From NCBI GenBank assembly GCA_017883385.1, contig JADGNQ010000043.1, positions 1 through 37,879 of the forward strand: a DNA stretch of 37,879 nt. The letters run 5' to 3'. The notes beneath the pieces were generated by a model. The model did no database searches. It saw only the letters and a program-made list of their open reading frames with translations, and had not been told where the DNA came from. Below are positions 1-37,879 of the stretch, piece by piece. Each line of letters opens with the position of its first letter. The first letter of the stretch is position 1. Made by a program: the position numbers and the translations under genes. The DNA is from Candidatus Sulfotelmatobacter sp. GTDB taxonomy: Bacteria > Acidobacteriota > Terriglobia > Terriglobales > Acidobacteriaceae.

Positions 1-92
1 CAAGGTTTCAAGGTTTCAAGGTTAAAACGTGTAGAGTTGACAGTGTGCCTTGAAACTCTGAAACCTTGGAACTTTGAAACCTGAAAATCTGA
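1..92. repeat. Short-word inverted repeat upstream of iscX
   Basis: Three near-perfect tandem copies of the 8-mer CAAGGTTT occupy 1-23. Degenerate copies of the reverse complement (CCTTGAAAC, TGAAACCTTGG, CTTTGAAACCT) fill 48-83. The two arms could pair into a long imperfect hairpin with a loop of about 24 nt. The element may begin outside the window. Its plan matches three other loci here that use different words. It sits just before the iscX ribosome binding site, so it probably lies in the 5' leader or promoter of that gene. Confidence 0.75.
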
Positions 93-104
93 GGAGCACT
101 GAGG

Positions 105-326
105 ATGGCAAAGCAACTAACCTGGGACGACGCCGAAGACATCGGCATTCTGCTATCCGAAACGCATCCTGAACTCGATCCTCTCGTCGTTCGCTTCACC
201 GACCTGCACCGCTACGTCACCGAACTGCCCGACTTCGCCGGCGATCCCAAAGCCTCGAACGAAGGCAAGCTGGAAGCGATTCAAATGGCCTGGCACGAAG
301 AGTTTCAAGATCGCACGCAAGCCTGA
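105..326 (+). CDS. iscX: IscX family protein (Fe-S assembly adaptor)
   Basis: A 73-residue acidic protein with the IscX/YfhJ layout: an N-terminal TWDDAEDIG segment, then LDPLVVRFTDLHRYV, a DFAGDP turn, SNEGKLEAIQMAW and an acidic end. IscX binds the cysteine desulfurase IscS and iron through its acidic face and tunes Fe-S cluster assembly in the cytoplasm. The length matches the family (about 65-75 residues). The ATG at 105 follows GAGGAG at 91-96. No iscS, iscU, hscA or fdx genes lie beside it here, so it is an orphan copy, or the end of an operon lying upstream of the window. The next gene is convergent and its stop is 1 bp away. Identification rests on the whole-length motif pattern. Confidence 0.9.
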   Translation: MAKQLTWDDAEDIGILLSETHPELDPLVVRFTDLHRYVTELPDFAGDPKASNEGKLEAIQMAWHEEFQDRTQA

Positions 327-327
327 T

Positions 328-2106
328 CTACTTCCCGGCCTCCGCCAGTTTCTTGTAGAACTTCTGCAGCGTGTAGAACGCCAGCTTGCGCTGACCTCGA
401 TTCGAAATCAGCCCTTTGCGATTGTGATAGTCCTGCACTCCGGGAAGCATGCGGGCCGGAGAGCGAAAATCCATCAGTAGCCACGGAGTCAGCCCCGCCA
501 GGTTCGGCATGCGCTCCACCATGGCGAGCTGGTGCTGAAATAAACTCTCCTGATATTCCTCGGTCCAGCGCTCGTCTCCATCGCCGTGGCGGCCATACTG
601 CGCGCTACCACCAAATTCGCTGACGATGAGCGGCTTGTTCCACTTCGATTTCCACTGCATCTTGTCGGCATCTTCCGGACGCCCCCAGTACCAGCCTAAA
701 TATTCGTTCAGAGCGAGGACGTCCACCACATCTCCCAGAGGATCGGTCAACGTGCGCTCGTCAGGACCTGTCTCATCCACGTGATTTAGTGCAGAAGTAA
801 TGAGCCGCGTGGAATCAAGTTCCCGCGCGTCTTGCGCGAGCCGTTTCAGAAACGTCAGCCGCTCCGGCTTCACCGGAGTTTCGTTGGAGAGCGACCACAG
901 GATCACAGACGCGCGGTTATGATCGCGCGCAATCATGTCACGCAGTTGCGCCTCCGCATTCTCCAGCGTCGCGGGATTCGACCAGTCAATATCCCAATAG
1001 ACGGGAATCTCCGACCAGACCAGCAGCCCCATCCGGTCGGCCAGCCGAATCTCATTCTCGTTATGCGGGTAATGGGCGAAGCGCACAAAGTTGCACCCCA
1101 GATCTTTCACCCATCCGAGGAGAGTCTCTGCGTCCTCTGGGCTAAAGGCGCGGCCTTCACGAAACGGTGCCTCCTCGTGCATCGAGATACCACGTAAAAA
1201 GATGGGCTTGCCATTCAGCAGAATGTTCGTTCCCTGCACTTCGATCGTACGAAAGCCAATCTGATCGTGGATCACGTCGGCGCCGCTGGCGAGGATCACT
1301 TCATAGAGCTTGGGATGCGCTGGGGACCATAGGTCCAGCTTCGCGGTGAAGTGAAAGCTCGCTCGGCCGTTTGCATCGGTGGCGAGCGTTTCGTGAACGC
1401 TCGCTTCCGGGATTTCCAGCGTGATCTTCTGTGCCGACTGGGCGCCATTCAATTGCACCCAGCCTGCAATGTCATTCTGTGAGCCACGCACCAGTTGCAC
1501 GGAATAGTCTTGCAGGAAAACAGTCGGAACCTCGACTAATGACACGTCGCGAGTAATCCCACCGTAACTCCACCAATCGAACTTCAACGCGGGCACAGCG
1601 TCGGCCCGGCGGACGTTGCTCACTTCGACGATCAGAGAGTTGTCGCCGTCTCGTAAGACCGAAGTCGCGTCGAAATTGAATGCAGTGAACCCGCCTTCAT
1701 GCTCGCCCAGCTTTTCTCCGTTCAGGTAAACCGCAGTCTGGTAGTTGGCCGCGCCGAAGTAGACGAACGTCCGCGTGTTCGCGCGCTTGTGGTAACTGAA
1801 CTCGCGCCGGTACCAGACCGGCCCTTCATAGAACATCAACTGTTCGCGCTGGGTATTCCAGTCTCCCGGAACGTTCAGAACAGGCGATGCGTCGAAACTG
1901 TACTCGACGCGATCGCTCTTGCTGCGCGGCTTTTCATCGCGGAAGAATCCGGCAGACTTGCCGTTGTCGAATGGATCCACAATGGCGTGCCACGCGCCAT
2001 TGAGGCTCACGGTCGCCCTACCAGGGACGTTCGCAATCAGCGTAGAAGGATCTGAGGAGGCATAGGCCCATCCGCTTAGCAGAAGCAGCAGCACGCAGCG
2101 TTTCAT
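328..2106 (-). CDS. Secreted glycoside hydrolase family 2 enzyme (beta-glucuronidase/beta-galactosidase-like)
   Basis: A GH2 beta-glycosidase of 592 residues if translation starts at the ATG at 2106. That start is preferred because it opens directly with a signal peptide (MKRCVLLLLLSGWAYA). An in-frame start at 2220 would add 38 unlikely residues. After the signal come the GH2 sugar-binding jelly roll (about 30-200, with GDWNTQ and WYRREF), an Ig-like domain (about 200-285) and the TIM barrel (about 290-590). The acid/base glutamate is in WSLSNET (about E409) and the nucleophile in IVSEFGG (about E497). RGISMHEE, a typical GH2 active-site loop, is present. The product is probably periplasmic or outer-membrane and removes terminal beta-linked sugars from plant or microbial glycans. 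The exact substrate cannot be read from sequence; the barrel motifs are nearer beta-glucuronidase than LacZ. Confidence 0.9.
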   Translation of the reverse strand: MKRCVLLLLLSGWAYASSDPSTLIANVPGRATVSLNGAWHAIVDPFDNGKSAGFFRDEKPRSKSDRVEYSFDASPVLNVPGDWNTQREQLMFYEGPVWYRREFSYHKRANTRTFVYFGAANYQTAVYLNGEKLGEHEGGFTAFNFDATSVLRDGDNSLIVEVSNVRRADAVPALKFDWWSYGGITRDVSLVEVPTVFLQDYSVQLVRGSQNDIAGWVQLNGAQSAQKITLEIPEASVHETLATDANGRASFHFTAKLDLWSPAHPKLYEVILASGADVIHDQIGFRTIEVQGTNILLNGKPIFLRGISMHEEAPFREGRAFSPEDAETLLGWVKDLGCNFVRFAHYPHNENEIRLADRMGLLVWSEIPVYWDIDWSNPATLENAEAQLRDMIARDHNRASVILWSLSNETPVKPERLTFLKRLAQDARELDSTRLITSALNHVDETGPDERTLTDPLGDVVDVLALNEYLGWYWGRPEDADKMQWKSKWNKPLIVSEFGGSAQYGRHGDGDERWTEEYQESLFQHQLAMVERMPNLAGLTPWLLMDFRSPARMLPGVQDYHNRKGLISNRGQRKLAFYTLQKFYKKLAEAGK

Positions 2107-2363
2107 GCAGAACCTCGGAGCCGCCCATAGTAGTGATCGAGACGAAGGGACGTCAATGAACGCCGACGAGGGAACCCGAACCGCGGTCGATTCGCGGTGG
2201 TTTTTACATTTCCATGACAACCAGCCCAGTGAGGTCCGCCTATCCTAGCGTTAATAAGGACCCGTGAATTCATAGGTCCTTCTCTCTCTCCGGCTAAACT
2301 TAAAGGGCGCGGCGACCGCCGTGCCCCATTTTTTCGACCGTCTTTCTGAACTCAGAATTTCCC

Positions 2364-3404
2364 TCAGCCAACCGGAACTGCTGCAGTCTCCTCCACATTC
2401 GCTTCGCGCAGAAACTTCGCCGCTTCCTCAGGTGGCGTGGGATTGATGTAGAAACCCGTGCCCCATTCAAATCCTGCCGTCTTGGTCAGCTTCGGCATGA
2501 ATTCGATGTGCCAGTGATAGTGGTCGTTGGTCGGGTCTTGCGCCGGCGAACTGTGGATCACCAGGTTGTAAGGCGGATTGTCGAGCACGCGGTCCGCCCG
2601 GCTGAGCAGATCTTTCAACGCGCGAGCCAGGTTCTCGAACATGTGCGACGACGAGTTTTCAAACGCCGATTCATGCTGCTTGGGCAGGATCCAGGTTTCG
2701 AATGGAAAGCGCGGAGCATATGGCGCCAGCGTGAGAAAATTCTCGTTTTCCGCCACTACCCGAGTGCCGGTGTCCATCTCCTGCCGGATGATGTCGCAGA
2801 ATACGCAGCGTTCCTTGTAGAGGAAGTACTGCTTTGCTCCTTCCAGCTCCTGCACCACGTTAATGGGAAGAATGGGCAATGCAATGAGCTGCGAGTGCGC
2901 ATGTTCCAGCGACGCTCCAGCCGCTTCCCCGTGATTCTTGAAAATCAGGATGTACTTGAACCGGCGATCTTTCTTCAGGTCCAGGATGCGGTCGCGGAAG
3001 GTCCACAACACATCTTCAATTCGCTTCGGCGGCAGCGTGGCCATGCTCGCCGTGTGGTCGGGCGTCTCGATGATCACCTCATGCGCCCCGATTCCGTTCA
3101 TCCGGTCGAACATCCCCTCGGCCTGGCGGTTCAACGTGCCCTCGATGCCCAGAGCCGGGAACTTGTTGGGTACTACACGGACGGTCCACCCGGGACTATC
3201 ACGCTGCGGCGCCGGTCCACCATTCGAGTTAGGCCGGTAGGCCTGGATTTCGGGGGGAGTCTTGCCTTCGTTCCCGTAGCAAAAGGGGCAGAATCCCCCT
3301 TTGATCTTCATATTCTCGCGGACAAAATCGGTGGGTCGCTTCGCGCGATCTGTCGAAATGATCACCCAACGGCCAACGATCGGATCTTTTCTAAGCTCAG
3401 GCAA
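2364..3404 (-). CDS. galT: Galactose-1-phosphate uridylyltransferase
   Basis: Leloir-pathway enzyme that exchanges UMP between UDP-glucose and galactose-1-phosphate. The 346-residue length is typical. Visible motifs are the N-terminal LRKDPIVGRWVIIS, the zinc cysteines in CPFC (C39, C42), the active-site HAHSQ (H168/H170/Q172, equivalent to the His-x-His-x-Gln of E. coli GalT, where the second His carries the uridylyl group) and the C-terminal HYHWHIEFMP (H297/H299). A second CxxC (CVFC, about 200-203) is also present. It lies 37 bp downstream of the yraN-like gene on the same strand and is probably co-transcribed. A secreted GH2 glycosidase lies downstream on the same strand, which could supply galactose or other hexoses, although a gap of about 250 bp separates them. 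Confidence 0.95.
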   Translation of the reverse strand: MPELRKDPIVGRWVIISTDRAKRPTDFVRENMKIKGGFCPFCYGNEGKTPPEIQAYRPNSNGGPAPQRDSPGWTVRVVPNKFPALGIEGTLNRQAEGMFDRMNGIGAHEVIIETPDHTASMATLPPKRIEDVLWTFRDRILDLKKDRRFKYILIFKNHGEAAGASLEHAHSQLIALPILPINVVQELEGAKQYFLYKERCVFCDIIRQEMDTGTRVVAENENFLTLAPYAPRFPFETWILPKQHESAFENSSSHMFENLARALKDLLSRADRVLDNPPYNLVIHSSPAQDPTNDHYHWHIEFMPKLTKTAGFEWGTGFYINPTPPEEAAKFLREANVEETAAVPVG

Positions 3405-3441
3405 TTACAAATTCCTTTCAGCGGGGCGCAAACTTCCTATT

Positions 3442-3891
3442 TTACGCCGACAGCGAGGCGTTACGAAACACTTCGATCTGGGGGCGCGACGCCGAACCGT
3501 CATAGTATACGCTTACAATATCGATTCTCCACTGGCACGATGGTGGGAGACGTCTCCGGTATTCCCGCGCCACTTCCGCCAGTTCCCGTCGTTTGTGCCG
3601 GTCCACGGCCGCCTCCGGAGGCTTTACATCTCTCGACGTCCGCGTCTTAACTTCGATAAAACAAAGAACATCTGCGTCCCAGCCAATCAAGTCGATCTCC
3701 CCGCGGCGACGCGGTGAACGAAAATTCCGCGCTACGATCGAATAACCCAGCTTCCTCAGATGAAAGTAAGCCTCTTCCTCACCTCGTATGCCAATCCGTT
3801 GGTGCCGCGGCCTATGGTCGGCCGGGAGAACCCGCTGCGCAACCCAATCCAGGCTGCGAATAACCGTTTTGGTGAGACCCGCGGGAAGCAT
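3442..3891 (-). CDS. UPF0102 (YraN-like) endonuclease-fold protein
   Basis: A 149-residue member of UPF0102, a family with a restriction-endonuclease-like fold. The family core is clear: GEEEAYFHLRKLGYSIVARN, then RRRGEIDLIGWD, then LCFIEVKTRT. The acidic/lysine residues (D67 and the E80-x-K82 pair) are placed as in PD-(D/E)xK nucleases. The N-terminal 35 residues are a basic, family-variable extension. The family often sits near rnhB or 16S methyltransferase genes; here it is the first gene of a short operon with galT. Biochemical function is not settled for most members, so nuclease activity is inferred from the fold. The start at 3891 is the only good one, since moving it inward would cut the conserved helix. 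Confidence 0.9.
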   Translation of the reverse strand: MLPAGLTKTVIRSLDWVAQRVLPADHRPRHQRIGIRGEEEAYFHLRKLGYSIVARNFRSPRRRGEIDLIGWDADVLCFIEVKTRTSRDVKPPEAAVDRHKRRELAEVAREYRRRLPPSCQWRIDIVSVYYDGSASRPQIEVFRNASLSA

Positions 3892-4049
3892 GACGAAGAG
3901 ACATCAGTGTAGTTTGGATTTCCGTCTCGGAAATGTGACGGCCCTCACATTCGGGCATGATTCAAGTCGTAGACTTCCCGAAAGCGGAAAGATGCGCACG
4001 TCCCCATCGGCCTCAAGTGGCTGTGCGAACTGCATTCGACCGCAGAAAA

Positions 4050-4077
4050 CAAGCCCACGGACGACGCCGCGGGCTTG
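4050..4077 (-). terminator. Possible minus-strand intrinsic terminator
   Basis: Read on the minus strand, CAAGCCC and GGGCTTG form a stem extended by three more pairs across one mismatch, and TTTTCT follows immediately. This would end a minus-strand transcript that starts upstream of yraN, or would act as an attenuator in the yraN leader. No gene on that strand is recognised upstream of it. Confidence 0.5.
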
Positions 4078-4317
4078 GTCGCATCCTCCCCCCAAGGAGG
4101 CAGCAACAAAAATTCAAATTCTTAGACTTGCGGAGCGCACCCTCTCGCGCGCTCCGCAAGTGTTCCACGGTACGAAGTGACCGTGAAATTCACGGCGCTG
4201 TTAGCGCCTTTCGCCATTTCCCTGACTACGAGCTCCTCGGACCGCGCAGTGCCACCGCCAGGGGCGGATACAAGGACAGCCGTCCCAAGGTTGAGCAAGG
4301 ATGATTGTGGCACGCCG

Positions 4318-4436
4318 CCCACTTTGTCCGACATTGGGCCCGCCGTCAATTCACGCCTCCTGCACACGCAGTTCACGCGCTAACTCGTTATTTCCAAGAC
4401 TGATACGTGGGCCTCTCACTCGGACAAAAGTGGTGG
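4318..4436. ncRNA. Candidate structured RNA element
   Basis: A closing helix of 13 pairs with one bulged A joins 4319-4331 to 4420-4433. Inside it a second helix of 6 pairs joins GGGCCC (4336-4341) to GGGCCT (4409-4414), and a small hairpin CTGC-ACAC-GCAG sits at 4360-4371. This nested layout over about 115 nt looks like a folded RNA, but the strand is unknown and no known class was recognised. Chance pairing in G+C-rich DNA is possible. Confidence 0.3.
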
Positions 4437-4491
4437 GTGGGATGGCACCAAGCGGCGATTTCGCCGGGCGTCATGGTGCGATAGACTCCAG

Positions 4492-6054
4492 ATGGGGAAA
4501 TCAACACAGAATTGCATGCAGCCAGCCGCGCAATCTCGCGAAGTCGTTCGCTTTGGAGTATTCGAGGCGGACGTGCCGGCCGGCGAGGTGCGAAAGAACG
4601 GCGTCAAGGTCAAGATTCAAGATCTGCCATTTCGGGCACTGAAACTCTTGCTGAGCCAGCCCAACGAAGTCCTCAGCCGGGAGCAATTCCGCCAGGCGCT
4701 CTGGCCCGAAGGCGTATTCGTGGACTTCGACCATGGGATCAGCAGTGCCATCAACCGGCTCCGGGACGCCTTAGGAGACTCCGCCGACAACCCCATCTTC
4801 ATCGAGACCGTGGAGCGTCGCGGCTATCGTTGGATCGCTCCGACTCACTTCCCAGCACCGCCAGTTCAACCAGGCCCGGTATTGGTCAAGTCGGACGCCG
4901 AAACTCCAGCCATCGGGGGCGTTCCCGTGCCGCCCGACGGCTGGCGTTGGTCGCTCGTCTTTCCCGTCGCTGCAATTGTTCTGGTTGTCTGGAGTTTTTG
5001 GCCAAGCCACCGCGCGGCCAAGGCAGGCACCACGAACCAGCCAGGCGCGGTGCCCCGGGCTTCCGACTCCTCCAGGCTCTCCGCCAACTCCGAGGCCGAG
5101 CAGTTATATCTGAAAGGCCGTTTCTACTGGGAGAAGCGCACAGCAGACGGGCTAAACAAGGCCGTGGATCAATTCACTCAGGCCATTGTTCACGATCCCA
5201 GCTATGCCCCGGCGTACGTAGGACTCGCCGACTGTTACAACCTGTTGCGCGAATACACTCTAATGCCAGCCAGCGAAGCTTATCCTCGCGCTCAGGCCGC
5301 AGCACAGAAGGCCGTCGAGCTCGACGATCAGTCTTCCGAGGCGCACGCCTCCCTCGCATTTGCTCTGTTTTACGGCGTATGGGACGTGCCCAACGCCGAG
5401 CACGAATTCCGCCGCGCCATCGATCTTGATCCCAACAACGCGGTCGCCCACCACTGGTATGCCACCTACCTCGCGACCGTTGGACGAAATCCCGAATCTG
5501 TGGCAGAAATTGAGCGGGCGCAAACACTCGATCCCGCTTCAAAGTCCGTTCTTGCCGATAAGGGGGACCTCCTGTGGGAGGCGGGAAGGCACGATGAGGG
5601 CGCTGCCCTGCTGAAACAGCTGGTAGTCACGGAACCGGATTTCGTTTCTCCGCACCGGTATCTGAAGGGCATGTACTTCGCCAGTGGCAACTACCCCAGC
5701 TATCTGCAAGAGTGGAAGAAGGAAGCCACCCTGATGCACGACAATTCAACTCTAAAACTCGTCGATGCAGCTGAAAGAGGCTTCGCGACCGGGGGCTCCC
5801 AAGGCATGCTGCGGAACCTGCTGGCGCAGCAAAAGAAACTCTACCAGCGCGGACAATTGTCGCCTTATTACCTAGCGCAGACGAACTCCCTGTTGGGGGA
5901 TAAGCTGGAAGCTCTTAAGTACTTGCAGATCGCTTACGACAAGCACGACGACGCCACTATTCAGATCGAAACCGATTCGGCTTTCAATAACCTGCACAAC
6001 GACCCCGCTTACAAGGCCTTGATCGCGCGACTCGGCTTTCCCGCCAGCAAATAG
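4492..6054 (+). CDS. CadC-like winged-helix regulator with membrane anchor and TPR domain
   Basis: A 520-residue one-component regulator of a type common in Acidobacteriota. Residues about 15-118 form an OmpR/CadC-type winged helix: FGVFEADVPAGEVRKNG, the recognition region LSREQFRQALWP, VDFDHGISSAINRLRDALGD, and the wing ETVERRGYRWIAP. A proline-rich linker is followed by one transmembrane segment (WRWSLVFPVAAIVLVVWSFW, 151-170). Residues about 190-515 carry tetratricopeptide-like repeats (for example AYVGLADCYNLLREY, AHASLAFALFYGVW, AVAHHWYATYLATVG), predicted outside the membrane. By analogy with CadC, it should bind DNA from the membrane in response to a periplasmic signal or partner. There is no receiver domain. 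The ATG at 4492 gives a complete winged helix. Its targets are unknown; the adjacent hairpin-rich gap is one candidate. Confidence 0.9.
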   Translation: MGKSTQNCMQPAAQSREVVRFGVFEADVPAGEVRKNGVKVKIQDLPFRALKLLLSQPNEVLSREQFRQALWPEGVFVDFDHGISSAINRLRDALGDSADNPIFIETVERRGYRWIAPTHFPAPPVQPGPVLVKSDAETPAIGGVPVPPDGWRWSLVFPVAAIVLVVWSFWPSHRAAKAGTTNQPGAVPRASDSSRLSANSEAEQLYLKGRFYWEKRTADGLNKAVDQFTQAIVHDPSYAPAYVGLADCYNLLREYTLMPASEAYPRAQAAAQKAVELDDQSSEAHASLAFALFYGVWDVPNAEHEFRRAIDLDPNNAVAHHWYATYLATVGRNPESVAEIERAQTLDPASKSVLADKGDLLWEAGRHDEGAALLKQLVVTEPDFVSPHRYLKGMYFASGNYPSYLQEWKKEATLMHDNSTLKLVDAAERGFATGGSQGMLRNLLAQQKKLYQRGQLSPYYLAQTNSLLGDKLEALKYLQIAYDKHDDATIQIETDSAFNNLHNDPAYKALIARLGFPASK

Positions 6055-6117
6055 CTCGGACTTTTGCAGACGGCCTGAGATTCATCCTTTGAGGGGAATG
6101 TTGACTCCCAAAAAGGA

Positions 6118-6141
6118 CGGGCAGGACCGAAGTCCTGCCCG
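6118..6141. terminator. Bidirectional intrinsic terminator
   Basis: A perfect 10-bp stem (CGGGCAGGAC/GTCCTGCCCG) has a CGAA loop on the plus strand, which is a UUCG loop on the minus strand. On the minus strand it is followed by TCC and a run of five T; on the plus strand CATCCG and TTTT follow. It sits between the convergent regulator gene and the aminotransferase gene and can serve both. Confidence 0.9.
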
Positions 6142-6164
6142 CATCCGTTTTCGCAAAGAAGAGC

Positions 6165-7544
6165 CTAGACACCTTTTCCCACGGTAGAGATGCATTCTTC
6201 GAGCACATCCACCGCGACATCAGCCTCTTCCTCGGTGACAATCAGCGGCGGACATATCCGGATCGTGCTCGGCCCGCAGCCCAGGAACAGCACACCGTGT
6301 TCGAACGCCATTTCGACGATGCGGTCGCGCTCGGCGTTCCCGTATTCCTTGGTGACCTTGTCCTTCACGATGTCGACGCCGATCATCAATCCGCGTCCGC
6401 GCACATCGCCCACCAGCTTCAGCTTTGAAGGCCAGTCGGCCATGCGCTTCATGATGTGATTACCCACGCTGGCCGAGTTCTCGAGCAAGTGCTCCTTCTC
6501 GATCACATCCAGCGTAGCCAGCGCCGCCGCCACGGCCACAGGGTTGCCACCGAAAGTGGAGGCGTGCGAACCGGGCACCCAGTCCATGATTTCCGCGCGC
6601 GTCATCGTGACGCCGAGGGGCATGCCCGAAGCAATGCCCTTCGCCATGCAGACCATGTCAGGCTCGACGCCCGTGTACTCGACGGCGAACCACTTGCCCG
6701 TGCGTCCAATGCCGCTCTGCACTTCGTCGACCACCAGCATGATGCCGTGACGGTCGCAGATGCGCCGCAGTTCCTGCATGAAGATCTTCGGAGCGACGAC
6801 GTAGCCGCCCTCGCCCTGCACCGGCTCTACGAAGATGGCCGCCACTTCTTCCGGAGCCAGCGTGGTCTTAAACAATTTCTCTTCGATGAAGCGGGCGCAG
6901 CCCAGCGCAAAGTTGTCTGGGTCTTGCGTGCCACCCACGCAGCCCCGGTAAACATCCGGATAGCGCACGTGCGTCACGCCCGGCACCAGCGGCGCGAAAC
7001 GTCGCCGCTGCTGCGGCTTCGACGCCGTCAGCGAAAGCGCACCCATGGTGCGTCCGTGAAACGCTCCGAAAAATGCGATCACGTTCTGCCGCTTGGTGTG
7101 GTACCGCGCCAGCTTCAGCGCACACTCGATCGCCTCCGCACCCGAGTTACCGTAGTAAACGCGATGCGGGCCCGGCATGGGCGCAATCTTCGAAAGCCGC
7201 GCCGCCAGGTCCACCATGTTTTCATAGTAGAAATCCGTGCCCGACATGTGGATCAGTTCGCCCGCTTGTTTCCGAATGGCGGCGACCACATCAGGATGGC
7301 AGTGGCCGGTCGACGTCACCGCGATGCCGGCGGAAAAATCAAAGAACTCGTTGCCGTCGACATCAGTGACAACAATGCCGCGTCCGCTTTTGGCCACCAT
7401 GGGGTACGATCGGGTATAGGACGGCGAAATGTATTTCTGATCGCCCTCAAGCACACGTTTGGCGTTGGGCCCGGGCAGTGCGGTCTTGATCTTGGGACCG
7501 ATGGCCGAAGAAACGGCGGTTGCGGTCATAGTCTTCGTGGTCAT
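6165..7544 (-). CDS. Class III PLP aminotransferase (4-aminobutyrate/acetylornithine type)
   Basis: A 459-residue fold-type I, PLP-dependent omega-aminotransferase. Visible signatures are the glycine-rich phosphate site (GNSGAEAIECALKLAR), AFHGRTMGAL, EPVQGEGGY, the PLP-pyridine aspartate in VVDEVQSGIGRTG (D273) and the Schiff-base lysine in MAKGIASGMPLG (K302), followed by STFGGNPVA. The closest named families are 4-aminobutyrate aminotransferase (GabT) and acetylornithine aminotransferase. The N-terminal 40 residues and overall length favour a GabT-like enzyme, but substrate cannot be decided from sequence. The ATG at 7544 has GGAGGA a few bases upstream. It is monocistronic in this window, with a strong terminator about 25 bp past its stop. 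No succinate-semialdehyde dehydrogenase gene is adjacent. Confidence 0.9.
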   Translation of the reverse strand: MTTKTMTATAVSSAIGPKIKTALPGPNAKRVLEGDQKYISPSYTRSYPMVAKSGRGIVVTDVDGNEFFDFSAGIAVTSTGHCHPDVVAAIRKQAGELIHMSGTDFYYENMVDLAARLSKIAPMPGPHRVYYGNSGAEAIECALKLARYHTKRQNVIAFFGAFHGRTMGALSLTASKPQQRRRFAPLVPGVTHVRYPDVYRGCVGGTQDPDNFALGCARFIEEKLFKTTLAPEEVAAIFVEPVQGEGGYVVAPKIFMQELRRICDRHGIMLVVDEVQSGIGRTGKWFAVEYTGVEPDMVCMAKGIASGMPLGVTMTRAEIMDWVPGSHASTFGGNPVAVAAALATLDVIEKEHLLENSASVGNHIMKRMADWPSKLKLVGDVRGRGLMIGVDIVKDKVTKEYGNAERDRIVEMAFEHGVLFLGCGPSTIRICPPLIVTEEEADVAVDVLEECISTVGKGV

Positions 7545-8091
7545 GGAATCCTCCGTTAGCAGCTGTCAGTAGTCAGCCGCCAGTTATCAGGAAATGCAGC
7601 CTCGAACGAGTGATCCCGGTTCGGACCCACGCCGGGCAAGGCGAGTCAGTGGAGGATGAAGGAATTAATCGCTACCGAACAGGCTAGGGCGCAATCGCGA
7701 TGGCAGATTCGCCCGAAAGCGCCGCGGGCACACCAAGCAGTGCAGCCAGCACTCGGCACGATCTGAATAAGGAAGACGCGAATTGGGATTCTTCTGCGGC
7801 ATCGCTACACATCGTCGTCCCTATCATTATAGCGTGAGGTTGCCCGCGCCGTAACCCCCAGTTTAATCCGTTGGTTACGTCCCGCAGGGCACTTCCGGAT
7901 CTGGAAGTCGGGGCTCCAGCCCGCCTCTCGTTGCAGAATCCATTAGTGCAAATCCACTATTGAGCGCCTCTCGCGATTGCCCCATACTTCCCGCCCAGTT
8001 CCTGCTCTCTTACGTGTTTGCACAACCCTGAGGGAAGTACGCCAATCGGGCAGTGCCCGTAGAGAGTTCAGACACTCAATCGGGAGCATCC
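7545..8091. other. Gene gap between divergent aminotransferase and permease genes
   Basis: No gene is supported. The gap must hold both promoters. The part nearest the aminotransferase (about 7559-7590) contains related short words (CTGTCAGTAGTCAG, CAGTTATCAG) resembling one arm of the word repeats seen elsewhere, without a nearby partner. A 7-bp inverted repeat (7850-7856 with 7873-7879, CGTAACC/GGTTACG) is the only other structure noticed. Confidence 0.5.
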
Positions 8092-9183
8092 ATGTCCACC
8101 GCCATTGCGAGTCCGTCGATCTCCGCCGCAGGCACAAGTCCTCGAGGCCGCGTGCTAGTGCAAACCTCAGTCGCAGCCGTTCTGGGGCTGGGGGTGTCTC
8201 TTTACTTCTGGATTGACTCCCGCTATCCCGCGTTGCTCAAGAAGTTGCACAGCGGACGGGGAATCAGCATCAAAGGCGCGCTCAGTTTCGATGCGCTCAT
8301 GCCCGTGACCCCAGCAATGTCGCTGATGACCCGTATCGGACACACGACTGTGAATTGGATGTGGACCAACCGCATCGGCATGACGTTCGGCATCTGCTTC
8401 GGTGCGGCCATGATCACGCTGCTGGCTACCCTGCCGCGCGTACGCTTCCAGAGCCCGGTGGCCAACACGCTTCTCGGCGCGCTCGGTGGCGCGCCGCTTG
8501 GCGTCTGCGCCAACTGCGTCGCCCCCATCGGACGCAGCCTCTTCGTGGCAGGCGCCAGTCCCATCACGGTCCTGGCGACAATGATCAGTTCGCCGACCTT
8601 GAATGTCGTCGTCCTGGCCATGGCCTTCACCCTTTTCCCTCTGCCGATAGCGCTCGCGCGGTTGGCTGTGCCCCTGAACCTGCTGGCGCTGGTTCCGCTG
8701 ATCGCCGGCAGGTCCACTTCTGCACCCGCGAGGACATGCGCCACCGTGGAACAATCCGGATGGCTTCTGCCCGCAACGTTCACCCTGAAAACTTACCTGG
8801 CGAATCTTGCGCGCCTCGCCCTCACCACCGTCCCATTGATGATTGTGGCCGCCTTTCTTGGCGCCGTGGTTGTGGAGGTCTTACCCGCCACTAGCATTCC
8901 AACCACTGTAAGCGTGGGCGGCATTCTGCTCGTCGCACTCATCGGCACATTCCTCCCCGTCCCGATGGGCTTCGACGTGGCAATCGCCTTTCTGCTTATG
9001 ATCCGCGGTGTTCCCGCACCCTACGTCGTCACGCTGCTTTGCACCCTCGGTGCCTTCAGCGTTTACTCTGCACTGATTCTGGGGCACACGATTTCCTGGC
9101 GAACCGCGATCAGGCTTTTTGTCGCTGTGATGGCACTCGGAGTGGCGGCGGGCCTGGTCTCCACGGCCGCACTTCGTTTCTGA
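8092..9183 (+). CDS. Predicted permease, ArsP/YraQ-like (PF03773 type)
   Basis: A 363-residue polytopic inner-membrane protein with about eight to ten hydrophobic segments. The diagnostic part is GAPLGVCANCVAPIGRSLFVAG followed by SPTLNVVVLAMAFTL. It has the cysteine-bearing loop and the following Ser/Thr-Pro-x-x-Asn helix found in the ArsP_1/DUF318 permeases, some of which export organoarsenicals. A second, similar half (about 230-360) ends in a FLLMIRGVPAPYVVTLL segment, consistent with two-fold pseudo-symmetry. The start at 8092 is chosen because GGGAG precedes it and the residues upstream look unlike this family; an in-frame start at 8053 exists. No ars genes or thioredoxin-like partner lie nearby, so the substrate is unknown. 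Confidence 0.75.
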   Translation: MSTAIASPSISAAGTSPRGRVLVQTSVAAVLGLGVSLYFWIDSRYPALLKKLHSGRGISIKGALSFDALMPVTPAMSLMTRIGHTTVNWMWTNRIGMTFGICFGAAMITLLATLPRVRFQSPVANTLLGALGGAPLGVCANCVAPIGRSLFVAGASPITVLATMISSPTLNVVVLAMAFTLFPLPIALARLAVPLNLLALVPLIAGRSTSAPARTCATVEQSGWLLPATFTLKTYLANLARLALTTVPLMIVAAFLGAVVVEVLPATSIPTTVSVGGILLVALIGTFLPVPMGFDVAIAFLLMIRGVPAPYVVTLLCTLGAFSVYSALILGHTISWRTAIRLFVAVMALGVAAGLVSTAALRF

Positions 9184-9429
9184 CTCCCCGCTCCCTGAGC
9201 CTTAGCATGGCTGCACCCTAGCGGTGGGGACTATTGCCTGTTCTCAACAGTTAGGATTTCACGCTTCCTCCAGTTAACCAATCGCAATCGGAGAACGCGG
9301 GAAAGCTCCCTCGACACGTGGTCGTTTCCGCTTTTGTTTCGGTGTGGAACTTAGGAACCTTGTGCGGAACACGTTCATTCCTCTGTTTGTTGGTTGTGAC
9401 TCATGCACTTGCTAATTGCTCATTGCTTG

Positions 9430-9986
9430 TCATTTCTTGGCAGTAGGCTTTGACTTTGTGAAATTGGCCTGGAACCAGGGAGTCCAAGCTGTGCCGTCGA
9501 CAGAGAACTCGCCTTCCTGGTGGAAGGTCAGGAAATCCTCGGCGAACGTTTGGTGACTCGAGTGAAATATTGCTTTCCACCAGCGGCCGCCTTTCCTGAA
9601 TACTGAAATGTCCGGCCAGTGTTCACGCATGTCCCAAAGGTCAGGCTTCCATCATTCTGGTACCACGAGACAGGGTAGTTTTTGTTCTGTGGATCGTATC
9701 CGAGGACATCGAGCCCCTCCAATTCCCCGGCAACCCCGTGCTCTCTCCATTGGAAATGGAGGAAGTAGCCTCCGAGAATCATTTCAGAGACGGCACTGCC
9801 CGAAGCCTTTCCGGCCAGCCCAAAGGGCCCGGGCTGATACTCCAGCTTGTAGGTCCATTGCCCGACGTAAACAACAAGTCTCTGGAGTGCAGGATCAGGC
9901 TGGGGCGCGGGAGTCGATTGCTGGGCTTGGATGACAGTCGCAGAGAAGGCCACGAGTGTGAACAACAGAACATGGAATCGTTGCAT
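9430..9986 (-). pseudogene. Frameshifted secreted DUF1579-like protein
   Basis: The first frame (9986 down to about 9575) starts with a signal peptide (MQRFHVLLFTLVAFSATVIQA) after a strong GGAGGG site. It continues with YVGQWTYKLEY, GYFLHFQW and LDVLGYDPQNKNYPVSWYQNDGS, a lipocalin-like pattern found in DUF1579-type proteins. It then runs into an early stop. The expected ending, EDFLTFHQEGEFSVDGTAW followed by TPWFQANFTKSKPTAKK, is present in another frame from about 9560 down to 9430. A single indel near 9550-9580 therefore breaks an otherwise intact gene of about 185 codons. This is either a recent pseudogene or an assembly/sequencing error. The protein would be periplasmic; no catalytic role is known. 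Confidence 0.75.
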
Positions 9987-10475
9987 GACAACCCTCCTTC
10001 GCTCCAACACGTGCTACCTGCTGCTCCGAGATTTCGGATTGGGAAGCACGAACGTTAGCTGGCCCTTCACCGACATATTTGCGCACGTTATTGGGACGGC
10101 CAAGTTTGCCCCAAAAGCGTGGGTACACTCCGACGACGTTTGGGAGGCGTGCCCGTTCGGAGAGGCTAACGCGGCATTTTTATCGCAACAAAGACCCGAT
10201 GTCAGTGATGCTGGTCACGGCAAGGAGCATTGCCTACTGGCTATTCCAGCTAGCGTTGGCGGAGACAGCGTGGTTGTGCGGGCAGCCTTTGTCAATTGGC
10301 GAAACATCGCCATAGCCCTCATTGACCCCATGGGAAGGATTTGAATGGGATGATCTGATTACAACATTTGCTTGCTTCCGCATTGCCCGCAGAAAGGCTT
10401 GGTGCTGCTGACGAGAGAGTGTGGAGTCGAGAAATGTCGACCCAGGTCGGGCCAAGCGTGCGCTAGACTATCCCG
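9987..10475. other. Gap without recognisable gene
   Basis: About 490 bp between the divergent DUF1579-like and RDD genes. Open frames exist on both strands (for example about 9931-10344 plus), but they overlap each other, lack ribosome sites and resemble no family. No repeat, terminator or tRNA was seen. It presumably carries the two divergent promoters. Confidence 0.4.
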
Positions 10476-11018
10476 ATGACTCAGCAGTCGAAAGAGGCGA
10501 GACGCCGGTTTCACCCTCATGCCGGCACGCGTGCAGATTCGCTCGACGGGTTTCTACTGGCAACCTTCTGGCAAAGGCTGCTCGGATACTGCGTCGACCT
10601 GCTGGTTGCTGTGATCGTCTGGTTCCCTCTTGAATTCTCGTGGCGGCACTTTCTTCTTCATGAGACGGACATTCACCTCGTCTGGGACTTTCACGAAGCC
10701 GGGAACATCGCCGTGATGGTTCTCTATTGGGGATTGGCCCATTACTTTGGCAACGGACAAACGCCAGGCAAATGGGTTGCGCGCACAAGAGTTCTGTCGG
10801 TTACGAGCGAACGCATGGGACTTTGGCAGTCTGTCGAGCGCGGGTTGGGGTATGGCGCGGCGGTGCTGGAGGGAGGTTTGGGGTTCTTGCAGTTCTTTTG
10901 GGACCCTAATCGGATGTGTGCCCAGGATCGTCTCGCCGAGACGATTGTGATCGACGTGAGAAAACAGAAGGCAGAAGCGCCGATGGCTGGTGCTTCCGGG
11001 GCCTTTGATGCCAGCTAG
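10476..11018 (+). CDS. RDD family membrane protein
   Basis: A 180-residue protein with one RDD domain (about 28-160). It opens with FWQRLLGYCVDLLVAVIVWF, in which the arginine and aspartate of the name motif are kept. A second hydrophobic segment (IAVMVLYWGLAHYFG) runs into the conserved NGQTPGKWVARTRVLS. It ends with DPNRMCAQDRLAETIVI, the family's final aspartate region. RDD proteins are small inner-membrane proteins, some of which act in ion or compatible-solute transport; no specific role can be assigned here. The N-terminal 25 residues are hydrophilic and basic. The ATG at 10476 lacks a clear ribosome site. The next gene is 180 bp downstream on the same strand. Confidence 0.85.
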   Translation: MTQQSKEARRRFHPHAGTRADSLDGFLLATFWQRLLGYCVDLLVAVIVWFPLEFSWRHFLLHETDIHLVWDFHEAGNIAVMVLYWGLAHYFGNGQTPGKWVARTRVLSVTSERMGLWQSVERGLGYGAAVLEGGLGFLQFFWDPNRMCAQDRLAETIVIDVRKQKAEAPMAGASGAFDAS

Positions 11019-11198
11019 TCCGACCAACCCGAAAACCGACGATTAACAACAGCTATGTGTAGCCTGGCCAACCTGAGGGAATCTCCTCAATTGGCGATGA
11101 ACCGCCATATCACTCCTTGACACCTCTCCTCAACTTTAGAATCCAAACCTCCCTCGCGCTCGTCTGATATCTTTTAGTTCCTCCTGTTTCTCACGCCC

Positions 11199-12149
11199 AT
11201 GCACTCCGCACAGCGCCCAAGCCGGTGGATGGTAATTCTTGCCTTCGGACTCGTGTACCTGTTCTGGGGCTCGACCTACCTCGGCATCGACATCGCCGTG
11301 CAAACCATCCCTCCGGCCCTCATGTGCGCCGTGCGGTTTTCCATCGCCGGCGTAATCATGTTGGCGGTCTGCGCCGCCACCGGGCGGAAGATTCTCTATT
11401 CGCCAAAGCAGATCGCGCTCGCCGCAGTCGTAGGCTTGCTGCTTCTAATGGGCGGCAACCTCACGCTTTCGTATGCCGAACTCACCGTGTCGTCGGGCCT
11501 GGCCGCGCTTATCATTGCCATCACGCCGCTGTGGTTTCTTGTGCTCGACTCCCTGTTGCTCGGCGACCACCACATTTCCGGACGCGGCAAAGCGGGCCTC
11601 GCGCTGGGCATTGTGGGACTGTTCGTCCTGGTCTGGCCGCAGTTGCAATCCGGCACCATGGGACATCGCGAATTCTGGGCCTCGATCAGCCTGATCTTCG
11701 GATCGTTCACCTGGGCCCTTGGCTCCGTGCTCTCGAAGCGCTGGCAGTCCGGCATGGACGTATTCAGCGCCACCGGCTGGCAAGTCACCGCGGCAGGAGC
11801 CGGAAATCTCATCTTCGCGCTCATCAACGGCGACCTCTCACGCGCAACCTGGACCACCCGCGGCATCAGCGCCGTAATGTATCTGGTCGTCTGCGGTTCC
11901 TGGATCGGCTACACCGCCTACATCTGGCTGCTCGAACACGTCCCCACGTCCAAGGTCTCAACCTACGCCTATGTGAATCCTGTGGTGGCCGTGTTTCTCG
12001 GCTGGCTAATCCTGCACGAGCGCGTGGACCGTTTCATTCTGGCAGGAAGCGCGATCGTGGTGCTATCCGTCGTCCTGGTTACGAGCGCAAAGGTGAAGGA
12101 AAAGACGGTCGCGCAGGAACTCCCTGCGGTGGAAGCGGCAGGAGACTGA
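11199..12149 (+). CDS. EamA/DMT superfamily transporter
   Basis: A 316-residue member of the drug/metabolite transporter superfamily with ten predicted transmembrane helices in two EamA repeats (about 10-140 and 155-295). The first helix reads FGLVYLFWGSTYLGIDIAV, the typical EamA opening, and the YSPKQIALAAVVGLLLLMGGNLTL and LDSLLLGDHHISGRGKAGL regions follow the YedA/RhaT-like pattern. The second repeat contains VPTSKVSTYAYVNPVVAVFLGW, the most conserved stretch of the family, and LHERVDRFILAGSAIV. Such proteins usually export amino acids or other metabolites across the inner membrane. The substrate is unknown. It ends just before a word-type inverted repeat. Confidence 0.9.
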   Translation: MHSAQRPSRWMVILAFGLVYLFWGSTYLGIDIAVQTIPPALMCAVRFSIAGVIMLAVCAATGRKILYSPKQIALAAVVGLLLLMGGNLTLSYAELTVSSGLAALIIAITPLWFLVLDSLLLGDHHISGRGKAGLALGIVGLFVLVWPQLQSGTMGHREFWASISLIFGSFTWALGSVLSKRWQSGMDVFSATGWQVTAAGAGNLIFALINGDLSRATWTTRGISAVMYLVVCGSWIGYTAYIWLLEHVPTSKVSTYAYVNPVVAVFLGWLILHERVDRFILAGSAIVVLSVVLVTSAKVKEKTVAQELPAVEAAGD

Positions 12150-12152
12150 GGA

Positions 12153-12238
12153 CAGATTTCAGATTGCAGATTTCAGATTTGCCGAGTCGGATCTCGATCA
12201 ATCTGCGATCTGAAATCTACAATCTCAAATCTGCAATC
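12153..12238. repeat. Short-word inverted repeat between convergent genes
   Basis: The left arm (12153-12180) repeats CAGATTTCAGATT- and GCAGATTTCAGATTT-like words; the right arm (12199-12238) carries the reverse-complement words (ATCTGAAATCTACAATCT, CAAATCTGCAATC). A loop of about 18 nt separates the arms. It lies exactly between the stop codons of two convergent genes, so it may help end transcription, although no clean T-run follows. The layout matches the elements at 1-92, 14177-14497 and 16605-16740, but the word is different. Confidence 0.75.
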
Positions 12239-12938
12239 ACCTCGTCCCCTCTTCCTCCTCCTCCGCATCATTCACCACATCCACCACATGCCCGCGGATG
12301 GCGAACGTCTGCTTCGCTCCGCCTGCCGGTTCAAAGCTGACTCGCATCGGGCTTCGCTGCCACGAGGGCGCCGGGCACGCCGAGTCCGGCGCTGCATCGT
12401 CGGCCACACCGTCGTTCGACAGCGGCTTCTTCAGCACCGGCTTGCGCCGGCTCAATTGCGTCACCATGGCATAGGTCTTCTTCCCGTCATCGGAGACTCC
12501 GCAATAGGCAACGTAGTCCCTGTACCAACTGGCGGCAGAGTAGAACGCATCGAACTCCGGGAGGTTGACCGCCGAAACACGCCCGGTCATCCGGTCAACG
12601 AGCAGCCAGCCCCCCCGTTGCCACTGCCATCGGGAAGCGCCGGATTCTTCCGGCAAACTATCATTCACCCTAAACACTCGCCGCACCACAAGCAGCCGGT
12701 CCGTCACTTCGTGGGGTGACCCGACCACATACTCCTTGACCCGTCCATCCACTACGAGCGCTCGGATCTTAACGGTCAGCGGTTTCTCGTCGTCCGCACC
12801 CGTACCCGGCAACCACTGCACTGTGGTCCACTTGCCGAACGTGATCACATGAACCTTAGCTACCGCGCCGGCCGCGGCCGGAGACAGCAGCGCACAGAAC
12901 AACACACCAATGAGCTGAGTTCGCACAATCCATCGCAT
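12237..12938 (-). CDS. Exported protein of unknown function
   Basis: A 233-residue protein that I do not recognise. It begins with a signal peptide (MRWIVRTQLIGVLFCALLSPAAAGAVA). The mature part is rich in beta-strand-like, tryptophan-containing stretches (ITFGKWTTVQWLPG, RWQWQRGGWLLVDRMTGRV, FDAFYSAASWYRDYVAYCGVSDDGKK). It ends in an acidic tail with a run of glutamates (EEEEEGTR). Two cysteines (in YCGVS and DSACPAP) could form a disulfide after export. Codon use and strand are coherent over the full length, which supports a real gene. The stop overlaps the word repeat by two bases. It is convergent with the EamA transporter gene. Confidence 0.65.
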   Translation of the reverse strand: MRWIVRTQLIGVLFCALLSPAAAGAVAKVHVITFGKWTTVQWLPGTGADDEKPLTVKIRALVVDGRVKEYVVGSPHEVTDRLLVVRRVFRVNDSLPEESGASRWQWQRGGWLLVDRMTGRVSAVNLPEFDAFYSAASWYRDYVAYCGVSDDGKKTYAMVTQLSRRKPVLKKPLSNDGVADDAAPDSACPAPSWQRSPMRVSFEPAGGAKQTFAIRGHVVDVVNDAEEEEEGTR

Positions 12939-13142
12939 GAGGCGAGCCTAGGCAGGAAGTGGCCTCAGAAGCAAGGTTCCCGGTCACAACTCGGCCACAG
13001 AAGTGCCAAAGTGGGAAACGCTGCACTACTCAGGTGGGTGGTACTATTCCAAAAAACTGGCCTGGACCCCGGCGAAGACGGCAGAATCGCAGTAGAATGA
13101 GACGACTAGTTTTGCCCTCCACTCGTACTTCGTCGCACCCAG

Positions 13143-14174
<1,032 letters not shown>

Positions 14175-14176
14175 AG

Positions 14177-14497
14177 CAGTTCTCAGTTCTCAGTTCTCGG
14201 ACCTCAATTCTCAGTTCCCGGACCTCAGACTTCAACCCTCGCAGTTTACTAAAGCAGTCACGATTCGTATCAGGGCTTCGCTTCAGCGATGCCGCATGCG
14301 CCGCCGGATCGGACCGGCTTCAGCCGCCGCGAAGCATCATCGGCAAGGAAGGTGACTGGCCAAACTGTTTGGCCGCGAATCTCATTTCCGCAATCCTCCC
14401 GCAACAAAGTACAATCACCACGCTGTGTTTTCTGCATCCAATGTTGGGCTCAGTTCATCGGCAACTGAGAACTGAGAACTGAGAACTGAGAACTGCT
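14177..14497. repeat. Word-repeat pair (AGTTCTC / GAGAACT) flanking the HD-GYP to glycosyltransferase gap
   Basis: The left arm at 14177-14222 has three perfect tandem AGTTCTC 7-mers followed by degenerate copies. The right arm at 14463-14495 has at least four tandem GAGAACT 7-mers, the exact reverse complement. About 240 bp separate them, with no convincing gene inside. The right arm ends directly at the TTG start of the next gene, so it replaces the usual ribosome-binding region. This is the same architecture as the other word repeats but with a longer spacer. Confidence 0.8.
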
Positions 14498-14498
14498 C

Positions 14499-15287
14499 TT
14501 GGAGCCCACTTACAGCATCGTCATTCCGGCCTACAACGAGAGCACGCGCCTGGGCGCGACCCTCGAGAAGGTTCTCGCCTACGTGCGCGCGCAGGCATGG
14601 GATGCGGAGATCATCGTCGTTAACGACGGCTCCCGCGACAACACTGCCGACATTGTTCGAACTTTCGCCGCGAACGATCCGTCGCTGCGCCTGGTAGAGA
14701 ATCCCGGCAACCGTGGCAAGGGATACAGCGTGCGTAACGGCATGCTCAACGCCCGCGGAGGTATCGTGCTCTTCAGCGACGCCGACCTCTCGTCACCGAT
14801 CGAAGAAGCTGCCAAGCTTTTCCGTGCACTGGAAGACGGCGCCGATATCGCCATCGGCTCCCGCTGGCTGCGCGCCGAAACCCAGACGCAGCGCCAGCCC
14901 CTGCACCGCCAGCTCTTCGGCCGCATCTTCAACCTGCTCCTGCGCCTCACGCTCGGTCTGCAATTCGCGGACACCCAGTGCGGATTCAAAGCGTTCAGGC
15001 TGCCGGCGGTTCAGGCGATCTTCCCTCTGCAGAGAATCGAGCGCTGGGGATTCGATCCAGAGATACTCTTCCTGGCGCGAAAGTTGAAATTCAAAGTGCA
15101 GGAAGTCTCCGTCGCCTGGGCACACCGCGACGGAACCAGCATCAATCCGATCGTCGACGGCTCCCGCATGTTTCTAGAGATGCTGCGTATCCGCTGGTAT
15201 GACCTGAGTGGAAAGTACGACGGCGATCCGACGCCGACCAGCCCGCGAGTGAAGACGGTGCCCGGCCACCGCGGCCCTCAAGCCTAG
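14499..15287 (+). CDS. Family 2 glycosyltransferase, dolichyl-phosphate glucosyltransferase-like
   Basis: A 262-residue GT-A fold transferase. Visible parts are YSIVIPAYNESTRLG at the N-terminus, EIIVVNDGSRDNT (nucleotide-binding aspartates), GNRGKGYSVRNGML, and the metal-binding FSDADLSSP (DxD-type). Further on are IAIGSRWL, QLFGRIFNLLLRLTLGL, the acceptor-side DTQCGFKAFR and RWGFDPEILFLARKL. This order is characteristic of the branch that includes dolichyl/polyprenyl-phosphate beta-glucosyltransferases, which load a lipid-phosphate carrier at the inner membrane for glycan building. There is no C-terminal membrane pair, so it may be peripheral. The start is TTG at 14499; it lies against a tandem repeat and has no normal ribosome site, so expression may be low or the start could differ. 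Confidence 0.88.
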   Translation: MEPTYSIVIPAYNESTRLGATLEKVLAYVRAQAWDAEIIVVNDGSRDNTADIVRTFAANDPSLRLVENPGNRGKGYSVRNGMLNARGGIVLFSDADLSSPIEEAAKLFRALEDGADIAIGSRWLRAETQTQRQPLHRQLFGRIFNLLLRLTLGLQFADTQCGFKAFRLPAVQAIFPLQRIERWGFDPEILFLARKLKFKVQEVSVAWAHRDGTSINPIVDGSRMFLEMLRIRWYDLSGKYDGDPTPTSPRVKTVPGHRGPQA

Positions 15288-15399
15288 TTATAGATCACTC
15301 AGATGTCGGATCTTACCGACCCATCGCATCTCCGTTTTCATACCGAAGCGCCGGGCCTTCGCTTCGTCGCGAAGATACAGTCATGCCTGCCGAGTGCAG

Positions 15400-15485
15400 A
15401 GCCGCGAAGCGGCGGCACGTGAAAGCCCGCCACGGAAGTGGCGGGAGAGAACAGCAAAAATGGAATTGAGTCCCGCAAGGGACGG
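15400..15485. repeat. Composite hairpin element, copy 1
   Basis: Three perfect hairpins in a row: GCCGC-GAA-GCGGC (15401-15413), CCCGCCAC-GGAA-GTGGCGGG (15426-15445) and GTCCC-GCAA-GGGAC (15470-15483). The link TGGAATTGA precedes the last one and GGCAC follows. It lies between the glycosyltransferase and leuB stops. Related copies occur at 19297, 19432, 23256 and 26046 with different stem sequences but the same order. Confidence 0.85.
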
Positions 15486-15493
15486 CACCTCTT

Positions 15494-16597
15494 CTAAGCC
15501 GACTTCTCTGCCTGCCCCGAGCCCACGGCCTTCACTGCCTCAACGACACGCCGCCCCATTTCCGCCGTAGAGATCGCGACATGAGTCTTCCCGGCCAGAT
15601 CCGCCGTTCGCGCCCCCTGCGAAAGCACCGTCGACACCGCCTTCTCGACACACACCGCCTCCGCCTCCAACTGAAACGAATGCCGCAGCAACATCGCCAC
15701 CGACAAAATCGCACCGAGAGGATTCGCAATCCCCTTCCCCGCGATGTCCGGAGCGGACCCGTGCACCGGCTCATACAGCCCCACGGGCCCGCCAACGCTC
15801 GCCGAAGCGAGCAGTCCAAGCGAACCTACAACGCCACCAGCCTGATCCGACAGAATGTCCCCAAACATATTCTCGGTCAGCAAGACATCGAAATCCGTAG
15901 GCCGTTGCACCAACAGCATAGCAGCCGAATCGACATACTGATGCCCCAGCTTCACCTCGGGATAATCTTTCCCCACGCGCGTCACCACTTCGCGCCACAG
16001 CCTTGAGCATTCCAGCACATTGGCCTTGTCCACCGACAGAACCTTGCGCCGCCGCTTCATGGCCAACTCAAACGCCACGCGCGCGATCCGCTCGATTTCC
16101 GACTCGCTGTAACGCATGGTGTTGACCGCAACGCGTGAGCCGGGAGCTCCCTCGATCGCCCTCGGCTCCCCAAAGTAGGCTCCACCCAGCAATTCGCGCA
16201 CAATCATGATGTCGGTTCCGCGCACGATTTCCGCCCGCAACGGAGAGCAATCCTCCAGCGCCGGGAAGAAAACCGCGGGCCGCAGGTTGGCGTAAGCACC
16301 CAACTCGCGCCGTATGCGCAGCAACCCAGCCTCGGGCCGCAAATGACCCGGATTGTGATCGAACGCTGGACTCCCCACCGCACCCAGCAGTACGGCAGAC
16401 GACGCCAGGCAAGCTTGCACCGTGTCCGCTGGGAGTGGATCGTTCGCCACCGTGAGCGCCGCTCCACCAATAAGCTTGCGTTGAAGCTGGAGTTGGTGAC
16501 CAAAACCGTCAGCCACCGCCTGCAAAACGAGCACGGCCTGTTCAGTAACTTCCGGACCAATGCCGTCACCGGGGAGAATCGTAAGTCTCAGAATCAT
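15494..16597 (-). CDS. leuB: 3-isopropylmalate dehydrogenase
   Basis: Third step of leucine synthesis: NAD-dependent oxidative decarboxylation of 3-isopropylmalate in the cytoplasm. The 367-residue length is typical. Motifs are [16 protein letters not shown] at the N-terminus, [45 protein letters not shown] (the substrate-binding loop), the catalytic tyrosine in [17 protein letters not shown], the lysine in SVDKANVLE, and the metal aspartates in [38 protein letters not shown] forms the NAD site. It is downstream of leuA on the same strand with a gap of about 140 bp filled by a word repeat. leuC and leuD are not in the window. Confidence 0.96.
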
Positions 16598-16604
16598 GGG
16601 ACGT

Positions 16605-16740
16605 GATTGAGTAATTGGGAAATTTGGTAATTGGGAAATTGAGAATCGTGTAATTCTACCCTTCTGGACGGGACGGCTGCGCAGGAAGATTGCGGCTCTG
16701 CAAATTACTCAATTACAAAATTACCCAATTACTCAATCCC
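16605..16740. repeat. AT-rich word repeat between leuA and leuB
   Basis: The left arm, 16605-16643, is built of words like GATTGAGTAATTGGGAAATT. The right arm, 16701-16740, carries the reverse complement (AATTACCCAATTACTCAATC). The outer 15 bp pair perfectly and the rest pairs partly, giving a potential stem of about 38 bp around a loop of about 57 nt. It falls between leuA (stop overlapping its edge) and leuB, so it would form in the leuA-leuB message and could stabilise RNA ends or reduce readthrough. Confidence 0.8.
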
Positions 16741-18110
16741 TAAACGCCCCACAGATAGTCTTCCTGCTGCGTCTGCTCGTGGTGAGGATCGGTATGGGCG
16801 GGCAGCGGCACACCGAACGCATTCGTCTGCGGCCCAACCGGAAAGGGCTTCACCGGCTCCGGCGCGGGTGCGGTCACCGCAGAAGCGTTCACGGCGGCTG
16901 CCTTCGCCGAAGGAATCGGCTCAATCAACGGCGTCGCCGAGCCCGAGGGCTTGTGTGTGTCGCGGATCAGTTCCAGCAAATGATGATCTTCCACTTTCTT
17001 GATCTTGTCCGCCAAGCGGACAAAGCGCCGGTAGATGTCGTCCAGAGCCCGCCGGTCAAACTGGTAGCCCAGCTGCTCACACCGAATGCCCAAAGCGTGA
17101 CGCCCAGAGTGCTTGCCCAGCACCAGCTTCGAGTCAGGTACGCCCACCGATTGCGGCGTCATGATCTCGTACGTCAGCGGATTCTTCAGGACTCCATCCT
17201 GATGAATCCCCGCCTCATGCGCAAACGCATTGCGCCCGGTAATGGCCTTGTTCGGCTGCACGGGCACGCCCGTGATCTCGCTCAACATTTGGCTGGCCGC
17301 AAAGATCTGCTCGCCCACCACTCCGGTTTCGTAGGCGAACTTGTCCGGCCGGACCCGCATCGCCATCACAATTTCTTCCAGCGAGGCGTTGCCCGCCCGC
17401 TCCCCGATCCCGTTAATCGTGCACTCCACCTGGCGCGCCCCTGCGGCAACCGCCGCCAGCGCATTAGCGACCGCCATGCCCAGATCGTTGTGGCAATGTG
17501 CGGAAATCGTCACGTTCTCGATCCCCTTCACGCGCTCCCGGATCGTCGTGATCAATGCGCCGAACTCCGACGGCACCGTGTAACCCACTGTGTCCGGAAT
17601 GTTCAGCGTGGTGGCCCCGGCTTCGACCACCGCTTCCAGTACGCGACACAGAAATTCAGGATCGGTCCGGGTGGCATCTTCCGGCGAAAACTCGACGTCA
17701 TCACAAAGTGACTTGGCGAACAGAATCGACTCCCGCGCCTGCGCCAGGCACTGATCCCGCGTGATGCGCAGCTTGTATTGCAGGTGAATATCGGATGTGG
17801 CCAGGAACACATGGATCCGCGGACGAGCCGCTTCCCTCAGCGCTTCCCAGGCCCGCTCAATGTCTGGACGGCACGCCCGCGCCAGTCCCGCGATGATCGG
17901 TCGGCGCACCACGGAAGCAATCGCCCTCACGGCTTCGAAATCGCCATCGGAGGCAATCGGGAATCCCGCCTCGATCACATCCACGCCCAGACGGTCGAGT
18001 TGCTGGGCCAGGCGCAGCTTTTCCGGCTGGTTCATGCTGCAACCGGGCGACTGCTCTCCGTCGCGAAGCGTCGTGTCGAAAACCGTGATGCGGGCTCGCT
18101 CTGCCGTCAT
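16740..18110 (-). CDS. leuA: 2-isopropylmalate synthase lacking the C-terminal regulatory domain
   Basis: Condenses acetyl-CoA with 2-oxoisovalerate, the committed step of leucine synthesis. The catalytic TIM barrel is complete: [70 protein letters not shown] (metal histidines) and [13 protein letters not shown]. The linker subdomains follow, with [11 protein letters not shown] and [11 protein letters not shown], ending near [14 protein letters not shown]. The usual 120-130 residue allosteric (LeuA dimer) domain is absent; a proline/alanine-rich tail of about 75 residues ending in EDYLWGV replaces it. The enzyme may therefore escape leucine feedback inhibition. The start at 18110 (ATG after GGGGAG) is preferred to the TTG at 18122. 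It is divergent from the LysR gene, which probably regulates it. Confidence 0.93.
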
Positions 18111-18167
18111 GGATCTCCCCAAAACAAGAATGATGATCTATGGTACGGGCAGCAGCCGTAGAAGCAA

Positions 18168-18214
18168 AACTTATAATTATTGAGCAATCATTAGTTGTAG
18201 TTATATAATAAGTT
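18168..18214 (+). promoter_or_regulatory. leuA/lysR divergent regulatory region with LysR-type box
   Basis: The AT-rich gap contains TTGAGC at 18180-18185 and a perfect TATAAT at 18204-18209, 18 bp apart, a good sigma-70 promoter for the lysR gene (ATG at 18255, AGGAG at 18243-18247). An interrupted palindrome ATTATTG-AG-CAATCAT (18176-18191, one mismatch, T-N11-A type) covers the -35 region. A wider dyad AACTTAT...ATAAGTT (18168-18174 and 18208-18214) frames it. This is the expected geometry for LysR autorepression and control of the divergent leuA. Confidence 0.75.
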
Positions 18215-18254
18215 CCGCTAATGGATTATCGAGGTTCGATTAAGGAGCCAGCCC

Positions 18255-19172
18255 ATGGAGCTTTCCCAACTCGAGGTTTTTCTGGCCGTCGCCCGCGAGC
18301 GCCGCTTTTCGCGCGCTGCCGAGAAACTCTACCGCACCCAGTCGGCGGTCAGCCAGACAATTCGTAAGCTCGAGGACGAACTCGGAGAGGCGCTGTTTGA
18401 CCGCTCTTCGCGCGAAGGCGTCCTCACCGACGCCGGCAAGGTTCTCTTCGAGTACGCCGAAAAACTGATCAACCTGCGCAGCGAGGCGACCGAATCTCTG
18501 ACCGAACTGCGGGAACTGCAAAAAGGCAAGCTGGTCATCGCCGCCAACGAATTCACCGTGCTCTACCTGCTGCCTCTGCTGGCCGAGTTCCGGCGGCTCC
18601 ATCCCATGATCAAGATCACGGTCGAACGCGCTCTCGGCAGTCACATCCCCGACGACGTCTTGCGCTACAACGCTGAATTCGGCGTCCTCTCCTATGAGCC
18701 TCAGGAGACGAGCCTGCACTCCGTAGTCGTATATCTCGACGAACTGGTGTTCGTAGTTCCGCCCAAACACCCGCTCGCCACCGCGCCACAAGTCAGCATC
18801 CGGCAGTTAGGCGCGGAATCCTTTGTGGCGCACATTGTGTCGTCGCCCTACCGCGAGAAGGTTATCCAATTGTTTAAGACGCACAAAACGCCTCTGCACA
18901 TGGACCTGGAACTCCCCACTCTGCAGGCCATCAAGCAGTTCGTGGCCATGGGACACGGAGTGGCTCTGGTCCCCGAAATCAGCGTCGAGACCGAGCTAGC
19001 CAGAGGAGAGCTGGTGGGAATCCCCGTGCGCGAACTGCAGCTGAAACGCAAGCTGCGCCTCATCTTCCGCAAAGACGCGAACCTTTCGCACGCCGGCAAC
19101 GCGTTCCTGAAAGTGGCCGAAGCCGTCGCGCTTGAGCGCAAGGGCCGCTACCGCTTCCAGCGAGAGAACTAG
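18255..19172 (+). CDS. LysR-family transcriptional regulator
   Basis: A 305-residue regulator. Residues 1-60 form the winged helix-turn-helix (MELSQLEVFLAVARERRFSR, AAEKLYRTQSAVSQTIRKLE, LGEALFDRSSREGVLTDAG), followed by the linker helix and a periplasmic-binding-protein-like effector domain (about 90-290; KGKLVIAANEFTVLYLLPLL, VVPPKHPLA, FVAMGHGVALVPEI). It is transcribed divergently from leuA with about 145 bp between starts. By the usual LysR logic it probably controls leuA and itself. The effector may be a leucine-pathway metabolite (an inference from position only). Members of this subgroup resemble CysB/CbbR-type activators generally, and no finer assignment is safe. The start has a good AGGAG site. 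Confidence 0.93.
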   Translation: MELSQLEVFLAVARERRFSRAAEKLYRTQSAVSQTIRKLEDELGEALFDRSSREGVLTDAGKVLFEYAEKLINLRSEATESLTELRELQKGKLVIAANEFTVLYLLPLLAEFRRLHPMIKITVERALGSHIPDDVLRYNAEFGVLSYEPQETSLHSVVVYLDELVFVVPPKHPLATAPQVSIRQLGAESFVAHIVSSPYREKVIQLFKTHKTPLHMDLELPTLQAIKQFVAMGHGVALVPEISVETELARGELVGIPVRELQLKRKLRLIFRKDANLSHAGNAFLKVAEAVALERKGRYRFQREN

Positions 19173-19520
19173 AAAACGCGAGTGTCGTTGCTCGGAGAGC
19201 TGCGCTCATTTTTCCTCCGGCCCACCGGGAGTACGCGCAAGCAGGAATTAACCCCGGCCTCTTGTCGAAGACGTAGCCAGTCACCACCCCACTCCAGCCG
19301 CGGAGCGGCGGCATATTTTAGCCCAGGGCGTAAGCCCTGCGTAAGCGACAAGAAGTGGAATCGAGTCCCGGAGGAGTCTGTGTCATAGCTCAATCGCATC
19401 CGAAAGAGTGGAAGAAAAGGACGCGCTCCGAGCCGCGAAGCGGCGAAAGAATTGCAGCCCACGGCATAAGCCGTGGGTAAAAAAGTGGAAAACAGTCGAG
19501 CCCCGGAGGGGCGAAAGAAA
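19173..19520. repeat. Composite hairpin elements, copies 2 and 3
   Basis: Copy 2: GCCGC-GGA-GCGGC (19297-19309), CAGGGC-GTAA-GCCCTG (19324-19339), then GTGGAATCGAGTCCCGGAGGAGTC and the 17-mer GAGTCTGTGTCATAGCT (19374-19390). Copy 3: GCCGC-GAA-GCGGC (19432-19444), CCCACGGC-ATAA-GCCGTGGG (19458-19477), GTGGAA link, and GCCCC-GGA-GGGGC (19500-19512). No gene is supported in the gap from 19173 to 19641. The stem sequences differ between copies while pairing is kept. Confidence 0.85.
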
Positions 19521-19585
19521 GGCTATGACCGAGACTCCGGAGAGACGGCAAAAAACTGCAAGCGCCTAAACACAGGATCGGTCGC

Positions 19586-19619
19586 AAAAAGAAAAAGGGA
19601 GCAAGGCGAACCTTGCTCC
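19586..19619 (-). terminator. Intrinsic terminator of the STAS gene
   Basis: On the minus strand a perfect 9-bp stem (GGAGCAAGG/CCTTGCTCC, 19598-19606 with 19611-19619) closed by a UUCG loop is followed by CTTTTTCTTTTT. It lies 22 bp past the STAS gene stop. This is the strongest terminator in the window. Confidence 0.93.
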
Positions 19620-19641
19620 TATGTCTCAAACAGCTCGTTCG

Positions 19642-20007
19642 TCAGCAATCCGCGCAGACTCGCTCTTCCCGGAACGACTCCAGCGCCGAATCGAGAGACG
19701 GATGAACTTCCACCACCGAGTCGAGATTCGTCAGGTCCAGCAACGTCCGCACCAGCGTATTCGCTCCCGCACACTTCAGGCTCGCGTTTTTCTCCTGCGC
19801 CCAGGTTTGCAGTAATGCCAGTTCGCCAATGCCGGCGCTGTCCATCGAACTCACGCCGCTCAGATCGAGCACCAGCTTGCTCGCGTGTTGCAGGACTTCG
19901 CCCACAAGACGCGAGAGCGCGGCCGCTTCATCGCGATACACGATGCGGCCCTGGCAGTGCACGATGATGACATCGCCGCTATTTCGCGTTTCCAAACTGA
20001 GTTTCAA
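19642..20007 (-). CDS. STAS-domain protein (anti-sigma factor antagonist type)
   Basis: A single STAS domain: DVIIVHCQGRIVYRDEAAALSRLV, LVLDLSGVSSMDSAGIGELALLQTWA and SLKCAGANTLVRTLLDLTNLDSVVEVHPSLDSAL. The serine/aspartate of the DSAGIGEL motif is the usual phosphorylation region in SpoIIAA/RsbV-like antagonists, which release a sigma factor by binding its anti-sigma kinase. The most credible start is TTG at 20007, because AAGGAG stands about six bases before it; this gives 121 residues (MKLSLETRNSGDV...). The frame stays open to 20151 with ATGs at 20127 and 20088, but those lack ribosome sites. No partner kinase or sigma factor gene is adjacent. The C-terminus ends in a CADC pair of cysteines. 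Confidence 0.88.
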   Translation of the reverse strand: MKLSLETRNSGDVIIVHCQGRIVYRDEAAALSRLVGEVLQHASKLVLDLSGVSSMDSAGIGELALLQTWAQEKNASLKCAGANTLVRTLLDLTNLDSVVEVHPSLDSALESFREERVCADC

Positions 20008-20283
20008 CTGCGACTCCTTGTGTTGTCCAAAAACAGCCAGCCTTTGCGGCTGCTCCCAAATTTGCCAATTCGTGTCCATAGGTTGCATGCTAGTAGATAG
20101 ACGCGGGTCGATAGGTTTTGGCACCATGAAAATCTGGTAAATTTTCGTCAACTCGGCCAGTCGGCTCCGCGCGGGACAAATTTTGTCAACCGGGACATCT
20201 TGGCCATCCGGTACACTGCATCTAACAGATTTCGTTGACTGAAACGCATTTTTGCCGGCGTCATTGCCGGGGAGGACTAATTC

Positions 20284-20814
20284 GTGTCGAAGACTGCCGC
20301 GGCGGTGCTGGCGTTTTTTGTTCTGACCTTGTTTTCGATCCCGATGTCAGCACAGCTGATTCCGCACGGAAACGTGTATGGTGGGGCTTCCTACGGCCAA
20401 TTCACCGACGCTGGCATCACTCGACAGAGCTATCGCGGCTGGAACGCCTCCGCCGAAGCGATTCCCTTCGCCCGCCTTCCCCACGTTGGGTTCGTCGTCG
20501 ATGCCAGCGGTTTCTACCGGAGCGGGAATTCCGGAGGAAATATCACCCAATACAACTTCCTCGGTGGCATTCGCCTGTCCGCGAGCCTCGGTAAGTGGCG
20601 CCCATTTGTGCACGGCATGGGCGGCATTCAGCGCGTCAACTCGAGCGGCATCATGTACAACCCTCCCGCAGTCGATGTCGGCGGCGGAGTGGATTACAAA
20701 CTCTTCTTCAAGAATTTCTCCTGGCGCTTCCAGGGCGACTACCTCCGCACTCACTACGCGAGCGCCAACCAGAGCGACTACAGGGGTTCCACCGGAATCG
20801 TCTGGCGCTTCTGA
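20284..20814 (+). CDS. Small outer-membrane beta-barrel protein (first of tandem pair)
   Basis: A 176-residue exported protein. Residues 1-23 are a signal peptide ending in SMSAQ. The rest shows the alternating pattern of an eight-stranded OmpA/OmpX-like barrel (GNVYGGASYGQF, GFVVDASGFYRSG, YNFLGGIRLSASLGKWRPFVHGMGGIQRV, VGGGVDYKLF, WRFQGDYLRTHY). It ends in an aromatic residue (IVWRF), as expected for BAM-dependent insertion. The start is GTG at 20284, preceded by GGGGAGGA. The gene 115 bp downstream encodes a paralog with the same plan, so the pair looks like an old tandem duplication. Function is unknown; such barrels are common in Acidobacteriota. Confidence 0.8.
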   Translation: MSKTAAAVLAFFVLTLFSIPMSAQLIPHGNVYGGASYGQFTDAGITRQSYRGWNASAEAIPFARLPHVGFVVDASGFYRSGNSGGNITQYNFLGGIRLSASLGKWRPFVHGMGGIQRVNSSGIMYNPPAVDVGGGVDYKLFFKNFSWRFQGDYLRTHYASANQSDYRGSTGIVWRF

Positions 20815-20929
20815 GTATTTGTACTTTCGATTCCCGGCTCGACACTTTGGCGATATCCCAATCTGCCTTTGCGATCATCTAACAACTTTCTGCGTCAAGG
20901 CGGGTTAGCACGCAGAACGGAGGAGACTC

Positions 20930-21478
20930 ATGCGCAGAATTATGGTCGTGTTCTTTCTGCTCTTCGCATTGGCGGCCCTGGCGACCGCCCAGGTGCCAAC
21001 CTCGGGCAACGTCTTTTTCGGATACTCTTTCTACAACACCGATCTGTCGTCTATCGATCGGGCGAACACCAACGGCTGGGAAGGAACGCTGGAAGGGAAG
21101 GTACTGCCGTTTGTCGGCATCATCGCGGATTTCAGCGGCCACTACGGCTCGCAGAACTTCCCAGGTCCGCTGTGCCCCAATTGCCCCGGAACGATCAATG
21201 CCAATGTAACCGAACAGAATGTTCTTTTCGGACCGCGCGTCTCTGCCTCGGTGGGAAAATTCCGTCCCTTCGCGGAAGCCATGTTCGGAGTGGGGCATGT
21301 GAACATCCACTCCGGCGGAACGGACACTTCTTTCGCCACAGCGCTCGGCGGCGGACTTGACTACCGTTTGGTTCGCCTGGTCGCATGGCGTTTCCAGGGT
21401 GACTTCGTGCAGACCCGTTTCTTCGGAACCCACCAGAATAATGCGCGCATTTCGACGGGCATCGCTATTCACTTTTGA
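20930..21478 (+). CDS. Small outer-membrane beta-barrel protein (second of tandem pair)
   Basis: A 182-residue paralog of the upstream barrel. The signal peptide (MRRIMVVFFLLFALAALATA) precedes QVPTSGNVFFGYSFYN. The same landmarks recur: VGIIADFSGHYGS, NVLFGPRVSASVGKFRPFAEAMFGVGHV, LGGGLDYRLV, WRFQGDFVQTRFFG, and a C-terminal phenylalanine (IAIHF). Differences include a CPNC pair in the loop GPLCPNCPGTI, absent from the first copy, which could form a small disulfide-closed extracellular loop. GGAGGA lies before the ATG. It may be co-transcribed with the first barrel gene. Exact function is unknown. Confidence 0.8.
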   Translation: MRRIMVVFFLLFALAALATAQVPTSGNVFFGYSFYNTDLSSIDRANTNGWEGTLEGKVLPFVGIIADFSGHYGSQNFPGPLCPNCPGTINANVTEQNVLFGPRVSASVGKFRPFAEAMFGVGHVNIHSGGTDTSFATALGGGLDYRLVRLVAWRFQGDFVQTRFFGTHQNNARISTGIAIHF

Positions 21479-21500
21479 AACGAGAAATGCGTGCGCACAC

Positions 21501-21533
21501 AAAACCAGGATCCGGCTGGTTGGCTGGATCCTG
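21501..21533 (-). terminator. Terminator for the minus-strand glycosyltransferase gene
   Basis: An 8-bp perfect inverted repeat (CAGGATCC 21506-21513, GGATCCTG 21526-21533) is followed on the minus strand by GTTTTGTGTG. It lies between the convergent barrel and glycosyltransferase genes. The T-run is short, so it is only a moderate terminator. Confidence 0.6.
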
Positions 21534-21579
21534 TCTGCTGTGGCCACGAAAGAACTCGTTGAAGAAGAACTGAAAGCTG

Positions 21580-22323
21580 CTAAGCGCGAGGCACGCTGTC
21601 CGGTTCCGCCGTCCAGTATTTGTGATCGCGCAGAAAGTATTTCTCGTTCCAGTAGTTCATCGCGGTCTTCAGGAACAGCCAGCCCACGCGCAGATGTCCC
21701 ATCTTCTTGAACCGGCGGTTGGTGGTGGTGACCCCGCCGCGCACGATCGCAAACCGCTTGCACGCCACCTGCTGGCTGAGCCGGTAGTCTTCGGCGAACA
21801 GAATCTGCTCATGAAACCCGCCGAGTTCCCAAAATCTCTTCCGGTCAAACAGCATGAACATTCCTGTGGCAAACGGACGGTGCAGGTACGACAGGTACTG
21901 AAAGAGATCGTTTCCTACATAAAACAGCTTGTCAACCCAGCTGCCGTCACTGCACAAAATGTTTGTCGTCACGCAGTGCAGCTGACTCTGTTGCGCCCGC
22001 TCCATGCAGCGCCGTACCAGCGATCGGTCCGCCAGTTCGATATCCGCGTCTAGAAACAGAATATAAGGACTATCGGCCTGCGCCGCTCCCCGATTCCGTC
22101 CGACTGAAGGCATCCCGCCGCGAATCACTCCCACGTTCAAGCGGTCGCGGAAACTGAGCACGATCTCCGGCGTTCCGTCAGTCGAGTTCGCATCAGCGAC
22201 CAATACTCTCGTACTCGACATCTTCGAGTAGTCCTGCTTCGTCAGCGAAGTCAGCAAGCGCGGAATCAGTTTCGCCTCGTTCTTCGCCGGAATCACGATC
22301 GTCAGCTCGTTCGCGGTATTCAT
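21580..22323 (-). CDS. Family 2 glycosyltransferase
   Basis: A 247-residue GT-A transferase from the ATG at 22323 (MNTANELTIVIPAKNEA). Landmarks are VIPAKNEAKLIPRLLTSL, RVLVADANSTDGT (nucleotide site), GGMPSVGRNRGAAQA and the metal-binding LFLDADIELAD. Next come the acceptor region FATGMFMLFDRKRFWELGGFHEQILFAEDYRLS (ED motif of the catalytic base) and a basic C-terminal helix. It belongs with cell-surface or lipid-linked glycan transferases; donor and acceptor cannot be read. The frame is open up to 22476, but the extra N-terminal residues are the antisense-like shadow of the upstream phosphoesterase. Its first 131 bp overlap the end of that gene, implying translational coupling. Confidence 0.88.
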   Translation of the reverse strand: MNTANELTIVIPAKNEAKLIPRLLTSLTKQDYSKMSSTRVLVADANSTDGTPEIVLSFRDRLNVGVIRGGMPSVGRNRGAAQADSPYILFLDADIELADRSLVRRCMERAQQSQLHCVTTNILCSDGSWVDKLFYVGNDLFQYLSYLHRPFATGMFMLFDRKRFWELGGFHEQILFAEDYRLSQQVACKRFAIVRGGVTTTNRRFKKMGHLRVGWLFLKTAMNYWNEKYFLRDHKYWTAEPDSVPRA

Positions 22324-23002
22324 GAATCTGGACCCCCTGTTCGTCAACGGTGAGATAAGTGAGCCGGGAATCGACCCACCCCCCCGAGTTGTAGTACTGG
22401 ATGCCATCCTGCTCCACCTCGATGGCTTCATGGGTATGCCCGCAGAAGACACGCTGCGCCCCGTGATGTCGCCCATATTCCAGCGCCCCCGCGGCCACCT
22501 TCGCCGACATCCGCAGCCAGCGCGTGTTCAGCCGGTCAATCAGTCGCGCAATGGGATTGCCCTTCAAGTCCAGCTTCTGCAGTCGCAAATAGAGCGACGT
22601 GCCCCACCGGCTCACCTTCACCTTGTTCACCTGGAACCCGTCGAACTGGTGCCCGTGAATCGCGATGTTTCGCAGGCCCCCGTACTCCCACGCGTAATCC
22701 TCGTACACGCGAACCCCCACCAGGTGCGACATGATGTTGGCCAGCCCGTGGTCGTGATTCCCCTCCACCCACACCACCTCAATATTGCGCTTGGGATTCG
22801 AGAGCTTGCGGATATACCCGAGAAACTTCCAGTGATCCTTGGTCAGGCGGGCAAGATTCAGATCGGCAAAGATGTCACCCAGCAGAATCAGCCGCTGGAA
22901 GCGGTTCTCCTTGAGCACGCGCGTAGCCTCGCGCGCATGACTCGTCTCCGCACCCAGGTGCAGGTCAGAGAGGATCAGCGTGTTGTACACGTGCAGATCC
23001 AT
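22193..23002 (-). CDS. Metallophosphoesterase, LpxH-like (UDP-2,3-diacylglucosamine hydrolase-type)
   Basis: A 269-residue calcineurin-like phosphoesterase. All metal-binding blocks are in order: LILSDLHLGAE (D13, H15), LLGDIFADL, EGNHDHGL, IHGHQFDG and FCGHTHEA. In place and order they resemble LpxH and its relatives, which hydrolyse UDP-2,3-diacylglucosamine in lipid A synthesis. The arrangement next to a glycosyltransferase suggests an envelope-glycolipid role, but a different substrate is possible. After about residue 225 the C-terminal tail (rich in Arg, Asp, Glu) is read through the start of the glycosyltransferase gene in another frame. That tail is probably dispensable and its sequence constrained by the overlapping gene. 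Confidence 0.85.
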   Translation of the reverse strand: MDLHVYNTLILSDLHLGAETSHAREATRVLKENRFQRLILLGDIFADLNLARLTKDHWKFLGYIRKLSNPKRNIEVVWVEGNHDHGLANIMSHLVGVRVYEDYAWEYGGLRNIAIHGHQFDGFQVNKVKVSRWGTSLYLRLQKLDLKGNPIARLIDRLNTRWLRMSAKVAAGALEYGRHHGAQRVFCGHTHEAIEVEQDGIQYYNSGGWVDSRLTYLTVDEQGVQIHEYRERADDRDSGEERGETDSALADFADEAGLLEDVEYESIGR

Positions 23003-23376
23003 ACTTATGTTCTAGCAGCGGAATGTTACGGGTTGATGAAATGTGCATCAATATTGGTGCACCGTTGACTACCCAAGTAACTCCTGAAACAAAGGTTTAG
23101 GCCCGGCCTGGTTTGGATCCGGCCCTTGTGAGGGCTCGAACCCGGACAGGGCAGGGCTTCAGTCGTGCCGTACTGCGGGCCAAATCGAAGGGCTTCAGAG
23201 ACCGCGTGCGAACTAAAACGCGGGCAAAGAGGTCGAATTGAACTACCGGACTCCAGCCCCGAAGGGGCGGCATTCATTAGCCCCGGACGTAAGTCCGGGG
23301 GACTGTGGAAAGTTCGAATGAGTCCCGCACGGGACGGCACTGGCTCTCACGCACATCTTCGCCCTCTGAGACCGCA
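23003..23376. repeat. Gap holding composite hairpin element, copy 4
   Basis: The element is GCCCC-GAA-GGGGC (23256-23268), CCCCGGAC-GTAA-GTCCGGGG (23281-23300) and GTCCCG-CA-CGGGAC (23322-23335), followed by GGCAC as in copy 1. The TGTGGAA link is also present. Upstream, 23100-23215 contains more diverged pieces of similar type (AGGGCAGGGCTTCAGTC, AAGGGCTTCAG). No gene was seen. Stem bases differ from copies 1-3 while pairing is preserved. Confidence 0.85.
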
Positions 23377-23874
23377 CTACTGCAATGCGCTGAACCCTGT
23401 GCACTGCGCGCCATCTGGAGGAGTGGTGCTCCCCCCGGCATTGAGGTCCGCGCGAATCACATTCTTGTCGGTCGAGCAAAATAATCGTTTCCCGGTCCGA
23501 TCGAACACCACCGGCGCCGCCCCGACCACATAGCTTGTGCTCATCCCACCCGATGGATTGCTCCCCACCGCAGCAAAGTTGTATCCCGCCTTCACCCCTC
23601 CGGCCAGGCTCTGATCCAGCAAGCACGCAGTGGCCGCCGACTTCGCGCACGGCTCAGCCCCTCCCAGGTTCGCCAGGGTCTCCGCATATCCACCGTAAGC
23701 CGCCTGATACACCACTTCCATCTGGTTGATGGCTCGAACGGACGCGACCGCCGAAGTCTCATCCGCGTTCATCTTCGCAGTCGTCATACTCGGAATCGCG
23801 ATCGCAGCAATGATCAAAATGATCGCGATCACGATCAGCATTTCAATCAAGGTAAATCCCGTTTGACGTTTCAT
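23377..23874 (-). CDS. Type IV pilin-like protein (prepilin)
   Basis: A 165-residue major-pilin or minor-pilin-like protein. It has a short basic leader (MKRQTG) cut by prepilin peptidase after G6, then the conserved methylated phenylalanine and glutamate at +5 (FTLIEMLIVIAIILIIAAIAIPSM). The long N-terminal hydrophobic helix is followed by NADETSAVASVRAINQMEVVYQAAYGGYAETLANLGG, a pattern shared with many Acidobacteriota and deltaproteobacterial pilins. The globular part contains four cysteines that could form two disulfides. GTGGAGG precedes the ATG. No pil assembly genes are adjacent, so it may use a pilus or secretion system encoded elsewhere. Confidence 0.92.
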   Translation of the reverse strand: MKRQTGFTLIEMLIVIAIILIIAAIAIPSMTTAKMNADETSAVASVRAINQMEVVYQAAYGGYAETLANLGGAEPCAKSAATACLLDQSLAGGVKAGYNFAAVGSNPSGGMSTSYVVGAAPVVFDRTGKRLFCSTDKNVIRADLNAGGSTTPPDGAQCTGFSALQ

Positions 23875-23952
23875 CCTCCACCCTCCCCGCCGCGTAAAAC
23901 AGCACGAACAGCAAGAGAACGGTCGCCGTCAAACGACTTGCGCAAAAATATA

Positions 23953-24038
23953 TGGGTCCGAGTCTCGGCTGTGTGGGTCCGGGTCTGGAGTGTGTGGGTC
24001 CGGGTTCTCAGACCCGGACGGGCCGAGCAAAGCTCGGC
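23953..24038. repeat. 21-bp tandem repeat and hairpins upstream of the pilin gene
   Basis: Three copies of a 21-bp unit (TGGGTCCGRGTCT...) start at 23953, 23974 and 23995. The third runs into an 8-bp hairpin (GTCCGGGT/ACCCGGAC, 23998-24005 with 24012-24019), followed by GCCGAGC-AAA-GCTCGGC (24022-24038). The 21-bp spacing equals two helical turns, which suits repeated protein binding on one face. It lies 80-165 bp upstream of the pilin start (minus strand) and 125-210 bp upstream of padR. Confidence 0.7.
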
Positions 24039-24107
24039 TGCCTCGGCCCGAGCGCAGATCCACACTTCGGAAGTACTCCGAAACTCCCGGGCAGTACTAC
24101 CGTAATA

Positions 24108-24155
24108 TTGACCCCCCTATATAGGAATCCTATACTCAGAACATAGGATTCCTAT
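24108..24155 (+). promoter_or_regulatory. padR promoter with two palindromic operators
   Basis: A -35 TTGACC (24108-24113) and a -10 TATACT (24131-24136) are 17 bp apart. A perfect 15-base palindrome TATAGGAATCCTATA (24120-24134) fills the spacer and overlaps the -10. A second palindrome, ATAGGATTCCTAT (24143-24155), starts about at the expected transcription start. The two palindromes are reverse complements of one another. Such sites are typical of PadR autorepression. The leader is only about 20 nt to the ATG at 24162. Confidence 0.88.
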
Positions 24156-24161
24156 ACAGCC

Positions 24162-24503
24162 ATGACCAAACGCATCCGTTCTAAAATCTCGCGGGGAAGC
24201 GGCGAACTAGCCATCCTTTCCTTGCTGGCCGAACAGCCGTTCTACGGCTTCGAAATCGCCAGACAGATCGGCGAACGCACCGGCGGAGCCCTGAAGTTCA
24301 CCCTCGCCTCCCTCTATTCCCTGCTCTACGACATGGAGAAGCGAGGCTGGGTGGAAGGCCGCTGGCAAGCCAACAGCGCGGGACGCGACCGCCGCTACTA
24401 CCGCCTCACGCCCGGCGGACGGAAGCAACTCGCCCCGCTCAAAGAAGAGTGGCGCTCTTTTTTCCAGGCACTCGACAGCCTCGCCGGAGTCAGCCATGCC
24501 TGA
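24162..24503 (+). CDS. PadR-family transcriptional repressor
   Basis: A 113-residue PadR subfamily protein. It has the winged-helix core (SGELAILSLLAEQPFYGFEIARQI, TGGALKFTLASLYSLLYDMEKRGWVEG) and the wing/arginine segment GRDRRYYRLTPGGRKQLAPL, then one C-terminal dimerisation helix. This short PadR form is commonly co-transcribed with a membrane protein and represses its own operon. Here the downstream gene overlaps by 8 bp (the stop lies inside it), and paired palindromes sit over the promoter. It probably senses a small molecule or envelope stress. The start at 24162 is the only one matching the family length. There is no good Shine-Dalgarno sequence. Confidence 0.93.
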   Translation: MTKRIRSKISRGSGELAILSLLAEQPFYGFEIARQIGERTGGALKFTLASLYSLLYDMEKRGWVEGRWQANSAGRDRRYYRLTPGGRKQLAPLKEEWRSFFQALDSLAGVSHA

Positions 24504-25161
24504 TTGGAAGAAATTGGTCCAAGAGCGCATGGGAGCGCTCGACCTTCCACCCGCTGCTCGAAACAATGTCGTCGACGAACTGGCCGCCCATCTCGAAGAA
24601 ATCTATGAGACCGCCCGCTCGCAACGCCTGAGCGAAGAAGATGCAGTGGAATTTGCTTTGCAGGACGTCAGAGATTGGCACGTCCTTGCCGCGGATATTC
24701 AGCGCGCAAAATCGGAGGATGCTCTTATGAATCACCGCACCAAGAGCCTGTGGCTGCCAAGTCTGCTCACTCTGTTAGGCGCTAGCGCATCATTGATGCT
24801 GATTCAGTTTGCCGGCCTTCAGCCTCGCCTCGTGTGGATCGCCCACACAGGCATTCTGCTTTACTGGCACTGGTTGGCCAGCCTGCCTTTGTTTGGCGCG
24901 ATGGGAGCGTACTTGTCCCTGCGGTCCCAGGGCTCGATTCAGATGCGAATCGCCGCAGCACTGTCTCCGGCTCTGGTCATGCTCATCACCATGTGCCTCA
25001 TCCTGCCCTGGGGACTGGCTATCGATGGTTTCTCTTTTCTCCGGTTCGTGTACTTCGGAATTGGCCTGATCAACTGGGTATTGCTCCCGGCTCTCGCGCT
25101 CTTCCTGGGCGCTGCACCATTCCTGCGTGAACCCAGCTGTATCACGCCGACTGAAGCCTGA
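24496..25161 (+). CDS. PadR-associated membrane protein with N-terminal HAAS-like helix domain
   Basis: A 221-residue protein. The first 70 residues (PDWKKLVQERMGALDLPPAARNNVVDELAAHLEEIYETA...SEEDAVEFALQDV) form a helical hairpin seen at the start of many Acidobacteriota permeases and PadR partners. Four to five transmembrane segments follow (about 85-100, 110-130, 150-175, 180-210). It overlaps padR by 8 bp, so it is translationally coupled and likely autoregulated with it. No transporter motif such as a Walker box is present; function is unknown. It may act as a target or sensor module of the PadR circuit. The end is convergent with yggX. Confidence 0.82.
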   Translation: MPDWKKLVQERMGALDLPPAARNNVVDELAAHLEEIYETARSQRLSEEDAVEFALQDVRDWHVLAADIQRAKSEDALMNHRTKSLWLPSLLTLLGASASLMLIQFAGLQPRLVWIAHTGILLYWHWLASLPLFGAMGAYLSLRSQGSIQMRIAAALSPALVMLITMCLILPWGLAIDGFSFLRFVYFGIGLINWVLLPALALFLGAAPFLREPSCITPTEA

Positions 25162-25197
25162 AGTCTAGAGTCCGAGGTTCAAAGCGCGAGGTTCGTC

Positions 25198-25470
25198 CTA
25201 CTCCTTCGGCGCCACGTACTCCTTGGGCTTGGCAGATCCTTCCCCGAAGAAGAACATATCCATCTGCTTGACGATGACCTCCTGATCCTCGCGCCGCGCG
25301 GGGTTCAGCCGGTACTCGTTCAGCAGCATCTTGCAATGCTCCACCCACATTCGCCACGCTTCCTGGGAGACGTTGTCGTAAACCTTCTGGCCCAGGTCGT
25401 TGTCGAATGGAAGCTCTTCCAGTCCCGGCAATTCTTTCTTCAACTTCACGCAAAAAACGGTATGCGCCAT
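25198..25470 (-). CDS. yggX: Fe(II)-trafficking / oxidative damage protection protein YggX
   Basis: A 90-residue small cytoplasmic protein with the YggX pattern: VFCVKLKKELPGLEELPF near the N-terminus, YDNVSQEAWRMWVEHCKMLLNEYRLNP in the middle and QMDMFFFGE near the end. The conserved cysteine (in VFC) is present. YggX proteins protect Fe-S enzymes from oxidants and help iron handling. The ATG at 25470 is preferred because GAGGGGAG precedes it; an upstream in-frame start at 25482 is possible. The 14-residue C-terminal extension (KPKEYVAPKE) is lysine-rich. It is monocistronic here. With the orphan iscX at the start of the window there are two separate iron/sulfur-related genes, but nothing links them. 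Confidence 0.93.
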   Translation of the reverse strand: MAHTVFCVKLKKELPGLEELPFDNDLGQKVYDNVSQEAWRMWVEHCKMLLNEYRLNPARREDQEVIVKQMDMFFFGEGSAKPKEYVAPKE

Positions 25471-25545
25471 AACTCCCCTCAATCATGAATTCACTCGATA
25501 ACCCAAGAAACCGCAACCACACACCAATCACCAAGGATTTGCTTT

Positions 25546-25572
25546 CCTTCGTGTACCTTCGTGCCCTTCGTG
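25546..25572. repeat. CCTTCGTG tandem repeat
   Basis: Three copies of CCTTCGTG start at 25546, 25556 and 25565. It is one-armed: no CACGAAGG partner was found nearby. It lies between the stop of the NTF2-like gene (25584, minus strand) and yggX. Similar CACGAAGG repeats are found in gene gaps of many bacteria, so this alone is not unusual. Confidence 0.7.
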
Positions 25573-25583
25573 GTAAAAGCTTA

Positions 25584-25961
25584 TCAACCCTGAGCCGCGA
25601 CCCGAATTTCCATGCGTCGAATCAGCCCATCTCGAATCTCGTACACATGCTGCACCATCTGATCCGCCACCAGCGTCCCGGCCTTATCGTGAACCACCTG
25701 ATGGACGTCGACCGCGATCCGTCCATCCGATTCCATCGTGAAGTTCCGCGGCTCAACACGGGAATCCAGCACTTCGAACTGACGTTTCCAGTACTCTCTC
25801 ACTGCCGCTGTCCCCAGCACTCGGCCCCCCTCCATCCCGTTAGGCCAATCGACGTCTAGGTCCATCGCGGCGAGCACGGTCTCGAATTCCCGCCGGTTGA
25901 ACGCCGCATACACTCGCTGAAGCAATTCAACCTCGACCGACATCGCTTGAATTTCCGCCAT
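25584..25961 (-). CDS. NTF2-like / SnoaL-like protein
   Basis: A 125-residue cone-fold protein: LLQRVYAAFNRREFETVLAAMDLDVDWPNGMEGGRVLGTAAVREYWKRQF, then the beta-sheet pattern VEPRNFTMESDGRIAVDVHQVVHDKAGTLVADQMVQHVYEIRDGLIRRMEI. This is the SnoaL-like ester-cyclase/NTF2 family in the wide sense, whose members range from enzymes to binding proteins. No catalytic set is definite. ATGs at 25961 and 25943 are both possible; the first has no clear ribosome site. It is the third gene of a minus-strand region but separated from its neighbours by repeats. Confidence 0.85.
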   Translation of the reverse strand: MAEIQAMSVEVELLQRVYAAFNRREFETVLAAMDLDVDWPNGMEGGRVLGTAAVREYWKRQFEVLDSRVEPRNFTMESDGRIAVDVHQVVHDKAGTLVADQMVQHVYEIRDGLIRRMEIRVAAQG

Positions 25962-26045
25962 AAATCACTTGAGAGATTATCTTACACGGAGAACGGAGCC
26001 CAGACCTGCACCCGCAGCACGCGCCGTAAGCGCGTCTGACAATGG

Positions 26046-26217
26046 CCGGCGCTTCCAACGCCGGGAGTCGCTCGAAGGAGACTCTTCGCATCCCGGACGA
26101 GTCTGTGTCATAGCTGACGTTCCCGGTTTTTTTGTCCCGGAGGGACATCTGACGATAGACCGGCGTTTCCAACGCCGGGTCGCGGGCCAGGAGCGGAACC
26201 GCATCCCGTAGGGATGC
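26046..26217. repeat. Composite hairpin element, copy 5, with duplicated CCGGCG hairpin
   Basis: CCGGCG-CTTCCAA-CGCCGG at 26046-26064 and CCGGCG-TTTCCAA-CGCCGG at 26160-26178 are direct repeats. Between them lie the 17-mer GAGTCTGTGTCATAGCT (26099-26115, identical to 19374-19390) and GTCCC-GGA-GGGAC (26134-26146). GCATCCC-GTA-GGGATGC follows at 26201-26217. The gap between the NTF2-like and membrane protein genes (25962-26230) otherwise holds nothing. Confidence 0.85.
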
Positions 26218-26230
26218 CTGAAAGGACACA

Positions 26231-27724
26231 CTACCCCAAAGAATCGCTCCCCCGATGCATTCGCCACCAAATCACCGCCGCGACTCCCCAAATCGCAAAC
26301 AATGGAACCAAACTCACCAGTCCGCGCAGTCCGACCAACTGACCAAGGTTGAACGCCCCATACTCCGCACTCGACCCCGCTTCGACAACCTTCAGCACAG
26401 ACTCACGATTGAGCGCCATCTTTCCCGACCAAAACGCCGGCCACACCGAATGCACAATCGGACATGTGTCTTGCATGGACAACTGTGAACTTGTCGACAC
26501 CACCATCAACGCCACGAATACGCTGCACAGAGCCAGTCCCACCATCACCCGCCGCCACACCGGCGCAGCGCGTTTCCAAGCTACGGCCAAACCAACACAG
26601 AGAAACGGAAGGCTCGCCCCCGCATACCGTGGACCAAACGTCAACCCTGCCTTCCACCAGTAAAACGACGCGTTAAACAAAAAGTAATACGCAACAATCG
26701 CCACCGCGGTCACTGCAGCAGCGCGATAAGCCTTATCCCTCCACAACCACCACAACCCAAAAGGAGCAGCCACCACCACCACCGGCGACGCAAAGAACAG
26801 GCCGCGCGCGCATCCAAACAAAAGCTTCAGCAGCCGGTCCGGATGAGGATAGGTCAATCCCAGGTACCCCCGCTGCTGCATGAACGAAAACGAATTCGGA
26901 TCGTAGTACGAGTAGCTGGGTCGAATCGATCCAAACGCCGCGTGCAAATAGCCCAGCAACATAATCACGCAAATTCCAGCCCCAATGCCAACACCAGCCA
27001 CCACCCGCCAGCGCACTGCGCTCCCACGCGACCATGCTTGCGACAAAGCCAAAAGAGCCAGCATCGCCGAAGCCGGAGCCGCCGGATATTCCGTAACCGT
27101 CGCCCATCCCGCCGCCAGCCCCACTGCGAGTGCCCAAAGAAAATCCTCACGTGCGCTCTTGCTTTCGCGCACCTTCAGCGCAGACGCAAAAGCAAACACC
27201 AGGCACGCTCCCACCAGAGCATGCGCCCAGAACAGGCCTGCATACGCCCACAGCGGAGTCCCCAGACACATCACCAGCACTCCAAATGCAGCCCCCGTGT
27301 CGCCGCCCCCGAACCGCAATCCCAGAAAAAACAGACACACCGCCGCCAGCGCAGTCGGCAACGCCACCGCAAAGACCGTCACAACATACGACAGGTCAAC
27401 TAAGCCTCGTGGCGATTCCGGATCAATTCCCGCAACCCGCAGCGCAGGCCTGGCGGCCACAGCAAAGGGCCCGGCGAGAAAGACCAATCCCGGCGCTTTG
27501 TCGGAATAGTAGTGTCCGTTAAAGTGCGCCTTGTCCTGCGTGTTCTCATGGTAGGCATCGATCTGCAGCGTGTGTCTCTCCACAATCGCGCGCAGCAAAT
27601 CGAAGCGGGAGTTCTGATTCCACCCACCGCCTTCATAGAAATAGATAAACGAGAGGAAGGTTACCAGGCCAAGCAGGAATGCAGCTTTCCAGTTCGAAGC
27701 AGATTTCTCAGGAAGGGAGCTCAT
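26231..27724 (-). CDS. Polytopic membrane protein, glycosyltransferase family 39-like
   Basis: A 497-residue integral membrane protein with about 11-13 transmembrane helices. The N-terminal helix (AAFLLGLVTFLSFIYFYEGG) is followed by a large loop (NQNSRFDLLRAIVERHTLQ, IDAYHENTQDKAHFNGHYYSDKAPG) with the acidic/aromatic content of the first extracytoplasmic loop of PMT/ArnT-type lipid-linked sugar transferases. Central helices are very hydrophobic (AVALPTALAAVCLFFLGLRFG, PLWAYAGLFWAHALVGACLVFAFASAL), and an internal FLFNASFYWWKAGLTFGPRYAGASLPFLCVG segment is conserved in this uncharacterised group. Substrate and activity are unknown. It is separated from the cupin gene by 80 bp and may share a transcript with it. 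Confidence 0.7.
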   Translation of the reverse strand: MSSLPEKSASNWKAAFLLGLVTFLSFIYFYEGGGWNQNSRFDLLRAIVERHTLQIDAYHENTQDKAHFNGHYYSDKAPGLVFLAGPFAVAARPALRVAGIDPESPRGLVDLSYVVTVFAVALPTALAAVCLFFLGLRFGGGDTGAAFGVLVMCLGTPLWAYAGLFWAHALVGACLVFAFASALKVRESKSAREDFLWALAVGLAAGWATVTEYPAAPASAMLALLALSQAWSRGSAVRWRVVAGVGIGAGICVIMLLGYLHAAFGSIRPSYSYYDPNSFSFMQQRGYLGLTYPHPDRLLKLLFGCARGLFFASPVVVVAAPFGLWWLWRDKAYRAAAVTAVAIVAYYFLFNASFYWWKAGLTFGPRYAGASLPFLCVGLAVAWKRAAPVWRRVMVGLALCSVFVALMVVSTSSQLSMQDTCPIVHSVWPAFWSGKMALNRESVLKVVEAGSSAEYGAFNLGQLVGLRGLVSLVPLFAIWGVAAVIWWRMHRGSDSLG

Positions 27725-27804
27725 CGGATCTTCCGGACTTGAACGGCGCGCTCACGGGCCAAAGCCATGCCATCCCGGCCGCAGTGCCGGCTGCGCTACC
27801 GCAC

Positions 27805-28260
27805 TCACGGCTTTCCCGCCGGCAACAAATACTCCGCAACCATCCTCTTGACCTCTTCGTCCGTCACCGTCGGATCCGTGGAGCCATTCGACGCGGTGGC
27901 GAGTTTGCCTTTCACTCCGATGTAGATACCTTCATAGGCGGTATCCCCCAGATTCTCTACCCTATGCTTGAACGGCGGATACCACCGCGCCTCCCCCGGT
28001 TTCGAGAACACCTCGCGCACTTTACCGTTCTCGTCCGTAAAACGAAGATGCGCTTCTGTAAGGCTCACCACCACACCGCCAGGATGATCATGCAGTCCGG
28101 ATTTTTCGTGCGGCCCGTAATGCACTGACACCACCTGTACCCGGTCGTTCTCAAAGTCCAACTTGTAGTGCTTTGGTTCAACCTTGGTAGGGTCCTGCCC
28201 CCGAGCAAAAACGGTGGCCAGACACACACATGCCCCCGCCCAGAATAGCTTCGACCGCAT
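27805..28260 (-). CDS. Secreted cupin-domain protein
   Basis: A 151-residue exported protein. The signal peptide is MRSKLFWAGACVCLATVFARG. A single cupin follows: VVSVHYGPHEKSGLHDHPGGVVVSLTEAHLRFTD (motif 1 with the HxH pair and a downstream Glu position that is weak) and PGEARWYPPFKHRVENLGDTAYEGIYIGVK (motif 2 with His). Metal binding by the three histidines is plausible. The C-terminal tail is a short helix. The role is unknown; secreted cupins of this size are frequent in Acidobacteriota. It is upstream of the membrane protein gene and may be transcribed with it. Confidence 0.85.
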   Translation of the reverse strand: MRSKLFWAGACVCLATVFARGQDPTKVEPKHYKLDFENDRVQVVSVHYGPHEKSGLHDHPGGVVVSLTEAHLRFTDENGKVREVFSKPGEARWYPPFKHRVENLGDTAYEGIYIGVKGKLATASNGSTDPTVTDEEVKRMVAEYLLPAGKP

Positions 28261-28377
28261 GCCTGCCTCCTGCCCCAGTTTCGTGGCTTTCGCGTGGGAA
28301 CCTACAAGACTCTACGTCCCGCCTTGGAGAGTGTCAACGACCGGGACAGAAGATGCCCCATAGTGGTTAATCGAGAT

Positions 28378-28427
28378 TGGCGGGCCCACTAGGATTTGAA
28401 CCTGGAACCAACAGATTATGAGTCCTG
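28378..28427 (-). pseudogene. Degenerate 3' half of a tRNA-Met (CAT) gene
   Basis: On the minus strand the sequence reads anticodon loop CTCATAA (anticodon CAT at 28418-28420), a variable region, T-arm CCAGG-TTCAAAT-CCTAG with one mismatch, the 3' acceptor strand TGGGCCC, a discriminator base and an encoded CCA (28380-28378). The anticodon stem is partly mispaired, and no D-arm or 5' acceptor strand (expected GGGCCCA) exists on the far side. It is therefore a 3' tRNA fragment, the part that integrases of mobile elements duplicate when they insert. It marks one edge of the degraded island at 28.3-30.5 kb. Confidence 0.7.
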
Positions 28428-28653
28428 AAACCCCCGTTCGGAGTTCTACGAGGTTGCGTACCGCGATTGCCGCCTGATCTACAACCGTCTTCCCAGCCCG
28501 CGCCAGATCCAGACTCTAGTCCAAGTGTGGAAACAGTTGTGGAAGTGGCGTTGATCTCCCAAACAATTCCGCGTGAACTTTGCTGCCGACCTTCGTCGTA
28601 GAATAGTTCAGGCACCAGGGTGTTGCGGGAATGTTTCCTCTGAGAAGCCTAGA

Positions 28654-29382
28654 ATGCCGAACCTCAGTCCCATCGACGCGCAACTCCGTCAAATCGTGAG
28701 CGCCGCATCCCCAGCATCGATCGCCGATGTGATTGCCGTGATGCAGAGTATCGATGGGTTGTTGCCGAGCAACGACGGCCTCAAATGGTTCAATAGGCTT
28801 TACTTGATGGTGACCCAAAGAATCGACACTCAGGCTCCGCCAAGCGGTTGGGAGGATGCCACGTGGCTGACGCGCCTCGACGTGGTTTTCGCCAAGTTCT
28901 ACTTTGCAGCGATTGCGGGTGCGCTGGAGCAGAATGCGGATACCGCGAGCTCGTGGGACGCGTTGTTTGAGGCGCGAAACAGGGCTGGCGTCGATCGTAT
29001 ACAGTTTGCCTTGGCGGGGATGAATGCTCATATCAATCACGATCTGGCGTTGGCCCTGTTGCAGACTGACGATGGGTTGCATCTGACGCCGGCGCTGCAG
29101 AGCCCGGAGCACGACGACTATGAGCACGTGAATGGCTTGCTGGAAGAGGTCCTCCCGTCTGCCTTGACCTTTCTAGCCACCGGGATCGTGGGGGAATTGG
29201 CGCAAGACACCGGAAAGGCCGGGCGCCTGCTGGCGATCTGGGACATCCGCGCTGCACGGGATCTGGCTTGGGACTTCGCCGATCACCTTCGGGACCTGGG
29301 AGGCTCGAGCCGCGACTTGGCTCTGGAAGCTCAAGACAAGCTCACCGGAGTGATCGGGCGCGGCTTGCTGCTTCCTGCTTAG
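28654..29382 (+). CDS. DUF5995 family protein
   Basis: A 242-residue helical protein with the family's recognisable middle: DGLKWFNRLYLMVTQRI, WLTRLDVVFAKFYFAAI, SSWDALFEARNRAGVDRIQFALAGMNAHINHDLALALL. The HINHD segment is the most conserved and could be a metal or catalytic site. Function is unknown; the family is found in Actinobacteria, Acidobacteriota and others, often as a lone gene. The ATG at 28654 is preferred (a weak GAGAAG site precedes); the frame is open from 28573, but the extra residues do not fit the family. It lies next to the tRNA fragment and a broken transporter, so it may be a passenger gene of an old island. Confidence 0.85.
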   Translation: MPNLSPIDAQLRQIVSAASPASIADVIAVMQSIDGLLPSNDGLKWFNRLYLMVTQRIDTQAPPSGWEDATWLTRLDVVFAKFYFAAIAGALEQNADTASSWDALFEARNRAGVDRIQFALAGMNAHINHDLALALLQTDDGLHLTPALQSPEHDDYEHVNGLLEEVLPSALTFLATGIVGELAQDTGKAGRLLAIWDIRAARDLAWDFADHLRDLGGSSRDLALEAQDKLTGVIGRGLLLPA

Positions 29383-29566
29383 CAACAAATCTCCCAAGAC
29401 GTGAATCCCCAAACCCCTTTGCCGGGTCCAAGTTAGACACTCGAAAATCTTCTTGAAAAGCAGCACGTAGTATGAGCGAACACACGGCGAACGTTTTAGA
29501 ATCCTCCCGGCATGGCCCGCCGACCCGATCGCCGAGAAGCAGAGATGTTGGGCAGGGAAAACCTCG

Positions 29567-29927
29567 CGGAACTACAAACCAGTGCGCATTGATCCCCGAC
29601 AGCATTTCAGCTGCATCCGCCATGCCGGCGAGGTCCGCCGCGATGTTGATCGTGTTCGCGACGAGCAGGGCGACGATGAAAGACGCAAAGCAGCCAACTT
29701 GGAAATCGCTGCTTAAAATTACCGGCCAAGCCCTGCCCCGTAACCATCCCGATTCGAGCACACATCATTTGAACTGCGCCCATCAGTGGCCACGTCAGGA
29801 GTGCAGTCCAGAGAAGCTTGGTTCCAAGCTGCGCGCCCGCCACAGAATATGTGGCAATGCCCGATGGGTCATCGTCAGCAGCCTCGGGGCTAACGCCTGG
29901 ACCAAGTGACTTCAACAGCAATCGCAT
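29567..29927 (-). pseudogene. Truncated, frameshifted NRAMP-type metal transporter
   Basis: The first frame (from 29927 to about 29682) reads LLLKSLGPGVSPEAADDDPSGIATYS, then LLWTALLTWPLMGAVQMMCARIGMVTGQGLAGNFKQRFPSWLLC. After one indel near 29680-29685 the other frame continues FIVALLVANTINIAADLAGMADAAEML, and the likeness ends near 29567. This covers transmembrane helices 1-4 of an NRAMP-like (SLC11) transporter; the remaining seven helices are missing. The helix-1 motif is DPSG rather than the DPGN of Mn/Fe transporters, as in the NRAMP-related magnesium branch. The gene is inactive. A frame upstream is open to 30026. Confidence 0.85.
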
Positions 29928-30156
29928 CCATCGAGCTAGGGCAATCGGTACGAACGAGGTGGGGCGAAACTCGCCTACGAACCACGGTACGAATCCGCTC
30001 ACAATCCTACATGGTGCTCTGAGCAAATCGAATGCTCAGAGTGGTCTAATGTGATCAGACGCCCCGTCTTCGCCGGTCCTATCATGTGCAGTAGTGAAGA
30101 AATGAGATGACCGTTACAACGGCCAGTCCAGCTTCCTCTTACAAGTGAGGTACAAA

Positions 30157-30237
30157 ATGGAAACCGTATTGATTGTTCTCGTGGTGCTGTTTTTGCTCGG
30201 TGGCGGAGGCTGGGGATACTCTCGTTGGCGCGGCTAG
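30157..30237 (+). CDS. 26-residue hydrophobic peptide (single membrane span)
   Basis: METVLIVLVVLFLLGGGGWG followed by YSRWRG and a TAG stop. GTGAGG stands 6-8 bases before the ATG, a proper ribosome site. The shape (an isoleucine/valine/leucine-rich helix, a glycine run and a positively charged end) matches a class of very small membrane proteins annotated as hypothetical in many bacteria. The positive end should stay in the cytoplasm. No function is known. It lies in the degraded island and is too short for most gene callers. Confidence 0.6.
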   Translation: METVLIVLVVLFLLGGGGWGYSRWRG

Positions 30238-30549
30238 CCTACTACGGGATGGACTTGTGACCATGCTGCTGGACCTATTCTGTGGCATTTATGAAGGGGT
30301 TCGACTCTGGGATAGACCCGCGAAACCCTCTTTCAGCATCGCAGAACTAAATCAGCCACCTTAAAGGCCTTTCTCTTAGGGCTCTCAGGAAAGCAGCGTA
30401 CCACATTCATCCGAATGCGATTCTGCACGAAATTCAGCAACTCTACAACGTGAGTGACCGTCTTGATTCGCTGGCGGAACAACATCCTCTCGTGCAAACA
30501 CGCAGATGTTGCGCAGCAACCTCGATGAGGGGATCGGAGTCGAAACCTA
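30238..30549. other. Gap with a possible gene fragment
   Basis: No intact gene. Around 30402-30480 one frame reads HPNAILHEIQQLYNVSDRLD followed by SLAEQHPLV, which looks like a coding remnant with helical character, and is then interrupted. Hairpin GTTAAAGG-type structures are absent. The GTG start of the following AsmA-like gene has GGAG at 30536-30539. Confidence 0.4.
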
Positions 30550-32151
30550 GTGCCTTCCGTTGCTTACCAGTCCGCTGAATCGATAGAAACCCGACGTACT
30601 CCACAGCGCAGAACCGTACTGAAATTAGTGGTGGTGGCGGCGGCGCTTTGCGTCGTGCTGTTGTTGTGGGTTGAGTTGTGGCCGTTTCAGCAGAAGCCGG
30701 TCGTGCAGAACCTGGAAGAAGCGAGCGACAGCAAACTCCGGCTTCGTGCATTTCACCGCACGTATTTTCCCTTTCCTGGATGTGTGATCGAAGGGCTGGA
30801 GTTCAATCACGGCTCGCCTACCAGCAAGCCGCTTATCACAATAGAGAAATTAATCATACGAGGCAGCTATTTTGGCATTCTTTTCCGGCACCTGACCCGC
30901 ATTACCGCAGAAAATATGCATGTATTCGTCCCTCCATTCGGTAGCGGCGCAACCTTTCACACGACACCTTCGAAAATCACCATCGATGAGATCGTGGCCA
31001 ACGGCGCGGTACTGGAGTTTGCTTTGCGCAAGCCGGACACTCAACCGCTCCGCTTCGAGATTCATGAGGCTTCGCTGCGCGACGTGGGCTGGAATGGGGC
31101 CCTTAGCTACCGGGTGAAAGTGCGCAATCCCGAGCCGCCGGGAGAGATCACGGCCTCGGGAAAATTTGGGGTTTGGAACATAAACGATCCGGGACAAACT
31201 CCCGTTTCTGGCGAATACAAATTCGATCAGGCGAATCTCAGTGTGTACCACGGAATCGCAGGCATGCTCTCGTCGGTGGGAAAGTTTGGCGGCATGCTGG
31301 CGCACATCGACATTGCGGGCTCGACCGACACTCCTGACTTTGAAGTGCAGTCGGGCGGACATCGGGTGCATTTAACCACCGAGTTCAGCGCATATGTCGA
31401 CGCGACCCAGGGCGATACTTTTCTGAAGCGCGTAGATGCGCATTTTTGGCGGACGCACGTCGTCGCAGAGGGCAGTATCGCGGAATCTCCTGGTGGGCAA
31501 GGCAAGACGGCGCTGATCGATCTGAGGGCGAGCAACGGGCGGATCGAGGACATCCTTCACTTGTTTGTGAAGGCGGACCGGTCGCCCATGTCGGGGAGCG
31601 TGACGTTGCAGGTGAGGACGGAGATTCCTCCGGGGGAACGGCCCTTTCTGGAAAAGGTGAAGCTACGGGGCGGATTTGGAGTGGGGGCGGGAAGTTTTTC
31701 CAAGCTCGACACGCAGGAGAGCATGAACAAATTGAGCGCCGGGGCACGCGGAGAAAAAGACGTTTCCGATCCCGAGACCGTCCTTACCGAGCTGACCGGG
31801 CAAGTCGCGCTGGAAGATGGCACAGCAAGGTTTTCCGAGCTTTCTTTTGGAGTTCCCGGGGCTGCCTCCCGTATGCATGGAACCTACAATCTGATCAGCC
31901 ACAAGATCGACCTGCACGGCCAGCTGCAGGTGGACACGAAGATATCGAACACCACCAGCGGGGCAAAAGCAATCTTGCTTAAAATGATGGATCCGTTTTT
32001 CAAGAAAAGACGCAAAGGCGAAGTGCTGCCGGTGCGAATTTCTGGGACATATGAGCATCCATCCTTCGGGCTTGATCTTTACGACAGGGATGCGCAAAAG
32101 ATGTCGACGCCGAAACCTAGTCCTTTGGCTCCTACGAGAAAACCCAACTAG
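30550..32151 (+). CDS. AsmA-like membrane-anchored protein
   Basis: A 533-residue protein with a single N-terminal transmembrane anchor (about 22-42; VLKLVVVAAALCVVLLLWVELW) and a long beta-rich periplasmic part. The start resembles the AsmA/DUF748 pattern (LRLRAFHRTYFPFPGCVIEGLEFNHGS, PLITIEKLIIRGSYFGILF). The C-terminal third has the AsmA-type tail: LTGQVALEDGTARFSELSFGVPGAASRMHGTYNLISHKIDLHGQLQVDTKIS and PVRISGTYEHPSFGLDL. AsmA-like proteins form bridge-like structures between the inner and outer membranes and take part in phospholipid transport; a specific role here is inferred from the family. The start is GTG at 30550 after a GGAG site. No operon partner is evident. Confidence 0.8.
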   Translation: MPSVAYQSAESIETRRTPQRRTVLKLVVVAAALCVVLLLWVELWPFQQKPVVQNLEEASDSKLRLRAFHRTYFPFPGCVIEGLEFNHGSPTSKPLITIEKLIIRGSYFGILFRHLTRITAENMHVFVPPFGSGATFHTTPSKITIDEIVANGAVLEFALRKPDTQPLRFEIHEASLRDVGWNGALSYRVKVRNPEPPGEITASGKFGVWNINDPGQTPVSGEYKFDQANLSVYHGIAGMLSSVGKFGGMLAHIDIAGSTDTPDFEVQSGGHRVHLTTEFSAYVDATQGDTFLKRVDAHFWRTHVVAEGSIAESPGGQGKTALIDLRASNGRIEDILHLFVKADRSPMSGSVTLQVRTEIPPGERPFLEKVKLRGGFGVGAGSFSKLDTQESMNKLSAGARGEKDVSDPETVLTELTGQVALEDGTARFSELSFGVPGAASRMHGTYNLISHKIDLHGQLQVDTKISNTTSGAKAILLKMMDPFFKKRRKGEVLPVRISGTYEHPSFGLDLYDRDAQKMSTPKPSPLAPTRKPN

Positions 32152-32692
32152 TTAAGATCCTCTGCCATGGCGACTATGTGTGCCGATGATCCCGTCACTA
32201 TTTCCCAAGACTACGCTCAGAACATTGCTCCCATTTTCGCAGTACTTCAGTGACGCGTTTCTGGTTCGGTTTCAATTTCCACTCCGGTTGTTCGTTGTTG
32301 GTTTGTGCCTGGTATTCTCACGAAAGGAACGAGCAGCGTAGATCCAGCCCAGCCGCTCTACTGACGCTGCCTAAAGAGCTTCTCGTGCCTGCTTCATCGA
32401 AGCAGCCGCAAAGGGGAAGCTGAGCACTCTTACTCCGGGTGTGGGTGGAAGTCAAGGCAGCGTGGACGGATAGCCGGCGGCGCGTGTCGGCGTCACGATT
32501 GGGCCCTCTTTACCTACCTGCGTCTCCATTTCAGAAATTCTTGACCAAGTAATTTCGACATCGGGTCACCATTCGACGACTGGCGAAACATCGCTCATCG
32601 ACCGAGTTTTGAGTGGAACGGCCGGTCTCGCAAGTTGATGCGCCAAAACGCGCCTAAATTAGCGTGGTGAAACGGGAAACCGGTCGCAGCTC
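32152..32692. other. Gap without recognisable gene
   Basis: About 540 bp between the convergent AsmA-like and YncE-like genes. No open frame of useful length exists, and no repeat or clear terminator was noticed. Base composition is slightly lower in G+C than the neighbours. It may be decayed sequence. Confidence 0.4.
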
Positions 32693-33721
32693 TCAGTGCA
32701 GCCCGACCACCACGATCATAAAGCTCCCCGGCTTGGCCGCCGGACGACCGGTGGCTCCCGGCTTCTGTTCCTCAAATTCGAACGTAGGCAAATACGCTTT
32801 ATGAGTCGCAGGGTCAACGTCCATGGTTTTGGCGCCAACCGCGGTGGTCACAGTCTGCACGATCTCGAACTTGCCGGACGCATTTTCTCGCACAATGCTC
32901 ATCTTGCCATCGCGGCAGCTCGCGAATGCCTGTTGACCGTCGAACTTCGTGGCATCCACGCCGGCCCCGATCGGAAGATCGGCGATCACCTTGCCGTCGT
33001 CCGTGCTCATCACAATCATCTTCTGCGGCTTGCGGCATCCCACGAAGAGCCTGTGCTTCGCGATATCGATCGACAATCCCACCGGCGACCCGCCAGGAGC
33101 GACCGGCCAGTGCGCCAGCACCTTCCTCGCTTTCAGGTCGACGACCGCGATCTGGTCCTTGTCCTCCAAATTGACATAGACCTTGCCGGCTCCATCGGAG
33201 GCAAGAAACTCAGGCTTCCCGCCCAGATCAATCGGCGCATCGATCGATCCCGTCTTCGGATCAACGTCGGCCTTGATCGTCACCAGAACTCCTTCGTCGC
33301 CGCAAGATACCAGCACGAGCCCGGTGGCCTTGTCGTAAATGATGCCGTCAGCATCGGGCCGCGCCTTGAGAGTTCCCAGGACCGCATTCGTCTTAAGGTC
33401 GAAGATAACGACTGAGCCTTCGCCGTCGGTGATGAATCCCCGCCCGGCCTCCAGCGCCAGAGCAACTCCATGGTTGTGCTTCTGCCCGGGGATGTCGGCG
33501 ATCGTCTTCCCCGAATTGGCGTCGATGACCATCGTGTGCGTGCTCCGCGGAACGTAGAGCCGGTGATTCTGGGCGTCCAGGGTGATGTAGTCCATGCCGC
33601 CGTCGCCGCCAACGTGAAATGTGTTTTCGACCGCCCAGGTACCCTGCGCGGCAGCGCGGACGCTAAGCGTGATCGAGACGAGTGCGATCAGAAAGCCAGC
33701 AAATACAGTCCGAGAGTGCAT
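32693..33721 (-). CDS. Exported YncE-like beta-propeller protein
   Basis: A 342-residue protein with a signal peptide (MHSRTVFAGFLIALVSITLSVRAAAQ) and a seven-bladed beta-propeller of YVTN/YncE type. Repeats can be followed by similar blocks: YITLDAQNHRLYVPRSTHTMVIDANSGKTIADI, GFITDGEGSVVIFDLKTNAVLGTL, ASDGAGKVYVNLEDKDQIAVVDLKARKVLAHW, LSIDIAKHRLFVGCRKPQKMIVMSTDDGKVIADL and MDVDPATHKAYLPTFEFEE. YncE-type proteins are periplasmic; some bind DNA or peptides, but most have no known function. The propeller fold is certain; the biochemical role is not. It is a single gene. Confidence 0.88.
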   Translation of the reverse strand: MHSRTVFAGFLIALVSITLSVRAAAQGTWAVENTFHVGGDGGMDYITLDAQNHRLYVPRSTHTMVIDANSGKTIADIPGQKHNHGVALALEAGRGFITDGEGSVVIFDLKTNAVLGTLKARPDADGIIYDKATGLVLVSCGDEGVLVTIKADVDPKTGSIDAPIDLGGKPEFLASDGAGKVYVNLEDKDQIAVVDLKARKVLAHWPVAPGGSPVGLSIDIAKHRLFVGCRKPQKMIVMSTDDGKVIADLPIGAGVDATKFDGQQAFASCRDGKMSIVRENASGKFEIVQTVTTAVGAKTMDVDPATHKAYLPTFEFEEQKPGATGRPAAKPGSFMIVVVGLH

Positions 33722-34136
33722 GAATTCCTCCAGTAGTATGCCCGGCAGTTTGCAGGATCAGGCTATGGGTTGAACCTGAAAACTGCCTGAAGGGGAAGAA
33801 TACCGCCGCCGCAGTTGGCTTTCATCACCGTTCGCCACGCCCACAGGGCCGGACTTTGAGTGATATCGCCCTGGTTACAACAGTTGACTCGGTGGCCTGC
33901 GATTGGACACGGTTGCGCCATCTTGCCTTCTGACCAAGCATTTCGAGAGCCGATGGACTTGGCTTAAGGAACGCTCGCCATCCAATAAGGCTTCGGCAGA
34001 GTGTGAGTGGTGACGGAAATTTTAGCATCCGTCGAGCGCTGGACCGGTCCGGAAGCGTTTCTGCCTGTGGCGCATGCTGAGGACGACCACAGATATTGAC
34101 AGCCCTGCAGCTGGAGTTAGCATCTAAGAGTCATCG
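33722..34136. other. Gap without recognisable gene
   Basis: About 415 bp between divergent genes. It should hold the promoters of the beta-propeller gene and the next plus-strand gene. Overlapping short frames have no family likeness. No repeat or tRNA was seen. Confidence 0.4.
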
Positions 34137-34760
34137 ATGAGCGATAAACTCAAAAAGCTCGAACAGATTTATTTGACCTGGATGACGATCCTCGTCGCTT
34201 TAGCTACCGTGAGTTGCAACGGGCAAGATTTCGGTTTCTTGCAACCGACGCCCGAAGACCTCTGCAAGTGTCTGCCCCTTGAGCCGGACATCGCCGATTA
34301 TCGGCATGCCGCTAAGCACGTCCCAATCCTTGACATCGTTGCACAAGAAGTTTCGGTCGAGATCATTCTTACCTGGTCTCAAGATTTCTTGATACCTCCC
34401 GACGCGCCACGAACTGGGCGCGAACTTCAGGTTTTTCATATTGCGAACGCATTTTTACAGAAAGCAAGTGTGAACGCGCTAGACTGTGATGTTTCTATGG
34501 AGATTTCGCAAACTGCGGACAAGGGTTCGTCGCGGATGATCGTGGAAACGCCGGTGGATAGCGAATATTGTGGTGCTCGTCAAAATATGCAAGCGCAACT
34601 GAAGCAGCATGGATTTCGCCTCGACTCGCAGCATGGAGGGGAACTTCCACAGGCTTTGCCCGTGGATGTCGTGGGGATGGCATTCGAGGATTTTGAGCAC
34701 GATCGTGGTCCTGTAGCGACTTTGTGGGAGCTTCATCCTGCCACTGTGACTCTACACTAA
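34137..34760 (+). CDS. Hypothetical protein, possibly membrane-attached
   Basis: A 207-residue protein that I do not recognise. The N-terminus (MSDKLKKLEQIYLTWMTILVALATVSCNG) has basic residues followed by a hydrophobic stretch and a cysteine, so it could be a signal anchor or, less likely, a lipoprotein (the residue at -3 is not ideal). The remainder is mixed, with CKCLPLEPD, an acidic middle and the ending GPVATLWELHPATVTLH. A WELHP ending of this kind is seen in assorted uncharacterised proteins. The frame is coherent and about 420 bp follow the preceding gene, so it is probably real. Confidence 0.5.
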   Translation: MSDKLKKLEQIYLTWMTILVALATVSCNGQDFGFLQPTPEDLCKCLPLEPDIADYRHAAKHVPILDIVAQEVSVEIILTWSQDFLIPPDAPRTGRELQVFHIANAFLQKASVNALDCDVSMEISQTADKGSSRMIVETPVDSEYCGARQNMQAQLKQHGFRLDSQHGGELPQALPVDVVGMAFEDFEHDRGPVATLWELHPATVTLH

Positions 34761-35025
34761 GAGGGACGGCCCGCAACCGCTGTAAACCGTCTCATCTTGC
34801 TTGCATTTCCCACCGATCAGCAGAAGTGATCCGCAGCCCAAAGCAATCCGCGCTAGGTGTTGCAACATTCCCATTATGATCATTGACCGGGCGAGGACTA
34901 AAACTCGCCATCGAACCTAGGCAATTTGGAGGGTGTTTTGACCCTTTCGAGTGCGGAAAAGCCAGATGGGAAAGGGTCTTACGCGATTGACCTCAAGGGC
35001 ACGGTAGACCCGGAAGTACAGGTGT
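34761..35025. other. Gap between convergent genes with a 9-bp hairpin
   Basis: GACCCTTTC (34940-34948) pairs with GAAAGGGTC (34970-34978) around a 21-nt loop. No T-run follows on either strand, so it is not a standard terminator. Nothing else was found in the 265 bp. Confidence 0.5.
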
Positions 35026-36624
35026 CTATTGCAACTGCGCGGGGCGCGCGGAGACGTCCGCATTAGCTGCCGCATCAAGTCTGGCCAGCATCTCTCTTGC
35101 GGGGTCGTAGCCTCGAGCGGCTCCCTTCTGTAGCCACGCTCGAGCAGTCGCAAGATCTTTCGAAACACCGTAGCCGCGGTAATACATCATGCCAAGATTC
35201 CATTGAGCAACCGATAGACCCTCGCCAGCCGCTTTTCGAAACCACTTCTCTGCTTCCGTGAGATCGCGTATCACTCCTTTACCGTCAAAATAGAGTCGAC
35301 CGATCATCCATTCTGCCACTGCCGATCCCCGGTCAGCCGCTTTACGGTACCAATACATCGCTTCGCCGTAGTTTTGAGGCGTGCCTCGTCCGTCGCGATA
35401 CATCGAACCCAGATTAACTTGAGCTTGCCGGTTTCCATTTTCAGCGGCGTCTTTTATCCAGTGCATCGCCTCACCGTAGTCCAGCGGCACGCCCTTTGAT
35501 TGCAGGTATGCATTCGCCAGATAAACATCCGCCGTCAACCATCCTGCCTGTGCACCGGCGGACGCCATATCTACACCGCGCTGATACCACCTCTCCGCTT
35601 CGCTAGTGTCCTTGGGAACGCCGTTGCCGTCGGCATACAGGTCACCAATTCGGAAATCTGCGCTGGTTATGGCTCCGGCCTCTGACCGAAGATCACTCCA
35701 CTGATCCACCAAATCCGGACCCCGCATGGATGTGACTTTCATGTACCAGCGCAAGGCTTCACTGGGATTCTTGTACACACCGATGCCACGTTCATGCATT
35801 CTCGCAACGTTATATGCTCCCCAAGCCGAGCCCATTTCCGAAGCCTTCAGGTAATGCATATATGCTTCGCTCGAGCTCGGATCACCGGTCAAACCACTCT
35901 CTGCCAATTGGCCCAGATAGTCCTCAGCATACCCATCACCCAGACGCGCGGCAGCCTGAAGGTATCGCAACCCGTTCGCGCGATCTTGCGCGATATCCAA
36001 ACCACTCGTCAGCATTACACCAAGATCGCACTCGGCCCGGGCGTTGCCCTGGCGTGCTGCCTTCTCCAGCCACGCCCGTGACCCAGCGGGATTGCGCGCG
36101 ACGCCGCGTCCATCGAACAGTGCCTCGGCAAATCTGGTCCGCGCCTCCGCGTTACCCTTGTCGGCTGCCTTGCGATAAAACTCGGCAGCTTTGTCTTCGT
36201 TCCGGACCACACCGGAGCCGGCTCGGTACTTGTCAGCCTGAGAGAGGAATTCCTTCGCGGACGTTTCAGCGTGCGCGCGGGGCGTGTTTGTCGGCCCCTG
36301 CGCGCGATCAACGACGGTACGTCCAACCGGCCTTACGGATTTGTCCGCTACGCGGGATCGCGAACGGCTAATCTGGAGAATAAGGTCGTTGCTCGCTCCC
36401 GCACTTCGCAGCTCCGCCTTGACCACATCGGTCAACTCGAAATCAACTCCATACTTTCTTACCAGCGCGGCCATGCGAGCGTTCGGTACTGCGGATTTGA
36501 GACCATGTTCGACTTCGGCGACCGAAAGGGGCCGGCGGGCATTTGGCCCCCCTGTCGTCCGGCCCGCGATACTCCCCACCATGAACAGCAATATGCTGGC
36601 GACTAGCAGCGTTGTAACGCGCAT
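35026..36624 (-). CDS. Exported Sel1-like repeat protein
   Basis: A 532-residue protein. Residues 1-21 are a signal peptide or anchor (MRVTTLLVASILLFMVGSIAG). Residues about 33-90 form a helical module (VAEVEHGLKSAVPNARMAAL, GVDFELTDVVKAELRSAGASNDLI) common at the start of Acidobacteriota repeat proteins. About ten Sel1/TPR-like repeats of 36 residues follow (for example EAMYWYRKAADRGSAVAEWM and EAEKWFRKAAGEGLSVAQWN with LGMMYYRGYGV). Such solenoids bind other proteins, often in the periplasm. The gene starts 3 bp after the stop of the DUF6600 gene, so the two form an operon. The partner is unknown; an envelope-complex or stress role is only a guess. Confidence 0.88.
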   Translation of the reverse strand: MRVTTLLVASILLFMVGSIAGRTTGGPNARRPLSVAEVEHGLKSAVPNARMAALVRKYGVDFELTDVVKAELRSAGASNDLILQISRSRSRVADKSVRPVGRTVVDRAQGPTNTPRAHAETSAKEFLSQADKYRAGSGVVRNEDKAAEFYRKAADKGNAEARTRFAEALFDGRGVARNPAGSRAWLEKAARQGNARAECDLGVMLTSGLDIAQDRANGLRYLQAAARLGDGYAEDYLGQLAESGLTGDPSSSEAYMHYLKASEMGSAWGAYNVARMHERGIGVYKNPSEALRWYMKVTSMRGPDLVDQWSDLRSEAGAITSADFRIGDLYADGNGVPKDTSEAERWYQRGVDMASAGAQAGWLTADVYLANAYLQSKGVPLDYGEAMHWIKDAAENGNRQAQVNLGSMYRDGRGTPQNYGEAMYWYRKAADRGSAVAEWMIGRLYFDGKGVIRDLTEAEKWFRKAAGEGLSVAQWNLGMMYYRGYGVSKDLATARAWLQKGAARGYDPAREMLARLDAAANADVSARPAQLQ

Positions 36625-36627
36625 TGT

Positions 36628-37879
36628 TCATCTCCGACTAGCTGTGATCTCGTTTTCCGCTTGCATCGCTCGGCGGGCGCGCCCCAGGTGAGCTTTCGCG
36701 GCGCTGCTGTTTCCGTCGACTTGCAACGCCCGTTTGTAGTTGGCAATGGCCGCCATGTAGTTGCCCTTGTCCATCTGTCGGTTCGCTGAATCGATGTAAC
36801 TCTGTGCGGCAGGCGTCGCAGCTCCGCGAGATCCCGCTGCGAGTGTTGTCATGCGGCGTGTCGAGGTCGCAGCCGGAACCCTCGGCGACACCGCAGTATG
36901 TGAGTTCCCGCTCGGCCTCGACGCCGTATGTGTCGTAGCACCACGGTACGCAGGCGCCGGTGTCATCATCCCGCGTGTCGATCTCGACATCCTCGGAGAT
37001 GATGCGGCACGAAAGCCTATCTCCGGCTGAGATCTGGATCGTTGGTCACTCTGCGCATCCTTCGTCGGCTCGATCGTTCTTTCAATTCCGTTCTCCAGGG
37101 CCATGGGTCGTGCCGCGTCGGCCGAATCCAGCTGCGTGACCTCACTGACCGGAACCAACTGGCCAATCTCCTCGATGCTCTCCCGTACCTGCGCCGCCTC
37201 CCTATCGAACGACTGCGGCGCCGCTGCCGGCTGCCTCTTCGTGAAGTACTGCTCCTGCCGTCCGCCGTTCAACATCGACGACGCTTTCGCCGGACCATTC
37301 GTCGCCGTAAGCATTTCTCTGGTTGGAACGATGGGCAGATTGCCGGTGATGATGCGCCCGTCACGAAAAGCCCGCCGGCCCACAGTTTCCGGCGCAGAAC
37401 GTCCCGTGCCGAAGCGGTCCGCGGGAAGCGTCGAGATCGCCTTGCGAATCCGCCCATCGACTGCGGCCAGACTCAAATTGGAGAACTCGTTGTCGTCGCG
37501 CAGTGGGGCGACGACGCGAGTGAGTCTTGTGATGTTGGTCGCCTCGGTGACACTGACCCCTTTCAATTGCGATCCGTTCCGTCCGTACCACGGATAGAAC
37601 AAATCACCCGGACCAAGTGGCAGCCAGCCCATCGATCCGAACCCGACGGAAACTCCTCGGTGGCCGCCGAATCCGAAGAACGACACATAGGCCGGAGCCC
37701 ACTCAGGGCGGTAGTTTCCCCCGCCGTCAACCGGCCCCGGCCACCACATCCAGGATTTTCCATAGAGGAACCAGCGGCCGTAGTGATAGGGCGTCCAGCC
37801 CCAGGGTTCATGCGAAACCCACGTCCAGCCCCAGTACGGCTCCCAGACCCAGCGACCGGCGCGATAAGGAGACCAGCCC
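36628..37879 (-). CDS. DUF6600-type protein with C-terminal TPR (5' end outside window)
   Basis: The frame is open to the edge of the window, so the N-terminus (probably a signal peptide and FecR-like part) is missing. The visible start reads GWSPYRAGRWVWEPYWGWTW, then VSHEPWGWTPYHYGRWFLYG, the tryptophan/tyrosine-rich pattern of DUF6600, followed by WMWWPGPVDGGG. A long Ser/Thr/Pro/Ala-rich region of low complexity follows (about 250 residues). A single TPR pair comes at the end (QSYIDSANRQMDKGNYMAAIANYKRALQVDGNSSAAKAHL). An internal ATG at 37749 should not be taken as the start. The product is likely exported and surface- or periplasm-associated. It is the first gene of a two-gene operon with the Sel1-repeat protein. 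Confidence 0.82.
   Translation of the reverse strand, partial: GWSPYRAGRWVWEPYWGWTWVSHEPWGWTPYHYGRWFLYGKSWMWWPGPVDGGGNYRPEWAPAYVSFFGFGGHRGVSVGFGSMGWLPLGPGDLFYPWYGRNGSQLKGVSVTEATNITRLTRVVAPLRDDNEFSNLSLAAVDGRIRKAISTLPADRFGTGRSAPETVGRRAFRDGRIITGNLPIVPTREMLTATNGPAKASSMLNGGRQEQYFTKRQPAAAPQSFDREAAQVRESIEEIGQLVPVSEVTQLDSADAARPMALENGIERTIEPTKDAQSDQRSRSQPEIGFRAASSPRMSRSTRGMMTPAPAYRGATTHTASRPSGNSHTAVSPRVPAATSTRRMTTLAAGSRGAATPAAQSYIDSANRQMDKGNYMAAIANYKRALQVDGNSSAAKAHLGRARRAMQAENEITASRR

What the first reader, a model, noticed from the sequence alone, without database searches (positions are those of the whole stretch)
1..16740. Four loci share one inverted-word architecture but each uses a different word
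At 1-92 (CAAGGTTT), 12153-12238 (CAGATTTCAGATT), 14177-14497 (AGTTCTC) and 16605-16740 (GATTGAGTAATTGGG), short tandem words on one side face tandem reverse-complement words on the other. The words are unrelated between loci, so this is not a copied repeat. Either each locus grew its own palindrome (for example by strand switching and slippage at a hairpin), or there is a conserved mechanism or function that demands shape, not sequence. Three of the four lie between genes at positions where transcription ends or a start codon is reached. I know of no named element defined this way.
Basis: partly seen in the sequence, partly recalled or inferred. Interest (0 to 1): 0.8.

Follow-up and report, generated by a model that had tools for sequence, protein, structure and literature searches.

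The report
Swappable word hairpins at gene edges
Between many neighbouring genes of these soil bacteria, short tandem "words" of DNA face their mirror-complement across the gap, often right up against the genes, and in related species the same gap can be empty or spelled with a quite different word, so the shape can outlive the sequence.

Summary
All four facing-word palindromes are present, lie between genes, and fold far better than shuffles (z -5 to -6). The inference from unrelated words is partly wrong: three of the words were searched through the genome and recur at other places; the fourth recurs at least once. Each is an entry of a shared vocabulary.

At the ferredoxin|iscX gap (locus 1), 28 related species show a 1-2 bp gap (5), palindromes built from three unrelated word types (CAAGGTTT, GGGCTTC, CAGCAYT-like; 15), or other states (8). 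Left arms pair with their own species' right arms (0 of 10,000 permutations as good). Locus 2 shows three matched words, one weakly; locus 3 two.

Two further rules emerged. Arrays abut coding sequence, at starts or stops (46 of 96 within 10 nt, about 16 expected). Polarity is nearly fixed: 150 of 154 (non-independent) comparisons. Convergent gaps are not favoured as they are by ordinary hairpins (p=0.0035); Y1-transposase neighbourhoods are not enriched.

Most likely these are self-propagating slippage/foldback arrays limited by coding edges. Function is unproven. The searches made found no published description.

The parts
1..23 (+). Locus 1 left arm, (CAAGGTTT)n, cut by the contig start; lies in the ferredoxin|iscX gap
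   Evidence: complete gap seen in G001 locus L378
48..92 (+). Locus 1 right arm, (AAACCTTG)n-like, upstream of the iscX ribosome-binding region
   Evidence: RNA fold z -5.22
105..326 (+). iscX (Fe-S_assembly, PF04384), right flank of locus 1
   Evidence: E 1.2e-29
11199..12149 (+). EamA-family transporter, left flank of locus 2
12153..12180 (+). Locus 2 left arm, (CAGATTT)n, beginning 3 nt past the EamA stop
12199..12238 (+). Locus 2 right arm, (AATCTGA/C)n, running into the stop codon of the convergent gene
   Evidence: fold z -5.08
12237..12938 (-). Hypothetical protein, no Pfam family at E 0.001, right flank of locus 2
13143..14174 (+). Response regulator with HD-type domain, left flank of locus 3
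14177..14235 (+). Locus 3 left arm, (CAGTTCT)n, 2 nt past the stop; gene-proximal part pure, inner part degenerate
14241..14331 (+). Unrelated dispersed repeat nested between the locus-3 arms
   Evidence: query 66-156, with further places in the genome
14409..14415 (+). GTACAAT core between the arms, seen by eye in orthologous gaps with and without arms; probable promoter -10 element (inference)
14463..14495 (+). Locus 3 right arm, (AACTGAG)n, ending 3 nt before the called TTG start of the glycosyltransferase
   Evidence: fold z -6.34
14499..15287 (+). Family 2 glycosyltransferase, right flank of locus 3
15494..16597 (-). leuB-like isopropylmalate dehydrogenase, left flank of locus 4
   Evidence: PF00180 E 6.7e-131
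16605..16645 (-). Locus 4 arm next to the leuB start; reads (CAATTACY)n in the leuB sense
16702..16739 (-). Locus 4 arm next to the stop of the leuA-like gene; reads (GTAATTGR)n in the leuA sense
   Evidence: fold z -5.38
16740..18122 (-). leuA-like gene (HMGL-like plus HCS_D2), right flank of locus 4

Best explanation
The four loci belong to a genome-wide class of noncoding arrays ('gene-edge word palindromes'). SHOWN: a tandem array of a 7-8 nt word, from a vocabulary that recurs across the genome, often lies against the coding edge on one or both sides of an intergenic gap. Where both edges carry arrays, the two use the same word in inverted orientation in most cases. Words have a nearly fixed polarity relative to the gene within the genus. 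The same gap in related species is empty, one-armed, or carries another word on both arms. INFERRED: the arrays grow by replication slippage; the word is written onto the other edge of the gap by foldback (inverted) template switching, which yields the facing geometry; new words arrive by copying from other loci; growth and survival are limited by coding sequence, which leaves the arrays flush with start and stop codons; and deletion across the palindrome can return a gap to the empty state. On this view the RNA hairpin is mostly a by-product, tolerated or sometimes used. The polarity is most simply inheritance of word orientation during copying; I have not explained it further.
For: Class: 96 arrays in 664 gaps against 1 in one shuffle of each gap; of 9 gaps with arrays on both edges, 9 match inverted, against a mean of 1.0 when partners are permuted. 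Edge: 46 of 96 arrays within 10 nt of a coding edge, about 16 expected, including 11 of 34 against 2.1 in gaps of 250-700 nt; for AACTGAG arms outside genes 22 of 33 lie within 6 nt of the edge the word points to, 1 of 32 for the edge behind (3 arrays inside called genes were set aside). Polarity: 150 of 154 comparisons (not independent); 25 of 25 close AATTACYC pairs in the listed, truncated part; 5 of 5 CAAGGTTT pairs. Turnover: locus 1 has three unrelated matched word types plus empty gaps in 28 species, needing at least 6 changes among the three words in 13 species; locus 2 has AATCTGA, GGTCTGA and, weakly, TGACGCC; locus 3 has AACTGAG and CTGACGC with a GTACAAT core kept between the arms. 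Vocabulary: CTGACGC is tandem at 11 places in G023 and 8 in G019, and at none in this genome. One-armed states occur. Arm homogenisation by template switching is described for yeast inverted repeats (PMC8604942, abstract and passages).
Against: Within one word class a gap's arms pair no better than arms from different loci (own best in 13 of 33; means 0.661 and 0.628), so recent arm-to-arm copying is not shown. Some gaps have arms with different or diverged words (G004 at loci 3 and 4). Most edge arrays have no array on the other edge (38 one-edge gaps against 9 both-edge). Slippage and template switching do not by themselves predict polarity or flushness at starts and stops alike. Spacers studied in PMC8604942 were at most 70 bp, whereas some arms here are over 250 nt apart. 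Empty against filled gaps at locus 1 look like insertion of a whole palindrome. At locus 4 arms recur with little change in many species, which neutral turnover would not require. Outside this genus polarity is looser: 23 outward, 6 inward and 1 mixed among 112 loci.
Confidence: 0.45

Rival explanations
1. A mobile palindromic element of the REPIN/MITE sort: a whole word palindrome is inserted as a unit just after a stop codon by a transposase, for example a Y1 (IS200/IS605-like, TIRYT) enzyme.
For: Locus 1 is a 1-2 bp gap in 5 of 28 species and an 82-145 bp gap with a palindrome in 15. In G001, G002 and G012 the 3' end of the ferredoxin gene (about 14 bp) is repeated, imperfectly in some, at the right of the insert; this genome shows the right-hand copy, its left side being cut. 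Y1_Tnp copy number and AACTGAG count correlate over 16 congeners (Spearman 0.68, p 0.0036; counts, computed; not corrected for genome size, completeness or phylogeny). TIR-associated Y1 transposases are reported in Koribacter and other Acidobacteria (PMC3733652, passages).
Against: No fixed sequence. Gaps beside Y1_Tnp genes carry arrays in 4 of 56, not above the 71 of 664 of ordinary gaps. Junction duplication is not the rule: 1 of 47 tandem-hairpin gaps, null 0.05. At locus 3 the arms flank a core shared with armless species and left-only arms exist, so the pair probably did not arrive as one unit there.
Confidence: 0.25
2. A selected RNA structure: the intercistronic hairpin ends, stabilises or insulates transcripts, so pairing is under selection and words change under that constraint.
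For: Strong folds. Arrays are commoner at stop edges than start edges (39 and 20, against 521 and 665 array-free edges; odds ratio 2.5, p 0.001). Tandem hairpins tend to codirectional gaps (37 of 432 against 10 of 230, p 0.056). Locus-4 palindrome found in many species.
Against: Convergent gaps carry 4 of 97 tandem hairpins against 15 of 97 ordinary hairpins (contrast with codirectional gaps p 0.0035). Divergent gaps, with no shared transcript, carry 6 of 133. No terminator consensus at loci 2-4. One-armed and mismatched gaps persist. Replacement by unrelated words is not ordinary compensatory drift.
Confidence: 0.2
3. Single-strand words act as binding sites in leaders and trailers (the TAACTGA model of MacGregor 2015), and the facing arrangement follows from having the site at both gene edges.
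For: MacGregor reports TAACTGA direct repeats mostly a few nucleotides upstream of start codons in forward orientation, and in one Bacteroidetes species a reverse set just after a stop (PMC4679880, abstract and passages), the same polarity as here.
Against: About a dozen different words (by eye) do the same here, which one binding protein would hardly read; stop edges are used more than start edges; that survey reports one inverted set among 170.
Confidence: 0.07
4. Chance or assembly artefact.
For: The window genome is a fragmented assembly, some arrays sit at contig ends, and locus 1 is at a contig end.
Against: Shuffles and reversed-pattern controls are near zero. Such arrays occur in relatives with few contigs, e.g. 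G014 (about 30), and in named assemblies.
Confidence: 0.02

Closest known systems
TAACTGA heptamer direct repeats of Beggiatoaceae, Cyanobacteria and Bacteroidetes (MacGregor 2015, PMC4679880)
   Same: Tandem heptamers, intergenic, in one genome mostly ending a few nucleotides before start codons in forward orientation, patchy phylogeny; the word is close to AACTGAG
   Different: One word, mostly start-side, one inverted set among 170; here many words, both edges, facing pairs, word replacement at orthologous gaps
STRR-type heptanucleotide repeats of cyanobacteria (recalled) and simple sequence repeats of 5-11 nt units (as cited in PMC4679880, passages)
   Same: Tandem 7-mers dispersed through one genome
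   Different: To my recollection not defined as inverted pairs or tied to gene edges
REP / REPIN elements with RAYT or TIRYT transposases
   Same: Dispersed extragenic palindromes, families differing between species
   Different: Those are 20-40 bp units, most with a GTAG or CGTC tag (PMC3733652, abstract start and passages); here no fixed sequence, tandem arms, no link to Y1 genes found
Inverted-repeat homogenisation by template switching (quasi-palindrome correction)
   Same: Makes the two arms of an inverted repeat match, whatever their sequence
   Different: Described for short arms and spacers (PMC8604942, abstract and passages); does not predict tandem words, coding-edge placement or polarity
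Intrinsic (Rho-independent) terminators
   Same: Hairpin after a stop codon; inverted repeats peak 50-80 bp past stops in Bacteria (PMC13155455, passages)
   Different: No stem plus T run found at loci 2-4, not favoured in convergent gaps, inter-arm distance up to about 250-300 nt

Membership tests
Heptamer direct-repeat arrays (TAACTGA/STRR type) | Tandem 7-mer arrays dispersed in intergenic DNA | tested here: met
Heptamer direct-repeat arrays (TAACTGA/STRR type) | One word per genome, mainly forward before start codons | tested here: not met
   many words in G014; 39 stop-edge against 20 start-edge arrays
REP/REPIN | Fixed 20-40 bp palindrome | tested here: not met
   words differ between loci and between orthologous gaps
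REP/REPIN | GTAG or CGTC tag at one end | not tested
   tags not searched
REP/REPIN | Associated with a Y1 (RAYT) transposase gene | tested here: not met
   4 of 56 gaps beside Y1_Tnp carry arrays; copy-number correlation 0.68, uncorrected
MITE | Target-site duplication | tested here: inconclusive
   junction duplication at locus 1 in some species, but 1 of 47 in the wider set
Rho-independent terminator | G+C-rich stem followed by a T run | tested here: not met
   none at loci 2-4; locus 1 not scanned
Rho-independent terminator | Preferred in convergent gaps | tested here: not met
   4 of 97 against 15 of 97 for non-tandem hairpins
Known Rfam RNA | Covariance-model match at the gathering score | tested here: not met
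   four Acido-Lenti-1 matches in the window, none at the four loci
Template-switch (quasi-palindrome) products | Arms match each other more closely than other copies of the same sequence | tested here: not met
   13 of 33; means 0.661 and 0.628

The most novel reading that the evidence does not exclude
A propagating noncoding element whose heritable identity is geometry rather than sequence: inverted word arrays locked to coding edges, with T/G-rich words reading away from the gene on both sides of a gap, written by a dedicated directional synthesis (primase- or telomerase-like short-template copying) that can exchange the word while keeping the shape. A pointer, seen by eye only and not tested: most heptads contain CAG, TAG or CGG, so the other strand carries CTG, CTA or CCG; from memory, CTG and CTA are bacterial primase start triplets. 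No enzyme has been identified.
Probability: 0.12. Interest if true: 0.92.

Novelty: new variant of a known kind. Interest (0 to 1): 0.74.

Why it matters
Repeat classes are normally defined by sequence, so searches by alignment miss an element that keeps its shape and place but swaps its word. If the rules hold, they account for a visible part of intergenic DNA in these bacteria, give a natural experiment on how palindromes are written and erased (one gap, one set of species, several unrelated words), and predict that gap geometry can be followed across species where sequence cannot. They also put single-word reports such as the TAACTGA repeats into a broader frame.

Tried and rejected
Terminator reading: rejected as the general explanation by gap-orientation statistics and the consensus scan. 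Transposase link: Y1_Tnp neighbourhoods not enriched; the copy-number correlation is noted but uncorrected. Single insertion of a palindrome everywhere: contradicted at locus 3 by one-armed species and the core between the arms. General target duplication: not found. Exact arm copying: not shown; the register test in that call (in-register better in 44 of 45) picks the best register and so carries little weight. Breaks tailed and joined at both ends (telomere-like capping) was considered: it would give the geometry and polarity but not the native core between the arms.

Limits. Gene calls come from my own hexamer caller. G023 contributed few arrays (11 in 144 gaps), G014 most (50 in 201), this genome 35 in 319. 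Of 97 hairpins scoring 14 or more, 8 of intermediate tandemness are in neither group. The keyword classes put L402 under GGGCTTC wrongly; the permutation result does not use classes. In the CAGCAYT-like group L381 is a variant and two gaps pair weakly. Related species are not independent, so permutation and polarity counts overstate independence. The leuA+leuB tree is a quick one with 10 open forks of 27 and incomplete G012 and G022 rows; all six locus-1 states together need 14 changes, shuffled mean 16.0, as low in 13 of 200, so states are at most weakly clustered. The 20 own AACTGAG sites were picked by hand from the listings, several because a facing pair was already visible, so 8 of 20 with a partner is not an unbiased rate; some others are cut by contig ends. 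Words of period 9-10 (ACGAAGGAC type) form facing pairs mostly away from gene edges and A-rich on the left arm; they do not obey the edge and polarity rules.


Full report
Setting. The window begins at base 1 of contig C336 of a 6.8 Mb assembly in 446 contigs. Flanking genes are iscX, an EamA transporter, an unnamed protein, an HD-domain response regulator, a family 2 glycosyltransferase, leuB and a leuA-like gene.

The four loci. Each has tandem arrays on both sides and folds as a long hairpin, z -5.2 (locus 1), -5.1 (2), -6.3 (3) and -5.4 (4). All four fill gaps between genes: locus 1 codirectional (ferredoxin|iscX, seen complete in relatives), locus 2 convergent, locus 3 codirectional, locus 4 codirectional on the minus strand.

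More than chance, and not unique. A search of 741,749 bases found 12 facing-word loci against 1, 0 and 0 in shuffles, about nine of the 12 word-like by eye. Complementarity between the two ends of a gap exceeds that of permuted ends: score 20 or more in 5 of 311 gaps here, null 0.25; 14 or more in 14 of 187 in G014, null 0.25, and 4 of 136 in G023, null 0. In 664 gaps of 80-700 nt (this genome, and 400 kb each of relatives G014 and G023) there are 96 tandem arrays against 1 in shuffled gaps. Nine gaps have arrays at both edges, and all nine match inverted; permuted partners give 1.0 on average, at most 2; 38 gaps have an array at one edge only. By alignment, 47 of 662 gaps of 60-420 nt hold a tandem-word hairpin, with more than ten distinct words by eye, period mostly 7 or 8. 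The window's words recur: AACTGAG 325 matches against 2 controls, CAAGGTTT 31 against 3, AATTACYC 18 against 0 in this genome and present in 34 of 41 genomes of the genus examined, this one included; the AATCTGA word recurs at C355:69975.

Placement and polarity. 46 of 96 arrays end within 10 nt of a coding edge against about 16 expected for random placement; in gaps of 250-700 nt it is 11 of 34 against 2.1. For AACTGAG arms in this genome, 22 of 33 lie within 6 nt of the coding edge the word points to (17 stops and 16 starts were counted among the edges pointed to), against 1 of 32 for the edge behind; three arrays inside called genes were set aside. Related edge arrays have the same orientation relative to the gene in 150 of 154 comparisons (not independent). 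In the listed, truncated part I count 25 close AATTACYC pairs, all outward. In one search all five close CAAGGTTT pairs have the same polarity. Read away from the gene the edge arrays average T 0.32, A 0.19, G 0.29, C 0.20, T exceeding A in 44 of 59, against T 0.22-0.24, A 0.21-0.22, G 0.27-0.29, C 0.27 at array-free edges. Arrays are commoner at stop than at start edges (39 and 20, against 521 and 665 array-free edges).

Word turnover at orthologous gaps. Locus 1: 38 of 41 genomes had an iscX match and 30 loci were fetched; 28 of these carry the ferredoxin homologue upstream. Gap lengths are 1-2 bp in five species and 11 bp in one; CAAGGTTT palindromes in four (and in this genome); GGGCTTC palindromes in six; CAGCAYT-like palindromes in five, two of them weak; the remaining seven have other, degenerate or one-armed sequence. 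Left arms pair with own right arms better than with those of other species: summed score 316, 0 of 10,000 permutations as high, over 21 gaps of 60 nt or more including this genome's truncated one. On a leuA+leuB tree the three words need at least 6 changes among 13 species. Locus 2: of 30 loci, 20 are syntenic and 16 have gaps of 60 nt or more; matched palindromes use AATCTGA (this genome, G022), GGTCTGA (G001, G012) and, weakly (score 12), TGACGCC (G019), while G050 has a left-only AACTGAG array and several species have none. Locus 3: 27 gaps compared, about half without arms; AACTGAG here and in relatives, CTGACGC on both arms in G023, left-only arms in G014 and G042, unlike arms in G004, with a GTACAAT core between the arms and also in armless species. 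Locus 4: 12 of 27 gaps of 60 nt or more have arms pairing at score 14 or more with AATTACYC-type words, diverging arms in some; by eye several other species carry a different hairpin there. The CTGACGC word is tandem at 11 places in G023 and 8 in G019 and at none in this genome, so the word that replaces another at a gap is one that recurs in that species.

What it is not. Tandem hairpins occur in 37 of 432 codirectional, 4 of 97 convergent and 6 of 133 divergent gaps; ordinary hairpins in 24, 15 and 3. The contrast between convergent and codirectional is significant (p 0.0035) and unlike terminators. No terminator-like site was found at loci 2-4. Gaps beside Y1 transposases are not enriched (4 of 56). 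Junction duplication, seen at locus 1 in some species, is not general (1 of 47).

Results against my reading. Within a word class, arms of one gap match no better than arms of different gaps, so the evidence is for a shared word, not a shared copy. Outside the genus the pattern is looser: of 112 loci from a collection scan that hit its limit, 23 show outward pairs, 6 inward, 1 both and 82 none within 400 bp. ACGAAGGAC-type words of period 9-10 break the edge and polarity rules. Two genomes of other families of the class also carry arrays (6 in 30 gaps, 2 in 22), mostly not at gene edges in these small samples.

Mechanism. The geometry, the word sharing and the turnover fit arrays that grow by slippage and are written across a gap by foldback template switching, new words entering from elsewhere in the genome and coding sequence setting the limit. 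Template switching between inverted repeats is documented in yeast (PMC8604942; abstract and passages seen). These steps are inferred. Polarity and flushness are the parts least explained; they are also the best handles for a more novel reading, a directional synthesis that starts at gene edges.

Known relatives. The nearest printed case is the TAACTGA repeats of Beggiatoaceae and others (PMC4679880; abstract, passages and one section seen). Searches for this architecture or for its words (open-licence papers only, mostly seen as listings) returned nothing I could see that describes facing words at gene edges or word replacement at orthologous gaps. Subscription literature was not searched.

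Noticed in passing
window 15400-15445, 19296-19341, 19431-19477, 23255-23300 (minus strand): Four Acido-Lenti-1 RNA matches above the gathering score within 38 kb, one only just.
   Followed up: no
window 14241-14331: A dispersed repeat unrelated to the words, with further places in the genome, sits between the arms of locus 3.
   Followed up: no
L021 14085-14163, L024 17585-17670 and similar: Facing words of period 9-10 (ACGAAGGAC type) in the same genome, mostly away from gene edges and with the opposite strand bias; perhaps a separate class.
   Followed up: partly
edge arrays listed: By eye most heptad words contain CAG, TAG or CGG plus four free letters when read away from the gene; the other strand carries CTG, CTA or CCG. 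Not tested statistically.
   Followed up: no
L253 1229-5940 (Acidobacteriales NC_groundwater_985): Several facing AACTGAG pairs within 7 kb, some arms within a few nt of predicted gene ends; a word-dense genome worth a full census.
   Followed up: partly
L378, L380, L382, window 80-104: In some species the last ~14 bp of the ferredoxin gene, with its stop, are repeated just before iscX, beside the word palindrome or its remnant.
   Followed up: partly
C2 132052-132186, C2 69159-69277; G004 gap: Another hairpin phrase (TGTCATCCTGAGC-like facing its complement) occupies gaps, in G004 at the gap orthologous to window 15288-15493.
   Followed up: no
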